NCBI GenBank assembly: GCA_903813345.2
Contig: CAIIXF020000007.1
Span: 7,445,730 to 7,509,729 of the forward strand
Source: Owenia fusiformis
Lineage: Eukaryota > Annelida > Polychaeta > Sabellida > Oweniidae
DNA length: 64,000 bases
Direction: 5' to 3'
The notes under the pieces are model-generated. The model was not told the DNA's origin and did not search any database. It saw only the letters and a program-made list of their open reading frames with translations. Every line of letters begins with the position of its first letter. Within the stretch, counting starts at the first letter, position 1. Shown in pieces: positions 1 to 64,000 of the stretch. The translations under genes were made by a program, and so were the position numbers.

Positions 1-534
1 ACAGAAAGGGTAAACAAATGTTTTCATTATACTAAATTGTCTTTTTAGAAAAGATGTCACGCTGGAAAATGGAAGCTGAAACGTCTGAGGAATATTGCTA
101 GATATAGATTTATTGGAAACTTGACGTTGAGACTCGCTCTCACAAATACTTAAACAGCAATCTATAATATCACAATGCACACTCTAAATATAGATAATCT
201 ATTGATACATTCACATATATTTAGAGTAGAAGAAAGAAAGGTTATGCTATGATGTCCAAAACAACAGTAAGTAATAGGAATTTGTCGATTTTGTCAAAAA
301 TTCTTTCAGAGTGGTCTAGCTGCAAGAGCTATCATATTACCTATGGCATCTTATAAGTCGATTAACCACTAATGAAGTTTCAGATTTGCCGACTGGAGTT
401 GCAAGTGACAACATCGGTAAATCTAAAGGAGTTTAACACAGCGTGTCTTCAAGCTTCCTTGCTCCGAGATCTGTTTAGTGGTTTATTACCCAACCACGCG
501 GTAATCCACAGCACATCGATAAAGATCGGGGGAT

Positions 535-540
535 TATAAA
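535..540 (+). promoter_or_regulatory. TATA-like box before the RING gene
   Basis: A TATAAA hexamer followed by more A lies about 80 bp before the first coding ATG at 621, which would place transcription start near 565 and leave a 5' UTR of about 55 bases. No initiator or other core element was identified. In AT-rich DNA such hexamers are common by chance, so this rests on position only. Confidence 0.35.
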
Positions 541-620
541 AACTAACGATTCATAACACTTATCACGAGAGAGATAACTCACAATACTTCAAGATAGATT
601 ACTTAGACACTTTACATTGG

Positions 621-3600
621 ATGAAAAATTCCAGCTCGAAGTTAGACGATATGCCTCAGTGGAGACCTCTATTGGGGCCCAACAAAACTGGAGTCCCGCA
701 TTTCTCGCCTCCTGATTCTGTGACCTATCTGCTGCAAAGATATTCGCAATACAAAAGACGACTTCATGAAGATCAAGTGAAGAAAACTACAGAAAAAGAA
801 CTTCAAAAAATAAAGTCAAAAATAGTAAGTTAACAGTTTGTGAAATACTTTAATATTGTTTAAGAGTACCTTTTATTAAAATCATTAAAATTAAGTTTTT
901 GTAAGTACTTAATATTTATTATGCATTTAATAATTTGTGACACCAACATCTGCGAAACCATAACATATATTGAGAACATAAAAAATCTTCATTGTGTAGT
1001 TACATTGCATGAACATGTGAGCACGCTATATTTGTCCTTTAACTTGGCTCTGAAATAGGACTTGGTGGGACAATTTTATTCAATTATCTCCTTAAACGCA
1101 GATTGTAAGAACTAATGTAAAGAGTTTAAACAGCGTAATTAGTATTGATGAAATCTAGCATTTGCGAAGAGTCTGTGATATAACAAGAGTATATTATGTG
1201 TAGTGTAATAGTCCTCTTTAAAGCTTGATGGTTTTCATGTATTATCTAACAATGATGGCATATTTGTAGTACTTTACATCAAGAAATATTAGATAATCAA
1301 GTTTTATTAGCCACAAACGGCATATTTTCATTCTCTCTAAGTGCATTTGTAGAAAATCATATCGATGAATATAAGTTGTACTTGGTTCAGTTTACATTTT
1401 TGTTAGCAGCATTGAAAATATAATTCGGATTTTTATGTCTCGTACTTATATTTTAGTGACATTGCATTATTCCACCAAATAGCTTCCCGGAATCAAAATC
1501 ATTTATTCGTTATAAGTATTCACATTTTGTTTGGGGACAGGCACCTTATTCCTCAAATTGTAAGCAAAGTTCATTTAATTATAGTATATATATTTAGAGG
1601 AATTCTGGTCATTCATAGGTAAAGCACATGGAATGTATTTGAAAATATTGTAATGTTATATTTTATAGCAAAGAAACATAAACATAACCAACGCTTTATC
1701 ACATTATTACAAGCATTTTTTAAATCGATTTTTACCACCCCTACAATACATTTACATTTTATTGTAAATCAATATATTGATATATTCTCTCACCAAAGTT
1801 TCAATGTTATATAAATTTTAACTCTTTTGTTTCCAGGATGATTTATTGAGTCACCTAGATGTACCTGGTCCTGGGCAAATGAGGGTTAAACATGATTCCA
1901 GCCAAAAGCAACAAGATCTGAAACATGGAGAGGAGGTATGTTGAACAAACACATTTTAACTCTCATGATTAGACTTTAAATTGACAAGGGGAGGGGACAT
2001 CAAGTTGAGGTCTACTTTTGAAAGTGATGCTCATTTTAGATTTGAAATGAAAAAATTTGGGACCCAAATGAGCTCTATTTTGAAAATGAGACTCATTTTA
2101 GATGCGAAATGAAAAAATGCATTTTCCCGAGGGATTCATATATGAGACTTAAGCAATTTTCGGTTTACTTAACAGGAAAAAAGCATTCAAATTACAAGCA
2201 ATACAACATCTTATTGTAGGCTGTTAAAAGACAAATATCTTACAACATGCAAGACTACCCTTGACACGCAATATGCTATACCCTGAATCCTTGTCAGCTA
2301 GCTATACTATCCTCTCGTTATTACAAATGATTTAATATTTTTTTGCCAATTAGCTCAAATATGACTTTCCTGGTGTTTTATTGGAGTTGAATGTGGAATT
2401 CATGTTAGGTAATGCGGACACTTTTAGACGACATATTTTGATTGGATATAGCCTAGTGTTGAATATGAGGGTATAGATTAAGCCCAGGTCTTGCAAAGGG
2501 TGAATATTCTACCTGCAACATGAGAAATCTCTATTGTCTGTTCAGCTTTCAATTCTACTTGTCAGCAGAATAGCTGGCACAGCAATAAAATCTCACAACG
2601 GGTGTGTTTTAGAATTCAAAATAAACAGACTGAAAGAGAAATTAGCAGAAAACAAACGAAACAGAATTGAAGTTGAGACTCTAAATTGCGTAGAAATGTC
2701 ATAAAACCGAGTAATTCATTCAAATTTTACAGAGAAATTAGGAGAATAAACATGATCAGGTTGGTCGTTTAGGATGGGGCTTGTTTGGCTGATTAATTAG
2801 TATTTACATAAAAGGAAACATTTCTTTTGTTCCTGATAATTTGCTATGCAAGATTTCTTTGTAAATTGTTGAGTGATTGGCATTGAAGATAAATTCAGAA
2901 TAATAGCTAAAAATCTAATACTTTGCATCCATATACTTTAGTCTTAATGTCTCTTGTGTATTTTAATATTCTTTAGGTACTTATTAAATGATGGTGTTGG
3001 ATGATTGGTTTATTTGAGGCCTTGTGATGTCAAAGTGGTCACATCAATTATATCCCATTGTCTCTCAGTGAGAAGACATTGTGCCACTTACCTTGTCTCT
3101 CGTTACCTAGGTATGGTCCCTGGTCCCCGACCCTTTCATTTTCATTCCTGGGGTTGAAATTTTAACCTTTAAGTCCTAAATATACTCATTAGGGGTCCAT
3201 TTTTGGAACTCTTGTAACTCATGATTTGGGCGCAAGTCATTGTTCGTCAAAATGTAGACAATGATGTACCAAAAACAAACCCCAGACTAACAACTAATTC
3301 CCCATAATCACATCAGGATTAATAAAATAATTTCATTTGAAAGCTGAACTAGATTGCTTCTATACAATTTGAATCATAATTTAATAATTTCCTTTTGATT
3401 TTTTTAACATGTTTACTGTAAAATAGTAAGAACTGATGAATGAGTATTAATTTGAGTTGCCATGATATGAAAGACAAAATTAACCAACTGCAAAAATTTA
3501 ATTAAACAATTTAGCTGTTATATTTTCCAGGTGTTTTTTATTGTTTTATGTTGTTAGATGTGTGAAAGTGAGATTTAAGAGAGCCTTTAATCTTATCGTA

Positions 3601-6600
3601 AATAATTAATGTGCAAATAGTTTAATTAATCGGATTCTACACAATTTAAGCCATTACCTGTAATGGAAAAATAACCTTTCATGTTATTTTACCATGTATA
3701 TCATCCCTTTAGATTTACAGAAATTACCTTTTAATTTAGAGAATAATTGGACTTTGAAATATTCACTTTTTATTTTCAAATCTAAAGTTTTCATGAAATT
3801 AAACATCCAAGGGAGTATGATTTTTATAACACCATTCTGGTGGTGACATATTGTTACATATTGTTACTTTTTGTAGATGGTGTTCAGCGGTCTGCATCTG
3901 TAACAAATGGCAGGTTGTGACATTTTGCATGTTTCGCATTTGTGGCCCAGGAATCTAGTGTTTTAAAAGACATACCAAACCTGATATCAAAACAAACAAC
4001 ATAATAACTTACTTTTCATTTTATTCCTTGGATCACTTTATTAGAACTTAGTTTTCCGACAGAAGGATGCACTTAGCAGTTTCCGATTGATGATTAATAA
4101 AAATTGTGTTTACAATTCTAAAGAACAAAACAGAAATAGGGTATTTCAAAACAGAAACAGGCAATTTCAGAAATTCTAGTTTTTGTATTTGTTTACTTGT
4201 GTGAAAACATAATTTTTCAATTTAATAAATAGGTAATTTAAAAACGATTAACAATATAATCAACCATTGACAATGGTATTTTGCAAAATTCTTTAATATT
4301 GTACATTGTTGATCTTATACAAATAACCACGTGAATCTTAAAATCATGATACCTCTGGAATAGTGTATTGAAAGTATTTGATAGAAAACAAATAAAGCTA
4401 AATCAAAATAATGAACTTCATCATAAATCATGGTCATTTGCTCACTTAGAGAACATCCGGGTGTTGGGATAAATGATTGACATTTTGGTCTCTGTTATAT
4501 TACCCCAAAGTCCGTCATTTGATGAAAAATTGATCATCTTCAGTTTTGTAAAGAACCCATGGGATTTCATATTAATAAAGTCTAACCTCAACTCAATTAA
4601 TGAAGTCTAACCTCAACTCAATTAATGAAATCTAACCTCAACTCAAGGCTGTTCTGGACCTTTGGGGTAATGAAGCATACTTATATTCCAAAAAATATTT
4701 ATTGACTGTTGGTCAGTGGATAGAAAAGAATTGTCAAGAGATGAATTAAGTCAAGGTGTTACATTAAACCAATATTCATTTCATTTTGCCATTTTATTCA
4801 GTGTGGAATTGACTACTATCAACCCAGTGTTTTACCTTTAAATTAGTCTTGCATTTTGACCCTCTTTAACATTAATCTACCCTTGAAAGAGCTAGACTTT
4901 GTTTAAACTCTGTAAACTAAAGATATCTTGAGATGACTTGAGATAACCATATATCCAATCAAGATACAGTATACTGTCTGCATTTAAGTTGCTGGTAAAA
5001 AACTGTGGAAACTTTGATGAGATTGTTATGATTTTACCTTGACGAGAAAACTGTGAAATCCCCTGTTATACTCAGAGTATAATATGGTTAGCTGATGTGA
5101 ACTAAGGGTAATGAAATCTCCCAGTACAAATACCTACACCTGATATAAGCCTTGGATATAAGTTTATTTTTTACACCCTGGCTGTAAATCTGATTTATCT
5201 CTTCAAAGATATCGAAGCATGGCAAATGAATTTGAGGGAGGCTGTTATTGTAATGTAATTAGGCGGTGATTATAAGTCTCTAGGAAGTGATTTCACAATC
5301 TGCATCATTGAAAGAGTGCTTTATACGTTAATGTCCCCTTTATTATATTGTTATCATTTATGGGTTCATCGGCCCCCAATGCAAATCCTGGCTCCATATC
5401 ACTGCATTGATAGCTTAAGTTAACGATGCTGTGTCAATAAATGTTGAGAGAAAAAGTCAAATAGACGTCACTAAGTGTCATTATATTGTAGTAAATTAGG
5501 TAAGGTTTTCTCGTTATGTTGTGTTTGTAAACAGGGTGTGACGCTGGAATTCACTTATGAATTTTAATTTATCAATCAGAGAGTGGAGTTGAAATTGACT
5601 GAGCCAATTAGTATACATCAAATCCTTCAGAAATATTATTAAATTACCGGGATGATACTGTATAAACCTATTTGTAGATAAGGTATATATATATAATGTG
5701 AATAGGTTAGCATAGTAGTATTATTAAGGATGCAATTCTGTATGGTAAAATGGCAAAAATTATGTCTCAGTTCAATTTTATTTTATTTTTTCATAATTTT
5801 TTATATACTCTGCTATAAAATCTTGCCACTAGATGCCCATGGGCATTTGTTGTGGTTTAACAGAATTAATTTAAAAAAATGTAATTAAAATTTTAATTAT
5901 ATTGAGACTACAATCCCATCTTAAAACTCACAAACAGAAGAATAAGTACCCTGATTGGGTAGCTGAATTTTGATCAACCTATTTCATTGGTTCATGCTAT
6001 ACCAAATATTTATCTCTTTCTCAAAGGAAGAGTATGAATTTTAAAGGAATTTTAAATGAAATTTAGCAATTGAAAAGGGTAATAAATAAGACAAATCATC
6101 ATGTAAGTTAGCATGGGGGGGGGTAATTAAATGCAACAGCTTGATTAGAGACTTTTTGAATCTTAGTTTTGTTCAGGGATATGAAAGTCTAATAAGTTGT
6201 CCAATGAATAGAATCATATCAGATATTCATGTATCAGTAGTCTTAAGTCAATTGTTATGTCACCTCCACAAACTGTTTGGGCTTTTTTCAAAACAATTGC
6301 AATACAAGCAAGGGATTAACATGCAAAATGTCACTGTCTGCCATTTGTTACAGATGGCAAACTCCGAACACTAACCGTCAGTTGTTTTAAAGCAACTCCA
6401 AACCCAGTTGATGTTTGGCATTTGGTGTCTGTTATAAATGGCAGGTGGTGACAGTTTGCTTGTTAATGTCTTGTTTGTCTTGAAATTGTTATTTGACAAA
6501 AGCCCATGGCACCAGACTTTTCAATCACAAAACCACACTTTTGAATGTAAAAAATGAAAGTCTGTGATGACCAATTGGGAAAATCTAAACAGATATTCTT

Positions 6601-9600
6601 TTGCAGGCCAAGACCTTAAACATGTTCATGACGTGAAATAAAGCTTATTCCAAAAATGTTGTTTTATTGTACAGAAAACTTCAAAAGAAGATACATTTTC
6701 TAAGCAAATGATCTTTTGTTGCAGCCGCAGCTTCAGCATTCTCCCGAGATGCTATAGATGTTACATTGTGTCTTAAGCTCCAATCAATACCATTATTTAA
6801 CAGATTTAATCAATTTATATTGTGTGCACAGTCTGATAATAATTCCCATGTATCCTTTGAGTTAAGGCCTGTGAGACGTTCTATTGGGTTTCTTTAATAA
6901 ATCGTCAGGACGTTGTAATTACTGTAAAAGGGAAACATATTAGTCTACATGATACTAAAATTACTGATGATATTCTGACAGATTTCAAGGAAATGAGAGA
7001 GCGAGGATGTCTTCTATTGTTTGCCCAAGGATTGTGTCCTTGACCCTTTCTTAGAATGCTCACACTGACTCACATATCCCCAGTATGTTTTTAATGCGCC
7101 TTTGGTTGCTGTTATATAATGATTATATCAGGAGCCCAAGTATGTGACTCAATGGGTATCCAGGATTCTTTTCAAGTCAAATTTTATCTGGGATTGAATT
7201 CAAATACTTTGAGATGCTTCTTTCTATTGATTCAGTCATTTTTATGTTACCACCACAAAGGGTTACATTTTGTTATAGTCTCCAACTTTCTTTTGTGGAT
7301 GGTGTTTGGCATTTGGCATCTGACGGCATTTGGCATCAGAGTTGACATCTGTAACAAATGGTAGGTGGTGACATTTTGCATGTTAATGGCATAGTATCAA
7401 TTTTTCAGGGTGACATTATTTCTTTTCATATGAAAATCGAGGCAATATGATTATTTTTCCCCCATTTATATTACTCAAAGATGTGATATTCTTCACTAAT
7501 ATCTAGTATCACGATTTTCATGTGGGGTTTCAGGTACATATAGAAATTACCCGGAATTATCTAAAATCAGGAGAGGAAAAATTGACAGTAATTCATAGAG
7601 GAATACATTGTTACAATGAACAAGGGATTTTTTAGCAATAGAAAACAATCTAATATGTAACAAGGAATTCTTATTGCTACGCTGATTGTATATCCTTCTG
7701 TAATTAGTTTTTGATATCTTTGATAAAGAGAATAAATTGCTTTTAGCCATTGAAACCTGTCAGAGTGCTTAACAAGATTACAATGTGACTTTACAATCTC
7801 TACAGTGAAACTCAATAACAAGTACAAATTGACCAATGGTATATATCTGTATTATGTGAAAAGGTTGGCTTGGCTTCTTCTTCCCTCTTCAACTGCTCTA
7901 AGTTCTACTTATTCACCCTTGGTATACGCAGCTGACGAAATGGACCGGTTCGGGTCAAAAGCTGGACCAGTTCGGGTTAACGGTTTTATTTGAATTTAAA
8001 ACTGCCATAACTTGCTCAATATTGACTTTTTTAGTTTCTAAGTTGAAATATATGATGCCTCTGAATGATTTTAAGTTTCCTAAATTTTTACAGATTTTTA
8101 AACGGAACAAATTCTCGAGAGAAGACCAAAAATAGCATTTAGAGATTTTTGTTCCCTTTAAAAATCTGTAAAAATTTGGGGTACTTAAAATCATTCGAAG
8201 GGATCATATATTCCAAATTAGACACGAAGAAGTCAATATTGAGCAAGTTATGGCTGTTTTAAATTCAAATAAAACCGTTAACCCGAACCGTCCAGCTTTT
8301 GACCCGTACCGGTCCATTTTGTCAGCTGCGTATACCAAGGGTGTTATTTATCCATTTGCACTTTTGTAAAATTAACCAAGCAGTTCATATACCCGATTAG
8401 GGTGTCATTGTAATTAATTTGTATTAAATTATTGTAATTTCATAAAGGCAATAAAAGAATTAGAAAAATAAAAGAATAAATGGTCAGTATTGTTGTCAGC
8501 TTGCCAGCAGCGGACATTGGTTGGTAGAAGGGTGCCATCTAAAAAATTTTGGTCAGCATATCGTTAGGCAAACCACTTAACAAATTTGAGCCTTTAAGAA
8601 TTTGTTTTGATTGTTGTAATCATAGGTGTAATGATGTCATAGTAAAAGATAAGTGGACAAGAGGAATTCTTAACTAAATGAATAATGGTCCCCTGATTGG
8701 TTTCTAAGCATGCTGGGTAAATTTTGTGGTGGCGAATTTGAATTTCCCTAAGCTGACTATGGTTTGCTCATGCTGTTTGGTATTATACTGTTAACTTCAT
8801 GCAAAAATAAATACATTAAGGGATGACTACCTTCACAAGTTTCACTGTATATTTCTATTCTTCAAGAAACCTCAGTATGACAGTTAAGTGAAGGTACTTT
8901 ACATCAATAAGGTACGCTATAAGATGTGAATAATTGATTTGTCGATCGCCAATACCTGCAGGAAATCTACATTAACAACGTAGAGATATTGGACGTGCTA
9001 TAACTTCACCCATGATACCTTGTATAATTAATGTTCACAATAGTAAAATGTTCAATGGTAGTTATTCATCAATCATTGATACTTTGTCATCACCATATGT
9101 ATCAATCATTGATACATTTTTAAGGACAAGAGAGAATAGCCTCATAACTGGAATTGTTGGAAAAAATATATAACTTGTTCAAGGCCCTAAATGGGTTATT
9201 ATTTATGAATATTTTTGAAATTTCTTATTCAGAAGACATAAAGAAGCAAAATTTTGTACGTGTTCCATTTCAATATATTTGATGTATCAATCTTCTCACT
9301 GGGCAATCATATTCAAGATAATTGACTAAAAACCTATTTTAATTACCTAACTGGTTACAATTTTTCCTATTTCAGTATTTTTGCTATTTTTTAAAAAGCC
9401 CAATAAAGAATCACAAAATAGTATCATTATCTTATAAGCCCACCTGACTGGTCCAAAGTTTGAAACCTCATTACCCAGAAACAAGAATTTTTTCTTGGCC
9501 TCATGTCCATTGAACTGAAATACATTCACCTTTGATCGGAAGATTATAATGTGATAAAGATATTAGATACATTATAATAGATGCCCTTGCTTAATTACAG

Positions 9601-12600
9601 TGAAACCTATCAAGTGGAACACCTCTAGAAGTGAAACACCTCTAGAAGTGGAACACCTCTAGGAGTGGAACACCTCTAGGAGTGGAACACCTCTAAAAGT
9701 GGAACACCTTTAGAAGTGGAGCACCTCTAGAAGTGGAACACCTCTAGAAGTGGAACACCTCTAAAAGTGAAACACCTCTAGGAGTTGAACATCTCTAGAA
9801 GTTGAACACCTCTGTCCCAAGACTAACTGACTTTATGTTAAATGAGCCTCTCTAAGTGGAATACCTCCCAAGTGAAACACTTTTAGATGTGCCAAAGGTG
9901 TTCCACTTAGACAGCTTTTACTGTAAAACTATAACAACAGTAAAATGTTCACAACATAGTGTTCACCACATACTGTTCTACCAGTGTTTTTCTGCTATAT
10001 GATTTCAAGATATATTCACTGATCATCAATATTTAATGCATCTTGAAGTTCATTGAACTCGAATATATTTACATTTTATTAGAATGTCATAACATGGTAA
10101 AGATATTACAGCTGGTTTCTTAACATACCTTCTTTATTAATGGTTCACTAGTAAAATCTTTCCAGTGTTTATTAAGTAAATATTGATACTTTGTCGTTTA
10201 AGTTCCTTGAACTAGAATATGTCATCAGCATATCATAACATGGTAAAGATATTACAACACACCTTCTTTATTAATGTTACTAAATATAAAACTTTCTGGT
10301 GTTCATTGAGTAAATATTGAAACTGCATCTTTTTATGAGAACTAAACTCTAGCCTCGTCTACAGCCCTCCAGTATATTCACCCTTTGATCATGACATAAT
10401 ATGTGCAAAGGTTTTTATGTGCTATAGTAACAAGCTTTCCTAATTAATGTGAGTTTTACTATGGTGTTTATTCATCAATCATTGATATGATTCTTGGCAT
10501 ATCCAGGTTCATTGAACTCTGCTGCATCTTTTCTATTGTCTCGGAATGCTGATATTCTTAATCAATGCTGGGATACATTTTCTTAAAAATGATGGTTACT
10601 AAAAGTGTTTGTACATGTATAATAATTCAAAAGCTTAACCATTCTTGAAACATAGGAGATTAATTTGAATTTAACACGGTGTCACTTTAAGACAAGGCTG
10701 GGGCATAAGCGGCAAATCTGAAAAACGCAAATACAGTATCATGGTTGTTAGTCATCAGGGCATTGGCTTGGCTTGCTGACTAGACATTCCTTAAATACAC
10801 TGTAATTCAATAAGGAATAAGATGAAGAATAATCCAATAAAAATACAATATCTGTTGGGGCAAACAAGATTAACACTCCATTTCATAACTTGGGATTTTA
10901 GTTACATTATGCTTAAGGATGCCTGATTGAAAATGATTTTCCTCTGGATATTTTTCCCTGTACAAAGCAGCCCTGTCAACCCTCACGCATTTGCTGGAAA
11001 AATTGAAATCATGCATCAATTTTGCATGTATGATAAAATGTCACGCAAATCACACATTATGTTGATATTTAAAAAAATCTGCTTTTTATAAAATGCCGAT
11101 ACAGTAAAACAATTAAGGCCGAAAAAAGGCGAACGCATTCTGTTTGGACTGTTCAGGCAAATTACGTATATGTCACACATTTGTTTCGAAAAATGTGTAT
11201 ATGTCACACATTTGTTTCGAAAAATGTGTATATGTCACGCATTTGATTCGAAATTTTTCATGTTAGGTGTTCCCACGTTGACAGGCCTGACATACTATCA
11301 CTTTATGTGCATTGAAAACTCAATAAAAATACAGTAACATCTGTACAGGATTTGAACTAATAATGGGATTCGGGCCATTTGGATTCGAATCATTAGGATT
11401 CAGGCCAATAGAGGAGTTTCTAAATGATTTTGAAATCTCGCTAATTCTAGTTTTTTCATGAGATTTTAAGAGATTTGCACATTTTACCTCTAATGACTTA
11501 CTTTTCTTTCTTTTTAATGGCATATTTGAATTCAGAGATATGTTTCCTACAATAATAGCTTTGATTTACACATTTATGTCATTTAAATTATTCTCCATGA
11601 CATTTTAAAAAACTCAATGGAAGGTTGGCCCAAGATGAACAAAGGTGACATCTATTATGTCAGCTTTGTTCAGCTTTATTTAGCTATTTAGAAACTATAC
11701 TATTGGATTTGGACCATCATGATTTGTACCATATGGATTCAGACAATTTGGATTCACACCATTGAAATTTGGACCAATGGGGCGACCCCATCTGAGCACC
11801 TCTTAATTTGAATACTTTTTGGCCCTATTTATTAATCTGCTTTATACCTCCTCCATATATTAAAAAAAACTCAAAAGTGAATATCTTCCAATCTGAACTC
11901 TTGTCCAATCCCAATGGTGTTCATATTAGACAGGTTTTACTGCACTCCAGAATAATCAGTAGACATAAACCTGAAAATATCTAAGCTTGAAAAATGACTT
12001 GTCTGATAAGCACCAAGACAATCCTAATTGAAAAAAGTACTTGCACCCTTTTCGATTTTAATTCAAACTCTGGACTGTTCCTATTCATTGTGTGCTTCAC
12101 TTTGTACAGGTACCCTGTTATTGCAGTATTCCATATAGACCAGATCTATGGATTCTATAGAATGTTATATCCCCAGTATAATGACATTTGTGTAAGTAAA
12201 TACTCCCATGTGGCCCTTATTTCATCTTCAGTGCAAAATGGTAAACCACATAGTCTACATAAGAGTATTCAACTCAATTCTGTCGTATTTCAACCCTGAT
12301 CCTCAACGGTTAATAGTTATTACTAACATCTAACTAGTAAAGACAATTTTACAGTTTTGATGCTGACCTCAAAAGTAAATACAGTAAAACCTGTCCTTTC
12401 TCTAGTGAACACCTTTGATTAGTGAACACAACTTCAAGTCAGATTTTAGATTGACTTGACTCGTGCATAAAATCCCCTGAAGTGAAGATCTACCTACTGT
12501 GAACATTTTTTAGGCATTCACAATATATATTCTTAATAGTCAGAAGTTATTAAATACATACCAGCTGCTTATGAATGTATAAATGTTATGACTGCAATTC

Positions 12601-15600
12601 TGATTGGATAGCTCAGTTTTGATTGATCAAATCTGATTAGGTTAGGCTACATCAAAAGATCATTCCTTATATGTAAAGCTTTTGTTTTAATATTAAAAGT
12701 ATTTTTATGTTACCACCACAAGTGGTGACATATTGTCATAATCTCCAATCTTTTTCTGAATCGTTTTCAAGGTTGGTGTTTAGCATCTGGCCTCTGTTAC
12801 TAATGGCAGGTGGTGACATTATGCATGTTAATGCCTTGTTACATACTTGCACCAAACACAAGTTGTTAAATTAAAAACTCTTGACCCCCACCCCAAATCT
12901 ACATCTCACTGCAAAGAGATATAAGTGCAAAATCTAAAGTGAGTATTCCTAAAGAAGACTTTATTAATGTCAATTGTTAAAAAAGAATGTATTAATGTCA
13001 ATAGAATATAATGTAAGCTACCATAATACAATATAAGAATTTTAAAACATCAATTCTATTGATTGTATTTCCCAGGGAATACAGTGTTATTCTTCTACAT
13101 ATGTTTATCCAGTTATAATTTGCAAATGGTATCACATATTGATATCGGATACTGATTTATATAAAGCTTTTCACCTCTGAGCCGTTTTAATTGTATTTAT
13201 TGCATTGACCTTTCGATGAGGAAATACCAGAAATTGCTGAAGGAAATTGTTATATCAATAAATCTAATATCAAACTGAAATCGAGGCATAAATCATTGCA
13301 ATACATAATAACAATATATCTCTTTCTCAGAAGAGATTTTTTTCATTCATATTGCTTCTTGTCTTATTTCATTGTGAAGCTTTAGATTTGCTCATGATCA
13401 ATTTGAGTATTTAGAGGCCCTTTTACAGTACAGTTTCCCTGAAAAAGTTCTCCGGAGGTGTTCTACTTATGGAGTAACATAAGTCAATGGGCCACTGGAT
13501 CGTGAAAGTGTTCAACTTACAAAGGTGTTCCATTATAGAGAACTTTTAATTGACAGATTCTACTGTATTTTGGAACTTAACCTCTTCAATCCCAGGCTCT
13601 AAAATCAGTTGAAACCAGAGAATTTTTCATTTTTGCTACCTTTTGACATTTTACTATATACCTATACAACTTTAGATGCTCAACTTCGTAAAATTAGATG
13701 GCAGGGATCATTTCGACATGTTTTAAAACAATTTTTGTGTAAATTGGATGAAAATTGTTCAAATAAAAGCAATTTTAGTGAACAATTTTGTGACAGATTT
13801 TCTCGTCACTCTGGGTTTCAAGGTCATTTCTGAGGTGACGAGAAATCTAGTCACTCCAGGTAGTCAAGAGGTTAAGTGAAGGCTCATGTTTATGGAATTT
13901 GAATAAAACCAATGCATTTCCGTTCTTCCTAAGGCTTGTGATGCATTGACGGAAACTTGCTTTGAATACAAAAATGTGTTTACCAAATTCAGCTGAAGTT
14001 CAAAGTTATTTTAAGGCTTATTTATGGACAGAATTAAAAATCTTTAAAGTGGCAAAATTTTTGCAGAGGCTTGATTTTAGTCTAATTGAGGTCAAGGTCA
14101 CATGTAAAGGGATAATACTGAACCATGCACAAGATGCAAAAGGGAAAGCTATAGAGTACAAAACAAGAAAATAAATGAATCATTGGTAAAGAAAGCAAAC
14201 CCTCAATATTTCAAACACACAAAGAAACATTATTTCACATCCTCCCTTCTTATCAAAGATGTTATTTAAAATAAAACCCAGATGACAAATCACAGGCTGC
14301 TGGAAACCCATTTAATTGAATATTCAAATATTTCTTTTTGTTTTATCAAACTAAGGATAATTTCCTAATTGTGTTATTATGAAGATTCAATGTCAACTTG
14401 TTCTTGGTTATCAAATCAATATTTTCTGAGATTTTTAATGGAATAAATCAATCATTTTTATTGAATATAAATTTTAATACAGAACTATGCTGCCATCTTT
14501 CAGCAGGTTTCGTACATTATTATGATTTTGTCACATATATATAGTAGGTCAATGTCACCTAAAAGTTAAAAATGAATGGGTACTGTAAATTTTTTTAAAT
14601 TGATGGCCTTTTTAATTTGGCTGATTTGGTGCATTAAAAACTGCCAAATTAAGTCTCCGCCAATTTTTGGAAAAAATCCTTGGACCCTAGGTCTCATTGA
14701 GAATTCTTTGTAACCCCATTTTTGTTGCTATATATTAGCTCATATATGAAGATAAAACCTCCCTATGTCACCCATGAGTAACCTGGCCATGTGATGTCCC
14801 AGCTAGCCTTCTAATGTTCATATTTTACTGATGAGTCAATCCGCCAAAAATTCCAAAATTTGCCAAATCCGCCAAATTAGATAGGCTAGTCCCAAATTAA
14901 AGCAACTTACAGTTTATGGAAATGTAATTTGCTATTTTCCTCCATCAAATGAAATTCACTTTTACTTATAAAATAAATTAAGGAACTTTTTTTTGTTGAG
15001 ACCCGCATAGTTATCTGTCAACAGCAGAGGCAAAGCAGGTATACTAAACAAACTTATGTTATGGGAGAATGGATCACCTTAAATACCATTATTTAATAAA
15101 ATATCTACAGTAGCTTATCAGTGGGTAAGTAGTATTACATAGGATGTATTGAGAAATTGTGTTAATCGTAGTATAGCTGAGATTATCAAGGTAAAGTGTA
15201 TACCTAACAATAGTGATTATCTCCCATATGTATCTCTCAATGTGCAATAGCTCTGAAAGGGTTAATTTAACACCGATTTATGTGACAGTAATTACCAGTT
15301 TATCTACAAGCTTTGTTTACCATTTTATTCCTTTGTTAATTTGTAGGGAGAATATAAGTTTTCAGCCGTTCAATCAGTGGCAAAACATTAACTCAAATAG
15401 TATTATTCAATGATAACCGCACTCAGATTTGATCACCTCTCTAATTCAATCACTGGATAAATCTGAACAACTCTCAATATTAACACCTCCTTCTATTGAC
15501 TCTTGTGTTAAAAAGAATGAAAACTAGAGTCCATTTCACTGCTTCAGTTCGTCAGTAGAACGGCAAAAATAAGAAATTGGGAGACCATTGTGCAATAATA

Positions 15601-18133
15601 TATGGAAAAGTATATTCATAATGTACATGAATGACATTTGTATATCTTGGATTGCTTCTAGTTTGGCTTATAAAGTGTGTGGCCTCTTATATTTGGATGT
15701 TTCTCTGCCATGTTATTTCCAATAAGATTAACATGGCTGAAATTCTTCAAATTACAAGACGGCACAGGCTTATTGCACAAAAAACTAAAAAATCTGAAAT
15801 ATACAAATGTCATTCATGTACATTATGAATATACTTTTCCATATATTATTGCACAATAGTCTCCCAATTTCTTATTTTTGCCGTTCTACTGACGAACTGA
15901 AGCAGTGAAATGGACTCTAGTATGTGAATATATGGTAATCAAAACAATTTCAAATTGGGTCAAATCCCAGTAGATTTCGATTTACTTAATGGAAATTTAC
16001 CGCTCTCAGGCGGTCATACCATAGCGCAATTCAACAAAACACATTTCCTACAAAAATGGAAAAATTAGAATTGACACCAAAATTACTTTCATGGATGAAT
16101 GAACATATTTGATTGTTGCGTGTAATATTGAGTTTGACACATCGCACAATGTAGCATATTAGAGTTACACTTTGTCAATTTCATTATTTTCCTCATAACT
16201 TACTGGCCAGAAATACACGCATTGGTGCACTTTAGGGAACAGATATACGCATATGGTTAATGGTGTTTCCTACAATCGTAGTGGAAATGATCGTTTGTGA
16301 GGAAATCAAGGAAGAAATTGATATGTCATAGAATATTATGTGCCTTTTATATCATACTTTTAGTGGAAGTAATTTTGAAATAAAAAATAAACATTTTTCA
16401 TGATTCATTGACTTTATACAAGACTACCTAAGATATTTCAAATTTCCACTGTATCAAAAAGAAAGTCATACATTGCAGAGACAGAGTTTTTACTCTGAAT
16501 AAGCAATTATTTGTCCTTTTGATCTGTGTTTTTATGTTACCTCCACAAGAGGTAACATATTGTTATATAGTCTCCAACTTGTGAACGGTAATTTGGTGTT
16601 CAGCGTTTGATGGTCAGCTTTTATAACAAATGGCATCTGTAACAAATGGCAGGTAGTGACATTTTGCCTTGTTATACATACTTTTGTATTTACCTTAATG
16701 GCGCATTCTGGAACTCAATCATAGCATCTTTGTCGCATTGTTGATGTCCAGAAGGACAGAAATAGAAAAGGCGTGGCTTACAACAATACTGATGGAATTT
16801 GCCCCTACATATTCTTTTCTCCATCCCAGCTAAAACATGCTTTAACTGACAAATTGGTACTGAGAGAAACTGATGACACGAATGATTGGCAATTTGAAAA
16901 AAAGGAATCTAATTCCATGAGCAAATGCTTAAAATGGGAAGTCCATTACAGCAAGTCTATCATTTTCTTAATCTTGCCATTCATCAAGACATTTCAATAT
17001 CATTTTCTGACATTTTCAAATTAAATGTGAAATTGAAGTGATGTAAATTGATAGAAACTGTACAATATCATTAAATGTACAGATTACCATTGGTCAGGTT
17101 ATAAGTGTGTTTATTTGCAGAGAAAAAATTTTTGATCATCGATATATGTGAATAGTTTCGTCATTTTCACAAAATATTTCAGAAGGCCAATGTTTTGTGA
17201 AAAAACTATACTAGATTACAGAATTATACTAGATTATATCTATCAAAAATAATTCATCAAAATTATATAATGATATAACTGCTAATACACGATCATAAAT
17301 GCATCATTTCTGTCAAGGGTATATTTGATGAGATAACTAATCCAAATGAAAGAATAGGATTTGAAATCATGAATCATTATTGTCAACCCTGGATGCTATA
17401 GATAATTCCAATCCTGCATTATCAACCACACTTGGCAAGTTTTGAGCTCTTGAGATGATTGTCAAATATCATTTTAATGAAAATTTAAATATACATGTAC
17501 AGTATATTGTTTCATTTTTGTGACTATATTTGAATGGTTATCCTCATGAGAAATATTTCTGACAAAGGATACCTGAAAGTTGAAACTCTCATTTTGCATG
17601 TTGAATTTTTTGTCAGGTTTCTTCTCAATCTAGATATGTTGATAAAAATTGTATTTTGTGTATTCCAGTGTGCAATATGCCTGACTGGTACGCCGACCAT
17701 GAAAACGATGCCCTGTGGTCACGAGGCAGTTTGTCGGAGATGCTTTATCAAAACCATGCAGCAAGCTATCAAACAGCGCAGCATCCCTTTACGTTGCGTG
17801 CTCTGCAGGGCACCAATTTATAAACTTATACGTCGCAAAGAACCCTTTGAGAGTGATCAAGAGAATGAAGTGACAGAATTTAGCTCAATAGATGACTTTT
17901 TTATGCCGTCAAAAGATTTGAAGAAGGATAAGGTGTCTACACCTACTAAATCACAACCAAAATCACCCATTATTACCCATAATGCAGTAATGAATCAGAC
18001 GACAGGTCGAACAAAAGATATCCCTTCATCGGCCAGAATCGTATCCAAACGTCTTCTAACACCTGTTCCAGCTAGAGTCCAAATAAAGCGGTCAGACCAG
18101 CAGGCTCGATATTCTAAATCAAGCAGGTACTAA
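621..18133 (+). CDS. RING-finger protein, putative E3 ubiquitin ligase (3 exons)
   Basis: Exons are 621-824 (68 codons, donor GTAAGT), 1837-1935 (33 codons, acceptor TTTCCAG, donor GTATGT) and 17669-18133 (154 codons plus stop, acceptor TATTCCAG). All joins are phase 0, giving 255 residues. Exon 1 encodes a basic, lysine-rich, probably helical N-terminus with PQWRPLLGPNKTG near residue 12. Exon 2 is polar. Exon 3 opens directly on a C3HC4 RING: C102, C105, C117, H119, C123, C126, C144, C147. RING domains of this type bind two zinc ions and usually recruit E2 enzymes. The C-terminal half is a disordered Ser/Lys/Pro-rich tail ending in a basic stretch. I do not recognise a named ortholog. The second intron is 15.7 kb; further small phase-0 exons inside it cannot be excluded. 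The join of exons 1-2 to exon 3 rests on phase and order, not on transcript data. Confidence 0.7.
825..1836 (+). other. Intron 1 of the RING gene
   Basis: AT-rich intron between a GTAAGT donor and a TTTCCAG acceptor. I see no gene, RNA or recognisable repeat in it. Confidence 0.6.
3821..3933 (+). repeat. ACCACCACAAG-type MITE, copy 1 (diverged)
   Basis: The copy contains the family core: GGTGACATATTGTTA near the left end and CTGTAACAAATGGCAGG then TGACATTTTGCATGTT at the right. The two halves are partly self-complementary. The same about 140-bp sequence recurs seven more times in this window, in both orientations. It has no coding capacity, so it is a short non-autonomous element; the superfamily is not clear. 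Confidence 0.6.
4566..4645 (+). repeat. 28-bp tandem triplicate
   Basis: Three near-identical copies of a unit containing GTCTAACCTCAACTCAATTA follow one another. It is a simple local duplication in the RING gene intron. Confidence 0.7.
6246..6470 (+). repeat. ACCACCACAAG-type MITE, composite of two opposed copies
   Basis: The left part carries an inverted family end (TGCAAAATGTCACTGTCTGC near 6325) and the right part carries the direct end (AATGGCAGGTGGTGACAG near 6438), about 75 bp apart. Two copies appear to have inserted head to head, or one copy was inverted and duplicated. Confidence 0.55.
7239..7388 (+). repeat. ACCACCACAAG-type MITE, copy 3
   Basis: This is one of the clearest copies, starting TTTTTATGTTACCACCACAA and ending GGTGACATTTTGCATGTTAA. 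The internal GGCATTTGGCATC motif is duplicated. Confidence 0.65.
7914..8343. mobile_element. 430-bp foldback MITE with 5-bp target duplication
   Basis: The arms are complementary almost throughout, each about 190 bp. The left end reads CACCCTTGGTATACGCAGCT and the right end is its complement. TTATT lies directly outside both ends (7909-7913 and 8344-8348), a plausible target site duplication. There is no ORF of its own; small ORFs across it are artefacts of the palindrome. The arms keep high identity, which suggests recent insertion or origin. The superfamily is not assigned. Confidence 0.75.
9598..9923. mobile_element. pogo/Tigger-like MITE with internal 17-bp expansion
   Basis: The element starts CAGTGAAACCTATCAAG, ends with a complementary AGACAGCTTTTACTG, and is flanked by TA on both sides, as expected for Tc1/mariner-pogo elements. 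About 12 copies of a 17-bp unit (AAGTGGAACACCTCTAG) occupy 9612-9812, making this copy nearly twice the length of its relatives at 18485 and 22589. There is no transposase. The expanded unit is itself part of the terminal repeat. Confidence 0.7.
10968..11289. mobile_element. MITE with CAGSCCTGTCAAC ends
   Basis: The left end CAGCCCTGTCAACC and the complement of the right end (CAGGCCTGTCAACG) match. Inside, a 32-bp segment with TTGTTTCGAAAAATGTGTAT is directly duplicated near 11170-11235. No clear target duplication and no ORF were seen. Confidence 0.55.
12382..12500 (+). repeat. Diverged pogo-like MITE fragment
   Basis: The fragment begins CAGTAAAACCTGTCC followed by GTGAACACC motifs in place of GTGGAACACC. 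The right end cannot be placed. Confidence 0.4.
12702..12838 (+). repeat. ACCACCACAAG-type MITE, copy 4
   Basis: This clean copy runs from TTTTTATGTTACCACCACAA to TGACATTATGCATGTTAATG, with CTCTGTTACTAATGGCAGG internally. Confidence 0.65.
13581..13871. mobile_element. piggyBac-like MITE, TTAA flanked
   Basis: TTAA lies directly outside both ends (13577-13580, 13872-13875). The terminal inverted repeat is about 16 bp, CCTCTTCAATCCCAGG against CCTCTTGACTACCTGG, and starts with CC as piggyBac ends usually do. The 291-bp body has no transposase; a short ORF inside is not convincing. Confidence 0.65.
14582..14913. mobile_element. MITE with ACTGTAARTT ends
   Basis: The left ACTGTAAATT and right AACTTACAGT are complementary. 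The interior repeats motifs like GCCAAATCCGCCAAATTAG in both orientations. About 330 bp, no ORF. Confidence 0.5.
15523..15921. mobile_element. 399-bp foldback element, near-identical arms
   Basis: The arms 15523-15645 and 15799-15921 are inverted copies differing at only one position that I can find in about 122 bp; ends are ACTAGAGTCCATTTC and its complement. The loop of about 150 bp has no recognisable gene. Such arm identity suggests a young element or recent arm correction. A target duplication is not obvious. Confidence 0.7.
16529..16674 (+). repeat. ACCACCACAAG-type MITE, copy 5
   Basis: It starts TTTTTATGTTACCTCCACAA and ends GGTAGTGACATTTTGCC. The ATAACAAATGGCA block is duplicated inside this copy. 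Confidence 0.6.
17669..17824 (+). other. C3HC4 RING domain segment
   Basis: The pattern is C-x2-C-x11-C-x-H-x3-C-x2-C-x17-C-x2-C, followed by RAPI. All eight zinc ligands of a C3HC4 RING are present, so the domain looks intact. The exon boundary falls exactly at the first zinc-binding cysteine. Confidence 0.85.
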
Positions 18134-18484
18134 GGACAAAAAATGTACCATTGAAAATGTGTGACAGTTATTGGGACAAGAGGGTCAGATTTTGGAACCG
18201 TTGTAACTTAGTCTAACGAGATAATAGTTAGCTTGGAATGGTAGGTTACAATTGGACCAAAAATGGACCCATTAGTCAGGTAGTGGGGTTCATTTCCCTC
18301 TCAAAAAAATTGGAGAAGGAGAATTTACTGCATGGGAAAATTATGAACAAGTGTAAATACTAGATAGATAGAAGTATAAAGTTTTTCTGATGTGTGTAAA
18401 CATTAAGGATGCAAAGATGAAATCCATCCACCTTTTGAAAATCTCTTCACACAAAAAGCAAAAACCTGGATATACAGTATTGTA

Positions 18485-18653
18485 CAGTGAAACCTGTTAA
18501 GTGGAACAGCTCTTTAAGTGGAACACTTTTCAGAGTCCCAAGACCAACTGACTTAATGTTAAATGAACCTCTGTAAATGGAACACCTCCCAAGTGAAACA
18601 GTTTTTAGAAGTACAACACGGCCAAAAGTGTTCCACTAAGCCAGGTTTTGCTG
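18485..18653. mobile_element. pogo/Tigger-like MITE, about 170 bp
   Basis: It runs from CAGTGAAACCTGTTAAG to a complementary CCAGGTTTTGCTG with TA on both sides. It lies about 350 bp after the RING gene stop and may be included in that gene's 3' UTR. AATAAA hexamers follow at 18660 and 18678. Confidence 0.7.
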
Positions 18654-18659
18654 TATGAA

Positions 18660-18683
18660 AATAAAGATACAATAGAGAATAAA
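18660..18683 (+). terminator. Candidate poly(A) signals for the RING gene
   Basis: Two AATAAA hexamers (18660-18665 and 18678-18683) lie about 530 bp after the stop codon. The assignment is positional only. Confidence 0.3.
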
Positions 18684-21058
18684 GGCAATAATACATTTCT
18701 ATCAATGAGTCAGTAATTGGACGTGTTCACATCTTTTTCATGTTACAATGTTATTAGAGAGCAGTATTATACTTGGATAAAGAAATCCGAAATTGTTCAG
18801 ACATATCTCCGGGATATGTATTGTAGCATGTTCTTATTAACTGTTATTAAAGATAAGATTATCTGTCAGTTCTGAATGCCTAAGCCTCCGCTTATATAAG
18901 ATCAAACTATATTAATGTATCATAAAAACTTTCAGTATAAAAGCCGCAAGATTAATACATAAATCAGTCCCTTGGATTTTTATACGACCAATCTTATAAC
19001 TTCAATGAGTCAGAAAATAAATGAATCTATTCTTTATTTCTTATCAAGAATGTAATTTTCATATCAAACGAAACCAATTAATCTCTTTTGATTTTTCTTG
19101 TTAAGTATCTCATATTGATGCCATGTCAATTTTCTTTTCCCGACAGCTAACTCTATTCGCAAGCTAGTTCTTGGGGAGTAAAGTTGATATACAAATAGAA
19201 GCCTTCTTAAATTCAATTCCTTAGTGGCCGAAACTTGATTTTCCAATTTGTCGCAAATTGTAAGCATTGTTCGATATCTCATTGGTATGTTTCCAAACTA
19301 ATGACATCTCCATTTCGTTGTAGCTCTTTGGACGTACAAGTTCAACGTCAATCTCGTTGATGTCATTAAGTGCTGACATCATTGAGGCTTATGTAATTTG
19401 ATCTATGTTTTCAATATAATGCTCTTAAGCAAATACTAGAAAGTAAAAATGCTATTTTTGACTTTTCGAGAGAACAAATTATTTCTTATATAAAGCCATA
19501 CTGAAATAGCAATAAATTGTATTTGTAATTTTGTACTTTCTTAGACATATTCATATCTGATTGTAACTAAATTATGATATCTTATTTATAAGAGATATCA
19601 TTTTTATCCAATTGTATATTCCCAAAAATATGTTCATGTACATGTGCCCAAGATATGTGCTCTATATTAAAACAATTATGTATTCTCTATTAACTACAGG
19701 GTGGGCCATTAAAAATGAAACACAGAGTTATATTCTGTTTAAAGGACCGGATAATTTATCTAACGCACAAATAATATTTAACTGTATGATTTAGGATGAA
19801 AGTATGCGATAAAAGACAGTAGTGGATTCCAGTTAGAACTGCATATCATTGTTGAACATAGAAATTGCAAAAAATACATTTGAAATCTCAAGAAATGAGA
19901 AAGGCCTATAAGTGTAAAATAAATTATGGGAAATATTAGATATAGGGTAATGTGAAGTCAAGAAATCTATTGCTGAAATTGCTTCTTTGAGCAGTGATAT
20001 TTTATCAATGTATGCAATGTTCAATATAATAGGAATGTACAGGATTTTATCAATATTTCATATCTACTATTTGATATCATTTAAACAATAAATTAATGTC
20101 ATATCAGGCCATTCCTTAAACAGGGTAGCCGGCTCTACTTAAAAATGTGTTAACTATAACAAATTTTACTTAAGGGAGAATCAGCGAACTCTGATGCAAA
20201 ATTAACAAAATCACCTGGCATCATGATGATAAACCATAGCGTCTCATTTCTCCTCAGTCGTGAGATGTTTCAGGTGACACAAAAAAGCGTTATGAATATC
20301 AGAATGCCAGCCATAAATATAATACGCTACATTGTCTTAAATGTTTTGTAACTTGTAAATAATTGTACATTCTAGTAGAGAGGCGCTATTTTACGATTAG
20401 ATACAATTTCCAAGGTGTATAAAGAATAGAAAAAAAGAAATAAACGATGTTATTAATCAGTATTGAGACCTGTATTCATGTTTGTTTCATGATTGCACTT
20501 AAAAATCTATTAGTCTTAATAGAACACACATTAAGGAGATTACTCCTGTTCGTTAACATATTTCATCGAGAGAAAATAGAACATGTTGCAGAAATGCAAT
20601 TAAATATAAAAATCTATGTCGTTGATTAAGTCAATGAAGGGAAATCTCAAAGTAAGAGCTCTTGATGAGTCATTCGGAAATTAAATTTTAAACATAATTT
20701 AATCTCTTAAAAAAGTTGATTTGATTTGAGTTGACAAATGGCTGGGTAAGGATATCAATTTTTTGGCGGAAACTATTTTTATGGAAACTTACAACCCCAC
20801 AATGTTAAAATCTTTTAATGTTTGATGAGTTATAGTGATATGCAATTGGGTCGCGGTCAAATGATATCGATACCTGATTATATGGTGAGATTGCTCAGGG
20901 CTTGCAATCAGGGGTATTGAATTAAAAAAATCACATCAATCCCTAAGGATTCTGCCTTAGCAAACATAATCATAGAGATGATTAAGTCAAGTTGACATTA
21001 TCTCATAAACCGGTATATCTGATTTACTGTCTGGAGAATAATTGAGATAATATCAGTT

Positions 21059-21197
21059 ATCACACGTTTCAGCATGTGATACAGGAAATATTCCACGAAA
21101 GGTAATACTGTATCATCCACGAAAGCGAAGCTTGAGTGGTGATACATTGTTACCCGAGTGGAATATTTCCTGTATCACATAAGCTGAAACGTGTGAT
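21059..21197. repeat. Inverted repeat (ATCACACGTTTCAG arms)
   Basis: Arms of about 40 bp carry ATCACACGTTTCAG and GGAAATATTCCAC and face each other over about 60 bp. The following 300 bp repeats GTGTGAGACGG/CACACGG motifs up to about 21530, so the hairpin may be one end of a larger diverged element. Confidence 0.55.
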
Positions 21198-21719
21198 GAC
21201 GATTTTATCACATGTCTAGGAATTTTGAAGCATTTTGATTTGGTCAGTTATGACTGGTAGAGTATGTGTACTTCTAGTAACTATTATAATTTTTGATTTC
21301 GCTTTGAAACAATGTGACGTCGTCATATCGTTGTATTCGTACTTGTTTGTGAAATAGTATGACGTCATATTGTTTTCCTTAGCTAGAAGTGATATAATCA
21401 GTGACGTCACATAGTTGCTATTGATCATCACTGGTTGCCTCTAGTAACGTGTGAGACGGCCGTGTGAGACGGGAAAACTCACACGGTAATCAACCAATCA
21501 GATTACTGGAATTTTACAGAGCATGTGATAAACTATATTCTATTAAAGATATCTGACCGAGATAAGCTGAGACCATTGTCTGTTGTAGAAAACAATGATT
21601 TATATTTAGAAAATACATATGTATAAAGGTGTCTAGTTGACAGAATAAGTTGATTTTAAGGATGATTTATATATGATTTTCTGAATATCTGATTAAAAAT
21701 AAAGTTTCATATACATGTA

Positions 21720-22440
21720 GTAAAAATACAATCTTTGAGACGGCTGACAGAAAATGTTTTGAGACATCTAAATGACAAAACACAATCTTTGAGACATCTT
21801 AATACAAATGTACAATCTTTGAGAGAGCTGACTGAGAAAACAACCTTTGAGACATCCATTTGAGAAAACACAATATTTTAGATACAAAACACAATTTTAA
21901 GTTATCTAACTGAGAAAACACATTCTTCGAGTCATCTGATTAAGAAAACAAAGTCTTTTAGGCATTGATAAAAATAAAATTTTTGAATGACAAAACACAT
22001 TCTTTGAGACAATCTGACTACAAAAACAATATTTATGTCATCTTAATAACAAAAACACAATTTTTGAGTCATCTGATCTGAATCCAAAAACACAATCTTT
22101 GAGTCATCTGAATCCAAAAACACAATCTTTAAGTCATCTGAATCCAAAAACACAATCTTCGAGTTATTTGAATACAAAAACGCAATGTTTGAGTCATCTG
22201 AATCCAAAAACACCAATCTTTGTGTTATTTGAATACAAAAACGCAATGTTTGAGTCATCTGAATCCAAAAACACAATCTTTGAGTCAACTGAATACAAAA
22301 ACGCAATGTTTGAGTCATCTGAATTCAATAACACAATCTTTGAGTCAACTGAAAACAAAAATGCAATGTTCGAGTCATCTGAATCCCAAAACACAATCTT
22401 TGAGTCAACTGAATACAAAGACACAATCTTTGAGCAGCAT
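21720..22440 (+). repeat. 30-bp satellite, partly in 60-bp dimers
   Basis: The clear part (22050-22440) repeats a unit like CACAATCTTTGAGTCATCTG plus about 10 bp at a 30-31 bp period, alternating CAATCTTTGAG and CAATGTTTGAG units. The left part (21720-22050) is the same repeat in diverged form with irregular spacing. Because the period is near a multiple of three, several frames on both strands stay open by chance. Confidence 0.8.
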
Positions 22441-22588
22441 GCTGATTAAAAAACAAAATTTCAGTAATTTTGTAAAGATAAAACAAATCAATTTATAGCA
22501 GGTGTTCCTAACACACCTACACAAGGTAAGGTGAGACATAAAGGTGGGCTGGGTAGACACAAGATACAACATGGAAATATGCAATGTA

Positions 22589-22763
22589 CAGTGAAACCTA
22601 TAAAGTAGAACACCTCTAAAAGTGGAACACCTCTGTTAGTGGAACACTGCAGAGTCCCAAGACCATCTGGCTTAATGTTGAAAGAACCTCAATAAGTGGA
22701 ACACCTCCTAAGTGGAACACTTTTAGAGGTACCAAAAGTGCTCGACTTAGACAGGTTTTACTG
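22589..22763. mobile_element. pogo/Tigger-like MITE
   Basis: CAGTGAAACCTATAAAG at the left end pairs with AGACAGGTTTTACTG at the right; TA flanks both. It shares the interior sequence CCCAAGACCA with the copy at 18485. Confidence 0.7.
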
Positions 22764-25700
22764 TATTTAACATTGGAGGAGTCAGGGTAACAGCACTATA
22801 TTAACTCTCATGGATATAATTGCCGTTTGTTTTATTATAAGTTGTTAATATAAATCAGTTCTGATTCATGTCAATTCTGCGTGCCATACTGTAAAATACT
22901 GTTGTTATTATGACAATAACTTATGAAGGATACCATGACACCATAAATATGAGTATTTGTCTATTTTTAATTTTGTTTGAAGATTCCAATAAAATGTCTT
23001 TGTTCTCTGACACTAGTATTCCTACCTCCAGAGAGCTAGAACTAAATTTGTATCACATAAAGATGTTGTAAATGGTACCATAACTTGAGTATCCAGACAA
23101 TTTACAAAATTTCATTATGTTAAAGATGTAGCGTTTCGAGGGGATTTCGTGGGTATAGTCATAAGCAGTTTGGAATAATGGTGAAAGCTTTCCGAGCCTT
23201 TTTTTTTGGGGGGGGGGGGTGTATAATATAAGCATAGTCTGAATTTCACTTAATGTGAATACTGAATAAAAAAAACTTGAAAACTTGTAGGTTTCCAACT
23301 TATTAAGGGAAATGCATTATACAGGGTTTCTAAACCTTTTGAGGAAGTGTACAATGGAACAATCATAGCATGTTAATATGCAATAGAGAATTTGTAAAAT
23401 GACTATCAAAGTCTCATCATGGTAGAATCATGGTTTCCAAGGTTTTGATGGGTAGTGTATGATACAAACATTGAAAGCAATTACTCAGAATATAGAAACC
23501 TTATCTACTGTTTCCAGACCAGTTGGATTTAAGTAAAGTGATTTTCCCCAATCCTTCAAGCTACAAGTTCATATCTTAATTAAATCAAACTATCTATGAA
23601 ATTCAGAAATATTGGCTTACAGATCCGAGATTAAAACATAATTCAACGCTGAAATCTTTGTTATATCCTCGGGCCATAATTATAGATTATTTCCCAATAG
23701 TTTATGAACATCCAAATTCTCGTGGGAGGATTCTAAAAAATTGCATTCTTTTGCTTTTGGATCTTAACAACAACTTCAGATTCTTGGGATTACATTTTTA
23801 AAGTGGTTTGGTAAATTGAATATATTGTCACGAGGTATCCCGTGATACATAGCTTTCAATTTCTAAATGAGCAATGATATTTACCTCACGATATGATGCC
23901 TATGATTCAAACAACACGAGCAATTTTAACACATAATGACCTTTCGTACTGTAGTTAAGAAGTTGTTAAAAGATTTAATACCAGTTTTACAGCAATTTGG
24001 CAGGACCTTGTTAAAAAAACCAATCATGTATATCTTACTGTAATACTAGCCTATATTACTTTGGTATTGAACTTAATTTCAAAATATCAATAATATCAGA
24101 CATACATAAAAAGTTTTTGCACTGAGACATTGTGGGATTTTTTCACGGGCTATTAGATCCGGGATGCTGAATCATGACATTATGACATTTGAAGTTAGGG
24201 CACCATGGGGGCAAGTAATCACTATTATCTCACTTCAGGATCCTGCCGCTTCACCAGAATGATAAAAAGCTCCGAAATCATCCAGCAAAGGAACCCCAAA
24301 TGCCCAATAAAATCAGCTTTACGCCTTTTCCTATCTTCAGACAATATTATAGATCAATAGTCAATAGACGATGGATTTGGATTTCAAAGGTTCAGCCAAT
24401 AATACCGGCTCAGCGAATCCTTTGTAGCAAAGTATTTGATTTTTGGAAAAGTTTTTCATTCATTAAACTTGCAAGACTTGTTTATATTTCGTTTTGCATT
24501 TTCTCCCCTTTGCAGTTTTTATCTTATTAGTTTGGATCTGTCTAAAGATAATAAGCAACAATGACACGATATTCTTCCAACAATCACAGAACTGTACAAA
24601 TTTCACCCCTCAGCACAGGATTTAATTCTATGTTTTTATTAAAAAAAACTAAAATAAAAATGATTTACTTTATTCATATCTAAAAGGTCTATAAATTAAA
24701 GATAGAATCTCCCTTAAATAAAGCCTGTAGAGTTTCAAAATATAGGGTGAAATTCCAGAACCCCCATTTGTGGGTTTCGAAGCAAAAATTGTCATCATCA
24801 CATGAATTAAATCAGATGTTTTATACTGTCTGTATTAAATCTGCTCTCATATCTAAACTGAAAGCATCTCTTAAAATATGATACTGAATGTATTACTATA
24901 AAAGCGCATATCCAATATTATTGTTCATTACAAAATTAATATGCAAACATTAACGCCATAATGAACCACTACGGAACAAAGGCACAATAACAGAAGCGAA
25001 AAAAGAATATTCTGGTTTCTAATGGCATCTCTTGTTTACTAATTACCCTCATGCGATAAGCAAAAATGCAAAAATTAAGCTGTTGCCAAGGTTTCATTCA
25101 TATTCATGTTTTCTGGTCAACTGAGGATACAAAAATATCTTTCTTAAATGCTTCTAAAACAATAGGGAATAGAAAATTACCAGCGGGTCTTTTTTTGGTG
25201 AGCCATTTATCTGTCTTCTAAAGTTCCTATAGAATGCACATTCAAGCATATACCTCAGTTTTCAGTAAATTATAGTATTTTATCATTTGTGTAACATTGA
25301 AATTAACATTCTTGTAATATAAGTCACTTAACTTCTTTGGGAAATCCAAATTAATTTTAGTCTTACAAGACAATTCATTTTGTAATGATGGCCATCTATC
25401 TGTAGGATCCAGCAAAATTGTAAAATGTTCACAAAACGAGCCAATTTTTTTCATTTAGAAACTAGAATAATATGATCCCTATTTGTATAAATACAAGAAT
25501 ATTTACAATATCGCAGTTATATTTTACATATATATCATTTTATTTCATATTTTCTTACAAAAACTAATTCTTTGTACATTTTTACACTATTTTCAATTCA
25601 ATAAAAACACTGCATCTAATTATTCCATTGAAAAATAATTTACGGTTTTACAATTTAAACCACATTCAAATAATAATAACAACATTGGTATGATCATACA

Positions 25701-25791
25701 AACTTCTGAACAGACATGCAGATATTCTTACTAAACATTCCTTCAGTACATTTTAACTTAACATACCAATATTAAACATTGGATAAATAGA

Positions 25792-25922
25792 GGTTATTTA
25801 ATGGGAGGTTTTTGATACAGGGTATATCTGAGGGAAATACAATATATCTACGGGACCGAGGGTTGATATAATGTATTTATCGAGGGATATACACTATATC
25901 AAAAATCAAGCATTTAATAACT
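25792..25922. repeat. Inverted repeat around TTTTTGATACAGGG
   Basis: GGTTATTTAATGGGAGG and TTTTTGATACAG on the left face ATATCAAAAATC and GCATTTAATAACTG on the right. It is hairpin-forming and about 130 bp long; family unknown. Confidence 0.45.
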
Positions 25923-26480
25923 GATTTATTCTATACTTATTAGATTATGAGGAATAATAGCCAACTCCCCTGGCTCAGTATCTATTTCCTGAATGATGTC
26001 GTAGATCTGATGAGTGGGTGATATCAGCGCGTGGTATATATATCACCCGCTCACGTCACATATCAATTATATTCCCGCATGTTATTTACCTATAACACTA
26101 CTAAGTATGGAATAAATTTTATATCTTTATCTTTGTTTTCTGTTGTTGAAAGCAATGCCAAATTGCAATTTAGCACATGATAATGTACATGGAACATGTA
26201 TTTGAAAATCTTGTTATTAAAATAAACATAGTGTTCAAAAACCTACTAAACATTTAAGAAACTATCTAGCATATCAATTTTCAGCAAAGAACACATTTCA
26301 CGGCATGTTGATCATAGCAAAGTACTTCTACAGTATAAGTACATTACAATTACACAAAATACATGTGTACATACTGTATTTATACAATACAACTACACAT
26401 ATTGTACATGTACCATGCTTACCTAACAATGTCCATATATCATAGTTTATAGTGAGCACTGACACACACATTAATTAATA

Positions 26481-26613
26481 CAAGGCATTAACATGCAAAA
26501 TGTCACCACCTGTCACTTGTTACAGATGCCAACCACCAAACACCAACCACTGAACACCATACACAAAAACTTGGAGGCAATAACAATAAGCCACCACTTG
26601 AGGTGTTGACATA
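26481..26613 (-). repeat. ACCACCACAAG-type MITE, copy 6 (inverted)
   Basis: It begins CAAGGCATTAACATGCAAAA and ends near CCACCACTTGAGGTG, the reverse complement of copies at 7239 and 12702. Confidence 0.65.
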
Positions 26614-27599
26614 GTAAATGGATTAACATCGAACACATTCCATTTTGATTAAATTTTAAATGCTCGAGTTATTCTACACAGTAGCTCCCTCACATTCCAA
26701 AGTTTGCAAATACTAATTCCAGAGATAGAGATCATGATCAGCTTATGACAGAGATAAACCCTGGCCAAAAAGAGTGACAGCCACTCTAAAAACTCTGCTT
26801 TACCAACAAACAAATTGATGACAAAGTGAGAGAAAGAGTCCATTGTATAAACTGCCACTTTAATTCACTCTCTTAGCTCTTAGAATTTACTAAGCAGATT
26901 TGCTGTCTATAAGAGTGTGGTTAAAGTGCCCTGCAGATGTCATCACTTCTCAACTTGTGATAGTGTATGGGGGTGAATAGAAAAGGATTCATTTATTGTG
27001 ATATAACAAGGATGTCATGACATCCTCCGGATGACATCCATACAAGTCTGGGTAAAAACCTATTGTAGTCACCAGGGCAGGGGGGGGGGGGGGGGGGTTA
27101 AGCGTATAATTACCCTTGAAAAATAAGGACAAATTGATCCACTTTGTAACTTCAATGACTCAATTTTATCCAATTCTGAAAATTCTAAATATAATGTACC
27201 TGTATATTACAATATCAGGTATCAAAGGTACTGCTATAGATCATAATAATAATAGTTATTCAAACTACATTGATTCCATATACTTCAAAAGACAGCCATC
27301 TGTAAAACATGCTTAAGTATCACAATCAAATACAAAATAAATGACATTTAAGAGAAAGTTTTCTTTTGAGTATTAGTGTTTATGTGGCATTCACCCGTAT
27401 TCATACTGTCGATGACTTAATTCTTTTTACATGTACCAGACCTACTGGATGAATTAATTGCATATACATTTCCTTAAGAATGTCTTTACGTTACTTCTCT
27501 TACAATAAATTCATTTCTCAAATAGGGTTTCCTATACCCCTAGCATTGATGCAATTGGTTATATGATCACTGCCATCATGACAGCATTACTAGGTGTGT

Positions 27600-28076
27600 T
27601 ATGATGACTAGGGTATTGTTTTTACAACCAATTTGACACAGGTTGTCATGACTACTCCTGTATCTCCTAGAACCAAGGATACCACACAGAGTCAATTTGA
27701 CATTGGTTGTCATGACAACTGTCTCTCCTAAAATCAAAGATGTCACACAGGGTCAAATTGACATTGGTTGTCATGACAACTGTCTCTCCTAAAATCAAAG
27801 ATGTCACACAGGGTCAAATTGACATTGGTTATCATGACAATTGTCTCACCCTAACTTAGAAAAGTAGGGTCCTTTCTATCCAGGTTGTCATGAGTACTGT
27901 CTCTCCTTTAACCCACGTAGGGTCCACTTGATGCAGGTTGTCATGACTGCTGCCTCTTTCAACCAAAGACACCACACCAGGTCAATTTGACATAGGTTAC
28001 CATGGTAACTGTCTCTTCAACAACCAAAGATGCCACACAGGGTCAACTTGACACAAGTTGTCAAGCCAACTGTCTC
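27600..28076 (-). repeat. Tandem array copied from the TRRAP stop-codon region
   Basis: Read on the - strand, about eight units of 53-61 bp follow the TRRAP stop. Each repeats the pattern GTCATGACAACC, GACCCT, CATCTTTGGTT and AGAGACAGT, which is the end of the coding exon for residues SHDNLCRMDPAWHPWL plus the first bases after the stop. Units near the exon resemble it most in the CATCCTTGGTTG part; two middle units are almost identical to each other. The array would lie in the 3' UTR. Confidence 0.8.
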
Positions 28077-28186
28077 TTACAACCAAGGATGCCAAGCAGG
28101 GTCCATTCGACACAGGTTGTCATGACTATTTGCAGCAGCAACTAATGTACTCACACGGCTCTCAGCACCATCAAATGTTGCCAAAT
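28077..28186 (-). CDS. TRRAP: TRRAP last exon, FATC tail
   Basis: The acceptor TTCTTGCAG precedes an exon of 2 nt plus 35 codons and stop. It completes RLQ-N with the previous exon and encodes LATFDGAESRVSTLVAAANS followed by HDNLCRMDPAWHPWL, the conserved TRRAP C-terminus. It lies 8.7 kb from the preceding exon. Its final ~50 bp are the parent sequence of the tandem array that follows. Confidence 0.92.
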
Positions 28187-31100
28187 CTGCAAGAACAAAT
28201 TTTTAAATCAAATATTAAAACAAGGCATTAACATGTAAAATATCACAACCTGTCATTTGTTACAGAAGCTGACCACAAAAAACACCAATCACGGACAGCC
28301 ATCCACAAAAAGGTTGGAGACTATTACAATATGACACAACTAACGGTGGTGATATAATAATCTTTCTGACATACTGTCTATAAATACATAGACTATCATT
28401 GAGTAATGACATTTGAATTACAGTAAAACCTGTCTAAGTGGAACACCTTTGGTACTTCTAAAAGTGTTCCATTTGGGGGTGTTCCACTTATAGAGGTTCA
28501 TTCAACATTAAGTCAGTCGGTTTTGGGACTCTGAAAAGTGTTCCACTAATAGATGTGTTACAACATTTCCTTTAGACAATGTACATCTAATTGTCCCTTT
28601 AAATGACTGCAGGGAGAGACTACAGTGTATATAGTAATATACTGCATAAAAGATGATATTACAAATGGTGAAAAGTGATAATAATATAAGTACAATTAGT
28701 GTTGAATATTTCAACGATTTAGGAAAATTTATTCATGTTGAATATTGGCAAACAACAAAAATTATGTCCTTAGTAAAATGACCACTGATAAAGTAGTTTG
28801 AGAGAATGATAGTGAATGTGACTGACAAATGACAATGCTAACAGTCTAAGAGATAACTTGATGCCTAATACGGGGCCGAATACTCCCAGGGGAACACCAG
28901 CTTGCATGTTAGATTCCCATTAATGCCCATCATTTTGCTCAATGATTGCAGCCTCATTTCCTCTTAGGATATCATGAGAAACAGCAGTTTCATTATCTGG
29001 TATTTCTGACTCGATATGGGTAAACCATGCGTGATATGACAATCGCATTGTGATTTTCATCATCTCCGATGAGAAATCACTTAATAACATTTGATGCCAT
29101 TATTATTACATCGAAAAGGAAATAATCACGTTTATTCACACATTTTCAGTGAAAGCGAATATAACACTCATTACTTCCCATTGGATAACACTATGAAGGT
29201 TATATTTTCAGATCTTTAATTTTACAAATCTGGCAAAAAATTAGGCAATAGTCAAATAATGATTAGGCAAAATTACCACTTATACAGTTATGTGGCAATG
29301 ATTTAGTGATTACATTCAGTCGCAAATGTTAGTCATCATATAGAAATTCAAACAGCAATCTCAACAGTTCTCAACAACTTGAATTTTAAATGAAATACAG
29401 ACGAAAAGGACCCGGTGGTATGAAAAATACCCCCTGGGACAGGACGTCTAATCTACATACCAATATTTGGTCCACAAATTATGGAGTACGTTTCAAAGTG
29501 ATATTCCCAAATGTAAAATGTCAACTTCGGAAATGATTTCTCATCTCAATATAAAACTGATAGCTGCACTTGGTTAATGTTATAGCATAATGAATCTTTC
29601 AAATGTGACTAACTATAGATGTAATGCAAAAGTTCACTATATGTATAATATGTGGTCATAATCATTTTTGTGAACACAGCAGGCCCGTAGCAAGGGGGAT
29701 TCGCAGAGTTCGGACGAACCCCTCCTGGCCAAAATTTTTTTCAAAATCATGCAGTTTTCACAAGTGATTTTAGCCATATTTGGGCCAAAATTGTCAAATG
29801 TGAACCCCCCTGGAAATTTTTGAGACTTAACCTCCCCTTGGCAAATCCTGGCTACGGGCCTACGTACACAGTATCGATAAAACAGTTGCAAGTATGTTAA
29901 CCAATGAATCGGAAAATCCAAGATATTAAACCATTGGGTTTATGATTGTGGCATCACAAAGTCACAAAATTGCTATAACTTAGGAGTGACCTTTAACCAG
30001 ACTTTTAAATCAACTAAGTAGTTTTGTTCTTCCATTAAAGCTATTTAGTTTCTATGATATCAATCACTGGATTGCATGTTATATATTGAATGAAAACAAA
30101 AATGTACTTCATTACTAAGAAATAATAAAAAAACAAAATAAAGACATTAAGAAAAATATTATCGCAAGGAGTCGTCCTAATAAGAATGCATTTATTGTGT
30201 TTTCCATATTATGATTAAACCACCTTTGTTGATAAGAACAATTTTATACTTTTCCATATCAAGCCCACAATTTATAGCTCATTATTAAAGTGATATTCCT
30301 GGCAAGATCATTTCTCTCATTATTTGGTAGCAATAACTAATTTTCACTTTTTCAAAATAATCATTTTTGCTCTTGATCATGGTATAAGGTTGGTATTCAC
30401 CCGTCGGGATGATATGGGTAATATCCCTCGGACGATATTGATATAAAGTGAAATATTGATATCATCCTTGTGATATTCCCCATATCAAATCCCTCCTGGT
30501 AAATAACTACTGTATAGTATATACTTTCCATACTAAGCAAAAGACAGAATAAGGTTTTGATAAGGTCAATATTGATCATTTAGAAATGTAGTGCTCATTT
30601 TCAGTTAACATTGGTAAAGCTGCCATTTTTTCAGATTTCACACAGGATGTGATGTCATCGACTGCCAAATTTTATAACCTTATCCAAGAGTGATTGGCAG
30701 CCATTATTCATAGTCGTTACTTCGTTGCCTGGTGTAGAGCAATTTAGTAAAATTATTTCTGTAAGGTTCTCTTTGGACCAAGTGTTTTTGTTGGAAGATG
30801 GACATCCAGAAAATATTTCAGATATACGTATGCTTGATTAACCTTTGAGAAAATCTAATAATCTTTATCCTGTAAAATAATCTCCAAGATCAACAATGGA
30901 ATACTTTAATAATATACAATTATTGACCTCTCCAGAGGTTTACTGTCAAAATTATATCCCGAGACTGTAAACCGAGACCGTAGGTCGAGGTTTACAGTCG
31001 AGGGATATAATTTTGACAGTAAACCGAATGGAGAGGTCTATAATTGTTTTGTTAGTCCGAAGAATATCTTAGATTTTTCTGACCCTTGAAGTTGACTTGA

Positions 31101-34100
31101 AGTTGGATCCAGACCCTCGAGACGTTCATGGCAAACATCTGCCACGGCAGTAAGTTCACTCAATGGAGTCAAATTACTCTCCTGGGCGAAGTCCACTAAA
31201 AGCTTTGTACAAAGTTTTAGATTTTTCTTCGTATTTTGACTGTCTTTACTCTCTAAGAGACTAATAATATCTTCATCTTCAACTTTTTTGAAACGGCTAG
31301 TGCTAGCGGCGGCCATTTTATCGTCTGATAATGACGTCATTTTAGTGGAATGCTGGGAATATTATTCACCGGCAATGCATTGCGCGGTGTACAGTTAAAA
31401 TTATTCACCGCTCGTTGACCAATCAAAATCGAGTATTTCAACTGAGGTACTAACAATAAACAATGCATCTCATTTTCAGATAGCCCAATCAATACATGTA
31501 GGAGTGGATCACTGTCTTAGAGTCTGCTGATTAATGAACCCAGATAACATCTCCTTTAATGAAATTTTTGACAAAGTCTCTGTATCTTGATTTATATATC
31601 ATATATCATGGGTGACCTCATGGTCATTCACCCCATATGAATACATATATCAGTACAAGGATCCAAACTCGTTTTGAATGTCCATAAATAATTGGTTCAT
31701 CTGTGTGAGTTTATCAAGATCATAAGAAAATTGATGTATCACAACTTGAAGAAAATCAAGTCCATGGTAATATCTATTTCAGCAAAGTCGTTAGCCTGGG
31801 CGTTAGCCGCTAAGGTTTCCCTGTTGCAAGAAGCTATTTACTAGTTTCATCACTAGATGGCTGACATAGCTACAACTACTCAGTATTTTTATCTTCAGTA
31901 GTTAGTTTATGTATTAATCTTATTTCAATTTTGTATATTGTATTTTGAAGAGACTAATATGTCATTGTAATGACATCAGAGAGTCAATAAAAGACATATA
32001 CACAGTATCGATAAAAACAGTTGCCAGTATGTTAACTAATGAATCGGAAAATCAAAAATATAAACAAAAAAATCCTCCAGACTTGAATAGAAGAATTTTC
32101 ATCAAAACTTTTTAAGTTTTAAGATAAACATAGTTAAGGAAAAATGTACTCAGTGAAAAGAAATATGATTCTGGATTGTAAAACAAAATATATTTCACTT
32201 TTCTTGATTCTATAAAATGGGCCTTTACTATGGAGAATCTACTTGACCTAGAAATTAAATTTCCAAAAAACTAATTTTCGAAGTTGATAAACAATTATAA
32301 AAATCACATTTACAGATGTAATTTTATATGAAGATTTACAACATGACAACAATTCGACTTGATTTTGAAAATTTAATGATCAAGATTATTTCTACTTACA
32401 CCTCGTTTACTGAATTACAATTCTGTTTTTCCGATTTTGCGAGATCTTCAATGTGACACAGAATAAATATGCTTTTAGCCTAAATATGTTACAAAAACAC
32501 TTTTAGTTTGTTTCCTGATATGGTTAGTGTTTTCTCTTGTCAATTTCCTTGTTCTGAGGTATTACACAGGCTCTTTGACGTAAAGGCAATTTAATTACAT
32601 AACATGACATGATGATCTTAGACATGACATATAAGATGACATGTTTTGTTCACCTTGAGTGTAAGAGCTGCAATAGACTCTGAATAGAAGAGATAAATAA
32701 ACAGATTTAATGCTGATGTGATCTAAATGACTCCAAAAGTAGTTTTATTATGAAATGAATGCCAGGACCTATTATGAAATCATAAAATTCAGTGAGTGCA
32801 ATTTTGATCATCATCGATTCACATGTAAAATCAGTACTTGACAGGTCCAAAGCTTGATGAAGCAAGATGATTTTGATTGGATCGCCACATTTTTACCGAT
32901 TGCATATTCAGTATTAATTGGCTAAATTCAAATCAAAGGATTATTTCTAACTCCCAAGAGTGTAGATGAAACTTTCTTTTAAAAGCAAAATCGACAACTG
33001 ACATTCAACTTTTCGAGACAATTTTTCATGAGTGAGGGTATCAAAGTTCAAGGTATATGTAACATATTTGAAATAAAGCTTTTACATGACAAAATGTCCA
33101 GCGAAAACCTATCCAAATGTAAGTCCTTAATCCACTGGCATGGTAACCAATATTTCCTAAATTCCAATGCCAATTTGGATCCTCCTAGCAACTTCTAAAA
33201 TCCTGGTTTCTTGATCTGGGGAGAGACTTTGCAGTCAAGGTAGGGGATCCAAAAAGGTTTGCACTTTGGGCAGGGAGTTCTTTAATATTTTTACTTTGAG
33301 CCCCATCACCTAGACATTCTTAGATCTGCCCCTTGTAGACCCTGTTAGCAACAAGGTCAATATAAACTTGCATAACAAGTCTATCCATAATGTTGACTTA
33401 CTGGAAATATGACATTTCCTGCACTTAAGTAAATAGACAGTGATAGATGGATGTTCATTGGGTTATACCTAAAAGCCCATTAGATTCGTTCAAGTGAACA
33501 CCATTTTTTACAACACAATGATTGAACAAAATCAGAGACACATTCTTGTTACATTGGTTCTTAGAATTGGAGGGCATTATATTATTGGCATTCAGATGGA
33601 TGTTTCATAGAAGTCACGTTATATGAGGTTAACATCTTTGTAGAACTTATCTTTTACCATACTTGATTTATGGTGAATTTTTCAAAGCTGAAAGTTTCAA
33701 GGTTAAACGCTTCAGGGTAGAATGTGTTCAGGGTTGAATGCTTTGATGTTAGAAGGTTAAATGATTAAACACAGCATTTTTCAAAGTTAAATGGTAGATT
33801 GCTTCAAGATTGAAAGCTCGGTGTTGAACGTTTCAAGGTTCAAACTTTCAAAGCTATTGCCCCAGAGTTTACTTTAGAGCAGAATAATATTTGTACCATC
33901 AATATGTCTATATAAACTTTATGAATTACATATTTAAATTTTTTGAAATAATTATGGAATAAATTGAATTAATATTACTGGTGTTTTTTATCCCAAAACA
34001 TCTACTTATATTTCACTTCTTCTTATTGAGATTCACATTTTCAAATTCTATATGTTGTGTTTCTACAGACTAATGGCCACCAAAATGAATTTCCATATTC

Positions 34101-37100
34101 TGGCTACAAAAAATTTGCAATAAGAAAATCAACTTGCACCAAAACAGGAGATAAAAGATAACATAAAAAAACGTAACCATGACAAAATGCCACATCCTGG
34201 TTGCAATTACAAAAATGTAACCATTTGTTACAGGTGACAAATGCTGATCACAAAAATGGTAGCTACACCAATATGTCACCATGTGATGTGCAATTTGTGT
34301 AATCTTTATTTTAAAAGGCTAATATCTAAGATGTAAACCTCATAAATTCACTTTTTAGTAATAAATCCAGATTAACCATGACTTAGTATGAAATATTTTA
34401 CCACTTTGTGAAATTCAAAATCCTTAGAGTAACATAGAAAATGTAACATACACTTTGTTATAATCTTAAAAGTTCAAGAATTGGCCTTAGAGATCAATCA
34501 AATTCTGTATACTATTTTGGAAGGAGTGCTATATATTAGTATATTAGAATATAGTATTGAGATAGGATTCAAAGGGCCAAGGAATGACAATGTTGTATGA
34601 AACTTCGGGTTAGATTAATGTTAAAATTCTCGTATATGTGATAATATCAAAGGGTTAAAACACATTAAGGGACATCACAGTCAGCACGCTAACAAAGTGT
34701 CTATATGATCAGAAGTTAAATGCATTTGGCTTAGGAGTCACGATTTGTCATAAGTGATAATATATCAATAAAGGCAATGACATGTTTTATGCAATCACAT
34801 ATCATTTTTAAGGCAATGCGTAAGTCTATTTTAGAAGAATCCGAATATGAAATGTTTCCCAAAACACTCTTTAACCGATCATTCAGTGGAAGTTGATATC
34901 CATAAAATCGCTACTTAAGCTTAAATTCACCACTGAGTGGGTCTAAATATTTTTATATGAAACGTCAAGCTTGAATGGCAAATAGATGAAAAAGTTCTAA
35001 AGAACCCAGACAAGTCAGACAGGCCTGTATATCAAGACATGATTAAAACAGATGGATCATATATCAATTTAAAGTTCAATTTATTTTACTCGATCACATG
35101 GTATTGCATGTGAAAAGAACATTTAAAATGTCACCATCGAGCCAGCTTCAAATCAATTTCTGTCTGTATTTTTAAAGTGACACATCCTTGTCTAATATCC
35201 TACTTATTAGGCATTATTCTTCAGAAATACTCTGAATCTTATACTTTACTATCGTCACTACTCAGTTTTTTAGAATTGAAGCAAGTGGGCATTGCACCCT
35301 TTGAAAAGAGGGTATTGCACCTTTTGAAAAGAGGGTTTGCACCCAGATGACAATGAGAAAAATCATTGCATATTTTGACCAACTTTTTGAATAATAGTAT
35401 CTATTGCTTTATTCATTACTAAGTAATGTTTTATGGAGACAACAGGGGGATGTAAATGATTTATCTACCAAGGTCGAGATCTGAAGAATTTATTTCCCAT
35501 TCTCGACCTAGCTACTGATGCATATTCTTTTAAATTTTATAGCAAGGGTCATTGTCCTGCTATTGGACAGCTTATTATGCCCTGGTATAGGGTATTATAG
35601 CTAGGGTCACTTTCGAGAAAAATCTTGGAAAGAACAGTGATTTTTCTTAACATGACTACCGTCACAATTTTCTAAAAATGTGAAAATTAGAATGGGGCAA
35701 AATCAGTGAAAACAGAGCAACATGTTATGATATCTGACTTGTCACGCTCCTTTGTACAATCATCCAACAACTAGATTGTTATTAAGTAATTTAGGAAGAC
35801 ATTTTCACCAACTTTAAGTAATTAAACCTTGATTTAGCAAAGAATATATGAAATAAATTTCAACAGGGATAAATGGGAAAGCTTTTACCAGATTAAATGG
35901 CACGATTTAATGGGGCTTTAATAAATGAAATCTCCAGGAAAAAGGAATGGATAAATGAGTTATTTAGTAATGAACCCGTCAGTCACTTAAAGTCATTTAT
36001 GGACACACAATTCCGGGGTCATATCTAGAGCGTAAAACTAAAACCATTCTAGTGTCTCTTGTAATAAAACAACTGAGATAATTCCTAGAATCGCCACCAA
36101 ATACAAACTTTCATCAACCTAAAGGAGGAAAAATACTGCTTTGAGTATCATACTGGATTCAATCAATAGCCAAAGGATTGATAGAAACGTCCCAATATGT
36201 CCAGCCAATAGTCATTTGCGATCCAGACTAAACGAAATAGGATTGCCAACCACGTGGAAAATGCAGTAACTTAGTAGTATTGATAAAATCTGGAGGTCGC
36301 TGAAGCTTATAAAGTATGAAATAAAGCTGACAGTTTCCTAGATTCAACTCATTAATCCAACTTTTTATTGCAATTTATTTTCATAAATAAATACAGTTTT
36401 TGATCAAATTCTTCAGAATTGACACACCACAAAAATAAATCGCAAAGTTTATCACAGGCATAAACAATACAAAATGGCAGATATTAACTTAACAACACAT
36501 AAATATTGCTACAGGATTGGTTAATAAGCCATGTGATTGAGTATATTATCTTGGAACGCTATCTATACGCCGGTTTAGAAAGACAATGATTGTTACAAGA
36601 AATTCATTGGCTCTCTGGCTTTATTTATAAGCACTGTCTCAAATGTTTAACATTAAATTCTGAATCATAATCCTTTTTGTTGTGAGTGGTACAAAGATAT
36701 TTTCTGGAACAATTAAAATAATAAAATAAAAAAATTAACCCGTTTAAATCCAAAATCGGTTTTGTTAGATGGGTTGTCTATTTCATGAAATTTAATTGTG
36801 AAACTCGAAACAATCATTTATACAAAATACAGCAGCAGACTTACTTTGTAGTCTTGTTGAGATTGCAGAAACAGCTTTGTTGACCATGGCTATGAGAGTC
36901 TCTCCCTCCATGTCCACAGGCTGTGAGCCAGGGTTGGTTTCATCATGCTTCTACAATACACAATACACTCAGGTATAATACACAATATCCTCAGTTGCAA
37001 TACACACAATACTTCATGTACTAGTACCATGCACAAAATCATCAGTTACAATACACAATACACTCAGGTATAATACACAATATCCTCAGTTGCAAAACAC

Positions 37101-40100
37101 AATACCCTCAAGTAAAATGAACAACACAGTACTAGTGGCCTCGCATAAGATGGCTATACACAATGGCTATACAATAAACTCTCATAAAAATATTTTTGTG
37201 AATTTAACCTAGTGACAAAAACATAAACAGCTGTGGAGAAGAGATGATCTTTACTGTTGTTCAGTTGAGATTTTATTTTCAAATATAATAATATTTGCTA
37301 TAATGCCACCTTTTTATAGTCTCTGGTGTTTTTATTTGCTTTATACACTGTACTATCACTGGGATCAAGTTAACACTGTAGTCTTGTCTGATAATTCATA
37401 TAACAGGTTTGTACAATGTATTTTCAACAGCTGTAGATTTACGTATTGGTATATTAGCCATGGGCTAATCTCAATATCCAGAACCTGACATGGGATATAA
37501 CTTATTTATTTACCTTTTTATGCCATGTAATGTACTCATCCCTGAGTATGGCCCGAAGCAGACTAGTTAGTTTATATTGTGGCTGTACGAGACACCTGGC
37601 AGCGGAGATCATTGAAGCAGTAAGTGGTCCTGAGACACCTGTACTTGTAAGGAAGTCAGCGATGTTTGGCGTCAACCGAAATGGCACGGGTCTGTTGGCA
37701 TCAAGCTCTCCTAAAATAAAGGAATTCATTTGAATGCGCTTATAATAGGAATTTGATGTAAGTAATATCAAAATAAATCTCATTTGTTTTTGTACTTGTT
37801 TGACAGTTTTGACATCTCTGGTAGGTTAAGGGAAGATGATGGACATTTCTACAGTTTATTAGCCCAAATAGAGAATGAGTGACCATCATTTTCTAAGCAA
37901 GCATCCAGGGTGTACCAAAGACAAATTCTTTTTGAAGTGCTTGAACAACACTTTTAGAAAAATGGTTTTTCTCCTAATTCCATTATAAATTAAACTTAAA
38001 TGATGAAGACATGCATTGTTTAGGTATTAATTTAGCAATTGAGAGAGACTTTTTGGCCCAGTCTGTACATACCTGATTGGTCATCAATGTCAAACTTGAA
38101 GTATGCCACATTGAGATATCCACAGTCTTGGTGTAAATACATCATGTCTGGGTTCATACGGGACAAGTGCAGTACAAACTCTGCAAACCCAGATAACGCT
38201 AACTGGATCGTGAACTAAAAGGGAGTGCTTCACATGTTAATTAACTGGGTTTAAACTGGTTTATTTATTATAAAATCTCACAAGGGTAGTTGGTATCAAC
38301 AATGATAGCTTGCAGTTCAATAAAACAGTATCATTATATCAATCAAATTAACATACATATAATAATAATGAAATTGACAAGTTACAATTATCAATTGTAT
38401 AAATTATTGTGATTCTTATTGACTAGTGTTACTTTGAGCACAATCTGACAATATACTCACAGTTTTTCTAAATGTCCAATAATCAGTCGCATTTGGGAAA
38501 GCATGGCAGGCCCATTCTTTCATAAGGCCCCTGGGGACCATGTTAGTCTGAAACTCCTTGAGGATGTCCCTAAGCACCTGGTGACTGGCTTGAGACCCCC
38601 TGGCCTGCACTGTCGCTAGCCTCTCATAGTACCTAGCTATTGGTGCATCATGCTCTATATCTCGTTTCATACAGCGCTGAAAATGTAGTTCCATAATAAT
38701 GAAATAGAAGATATAAAGAAAGTACAGGCCAGGAAGATTGTATTTCCATTGAGTCATTAAAACAATGCTTGGATTCATGATGATATGTTTAAAAGTACAA
38801 ATGATTATTTGATAGTAAGTAAACTCAAAGGCTGGTGGAAAATATCCAAAAATGCTGTATTCACCTGTTTATATACATCTAGTAAAGATACAGAGGCAGG
38901 ATTATCTTCCACTAATCTCATCTGCGGTGACACGGCAATCACGCGAGGAACTGTGAAATGTAACAGTCTCCTACACGTTTCCTTCTGCTTCCCAAGGAAC
39001 AAGTTCGCCATCCTCAATAATTGCAGCACCCGTTCTTCACGACGTGACTCCGTCAAACATGCATCATTTACGACCAAATATGGGTATATGTTACCATTAT
39101 GCCCTCTGATGTAGAGCCGACGTGCTGCTGTATTGTGCTTCTGGACGATCTCGACCCGTGGCATGAAACGTGCAATCTTAACATAGTAATGGCTATGCTG
39201 CAAGATAAACATAAATAATATAGTTAGTTATCCAGGCTTTAAATAAACAATGTGGAGTTGACAATATTTCATCCTAGCTACAGTAGTGTTCTGCTTAGTC
39301 TAGAACAATATCAAATTTTTAAAATGGAAACATTTTCATTTCAAATTGTATCATTGATTGAATGTGATATTGTGCATTATAGATATTAATAGATCTGACA
39401 GTGGTACCCCAGTGCCCCTAGATCTGATTGTGGTACCCATAAGAGACAAACAATATAGCACTTTTTTAAAGTGCAATAAAAATAAACATACTTTGGGAAG
39501 CAGGAACTCCCCAGGCAGCTCAACCTCTGCTGTGCTGAGAGAGAAGTTACTGAGGAAGCGACATTTCTCCTCAATAAGGAACCATTTAGGTAGAAGTTTA
39601 GTCTTTGCCTCCAAGATTTTAATCCATTTCTTCAGTTTGTTGATGAGATTGTGAAGTCTCGTAGATCCCGCGACACTAAATAAAAAAAACAGATTAGGTA
39701 ACGTAAAATCAGCTTCTACTTATTTTCGACTCTATATTTCCCAATATTCTTTTCTTTGATTCAGTTATAGGTACAATATAAATTTTTAACCTTCTAAATA
39801 CATGTAATCTTGTACCAAAACATTATATGTTCAAAACTGCCTATTCCATTGAAGTGATTTGTGAGCTATCATTTACATACATGTACATGTAAGTGATGAA
39901 ATAAAATCGTTAGTTTATAAGAAAGAAATTATAAAAGAACATGTAAATCCGAAGAATTCCTGTATCCAGTTATGAGAAATGGTAAAAACATTGAAACATT
40001 GTCCAGAAATATTCATATTTATTGCTTTGGCTCACTATGAATAGTTACACATGCTGAGTACATGTAAGACAACATTCAATATATTAAATATTAGAATGAG

Positions 40101-43100
40101 TTTGAACATCTACAATTAAATACTGTAATTCTCCTTTAGTCAAAGCTTCAAATATGAAATGAATTTGCATTCCATTCTTTTGCATACCTGAAATCAAAGT
40201 CTGTCGTAAATTGGCTCTTCATTCGCTGAAACACTGGATCTTGGGCCGTAGCCTGAGCACGTCGAGCCAATGATTCAGACGCTGCACTTGAGAATGTCGT
40301 AGTCACACTAGATACATTCTCAATGCCAACGCCGAATGTGCTGACCAGCTTCTTGACGAAGTTTAGCGTATGTGGGGTAATTGTGGCTTCCGTCACAGCC
40401 CCTCGGTTTTCAAATGCAACAGCACAACATTTAGTGAGACCTTGACGGAGCTGCCGCAGGACCTCTTCGTACCAGTTTTCCCTGAACCAGACCATCTAAA
40501 ACGTAACATTCCTCGCTTTTAAATTATGTTTATCCCACAATTAATATGAAATTGGATTAATGAACCATGCTGCGATGATCAATTTAATTTAAATTCATTC
40601 ATCCCAATATATAAAGAATTGATTCCCACATCTCTCGTAATTGCAAGTACCTTATGTACAAAATATGTCACCTCTCATAAAACCCATTAACATTCCCTCC
40701 CTTTATATGTACAGTACATGAAACATGCATTGTGGATCAGGGGGCCGTTTACAGAAACTTCACAAAGAGTTTGTAAGGTCCATTGTTCTCTAATAGTGAC
40801 GTCATTATATCCATGATTACAACCATTGATTTACAAATTCTTAACTTTACAAAGTTTCATTTAATGACCCCCTTAATAACATTTATTAAAACATGAAACC
40901 ATACCTGATCAACAATGCCCTCTAGTGAGGAAAGAATTGTGGGATGGAGGTCTCGCTGCATGTGCATGATGCGGCTACATCTCCACATAGGAGCAGTGGC
41001 TTTGATGGGTCCAGTTTCAGAAGTGCCAGCCATACTTTGGCCTGGCATATTACTACCAGACATAGAAGCACTGGCACTACTCTGTCCCAGGTCTACAATA
41101 CATAAGCAACAACAATCATAGCATGTGATTTTTTAAATGTAAATGAAGCAGCATGGACATTTCAAACAAAGGTTGACCTATGATGCTTGGCGATTGGGAG
41201 ACCCTAAATTATTTGTATTTTTCATGATAAAAAAGTATATACTCTATTGACTGTCAAAGAGGTGCACATTCTATCCAAAAATGTATAAAGTGGCATCATT
41301 AATCTTTACTCGCTATAAACTGTCAATATAAGTGAAAACTTAACACACCTAATGTTGCAGGAGTTGAGGTGGGTGTGGCAGATGACGGGGTAGGAGGAGG
41401 ACCTGTGACAGACTCTACCCCCACCATATCTGTAGCAGTCTCAGTGGGCCCAGGGGTGGCGCTGCTGGTAGGTGGGGTGGGGCTACTACTCCTAGTGGCA
41501 GCCAATTCTCCACTCTTATCCGACAGATCTACACAAACAAAGCATGAATGTTAAATACTGTACATGAGCTACAAATAGTTTTCTTTTTGAATCCTCTTTC
41601 CCAAGCTCTGGAAGTTCCAGATATGTGTGAACTGTTTTATTGATATTGATATTTACAAAACAAAATGTTCATACAAAAACGAAAAAGGTAAAATTATTCT
41701 GCTTTCACAAAACAGTACCATCAACTATCTTTAACAGTAGACTTTCTATTGATAAATTCTAAATAGATGAAATACATGTTGATGTATTTACTCACATCTC
41801 TCCCTTTGCTCTATCTTCAGGGTGAGGTACAGTGTGCGTATGGGGAAGTAGACAGCCTGGGGATACATACGACCCACCTGACTGAGTAGGTTCAGAATGA
41901 GGCGACCCTCGTTACGAACCAAACATGTCAGAAGTTGAGGAATCCTAGAAATATTCAAAGGCAGTTTCTAAGATATTTATCTCAACTATCTTGTGTTTGC
42001 ATACAAAACAAAGTAGCTCAAATTATACAAAATCTGATAAAGAAATGTTTCATTTATAATTTTCAATATTTTCCCAATACATGATATAGCATAATACATG
42101 TACTGTAAATGCAAGTGGGAAACCCGATTTAAATACATAATAACAGAATACATCACCATGGCAACTTTTACATTATAGTACTCACCATGGCAACCATTGT
42201 ATTGGAGGCACTCCTATACAGTATTTATCAACAGCCTCTGCCAGGGTTGACTCTTCGTTATCATAGGTCAACAACCAAAGAACTTTCGCGAGATACTTTC
42301 GAGACTTGCTCTCATTCTGGTGTCTGCACGCATGCAAATAACATGTAATGGCCGACACTCCAAGATGGATGCTTTTTTCATGAACAAATATTGACTCTAG
42401 GTAGTCACCCCAAAGTGCCCAGGCTTTCACAAGGACGTCATGCATCTGAACGGCAGCTGAGAATGCCTTGTTGGCATCTTCAGACCTATAACATACAATA
42501 AAATTCATGTTCATTTTGTGTTTTCTAAGATATGGTGGTCATGATTTAAAATGGAAAAGTGAAACCATAACGGGAGACAGAAGTGAACGATGTCGTTAAT
42601 ACACTAAATCATATAAATTCGAAAAAGGCATTAAGATGACAAAATGTCTGTATTCAAATCTTAGAGAAAAATCATGTACACTTAATCATTAAAAATAACT
42701 TTTATCCAAGAAACATACCTTCCAATCTGAGCGAGGAACATTCCTTTGAGTGCATAGAATTCTGCAGTCATCTCCTTGGTAAAATATTTCAGATTGGTGG
42801 ACTCTATCACCTCCAGACCCTCCTGGAGTTCATTCTTACCAAACACTCCAGACATCTGCAGGTAACACTTCACCTGGAAGAGAATTGATTTATATGTATA
42901 AGGTATTAATATATACAAGAGCATTTTATACTATTTCCCAAAATGTCAAATGGACTATTTAGATTTTGGTATTTTTGGGTGTTGAAGACCTTTTTTTCAA
43001 ACGGTTCTTGGCAATCATAATGATTTACCAAATCCCTCTCATCTACTCTTCAAGTCGGAAACTTCTTTGAAAAGGTGAAGACAGTATTTGTGTACACCTT

Positions 43101-46100
43101 GACAGTTTGTAACTGCTTAACTAAAAGTCATAAAACAGCCATTAAATACACATCAACCCACTATAATTCAAAAACAGAATCACTGAATTATTCCCTTTCT
43201 GTATTACCCCCCTCCCCTAGGATAACTCATATATCCCATACCTGTTGTCTTATCTTCTGGAAACAGTCTACTATGGGTACACTAGGTATAGTATGTATAC
43301 GACTAAGTGAATCCAGGCAGACACCAGTAAGGTGGTGTTTTCTGGCTATCTTCCCATAGTGAATAATGGCTTGGGCTGATGCATGTACACCTAGCATTGA
43401 GTGGTTAGTGTTCTACAATAGGAAATACATTTTTGTGATTATTGCCTGAATTTATTCAATGATAGGGTGGGTGTTGGTTACAAAGCATATAGTGCATGTT
43501 ATAATATACAATTAATCCATACAATTAATTATAAGATACAATTAATCTATACAATTAATTATAAGATACAATAAATCTATACAATTAATTATAAGATCAG
43601 TTTATCTTCAAAATGCTGCTCAACATACATTTTTGGATTTTAGAATGAGAGGTTAACATTACATGTACTTTGAAAAAATATCATTGTTTTTAATCGACCC
43701 AATATCTATCTATATTTTGAAATCTATACTTACATGGTCGTGCTGAGAATGTGAGTCATAGTGGTTAACAATGAAATGATAATGATGTTGCCTCTATGAA
43801 TCAATACTTACAGGGTCATGCTGAGAATGTGAGTCAAGTGGTTAACAATGAACTGATAATGATGTTGCCTCTATGAATCAATACTTACAGGGTCATGCTG
43901 AGAATGTGAGTCATAGTGGTTAACAATGAAATGATAATGATGTTGCCTCTATGAATCAATACTTACAGGGTCATGCTGAGAATGTGAGTCAAGTGGTTAA
44001 CAATGAACTGATAATGATGTTGCCTCTATGAATCAATACTTACAGGGTCATGCTGAGAATGTGAGTCATAGTGGTTAACAATGAAATGATAATGATGTTG
44101 CCTCTATGAATCAATACTTACAGGGTCATGCTGAGAATGTGAGTCAAGTGGTTAACAATGAATTGATAATGATGTTGCCTCTATGAATCAATACTTAGAG
44201 GGTCATGCTGAGAATGTGAGTCAAGTGGTTAACAATGAACTGATAATGATGTTGCCTCTATGAATCAATACTTACAGGGTCATGCTGAGAATGTGAGTCA
44301 TAGTGGTTAACAATGAAATGATAATGATGTTGCCTCTATGAATCAATACTTACAGGGTCATGCTGGGAATGTGAGTCAAGTGGTTAACAATGAATTGATA
44401 ATGATGTTGCCTCTATGAATCAATACTTACAGGGTCATGCTGAGAATGTGAGTCATAGTGGTTAACAATGAAATGATAATGATGTTGCCTCTATGAATCA
44501 ATACTTACAGGGTCATGCTGAGAATGTGAGTCAAGTGGTTAACAATGAACTGATAATGATGTTGCCTCTATGAATCAATACTTACAGGGTCATGCTGAGA
44601 ATGTGAGTCAAGTGGTTAACAATGAACTGATAATGATGTTGCCTCTATGAATCAATACTTACAGGGTCATGCTGAGAATGTGAGTCATAGTGGTTAACAA
44701 TGAAATGATAATGATGTTGCCTCTATGAATCAATACTTACAGGGTCATGCTGAGAATGTGAGTCATAGTGGTTAACAATGAAATGATAATGATGTTACCT
44801 ATATGAATCAATATTTACAGGGTCATGCTGAGAATGTGAGTCAAGTGGTTAACAATGAATTGATAATGATGTTGCCTCTATGAATCAATACTTACAGGGT
44901 CATGCTGAGAATGTGAGTCATAGTGGTTAACAATGAATTGATAATGATGTTGCCTCCATGTAAAGATGTCGCTCCAGTGTGATAAATCATCACTGATCAT
45001 TGGCAGACGATTTCTCCAGGTTTTCACGATGGCTTTCATGTCATGTAGACTTGATTGGCGACCAATGTTAGCTGGTTGGAGGCCTTGGTTAATCTGGGCA
45101 GCCTCTTGCAGTTCCATAATCTGCTGAGCAGCCTAATTAAAATACAAATATGGATACACAATTACCAATGGGAAAAGACTAAATTGTTACTAAACACACA
45201 TATTTCTGATTTTAAAACTCTCATCAGAAGATTGACAACATTGACATAGATGACATTAGAAAAGTTCATAGTCTGGTAATTTTAATTCTGTTTTTTTTAG
45301 TATTCATTGTCACAAGACTGTATTCATTTTTATTTTAGACATTTCGAATACATGCTCCATCCATGATCACTAAATATTTTAAAATAAACAATACTTATGT
45401 TATTGATTTTAAAATATTTAGTGATTATGGATTGGAAACATCTAAAATAAGTAAATACAGTCTGTGACAATGAATACTAACTAACAGAATGACATAGATG
45501 GTTAGAATATCTTTTGAAATGTTGAGGTATATAAAAGAAAAAAAATTAAAAATTGCTTATTAACTTACCTGTAATAAAGGAACATGTATATGGGAGACAA
45601 TGCTTGGAAGACGACGCCATTCCTTGATGGCTAAGTTACTGGATAATTCAACCCTCTTCTCAATCTGCAAGAGACAATTATCAAACTTTCTGTGTTACAT
45701 GTTCTCCCTAAGAATATTTTCAAGTGCGTGTAAAATTCTTATCACAATTCTGTTCTTAACTGATCAATCAATTGAATCTTTAAATAATTATTCTCAACAT
45801 TTTCTTGAATTGGAAACTAAAGAAACTTTAAAAAGTAATTTTAGAGTATATGAAGTGAATTATACATGCATCTCAATTACTTTTTGGTAAACTTTTGTAG
45901 AGTTAGGAAATTGTAATGACAGGCAGATGCTGCAGATTTACTAAGTGGAATTCTAACATTTTAGATATAGAATAAATGAGCAGCATTCTTACCATATTAA
46001 GATGATGGTCCTCTGGGTGACAGATAGCTATATAACCCCTGTAGAGATTCACCCTCCACGTCATCTCCTTGGGGCAGCTCAGCTCCACCTATAATACATA

Positions 46101-47592
46101 AATCAAACCCTGTAGATATGGTGCTTAATAGTTCAAATATTTAAGCAAGCATAGCTTTTAGATAATTTTTTGGAAGAATGCAACTGAAATGGAAAGCTCT
46201 GAAAACTGTATGTGTAAAATACAATACACAACAGTGGTCTCCACATGTTTTTTCTCAAGTGGGTGCAAAATTCTCATTGTCACAATTCAGACCCAAAATA
46301 TGCCTATTTTTCATGATTTTTCTCATTTTCAAGTTAGTGCAAATGCATTTTCAGGGGGGTGCAAGCATGTTTTCAAAATCTCAGGTGGGCGCTGCGCCCA
46401 CTTGTTTCAATGCTGGCGAGATCACTGCACAATAAATTTGATTCCATACATAAGAGAGTGATACAGTAAACTATTGAAGTATTACTCTCTCAGTAAACAA
46501 TGAAAGAGGTTTTCATGTACAAGTGTTTACTATATACTGATTTCAATATATTGTTCTATTTTTCAAATTGATGATTCATGAAATCACTTTAAGGGGAATC
46601 CGCTTTAATCGAACCCCACTCAAATAATCATTGACCACTTTCTGACCAATCAAAATCCGAATTGGAGATTGAAGCTCTAACAATTAAATACAATTACCCA
46701 CCTGGGCCAAGGCCTCCTTCATGAGACCCCAATTTGGTACCCTCCATGCACTCTCCAGCACTAGATGGGGGTTAGTATTCCCCTTGGCATTGGCATAGTC
46801 CAGGAGTAAATCCCACTGGTTAAGCTCCTTGCAACACCTAATAAAAACAATCAATTTATCCTTCTGAATTTCAATTGTCTATGTACTAGTTTATGATCCA
46901 TTATGGTCATTGTGTAATCTATTTCATTCCGCTATTATGTATTTTGGTTTAAAGTATATTTAGCTTACTTTATCCAATGATTCTCCCACAGTTTGTACTC
47001 AGGCATTATAGATGGAGATGCTGGTCCAGAGTTATGCTCAGCTCGGGCCTTTGACATTGCCTGAAATACACAAACAGTGTTCAATTTACATAATGAAAGA
47101 GTTATGCTCAGCTTGGGCCTTTGACATTGCCTGAAATACACAAACAGTTCTCAATTTACATAATGAAAGAGTTATGCTCAGCTTGGGCCTTTGACATTGC
47201 CTGAAATACACAAACAGCTCTCAATTTACATACTGAAAGAGTTATGCTCAGCTCAGGCCTTTGACATTGCCTGAAATACATAAACAGTTCTCAATTTACA
47301 TAATGAAAGAGTTATGCTCAGCAGGGGCCTTTGACATTGCCTGAAATACACAAACAGTTCTCAATTTACATAATGAAAGAGTTCATGACTATTTGATAAT
47401 ATTTCCTCTCATTTTCAATATTACAAGACTTACCGCTTCCAAGTTTGTCTGTGCTTGTTCAAAGAATCCATGTTGTTCATAGGCAAGGGCAGTATTTGTT
47501 TCAGTGTACTTTGCCCTTTTCAGCCACAGACCAGCAGCCATATCTTCCTCCTTCAGTAGGGCATACAGGTCACATAGGGCATCTAATGTCTC
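28077..47592 (-). CDS. TRRAP: TRRAP, transcription/transformation domain-associated protein (C-terminal part)
   Basis: Twenty exons in coding order: 47592-47434, 47060-46969, 46837-46702, 46088-45993, 45664-45569, 45132-44896, 43412-43242, 42873-42719, 42485-42186, 41944-41796, 41528-41349, 41092-40905, 40495-40188, 39675-39492, 39197-38865, 38676-38461, 38214-38073, 37710-37514, 36950-36845, 28186-28077. All junctions are GT-AG and all phases agree; the total is 3555 nt, or 1184 residues plus stop. The order and sequence follow vertebrate TRRAP closely (for example EIVQKHNTAARRLYIRGHNG, DANRPVPFRLTPN, NLCRMDPAWHPWL). TRRAP is the large PIKK-family scaffold of SAGA/STAGA and NuA4/TIP60 acetyltransferase complexes and binds activators in the nucleus. 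Vertebrate TRRAP has about 3800 residues, so about two thirds lies beyond the right edge. The frame is intact. Confidence 0.95.
28221..28358 (-). repeat. ACCACCACAAG-type MITE, copy 7 (inverted)
   Basis: It starts CAAGGCATTAACATGTAAAA and ends near GGTGGTGATATAATA. It sits immediately upstream of the TRRAP last exon's branchpoint region, so its insertion shortened the original distance between intron sequence and acceptor. Confidence 0.6.
28421..28555 (-). repeat. pogo-like MITE, truncated
   Basis: It begins CAGTAAAACCTGTCTAAGTG after TA and then follows the family inverted relative to the 18485 copy; it stops at TTCCACTAATAGATG without the second terminal repeat. Confidence 0.6.
29680..29861. 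mobile_element. CAGGCCCGTAGC MITE, complete copy
   Basis: Ends CAGGCCCGTAGCAAGG and CCTGGCTACGGGCCT are complementary, with a 182-bp body containing AAAATCATGCAGTTTT and GTGAACCCCC. A second, shorter copy is at 62566-62713. The palindrome keeps a short - strand ORF open; it is not a gene. Confidence 0.7.
29866..29925 (+). repeat. 55-bp direct repeat, left member
   Basis: TACACAGTATCGATAAAACA and the following GTATGTTAACCAATGAATCG recur with few changes at 31997-32058. The two copies bracket 2.1 kb that includes the Crypton-like fragment. Confidence 0.6.
30917..31046. repeat. Inverted repeat with CAATTATTGACCTCTCC arms
   Basis: The arms of about 50-60 bp (CAATTATTGACCTCTCC, TTTACTGTCAAAATTATATC) are complementary to each other around a short loop. 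The right arm touches the 3' end of the - strand ORF at 31340-31038, so both are probably parts of one mobile element. Confidence 0.6.
31038..31340 (-). pseudogene. Crypton-like tyrosine-recombinase N-terminal fragment
   Basis: The 100-residue ORF starts MTSLSDDKMAAASTSRF and contains DEDIISLLESKDSQNTKKNL with KLLVDFAQESNLTPLSEL, a pattern I associate with the N-terminal core-binding region of Crypton-type and KCTD1/QRICH1-like invertebrate proteins. There is no catalytic Arg-His-Arg-Tyr part; the frame ends in the flanking inverted repeat. A non-autonomous element that keeps only the first domain is the simplest reading. A small host gene captured with it is an alternative. The family call is from memory of the motif, not from a search. 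Confidence 0.45.
31997..32058 (+). repeat. 55-bp direct repeat, right member
   Basis: Copy of 29866-29925, with TACACAGTATCGATAAAAAC and TATGTTAACTAATGAATCGG. Confidence 0.6.
33660..33860 (+). repeat. Degenerate TTCAAGGTT-rich microrepeat
   Basis: About a dozen variants of TTCAAGGTTGAA/TTCAGGGTTGAA follow at irregular 14-20 bp spacing. No coding frame or terminal repeats. Confidence 0.5.
34155..34285 (-). repeat. ACCACCACAAG-type MITE, copy 8 (strongly diverged)
   Basis: TTGTTACAGGTGACAAATGC and ATATGTCACCATGTG recall the family core in inverted orientation, but both ends are unclear. Confidence 0.35.
36951..37110 (-). repeat. Tandem intron repeat touching a TRRAP splice acceptor
   Basis: A 49-bp segment starting TACAATACACAATACACTC is present at 36952-37000 and again at 37039-37086, each built from AATACACAATA sub-units. 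Its edge is the pyrimidine tract of the acceptor for the exon starting at 36950, so the duplicated sequence includes the tract but not the exon. Confidence 0.6.
37514..39675 (-). other. TRRAP: TRRAP PI3K-like pseudokinase region
   Basis: Five exons (39675-39492, 39197-38865, 38676-38461, 38214-38073, 37710-37514) encode about 358 residues, from GSTRLHNLINKLKKWIKILE to ITWHKK. The fold is that of a PIKK catalytic domain, but where active kinases have the GDRHxxN loop and DFG this protein has LHLSRMNPDM and FKFDIDDQSG. That absence matches the known lack of kinase activity in TRRAP/Tra1. Confidence 0.85.
40740..40872. mobile_element. 133-bp palindromic MITE (GGGGGYCRTTWACAG ends)
   Basis: GGGGGCCGTTTACAGAAACTT at the left faces AAAGTTTCATTTAATGACCC at the right. 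It sits in a TRRAP intron, 33 bp past the donor of exon 41092-40905. A second copy at 50110-56599 is split by a large insertion. Confidence 0.65.
41349..41528 (-). CDS. TRRAP: TRRAP Ser/Thr/Pro-rich symmetric exon
   Basis: The exon is 180 nt with phase 1 at both ends, so skipping it keeps the frame. It encodes 60 residues dominated by S, T, P and A (SSSPTPPTSSATPGPTE and PPPTPSSATPTSTPATL). The next exon continues the linker with SSASASMSGSNMPGQSM before the conserved PIKATAPMWRCSRIMHMQRD. In vertebrate TRRAP, QRERYKSD runs almost directly into PIRATAPMWR, so this is an extra disordered linker of about 80 residues. Splice sites are good, and the ORF is intact. Confidence 0.8.
43502..43600 (+). 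repeat. 30-bp tandem repeat in a TRRAP intron
   Basis: Three to four copies of a unit like AATCTATACAATTAATTATA lie between exons 43412-43242 and 45132-44896. Confidence 0.7.
43726..44895 (-). repeat. Tandem array of a TRRAP exon 3' end plus its splice donor
   Basis: Fifteen extra units of 76-78 bp adjoin exon 45132-44896. On the - strand each unit holds the last 60 exon bases (ending CAGCATGACCCT) followed by about 18 intron bases beginning GTAAGTATTGATTC. Almost every unit therefore carries an apparently good 5' splice site; the one near 44196 has CTAAG in place of GTAAG. Units alternate between a CTATGACTC and a CTTGACTC variant in much of the array, a two-unit higher-order pattern. The true exon copy is the sixteenth unit. 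Confidence 0.92.
45297..45481. repeat. Foldback element in a TRRAP intron
   Basis: Arms containing TTAGTATTCATTGTCACA, ATTTTAGACAT and CACTAAATATTTTAAAAT are complementary across a loop of about 15 bp. About 185 bp, no ORF. Confidence 0.65.
46232..46427. mobile_element. MITE with CAGTGGTCTC ends and CACAA duplication
   Basis: Ends CAGTGGTCTC and GAGATCACTG are complementary. CACAA directly flanks both ends (46227-46231 and 46428-46432). The body contains TCTCAAGTGGGTGCAAAATT and a GGGCGCTGCGCCC palindrome. It is in a TRRAP intron. A decayed relative may be at 45705-45750. Confidence 0.65.
47061..47385 (-). repeat. Tandem array of a TRRAP exon 5' end plus its splice acceptor
   Basis: About four extra units of about 70 bp adjoin exon 47060-46969. 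On the - strand each contains intron bases ending TGTATTTCAG and then the first ~33 exon bases starting GCAATGTCAAAGGCC. Every unit keeps the AG acceptor. Confidence 0.9.
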
Positions 47593-48500
47593 CTGGAAAT
47601 AAATAGACATATAGGTCACACAGGGCATGGAAAGAGATATATAGATCACACAGGGCATACTATGTCTCCTGGAAAGAGATATATATGTCACACAGGGCAT
47701 ATTATGTCTTCTGGAAAGAGATATAGAGGTCACACAGGGCATATTATGTCTCCTGGAAAGAGATATAAAGGTCACATAGGGTATGGAAAGAGATACATAG
47801 GTCACACAGGGCATGGAAAGAGATATATAGATCATACAGGGCATACTATGTTTCCTGGAAGGAGATATATAGATCATGTAGGCATATTATATCTCCTGGA
47901 AAGAGATATATAGGTCACACAGGGCATATTATGTCTCCTGGAAAGAGATATATAGGTCACACAGGGCATATTATGTCTCCTGGAAAGAGATATATAGGTC
48001 ACACAGGGCATATTATGTCTCCTGGAAAGAGACATAGAGGTCACACAGGGCATATTATGTCTCCTGGAAAGAGATATATAGGTCACACAGGGCATATTAT
48101 GTCTCCTGGAAAGAGATATATAGGTCACACAGGGCATATTATGTCTCCTGGAAAGAGACATAGAGGTCACACAGGGCATATTATGTCTCCTGGAAAGAGA
48201 TATAGGTCACACAGGGCATATTATGTCTCCTGGAAAGAGATATATAGGTTACACAAGGCATATTATGTCTCCTGGAAAGATATACATATATAGGTTATAT
48301 AGGGCATATTATGTCTCCTGAGAAAGAGATATATAGGTCACATAGGGCATACTATGTCTGCTTCGAATAGACATATAGGTCACACAGAACAAACTATGTC
48401 TCCTGGAAACAGATAGAACATTTAGGCCAAATATAGATGTATAGGTCACCCAGGGCATATTATGTCTAATGCAAATAGACAAATGCCTTTTGTAAATAGA
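47593..48500 (-). repeat. Tandem array of another TRRAP exon 5' end plus acceptor
   Basis: About 20 units of 42-44 bp, with some shorter ones of about 30 bp, adjoin exon 47592-47434. On the - strand the unit reads CTTTCCAG|GAGACATAATATG, then CCCTGTGTGACCTATATA; the exon itself begins GAGACATTAGATGCCCTATG. The unit is thus the acceptor and about 30 exon bases. Most units keep CCAG. The array decays with distance from the exon, past 48300. Confidence 0.9.
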
Positions 48501-48512
48501 TGTATAAGTCAC

Positions 48513-50109
48513 ATAGTCCTATAGTTCTGCAGGGAAAGTTATGCCAACTGAAATACAAGGTATATTATGTCTACTTAAATACATGTACATGTACAATTGT
48601 ACACATATCGGTTATACAGGGCATGTTGTAATGTATCTCTTGTTAATAGACATACAAGTCACAAAGGGCATGTAACATATATACAGGAGACACAGGGTAG
48701 ATAAAATCTCCTAGGAACAGGTTACTGTAGATGAGTATCATTAAAATAGAAAAGTTTCTTCATTTTGATTTTGAGTCACTGCCTTCCCTATTAATTTTTG
48801 TGCAATTCTTTTGAGGATTGAGGGAATATTGAAAGTCTCGGTTTGGAGAACAGTCTCCTGGGCTAATAATTCTTTTCATGAAAAATATAGAAATATCACC
48901 CAAATTAAATAATGAATATTCAAAAGAGGACATCTAAATCTACAAGATGTAAAATATCACAATTGTACGAAGCAGGGATAACGGTGCAGTAGACCGATTC
49001 AGTAGAATACAAGTCTCGATTTGGAGAAAAAAAGTTCATCAGTGTACTGCGCTAATACTTTTTATGAAAAATCTAGAAATATCACCCAAATTAAATTATA
49101 ACTACATGTATTCAAAAGAAGACATTCAAATCTAGAGAATAGACCTTTCAACTTCCAAAATCAGTGAAATTGTGTTTTTTCAAAGTTCGCGAAATTTAAT
49201 AGCTTCGGAATATACCAGGAGTACAGTATTCATTTGAATTGTACTGTATAGCTGGAGTTATCATTGTATCCTTAATCTGCTAAATCTTGGTGCTAGTGTC
49301 AGTGTTAATGTCAGCATGGACTGAACAAGTATTTTTCTAAGTCCCTGGTGTCATTGACATTGAACCCTTAATCTTATACAGAGCCCGACCCACAATAGAT
49401 CAATGGATTATCTCCTGATAACTAATCATACTAAATCAATGCGAACTGTCAACTCAAAAATGGATTAAAAGCAAATGCGAAGCATTATCTGTTGTAAAAC
49501 ATTGAATCACTATGTTACATGCCAGATTCATAGCTTAATCAAACAATAAAGATAGAGGATGGGTGAGCGGCGAGTATGTAATTAATAACAATCATTTATT
49601 TGAGAAAAAAGTTTAAAAAACAGATGGCTTAATAATGTGGAATGATATTATGGCAATTGGATCCACTCCTAGATATGTCTATTCAATAACAATCCAATGC
49701 ATTTGAACTCATAAATCTTTCATAAAAGATGATTAATAATAAGCAACAAAAATGGCCATTTGTTGGTCAGAAACACAAAAGTCATATTATTGTTGAACTC
49801 ATATAGCCATAATGCGTGATAAATATAATTGTAATGAGCTTAAACTTTCAAGAACAAGTTTAAGTATGCAATGTTTTTCCATGACAATAAACTAATATCG
49901 TAGAATCATTAATCTACCTAAAGGGAGAGGATTAAATGCCAGAAAGCAATTTGCACCAACCTGTATTTTCACAGTAAATTTGAATTCATGAAATAAACAA
50001 ACTGATTTAATTTTTTATCAACTTGAACAATCTAAGGTTTGGTCAATAACTTTTCATAAAATATAGTATGCCTACATGAAAAGGAAAAGCACTTGTTCGT
50101 TGTTCGCCA
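48513..50109. other. Probable TRRAP intron with a direct repeat pair
   Basis: A segment of about 110-130 bp is repeated at 48826-48950 and 49006-49137, sharing GAAATATCACCCAAATTAAAT and AAGTCTCG-TTTGGAGAA. From about 49940 the sequence (GGTCAATAAC, then GCACTTGTTCG at 50090) resembles the upstream region of peptide gene B at 58970-59170. No exon was seen. Confidence 0.5.
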
Positions 50110-51002
50110 GGGGGTCATTAACAGAAACGTCATAAAGTTATGACTTTGTAAATCAATTGTTGTAACCATGGATATGATTACATTTAGGGAACAATGGAGT
50201 TAACAAATTCTTAACTTTTAGTATGGGAGCAAAGGTAATTCCGTGTCCTTTTTAGAGGCGAGCTAAGCGATATATATTTTTATGAACTATATGTGATACT
50301 TACCAAGAAAAATGATGTTGGCAATTCTGAATCCGCGACGGCGTTGCTATGGTAACCAAGTAAATATGCCACGCCCACTTTTAGGGGCTCTTATCAGTGT
50401 TTGGCCCTTATCTCCTTCATTATTGCTCAGATTTCAATGAAATTCACACCAAATGGAAGGTAATAGATAATGCAATCAAAATATATTAAGTTGGCAATTC
50501 TGAATCCGCGGCAGCGTTACTATGGTAACAAAGTAAATATGCCACACCAACTTTTAGGGGCTCTTTTCAGTGTTTGGCCCATATCTTCGTCATTATTTCT
50601 CAGGTTTCGATGAAATTTGCACCAAATGAAAGGTAATAGATGAAGCAATCATACAGTTCATAAAATATGCAAATAGGGTGATTTGCATCTTAATTATGAC
50701 GTCATAACTGTTTGTTTTTGTGTATTTTATTTTAATCATGATGTATAAATCTGCGAAATTATTATGTTTAAAATGGTCAGTAATGCTTTTAAAGCCCCCG
50801 ATAAATCGGGCTACGTATACCGCCGTGTTTACATTAGGCGATTAGAAGAGTTTATTTTTTACTTAGGTATGCAAGCAATATCAATATTAGGCCTTCATGC
50901 ATGTACTTGTGTGTACAATCAGCATGCCCTTGCCCTTCAATATTATTATATAAGCCAGGCTATTCAAGTACAACATAATGTACTCTATTTATGTGTGTAT
51001 TA

Positions 51003-52602
51003 TGCCTTGGTCACATAGGCTCCGATTTTCACTACGGCGCCCGGCCGATTAGTATTTTGTTCGAAATCGGCCGGCGAGCCCGGGCATCGTACGGGCGCCG
51101 GGCGATGATCGCCACTCATCGGCCGATTTTTAGACATCGTACGGGCGCCGGCAGAGTTTTATCGCGGAGATAAAAGTTGCCGATGTCTTGGCGATTTTTT
51201 CTCAACCAAACTCATCGGTACCTACCCGGCCGTGTCCCGCCCGGTCATCGTACGATTATCTTACGGCGCCCGGTGGCATCGCACGGTCATCTTGGGATTT
51301 TGCGTGCTGATTTGTTTGATAAATCTTAATAATGATTACTTATAAAGTGATACAAAGGTTTTAAAAAGAATGAGGTAAGGAATTATAATTACTACACACT
51401 GTCAGAGATTTTTTATAAAACATAAATGGAACGATTAGGCTTACTGTAAAACAATGACACACATTTGAATGGCTGGGTGGGTGGGTTGATCTAGTCGTTC
51501 TTATACTGACATTAATCATGTATGTCTGTCATACACATTGAATAGAGTGATACATTTTTATGCGTATATTCACCCATGCATATACTACAAATCATTTATT
51601 TTAAAAATCTTCTGAATGTTTTTGTGAGTACAGTATTTTCAAGGGTCACAATTTTAATACCAATAATATATAAGGCCAATGGGCCATATATGAGGAAGGC
51701 CTTGGGAAGACAGGTGGAAAAAGACAATAACAATGCTAGTGAGCTGGTGGATGATGAATATTTAGATGTGTCTAGGGAAGAGGGTAATACTCCACTTGAA
51801 ATAGAAGAAAAAATTGCCAATTTCTTTGAAGATAGGCCATATTTTTATGACCAAACAAATTCTCTTTACGAGAACAGACAAAAGAAAGATGCAGAAATAG
51901 GGAATTTTGCTAATAGCATCGGATGGACAGGGAGTAGACATAGTATTTGTTTATATGAAAGATCTAAAAATGAATTAAGGTCAGGGTGCACTTTGATGAA
52001 AAGACCACGTGCAGTATGGCAAGTGATTTAATACGGTCATATCTTTCACCATGAGTACTTTCTGGGCATAAATACAGTGTTTTTATTTAAACAATAAATT
52101 TTCTCTCAATTGAAGTACCCCTGATAGTAAAAATATCAATCAAACAATTTGAAAAATTATGAATACGGACCCCATGTCAGCTTTTTTCTAAATATTGAAC
52201 CTATTTACTCAAAAGAGAATCTTCTTTTTCTGATTTTTATTGCATGAAAACATTATTATCCTGGAAGTCCTGTCTATCGAAGTATTTCGTTTTCAAATCT
52301 TGCATTCACGCCATGTGGAACAGTCATAATGGGTCATACAATAATTTAGTATAAATCTAGAGGCCTGTAGATCGACCGATGTCCTCGCAGGTGCCGTACG
52401 GCCATCGGCAGATAGCCTTGCGATACCCGTGCGATGTCTTTCAGATTCAATTGATTGCGGGCGCCGTACGATGCCTGTACTAATGTGACCATACTCACGA
52501 TTAGATCAAGACTTCGGTGAAAAGTCACCGGCGCCCGGTCGATTTAGAAATCGGCCGATGACTACTCATCGGCCGGCGCCCGGCGGCTATGTGACCTAGG
52601 CA
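51003..52602. mobile_element. Harbinger-like element, 1600 bp, TTA target duplication
   Basis: Ends TGCCTTGGTCACATAG and (complement of right end) TGCCTAGGTCACATAG match. TTA flanks both (51000-51002, 52603-52605), the three-base type of duplication used by PIF/Harbinger elements. The subterminal 250 bp on each side are GC-rich and full of GGCGCCGG, CGTACG and ATCGGCCGAT motifs in both orientations, in sharp contrast to the AT-rich surroundings; such motif clusters are typical transposase-binding regions. It encodes a MADF-like protein but no DDE transposase that I can see. Confidence 0.75.
51690..52031 (+). CDS. MADF/Myb-SANT-like protein of the Harbinger-like element
   Basis: From the ATG at 51690 the ORF has 113 residues (an upstream in-frame ATG at 51576 gives 151). 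It begins MRKALGRQVEKDN, has an acidic stretch, then EIEEKIANFFEDRPYFYDQT and YENRQKKDAEIGNFANSIGW, the spacing of aromatic and basic residues expected for a MADF-type Myb/SANT domain. Harbinger elements commonly encode such a DNA-binding partner beside the transposase. The C-terminal end of the domain may continue in an exon not seen. Motif recognition only. Confidence 0.55.
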   Translation: MRKALGRQVEKDNNNASELVDDEYLDVSREEGNTPLEIEEKIANFFEDRPYFYDQTNSLYENRQKKDAEIGNFANSIGWTGSRHSICLYERSKNELRSGCTLMKRPRAVWQVI

Positions 52603-53935
52603 TTACATGGGAATACAATTCCCTGGGAAACAAAACAAATACTTTTTATATGTTCAAAATGAGCCATTTAATTGATGCATACACTTAATACCTTCATATA
52701 TAAACATCTACAAAGTATATCTAATAGTCATTTTCAATTCCAATGGTGAAACTTGCCTGGTGACGATTATACGGGAAATCAACACGGGACGATAGTTGTA
52801 CACCTTCCTGGCTTACCTCTGAAGCCTGTACCCTGTAATCTCTTTATATAGGTTAGCGAGAGCGCTGCGCCTGCGCAGTTTTAAATTTTGGCGCACACTT
52901 TAACTAGTTAATTAGTTGATTTCTTTTAGTTGAGTTTATTAGTTTATTACATTCATACATGTATGGTCATAAAACATTGAATAAATGTAATGAAAGTGTC
53001 CAATTGACGCTGTTGCTATGGTAACAGCAAGTAGCAAAATGATCCGCTGTAAACAAGAGAATTCTTTAGGAAATGTTACAATTTGACCATTTGACTGGCA
53101 TGTATTCTTTTAAAAATTTGGTGACAGAAAATAACCTAATAACTATAGAAAATTATTTAATTTGGATTGTGTTATATTATGATGTCATAAGGGCAATTGT
53201 TAATCAGGGTCGCAGCAAGCTCTCAGTCGGGGGGGGGGGGGGGGGTTCGACACAATTTTCTTTTAAGATTTTGTTTAATTTTACAAAAATTAATGCAACT
53301 TCCTTCAAAACTGAGCTAGAAGCTTCGAGTCAAATGCATTTTAAAACCCTTCTTCTATCTAATGGTTCTATTTTTATTGGTTACAGGGGGTGCACTCATT
53401 ACACCCCATGGCTATGCCTATGTTAGCTATGGTAACCAGGTGAATATGCCGTCCCCATTTTTCACGACTTTTCCTAAGTTTTGCTTCTATCTGTGTCATC
53501 ATGATAGCTCTGGTGTATATGAAATTTTCATCAAATGGAAGCTAAAATTTGCTTTTCTTGCTGGGTTTCTTTACAGTGTCTGGTTCTTTCCCTTTGGCAT
53601 TTGCGCTAAGATATTCATACTTGTAAAGAAATGGAATGAGAATCAATCATAGTTTTCAGCTTTGACCTCATTTTATGGTGAATGTCAAAGGACAATGTAC
53701 CATTTTGGAATCATTTTGAGCAATTCTACCTAATTTCAAGAAAATAATCACAAAAGCAGCTATGATACCATAACGAGTATCCCAGTCAGTTAATCTACAT
53801 TATCCATGCATTTTCTGATTCACCTGGCATACTCACCTGGTTACCATAGCAACATCATATTGGATTAATATAACCCCCTCCCATAAAGAATAAGATAGAA
53901 CCATTAGATAGAAGAAGAGCTTTAACCCATTAGTG

Positions 53936-55547
53936 TCTATGACCCGAATATGGCACGTTTTTTGAGTATATTGGAAGATGTCAGCACTGTATCATTAGTA
54001 CTTTATATTTCTTAGAAAAGAAGATACTAGAATAGTAGATTTCTCCAAAGTTCAAGGTCATTTTGTTTTTTGCAGACATCTTTTGAATTTTTTCACAGGA
54101 AAGGGCCCAATGTCCCTCAAATTGATATATCAGTCCATAGGCCATAGGGGGCCACTACCATGCTATTGAGGGCCACTTGCATGTTTTGGATGCCATCTGG
54201 ACCACTTAAATTTCTTTTTGGACCACATGGATCTACTAAGATGTATTTGGGGTCCACGGGGCTCCACTGGAATACGTTTGGGGCTTGGGGGCCACTGGGA
54301 TGCTTTTAGGGGTCACAGGGGGCCACCAGGGTGCTTTTGATGGCCATGAGGAGCTATTTGCATACTTCTGGCGGCCTCGGGGGGCCACTAAGATGGTTTT
54401 GAGGGCCACTGGGGGCCAATAGGATGCTTTCAAGGGCCACTTAGATGCTTTTAGGGGGCATAATTGGGCCCTTGGATGCATTTTGGGCCACTGGGTGTCA
54501 CAGGTATGCTTTTTGGGGGCCACTAAAATGATTTTGGGGTCCACAGGGGCCCATTGGAGTGCTTTTAGAGGCCACCTGGGCCCATTGAGATACTTTTTGG
54601 GGTCACAGGGGGCCAATAGGATGCTTTTGGGGGCCACCAGGATGCTTTTAGGGGGCATAACGGGGCCACATTTGATGCTTTTTAGGCCACTGGGTGTCAC
54701 TAGTATGCTTTTTGGGGGCCACTTGGGTGGCAAATGGGAAGCTTTTTGGGCCACCGGGGGCAACTAGAATGATTTTGAGGTCTACAGGGGGCTTTTAGAG
54801 GCCACTGAGATGCTTTTTGGGGCCACAGGGGTCAATTGGATGCTTTCATGGGGCCACTAGGATGCTTTCAGGGGCCACTAGGATGCTTTTAGGGGGCATA
54901 ATGGGGCCACTTGGATGCTTTTTTGGGCCACTGGGTGACACTAGTATGCATTTTGGGGTCACTGGGGGGCAACTGGGAAGCTTTTGGGGCCTCTAGAATG
55001 AGTTTGGGGCCATTTGAGTGCTTTAAGAGGCCACTTGGGGCCACTGAGATGCTTTTCGGGGCAACGTTTTGGGGCCACAGGGGGCCACTGGGTTGATGTC
55101 ATGGGTCGCAGAGGGGTACTAGGATACTACTTTTGAAGGCCTCATACCAGCAAAAATTTGTTTTTTGGGGCCACTGGGGACAACTAGAATGCTTTTGAGG
55201 ACAACTTTGGGGCACTGGAATGCTTTTCGGATCAAATAGGGCCACTGCCATGCTTTTGAATGTCACTGGGGCCTATTTAGTATTGAATTATAACAAACAG
55301 ACAAGTTTAAGTTAATGACAGTGTAAAATTCGAGTTTGTTAAAGTTATGATATTATAAATAGGTTTTACAACCACGAAATCATAACCTCTTAACCCAAAA
55401 TGTTATCATGGGCACTTGTGTCTATGTCCTGTATTTGGGATGCCTCTAGAACAAAACTAATTGTTTCTTAGTTATGCTACCCAGGTTAGAAAAACATAAA
55501 AATTATTTTAAAAATACTAATGCATTCAATCTGTTGTCATTATTGGG
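53936..55547. mobile_element. TTAA-flanked, piggyBac-like insert in the right foldback arm
   Basis: TTAA lies on both sides (53932-53935 and 55548-55551). The ends CCCATTAGTG and (complement) CCCAATAATG form a short terminal repeat. Across the insert the foldback arm sequence resumes exactly (AGAAGAAGAGCT-TTAA-AATGCTTTTGAC), as the left arm at 53338-53360 shows. No transposase; the middle is a G-rich tandem array. Confidence 0.65.
54150..55280 (+). repeat. G-rich minisatellite (GGGGCCACTNGGATGCTTTT)
   Basis: Several dozen variants of a 20-bp core, GGGGCCACTAGGATGCTTTT, are arranged in irregular 20-60 bp units. G runs of 3-5 recur every few bases on the + strand, so quadruplex formation is plausible. 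Open frames on both strands here are low-complexity by-products. Confidence 0.8.
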
Positions 55548-56888
55548 TTAAAATGCTTTTGACTTGAAGCTTCTAGCTCAATTTTGAAGGAAGTTGCATC
55601 AACGTCTGTAAAATTCATCTTGAAAACATATTTGGGTTGCTTATGCCACGATCGCCCCCCCCCCCCCCGACTGAAATCTGGCCGCACCCCTGATTAATGA
55701 TTGCCCTTATGACATAATAATATAACACAATCCAAATTAAATAATTTCCTATAGTTATTAGATTATTTTGTCATCAAATTTTAAAAAGAATACATGTCAG
55801 TGAAATGGTCAAAATGTAACATTTTCTAAAGAATTATTGTTTACAGCGGACAGTTTTGCTACATGATGTTACCATAGCAACAGTGTGAATTGAACATAAA
55901 AATTATTTGAATAATACATGTTTCATTACATTTATTCAATTTTTCTATGACCATAAATGTATGAATGGAATGAACTCAACTAAAAGAAATAAACTAGTTG
56001 AAAACATTACTGACCATTTTAAAGACAATAATTTCACAGAGTTATACATCATGATTAAAATAGAATATGCAAGAACAAACAGTTATGACATCATAATTAA
56101 GTTGCAAATCACCCTAATTGCATATTTTATAAAATATATGATTGCTTTATCTATAACCTTTCATTTGGTACAAGTTTCATTTAAAACTGAGCAACAATGA
56201 CGAAGATATGGGCCAAACACCGAAAAGAGCCCCTAAAAGTGGGTGTGGCATATTTACTGTGTTACCATGGTGACGCTGCCGCGGATTCAGAATTGCCAAC
56301 TTAATATATTTTGATTGCATTATCTATTACCTTCCATTTGGTGTGAATTTCATCGAAATCTGAGCAATAATGAAGGAGATAGGGGCCAAACACTGAAAAT
56401 AGCCCCTAAAAGTGGGCATGGCTTATTCACTTGGTTACCATAGCAACGCCGTCGCGGATCCAGAATTGCCAACATCATTTTTCTTGGTAAGTATCACGTA
56501 TAGTTCATAAAAATGTATGTCGCTTAGCTCGCCTCTAAAAAGGACACGGAACCTCTTATTTGGACTTTTGCTCCCAGACTATTTCTGTTACTGTCTCCCA
56601 GGGAATTTCATCTAATACTTATTAATTGTAATTTCAAGAAAATTAACTAGCATTACATTTCTGCAATTCTCACATTGCTCTTTAAAATCTAATAAGAAAG
56701 AGTAATTAAAATTCCAATTCCAATATCTCGTTTACCATAATCCTGTATTAGTTCAATTATTTATATTACTTCATAAGTGTGCTTTGTAAAATTTGATTAA
56801 CAATAGATGAGTTAATTGTTCATAATTTAAGTAAATAAGATAGATCCACGGTGATCTTTGTTGAAAACTCAACGTAATCTTGGAGGAG

Positions 56889-56894
56889 TATAAA
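56889..56894 (+). promoter_or_regulatory. TATA box of peptide gene A
   Basis: TATAAA in the context GGAGGAGTATAAATGAGG, identical to that before gene B, with conserved flanks (CTTGGAGG upstream, TGTCC downstream). Conservation between paralogs supports function. Confidence 0.75.
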
Positions 56895-56919
56895 TGAGGT
56901 TGTCCATGAGAGACTTAAT

Positions 56920-57009
56920 TACATTGTCAAGAGGTCGGGTCTGAAGTTAAGGAATTCTCATCACTAAAACAACATAGATAGGTAGTACATAATCTCACCG
57001 TACACAAAG
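56920..57009 (+). other. Non-coding first exon of peptide gene A
   Basis: Estimated from the TATA box to the donor AAAG|GTAAG at 57010. The matching segment and donor of gene B end at 59509. The exon has no conserved ATG frame, so it is taken as 5' UTR. The transcription start is an estimate. Confidence 0.55.
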
Positions 57010-57364
57010 GTAAGAGGCTATTCTTGATAATTTGATACACACATATATATAAAAGGAACTAAAGTAGCATTTGTGAATTCAACTGCCAGCTGACAGTTTA
57101 ACCTACTATTCTCTGGCAAACATATTCAAATATGAAGGGAATTTAAATATGAATAATACTATAAATATTAGGTTAATCCCTCATCCAGCAGTAGAATTTA
57201 AGAATGATACCCAAATTTCCAACTCTGATAAAAAATTCAGAACACGGCATTTGAGCCATCAATAGGCTTCTTCTATACAAACTTTATTTTCTGCAAAAAC
57301 CTGAATTTGAAATGATCATTCATCTGGTATTTAGCGGTGTATAATATGTGCTATTTTATTACAG

Positions 57365-58417
57365 ATGAACAATATGTCGTATTCTATTGCAGATGAACAA
57401 AATGTGTGCTTCTATGTTTGTGTTGTTGGTTGCACAATGTGTACTATTGTATTACAGATGTATTATATGTGTGCTATTCTTGTCCAGATGAACAAGATGT
57501 GTGCTTCTATGTTTGTGCTGTTGGTTGTACAATGTGTACTTCTGTATTACAGATGTATAATATGTGCTATTCTTTTACAGATGAACAAGATGTGTGCTTC
57601 TATGTTTGTGTTGTTGGTTGTACAATGTGTAGTATTGTATTACAGATGTACAATATGTGCTATTATTTTACAGATGAACAAGATGTGTGCTTCTATGTTT
57701 GTGTTGTTGGTTGTACAATGTGTACTATTGTATTACAGATGTATAATATGTGCTATTCTTTTCCAGATGAACAAGATGTGTGATTCTATGTTTGTGTTGT
57801 TGGTTGTACAATGTGTACTATTGTATTACAGATGTATAATATGTGCTATTATTTTACAGATGAACAAGATGTGTGCTTCTATGTTTGTGTTGTTGGTTGT
57901 ACAATGTGTACTATTGTATAACAGATGTATAATATGTGCTATTCTTTTTCAGATGAACAAGATGTGTGGTTCTATGTTTGTGTTGTTGGTTGTACAATGT
58001 GTACTATTGTATTACAGATGTATAATATGTACTATTCTTTTTCAGATGAATAAGATGTGTGCTTCTATGTTTGTGCTGTTGGTTGTACAATGTGTACTTC
58101 TGTATTACAGATGTATAATATGTGCTATTCTTTTTCAAATGAACAAAATGTGTGCTTCTATGTTTGTGTTGTTGGTTGTACAATGTGTACTATTGTATTA
58201 CAGATGTATAATATGTGCTATTCTTTTTCAAATGAACAAAATGTGTGCTTTTATGTTTGTGTTGTTGGTTGCACAATGTGTACTATTGTATTACAGATGT
58301 ACAATATGTTCTATTCTTTTCCAGATGAACAAGATGTAAACTTCTATGTATGTGTTGTTGGTTGTACAATGTGTACTATTGTATAACAGATTCATAATAT
58401 CTGCTATTCTTTTACAG
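57365..58417 (+). repeat. 93-bp array of the signal-peptide exon start and its acceptor
   Basis: Eleven extra units precede the true coding exon. Each holds TTTTACAG|ATGAACAAGATG, then the bases for CASMFVLLVV, then a second acceptor-like TTGTATTACAG|ATG before the next unit. The 93-bp period equals 31 codons, so most of the array is one open frame (57365-58339). The unit after 58328 has a stop right after MNKM. The array lies in the intron of gene A, directly upstream of the real acceptor. Confidence 0.9.
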
Positions 58418-58678
58418 ATGAACAAGATGTATGCTTCTATGTTTGTGTTGATGCTTGTATCATGTGTGGCATCAGTGGAACTAAATGCTGCAGACTCTAA
58501 CGAAAAGATTGAGAACGATTTTGAAACAAACTGGGGAACGGATGCACCTGAAGTGAAAGACTGTGATGAATGCAAAGATTTTGGATGGGATACAACATAT
58601 CTTCGAAATATGACATATCGCAAAGAAAAACAACCTTTCTATAATAACTGTTACAACAAATTTTGTAAAACAGATTAA
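58418..58678 (+). CDS. Small secreted four-cysteine peptide A
   Basis: The coding exon begins exactly at the ATG after TTTTACAG and encodes 86 residues. The signal peptide is MNKMYASMFVLMLVSCVAS, and cleavage near VAS|VELNAAD is likely. The mature part of about 66 residues is polar, with cysteines at 49, 52, 78 and 83 (CDEC and CYNKFC), enough for two disulfides, and a conserved TTYLRNM core. It is 60-70% identical to peptide B, with no stop or frame damage. The exon's 5' end is the parent of the 93-bp array. I do not recognise the family: antimicrobial peptide, hormone, shell or mucus protein and toxin-like peptide are all open. Confidence 0.85.
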   Translation: MNKMYASMFVLMLVSCVASVELNAADSNEKIENDFETNWGTDAPEVKDCDECKDFGWDTTYLRNMTYRKEKQPFYNNCYNKFCKTD

Positions 58679-58683
58679 TATTT

Positions 58684-58689
58684 AATAAA
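58684..58689 (+). terminator. Poly(A) signal of peptide gene A
   Basis: AATAAA occurs a few bases after the stop; gene B has the same hexamer at the same relative place, so a very short 3' UTR is likely. Confidence 0.65.
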
Positions 58690-59412
58690 TACATCTGTAA
58701 AGTATATATGAATGTTTACTGTACTTCATATTACATAAGCTAATAATATAAGTAATCCAAGCTGTATTCCTAAACATATGATTTGAGGAAATCATTTCAG
58801 TTACCAAGCATCCTATCATATAACACATCCACATCAAAAGATGAAAATAGAATTAGAAAGGTAGAAAATCAGCCAAAGAGTAGGAAATCTGACCAAACAA
58901 AACATATATTTATGAATTCACTCAAGATGAATGATGAAAATAACAAGCGGTGATGTCCGCTTTTGGCAAAATCCATGAAACAAATTCCAAATTGGTTATT
59001 TTAAATTTTTTCAAAGCCCGTTAACTACATGTACGTGTAGATACTGAACTGAATAAGCTGATATTGTTGATTCATTAATCTACACAACAATCCCAAGTGT
59101 GGTCAATAACAAGCATTTAAGACAACATGCACATGCCTGCATGCAAAAGGAAGAGCACTTGTTCGCCAGGAATTTTCATCAAACAATTACACTGATTAAT
59201 TGTAATTGAATAAAATTACTGACAACATTTCTGCAATTCCCACATTGATATTAAAAATCTAATGAACAATGAGTAATTAAAATTCCAATCACAATATATC
59301 ATTTACTATAATCCTGTCTAAGATCCATTAGTCAAACAAATCACTTCATAAATGTGCTTTGTTGAACTCCAATTAATAATAGTGGGGAAAACTCAACATA
59401 ATCTTGGAGGAG

Positions 59413-59418
59413 TATAAA
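59413..59418 (+). promoter_or_regulatory. TATA box of peptide gene B
   Basis: TATAAA in CTTGGAGGAGTATAAATGAG, matching gene A over more than 20 bases on either side. Confidence 0.75.
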
Positions 59419-59442
59419 TGAGGGTGTCCCTGAGGAATTTAA

Positions 59443-59509
59443 TTCCACTGTCTTCTCGAAACTCTGGCTCTGAAACTTGAGTTTTCTCACCATTTCAAAC
59501 TACATAAAG
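59443..59509 (+). other. Non-coding first exon of peptide gene B
   Basis: Ends at TACATAAAG|GTAAGG; equivalent to the 56920-57009 exon. Start estimated from the TATA box. Confidence 0.55.
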
Positions 59510-60298
59510 GTAAGGGTATTATTGATAATTTGATACACGCATTTATAAATAAAGGGGCCCAGTCTCCAACTTGAACCACAAGTAGACTTTGATGCAAATG
59601 TCCTTCTGCAAACACAATAGTTTGCTCATCTAGTAATTAGAGAATCAAAATTCTATGATGTAAATGCACATAATACACAGATCGCTTTTGGAAACTTACT
59701 TTTGCATAAAGTTTGGTATGAATGTATTTTTCAGTTCTATTTTGGTACACTTTTTTCATTTTCATTTAATGAAATAAATCTGATAGCCCAAACTGACAAT
59801 TTATTTATCATGTAAACAAGGCCAGAAACACATCAAAATGTACCAGTCCATAACTTATCAATGACCTTCTAATATCCTGTTGTTTGATTGCTGTAATTCG
59901 TTTTCATATTCATCTATTAAAGATACATTTCTTCGAAATTTCAAAATATGTTTTTTCATGTTAGAAAGTACTGGACAAAACACAGAAGATGAAATGTCCA
60001 CAAAAATATGGAGATCATAATTTTTGGCTCTCGCAAAACCAGGAAACAGCACATTTTGAAATTCAGTGGCAATCTTGAAAATCTCTTCTTGAGCAAAGCT
60101 CCTTTTATTTGTCCCTAAGCATCAGCATGTACAATTTGAACCAAATCTGTCAACTAGTATTTGAGTTATCAAAGGTTACATTTTTTGAACAAATGTCAGC
60201 CATTTTTCAATGAGTGGTCATCTAGAGAATGGTATTTGAGTTATCAAAGATTAGATTTTTAAACAAAAGATGGTATAATATGTGCTATTCTTTTACAG

Positions 60299-60391
60299 AT
60301 GAAGAAGATTTGTGCTTCTATGTTTGTGTTGTTGGTTGTACTATGTGTACTATTGTATTACAGATGTTTAATATGTGCTATTATTTTCCAG
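60299..60391 (+). repeat. Single extra signal-peptide unit in gene B
   Basis: It starts TTTTACAG|ATGAAGAAGATTTG and matches the 93-bp unit of gene A. Gene B has one such unit, gene A eleven. Confidence 0.8.
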
Positions 60392-60649
60392 ATGAACAAG
60401 ATGTGTGCTTCTTTGTTTGTGTTGTTGGTTGTATTAAGTGTGGTATCTGCAGAACTAAATGCTGCAGACTCTATTGAAAAGATTGAGAAAGATTTTGAAG
60501 ATAGATGGGGAAAGGATAAACCTGAAGTGAAAACCTGTGATGACTGCAAAGAGTTTGGACGCTATACAACATATCTTCGAAATATGGCTCTCCGTAAAGA
60601 AAAACACAAATTATATCTAGATTGTTATTATGAATTTTGTGAACAGTAA
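60392..60649 (+). CDS. Small secreted four-cysteine peptide B
   Basis: An acceptor TTTTCCAG is followed at once by ATG; the exon encodes 85 residues. The signal peptide is MNKMCASLFVLLVVLSVVSA, cleaved before ELNAAD. Cysteines at 49, 52, 78 and 83 match peptide A (CDDC, CYYEFC), as do DSIEKIEKDFE, WG, PEVK and TTYLRNM. The conserved cysteines with freer substitution elsewhere suggest selection on a folded secreted product. One extra exon-start unit (60299-60391) precedes it, in frame, so use of the upstream acceptor would give a 116-residue form with a second hydrophobic segment. Confidence 0.85.
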   Translation: MNKMCASLFVLLVVLSVVSAELNAADSIEKIEKDFEDRWGKDKPEVKTCDDCKEFGRYTTYLRNMALRKEKHKLYLDCYYEFCEQ

Positions 60650-60656
60650 ACAGGCT

Positions 60657-60662
60657 AATAAA
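60657..60662 (+). terminator. Poly(A) signal of peptide gene B
   Basis: AATAAA about eight bases after the stop, as in gene A. Confidence 0.6.
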
Positions 60663-60848
60663 AGGAGTAAATCTATATTTGAAAGTACTTGGGTATTTTT
60701 GTTCATCTTTAGCTCACTTAGTTTTTACATTCAAACTAAATACTTCAATTTGTATATCAAAAAGATTTTTTGAGCAAATCATTTTAGTTGCAAACCATAG
60801 CCTATCAAATATACACATATACAAGAAAAGGTTAAATACAAAGATATA

Positions 60849-62218
60849 CAGTATTCTCTGTAATTAGTGCCCATCCCCTAATAAGCGCCCATACTTCTTC
60901 ACAAAGTTCAAGAAATACTGAGGAATGACCAAGTATTAGCGAATATCCGAAAAAAAGCGGGCGATAATAGAGTTCTAACACTAAACTGCTGTAAATGTGA
61001 TGCATTTTGTAATTCGATGCATCCTCCCGATAAATATCTATCAGTGGGTGAATCCCACATCATACTTAACTAATATTATCTCAAAATAGTCCATAATAAA
61101 AGTAAGAAATGTTTAAGTTTTATTTTAAAAACTTTGATCGGCATTTGACCAAGATAGTTTGTGTTTAACAGATAAGATAAGGTATTTAGATCTATATCCA
61201 ACAATCTCAGTTGAAATATGGAAGATAATAGGGGGAAAACAATTCCTTCAATTCGAGGGGCTCTGTTGAAGATTTCTCCAGTCACTGTCATTATTGTAGC
61301 CTTATGACCGCCTTGTACCCAAGAGAAAGCCACTTGCTTTACCGACCCAATTTTTATGTCGGTAAAATTGGACCAATCAATGACAGCCCTGACACGTTAG
61401 CTCATTATTATGCAATGTCAAAAACAAGTACACTTTTCACCGGGACTTTTCACGAACGAATCTAGCACAATTCATCATGAAAATACAAATATTTTATCAG
61501 ATAAATATCAATCAGAGTTTAGTGGATGCCGGAGGTCTTCGTTCATTTTCACCGCGAATTCAGTTTAAAATCAACATTGAATCGCATGATTTAATTTATA
61601 TTAACGACTGCTTACATTCCAATGTAAGATATAATAATATAAAAAAATAACATTTAATTACATAATATATTGAATCTCTAAATAAACACTCGGTCAGATC
61701 ATTGAATTTCAAGTCGTAGACAAGTTTGCTTTGTTTATGCAGGTCAATCTGATAACGTTTTGATTGGTCAATCAGCCTGAAGTCACACATCGTGTCCATG
61801 CGATCTTGTCAATCAATAAGGTTTCGCGATACCCAGACAGCGTAGGTATTATGGAAATCTCAAAATCTCAAAACAGCTGAATAACTTAGAATAATATCAG
61901 TGGAGATGTATTGGATTGTACAAGTAAAAAAATACCGACTTGGGCAAGGCTATCAACATTGATTCTTGCAAGATCCTTGCTTAATTTTAGCGATCCGTAA
62001 TCTCACCATTATCTTATCATTACATATCATTATTGTGAAATTATGCTGTTACTTCGTTTAGATGTTGAAAATAAGGCATTCTTGGCAGGAAAAATTGCCA
62101 TGCATGAAATTCCCAGGGATTTTTGACTTCTCTCATATATAGGCGCTTATTAGATTGGTCTGAAGGATGTACTTTCAATTTTGTAATTTGCCTCAGGCGC
62201 TAATTCCAGAGAATAGGG
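60849..62218. mobile_element. TA-flanked element, 1370 bp, pogo-like ends
   Basis: CAGTATTCTCTGTAATTAGT on the left pairs with the complement of CTAATTCCAGAGAATAGGG on the right, and AATAAGCGCC follows inside both ends. TA flanks both sides. The interior has no transposase that I recognise; a short - strand ORF at 61333-61076 has no recognisable domain. A non-autonomous Tc1/mariner-pogo derivative is likely. Confidence 0.6.
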
Positions 62219-62565
62219 TATTGTTTATATATGTGCCAAGAGAAAGGACCAAAAACAGAACACAACGAGAAAAGGAAAATATTAAAGACTACACCAGTCA
62301 TAAGGAAAACAAACTCCCAACTATCCTTACTATTTGAATTAGGCCTGATTATGAAAAAACTGTATCTTTCCTACATGTGAAGAGCAATATAAGTTTATTA
62401 AGCTGTAACAAGTTTTATCCAATATTTAAGTTCAAGCAAGTGAATTTTTGTACAAAAAATTGGGGCCATTTTGTAAATTCCCTTTTCAATGTTATTTTAA
62501 ATATAATAAGTCAGTTAAAAGTCAATGAAGTTACAGCTCAATATTGGCAAATTATTGTTAAATCT

Positions 62566-62713
62566 CAGGCCCCCCATGGTCAAAAATTCTTACAAAATCA
62601 TGCAGTTTTTACCATTTTCCAGTGATTTGGGCTACTTTTGGACCAAGGTTGTCAAAAGTGAACCCCCAGGAATTTTTAGTGAACCCCCTTGGCAAATCCT
62701 GGCTACGGGCCTG
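62566..62713. mobile_element. CAGGCCCGTAGC MITE, shortened copy
   Basis: It shares AAAATCATGCAGTTTT, GTGAACCCCC and the complete right end CCTGGCTACGGGCCTG with the copy at 29680; the left end is reduced to CAGGCCCCCC. Confidence 0.65.
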
Positions 62714-63720
62714 AATCTGTGGTAAAAACAACTTTTGAAAATTTGAAATCTCATATGTGTACATGGGGTTTGTGTATGTTTTATCCTCTTTTTATATACA
62801 TAAAATATATATATTTTATTATACTTAAAAATGTCAAAACAAAACACATCAACTACAAACTATAACAATAAGAATACTTTAAAACAATTTAAGAATGAAA
62901 ACAAGGAGACTCAGGATTTATTTCGGATATTTATCATCATGTGAATGAATTTTATTATTCTCAGAAGTTCTCAGGCATTTTTATTTTCTATTTAAAATGC
63001 TACAGATGAAAAATGTTTTTTTGCTCATCGAAGAGAATGGGATTATATTTTAAATTGCTCATTACATGGTAATCATCACACAGATTACAATGGTACATTG
63101 GTTATTAGTTTTGCAATTTGTTTAGTAAACACTCCTATTTACAAATAGTATAAATTGTCACAAAATTCTCATTCAGAACCCAAGAATCTCAAATCATCCA
63201 GGTAAGGCTTTCTTTTAGTCTAAAGTATAGTTTATAGCATTTATATAAAGAACATCAAAAATGGTCAATATATGTTCACTTTCGAGTTATGGAGCAGTGT
63301 GCTACCTAAATTTGGACATAGCAAAACCTTTACCCAAAAGTGTGTAAATGTAATACTTGATCATAATTATATAACATGAATAAATAAAAAAAATTTTTTT
63401 TAAATGTCAGATGAAGACTACATCACAAGATAGGACAATCCTATGGAATTCTTTTGACATTCTAAATTTGATATTTCTCAGCAGTTTGGACCATTTCACT
63501 GGATTTAAACATGTGGTCTGCTAAGCAGCAACATTGATATATTATTCATACCATAGCTAGGCGAGGTGTGTCTGATTCCAGCCGATCAGAACAAAGTATC
63601 TCACATATAGAGCAGGGTGTGAAATAACCAATAAAACACTCAAGGTCACTAGTTAAACAGTTGTCATGGTGATGAATGGACTTTTCACATCGAATTTGAT
63701 GACTTGCCAATTTGACTTGA

Positions 63721-63848
63721 CTTGTGCTTGAATTCTTTTCACAGATTGCAAAAAAATCATTGAAAATGTGTTCTTTTAGTGATTTTGTTCATATAAGATG
63801 ATTTTGTAGAAAATATTTTGCAATCTGTGAAAAGAATTTAAGCCCAAG
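63721..63848. repeat. Inverted repeat (ATTCTTTTCACAGATTGCAA arms)
   Basis: Arms of about 33 bp with only a few mismatches and a loop of about 60 bp. Confidence 0.6.
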
Positions 63849-63856
63849 ACTCGATG

Positions 63857-63970
63857 CATTGTGGCTGCATCATTCCACTCAGATGTTGTTTCCTAAATTT
63901 TCCATTCCCGCTGCACGGTCATGCAAAGATTTGGAAACAACATCTTCATGGAATGCCTCAGCACACAATG
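63857..63970. repeat. Inverted repeat (CATTGTG and GATGTTGTTTCC arms)
   Basis: Arms of about 37 bp share GCATTCCA and AGATGTTGTTTCC. It lies directly after the previous hairpin, so the two may belong to one element. Confidence 0.55.
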
Positions 63971-64000
63971 CACTAAGTCCAAGGATTAAATCCTCAAATG

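Follow-up and report, generated by a model that had tools for sequence, protein, structure and literature searches.

Minisatellite-like copies lying over exon-intron boundaries, termed 'mirages', are described in amphioxus for Adh3, the globins BflGb6 and BflGb9, troponin C and PGBD5. As far as these accounts go, 5' and 3' edges are affected, units measure 10 to about 160 bp, AG or GT is kept in many copies, regular splicing is reportedly undisturbed, and intron gain is suggested as an outcome (PMC3087553, PMC3902484). In human segmental duplications, internal tandem repeats at exon-intron boundaries were reported with 27 intron modifications and altered transcripts (PMC2812944). Intron gain via tandem duplication, the Rogers model, is represented by the case of potato RdRp (PMC4974935).

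The window analysed here is a stretch of 64,000 nucleotides of Owenia fusiformis (Annelida). As the initial annotation had proposed, it carries two affected genes on opposite strands; these proved to be TRRAP (minus) and a small peptide gene (plus) nested within a 45.5-kb TRRAP intron. For TRRAP, 73 coding exons were mapped, 20 of them inside the window. The translation of these 20 exons was identical to residues 2688-3872 of Owenia TRRAP (P0002) and their introns were GT-AG, which fixes the edges exactly, with the stop codon at 28077-28079, a donor at 44896 and acceptors at 47060 and 47592. Exon 47434-47592 starts directly after AG, and the preceding Q codon is the CAG ahead of the donor of exon 93115-93255 in the extended sequence. 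Every one of the 72 introns in the annotated TRRAP CDS could be mapped, with GT-AG imposed for the part outside the window. A relative of the RING-finger open reading frame at 17.6-18.1 kb was searched for and not found, so that part of the window supplied no exon edges, and the window's edge tests cover the TRRAP part. The features were as follows:

27600..28122, minus strand: array A1, about 8-9 units of ~60 bp with the last TRRAP coding residues, the stop codon and the 3' UTR start (TRF, row display)
28077..28186, minus strand: terminal TRRAP coding exon, which holds the stop codon and is the functional copy of A1 (exon map)
36952..37118, minus strand: counter-example, 22-bp array adjoining the acceptor of exon 36845-36950, exon sequence not copied (TRF)
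43721..44960, minus strand: array A2, a unit of about 77/78 bp present 16 times and covering the donor GTAAGTATTG together with the last part of exon 44896-45132 (TRF, row display)
44896..45132, minus strand: TRRAP exon bearing the functional donor of A2 (exon map)
46969..47060, minus strand: TRRAP exon bearing the functional acceptor of A3 (exon map)
47028..47383, minus strand: array A3, a 70-bp unit present 5 times and spanning the acceptor of exon 46969-47060 and the first part of that exon (TRF, row display)
47434..47592, minus strand: TRRAP exon bearing the functional acceptor of A4 (exon map)
47562..48500, minus strand: array A4, ~20 units, most of them 42 bp long, spanning the acceptor (TTTCCAG) of exon 47434-47592 and the first part of that exon (TRF, row display)
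57338..58467, plus strand: array A5, a 93-bp unit present 12 times, containing a 28-bp sub-repeat and covering acceptor, start codon and coding sequence of a hydrophobic N-terminus (TRF, row display)
58418..58678, plus strand: small Cys-containing peptide gene 1, 86 aa, functional copy of A5 (53% identical to relative P0121)
60283..60475, plus strand: sixth array, A5b, about 2 copies of the 93-bp unit of A5 at a paralogous peptide gene (TRF, row display)
60392..60649, plus strand: small peptide gene 2, 85 aa, paralogue of gene 1

All five arrays A1 to A5 were recovered by TRF, at 27629-28122 (in pieces), 43721-44960, 47028-47383, 47601-48415 and 57338-58467. Row-by-row display revealed the CDS edge and part of the exon in every unit, and the functional copy was the terminal copy in each array. 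The edges copied were two TRRAP acceptors, one donor, the stop-codon region and the start/acceptor of the peptide gene. This agrees with the five arrays and the kinds of edge named in the initial annotation, but its coordinates omitted the functional copies, it missed A5b, and A1 spans the end of the CDS rather than an exon end. A unit across an exon-intron boundary, which defines a mirage, was thus found in A2, A3, A4 and A5, and in A1 only loosely; A1 is devoid of splice sites and its extra copies are located in the TRRAP 3' UTR. Some arrays close by are different: that at 36952-37118 only abuts its edge, and those at 35283-35344 and 43499-43597 are intronic.

A2 has higher-order periods of 155 and 387, its copies are 97-99% alike, and GT is lost in one copy. 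In A4, most copies read GAG ACA TAA or TAG, placing a stop at the third codon, and a few copies are truncated. The A5 acceptor was inferred by comparison with the paralogue P0121, in which the annotated exon junction lies directly before ATGAACAAG; judged from its N-terminus, the product of peptide gene 1 is probably secreted. A 334-aa open frame across A5 is not claimed as a repeat protein; a second frame is partly open, with a stop near the last copies.

Outside the window, TRRAP contained another four edge arrays; three were found in alsin, the gene next to it, and one in a KIF4-like kinesin gene. TRRAP thereby has eight edge arrays, one over the stop codon and seven at splice edges per 72 introns. 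Donor edges (44896, 120436, 121167, 189506) and acceptor edges (47060, 47592, 93255, 134987) were both copied in the window and extended sequence. By eye, the exon portion per unit was roughly 7 to 131 nt, and the offset of the splice site varied. Further arrays within 262 kb (e.g. 148749, 226522, 102390, 106287) were inspected by eye without gene models and remained uncounted.

Forty kinesin-exon loci were sampled from one domain search, by loosely following its list with some entries passed over, ahead of any view of the DNA and not at random; they yielded six clear edge arrays. Ten pairs of these loci lie within about 10 kb and probably represent one gene per pair, and L045 lies inside the KIF4-like gene. 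Arrays near an edge but without exon sequence (L025, L027, L041, L051, L054) were not counted as edge arrays, and L035, whose copies of a donor are degenerate and number 2.0 by TRF, was excluded from tests. In the domain search, a single kinesin exon gave 18 matches. The pattern was seen again on C2, C6, C7, C8 and C10. Arrays of different genes each have their own unit, with copies 90-99% similar to the consensus in 13 arrays, and therefore look separate and recent.

In the TRRAP part of the window, four of seven arrays crossed an edge against 0.57 expected under uniform placement (P=1e-3, post hoc), A4 being counted by alignment since TRF ends 9 nt short of its edge; TRF coordinates alone gave 3/7 against 0.71 (P=0.021, post hoc). 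For the replicates outside the window, arrays were admitted from a TRF score of 100 upwards, with 2.9 or more copies and a unit no shorter than 20 bp. The TRRAP null uses the real edge density and leaves out wholly exonic placements; 4/10 arrays crossed an edge against 0.98 expected (P=0.0097), weakening at a TRF score of at least 50 to 4/20 against 1.16 (P=0.021). At the target exons of the 40 kinesin loci, 4/12 arrays crossed against 0.95 expected (P=0.0087) for a null assuming two edges per locus and a 200-nt exon, with L028 and L047 outside the count because their edges are those of a neighbouring exon. Combined, 8 of 22 arrays outside the window crossed an edge against 1.93 expected (P=2.1e-4), which supports an edge bias of about fourfold over uniform placement and bears out the earlier judgement that chance does not account for the placement. 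A base-level comparison of duplicated sequence (3/40 window edges at 31/40 identity, vs 24.5% of short-intron interior) was uninformative, since the arrays themselves fill introns.

The consequences of using the extra splice sites were evaluated for 94 alternative sites in 10 arrays, with alsin frames taken from open frames rather than an annotated protein. A premature stop resulted at 82 sites, a frameshift at 8 and an open frame at 4; the latter fall in two of the ten arrays, and their inclusion in protein is possible. Splice dinucleotides of the copies diverge at the same pace as the other positions of the unit, with no detectable constraint (6/236 vs 238/9055 changes; 13 arrays, consensus-based, Fisher P=1.0), in a test which is restricted to copies inside fixed length bounds (in A4, 14 of some 19 extra ones), omits sites lost by deletion and would overlook weak constraint. 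Two earlier versions were discarded. Comparison with the functional copy appeared constraint-like (8/264 vs 431/3696), but the flanks contain non-homologous sequence; a first consensus version (2/208 vs 230/8565, P=0.18) picked up an incorrect acceptor in the arrays of the peptide genes and overlooked U4. The annotated Owenia TRRAP protein reads the exon-body copy alone at every TRRAP array, and the published annotation is described as relying on RNA-seq-curated splice junctions (PMC9977687). No extra intron or micro-exon was present at TRRAP arrays in the annotated CDS (72 introns mapped). Intron gain, which the initial annotation had raised, was accordingly not seen in that CDS.

With good confidence, the arrays are interpreted as exon-edge minisatellites, i.e. 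mirages, that are tolerated as neutral repeats rather than kept as spare splice sites. A local tandem duplication would have copied a ~20-160 bp segment spanning a CDS edge. The copy attached to the exon body would still serve as splice site, start or stop, leaving the protein unchanged. Extra copies would land in intron or UTR, and there multiply and homogenise as any minisatellite. We infer this order of events, growth via slippage or unequal exchange, nonsense-mediated decay of mis-spliced products, and selective neutrality. Tolerance alone gives no reason for edges to surpass plain intron; a mutational bias may therefore contribute, and the enrichment may be caused either by a mutational hotspot or by tolerance plus detection.

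Exon edges might be hotspots for tandem duplication in this genome, e.g. through pausing, R-loops or a repair process linked to splicing during transcription, an explanation we hold possible but doubtful. It would account for the replicated fourfold excess, and for similar structures as described in a distant phylum (PMC3087553, PMC3902484). However, the distance between unit end and splice site takes many values, several arrays adjoin an edge but do not cross it (36952-37118, 107854-107958 in the extended sequence, L051, L054), A1 demonstrates that a splice site is not required, the samples are of limited size, and edges may be favoured by detection. The proposal that duplication starts at splice sites was thus not supported as worded, the site being inside the unit at varying offsets, although the edge bias stood. 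A far-reaching version, with true hotspots in Owenia and convergently in lancelets, tied to splicing or transcription, and about 1 in 10 introns carrying an array that feeds alternative splicing and intron gain, is considered improbable.

Survivorship and detection alone, with even origin, purging of exonic arrays, easier recognition at edges and no edge bias, are likewise a tentative explanation that we rather doubt. None of the TRF arrays tested for TRRAP lay wholly within an exon, purely intronic arrays also exist, and TRRAP introns are short (62/72 below 1 kb), which makes edges dense. Yet the null already lacks wholly exonic placements and contains the real TRRAP edge density, and 8/22 arrays outside the window still crossed an edge, against 1.93 expected.

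That the extra sites are functional, as spares buffering splicing or as decoys tuning expression by unproductive splicing, is very unlikely. Most copies retain AG or GT, and 82/94 sites leading to unproductive transcripts would be decoy-like, but the dinucleotides vary at the rate of the remaining unit and copy number is highly uneven between the paralogous peptide genes. A spare site whose use brings a stop or a frameshift cannot restore the protein, and the buffering role put forward earlier was not supported. An assembly artefact, repeats being a common assembly problem, is hardly credible given scattered variants that distinguish copies, recurrence on C2, C6, C7, C8 and C10, and array lengths of 0.2-1.3 kb in the window and 2.8 kb in the KIF4-like gene, far below PacBio reads with an N50 of about 26-31 kb as given for what is likely the same assembly (PMC9977687).

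The mirage kind is already known from lancelets and human boundary repeats; as far as the literature was searched, the phylum, the abundance and the constraint test are new in Owenia. Earlier examples come from individual lancelet genes and from segmental duplications in human, whereas Owenia arrays are common in conserved genes and were found by plain sampling, which makes them countable. They provide a naturally occurring series of near-identical splice sites that compete with one another and are spaced 22-159 bp apart, in which the choice of the exon-body site is testable, and the idea of tandem duplication as a seed of introns becomes testable within one genome. Caution is advised with gene predictors and domain searches, which may miscount exons at such arrays.

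Compared with the accounts of human boundary repeats (PMC2812944), Owenia shares minisatellites on exon-intron boundaries; the human repeats were sought via number differences between recent paralogues, whereas the Owenia arrays reside in conserved TRRAP, alsin and kinesin genes, with the annotated TRRAP protein unchanged. As in the Rogers model (PMC4974935, as far as described), tandem duplication multiplies splice signals, but units span a pre-existing edge and a new intron was not seen. Amphioxus mirages as reported (PMC3087553, PMC3902484) likewise are tandem copies across both kinds of exon edge; what differs in the annelid is a single gene with eight arrays, including that over the stop codon, further arrays over a peptide gene start codon, and a dinucleotide test without excess conservation.

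The minus-strand exon at 39.2-38.8 kb was 100% identical to P0002, the 3872-aa TRRAP protein of Owenia fusiformis, over the aligned 84% of the query. Twenty exons of the window encode P0002 residues 2688-3872 with GT-AG introns and an identical translation. The remaining 2687 residues were assigned to 53 exons in the 200 kb past the window (C7:7445730-7509729 of an assembly of 498 Mb and 525 contigs), again with identical translation, GT-AG borders being imposed by the script in this part. In extended coordinates (window numbering continued past its end) the coding part occupies 28,077-142,596 and has 72 introns with a median of 340 nt. Within one long TRRAP intron (47,593-93,114, contig C7; about 45.5 kb), the opposite strand carries no fewer than four genes for small Cys-containing peptides:
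58418, first peptide gene, opposite to TRRAP
60392, second peptide gene, opposite to TRRAP
about 65.83 kb, third peptide gene, opposite to TRRAP
91877, fourth peptide gene, opposite to TRRAP

We read the hydrophobic N-termini as those of putatively secreted peptides. The family search gave no family match for two of these genes. The fourth encodes the annotated protein P0121, in which a junction between annotated exons falls immediately 5' of ATGAACAAG. A single search, limited to relatives with shared short exact words, returned P0121 as the only relative; since this is itself a member of the cluster, the family may be restricted to this lineage. In the annotation, P0121 begins with an exon (MKNITTCHLLQ..., extended 89704-89990) that resembles a many-copy dispersed repeat also present at window positions 26493, 3930, 28233 and 6321; this exon may therefore have arisen by exonisation of a repeat, or the annotation may be wrong here.

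All five exon-edge arrays of the initial annotation (A1-A5) were recovered by TRF and by row-by-row display of the copies, and a sixth (A5b) was found at the second peptide gene:
A1, units of about 60 bp, last coding residues, stop codon and beginning of the 3' UTR
A2, 16 units (about 77/78 bp each), final part of exon 44896-45132 with its donor
A3, five 70-bp units, acceptor of exon 46969-47060
A4, about 20 units, mostly of 42 bp, acceptor of exon 47434-47592
A5, twelve 93-bp units, acceptor, start codon and N-terminal coding sequence of the first peptide gene

At each TRRAP array the annotation uses the exon-body copy, i.e. the terminal copy joined to the exon; no annotated protein was found for the two peptide genes of the window. 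As a counter-example, the TRRAP array at 36952-37118 abuts an acceptor without containing exon sequence, and those at 35283-35344 and 43499-43597 are intronic.

Other features of the region were recorded. A plus-strand RING-finger ORF (17534-18130; zf-C3HC4_3, E=3e-6) had no relative by the search used. A GC-rich stretch at 54120-55100 contains degenerate 21- and 31-bp repeats and long open frames on both strands. Two 173-bp tandem pairs (50317-50651 and 56139-56473), with units similar by eye when inverted, possibly mark the termini of a mobile element. Copies of a 17-bp repeat (AAGTGGAACACCTCTAG and similar sequences) are scattered over several unrelated sites (9612-9813, 22602-22647, extended 122028 and 217223).

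Past the window, edge arrays were found in upstream TRRAP and in the neighbouring gene. In the latter, RCC1 and MORN repeats pass the Pfam cut-offs, and one exon matches PH_alsin (E=2.7e-8, 34.1 bits, under the cut-off of 40); on account of these matches the gene is called alsin here, with its exons deduced from open frames.
TRRAP, acceptor 93255, 63 bp, about 11 copies
TRRAP, donor 121167, 39 bp, 4 copies
TRRAP, donor 120436, 22 bp, about 6 copies
TRRAP, acceptor 134987 (extended 134972-135191), 37 bp, 6 copies
alsin, acceptor 186825, 125 bp
alsin, donor 189506, 35 bp
alsin, acceptor 207522, 30/61 bp

Six other upstream TRRAP arrays of comparable size crossed no edge. Eleven further copies of the 37-bp unit lie at extended 135899-136308, about 700 bp away in the same intron. 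The unit of the peptide array was found again at extended 65256-65874 and 90440-91355. The second of these sites holds about 10 start/acceptor copies about 500 bp 5' of the ATG of the fourth peptide gene; it is detached from the exon, lies within the annotated intron of P0121, and is perhaps the relic of a lost gene copy. No array of the TRF list fell in the gene at extended 169-177 kb, which we take to be KIF9-like.

The kinesin-domain search of the genome gave at least 144 matches. At C2:23266359-23269174, in a presumably KIF4-like gene, one profile segment matched 18 times at a spacing of 158-159 bp; the DNA is an acceptor array (159-bp unit, 17.9 copies, 97% matches). In such genomes, exon-edge arrays can thus inflate the number of domains or exons counted, 18 matches here representing one kinesin exon. 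Forty kinesin-exon loci (57,321 bp) were picked, non-randomly, from the match list. Clear edge arrays were present in six (L028, L047, L048, L050, L053 and L055), L050 and L055 probably sharing one gene; the copied edge in L028 and L047 is that of the neighbouring exon. L035 had degenerate donor copies, and the remaining 33 had no edge array by TRF.

Placement was compared with chance. In the discovery set (the TRRAP part of the window), 4 of 7 arrays crossed an edge vs 0.57 expected (P=1e-3), or 3 of 7 by TRF coordinates alone (P=0.021). Unseen arrays were filtered at a TRF score >=100, >=2.9 copies and a unit >=20 bp. Edges were crossed by 4 of 10 in upstream TRRAP (0.98 expected, P=0.0097) and by 4 of 12 at the target exons of the kinesin loci (0.95 expected, P=0.0087), together 8/22 vs 1.93 expected (P=2.1e-4). 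With a TRF score >=50 the upstream TRRAP count was 4/20 vs 1.16 (P=0.021), and with every kinesin edge counted (120 assumed) the kinesin count was 6/12 vs 1.43 (P=6e-4). The excess is about fourfold, a rough figure because two TRRAP arrays have their unit in common, hence are not independent, and because the kinesin loci were not drawn at random. The interpretation in the initial annotation is partly supported: non-chance placement at edges has support, and its proposal that duplication starts at splice sites did not hold, since unit ends differ (the exon portion per unit varies, by eye, from roughly 7 to 131 nt) and A1 has no splice site.

Buffering of splicing by edge copies, also proposed there, found no support. 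Ten arrays at splice edges of TRRAP and alsin gave 94 alternative sites, of which 82 led to an in-frame stop and 8 to a frameshift; four kept an open frame, two each at acceptors 93255 and 207522. The splice dinucleotide of the copies was off consensus in 6/236 cases (2.5%) vs 238/9055 (2.6%) for the rest of the unit (13 arrays, Fisher P=1.0; U3, A5b, every array from the 40 kinesin loci and copies beyond set length limits left out). The extra copies are therefore mostly unable to rescue splicing and show no detectable conservation as sites. The arrays look young, as copies are 90-99% like the consensus of their own array. Most likely, a tandem duplication spanning a CDS edge would be harmless provided the exon-body copy remains in use, and the extra copies would thereafter be ordinary minisatellites.

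Repeats at exon-intron boundaries are described for human in the part of PMC2812944 covered. No report of edge arrays in annelids was found in the open-licence papers searched. Earthworm metallothionein has intronic minisatellites and exon-4 duplications missing from the transcript (PMC12783039); these repeats may be related to the Owenia arrays, and the portion of that paper covered describes no edge array. The kind of array is already known; the phylum and the abundance are new as far as the literature searches show. According to the sections covered of PMC3087553 and PMC3902484, both edges are tandemly copied in the amphioxus globin, Adh, troponin C and PGBD5 genes; the units of these "mirages" measure 10-160 bp, splicing is undisturbed, length varies between haplotypes and intron gain has been proposed. 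As far as those sections go, their anatomy matches that of the Owenia arrays.
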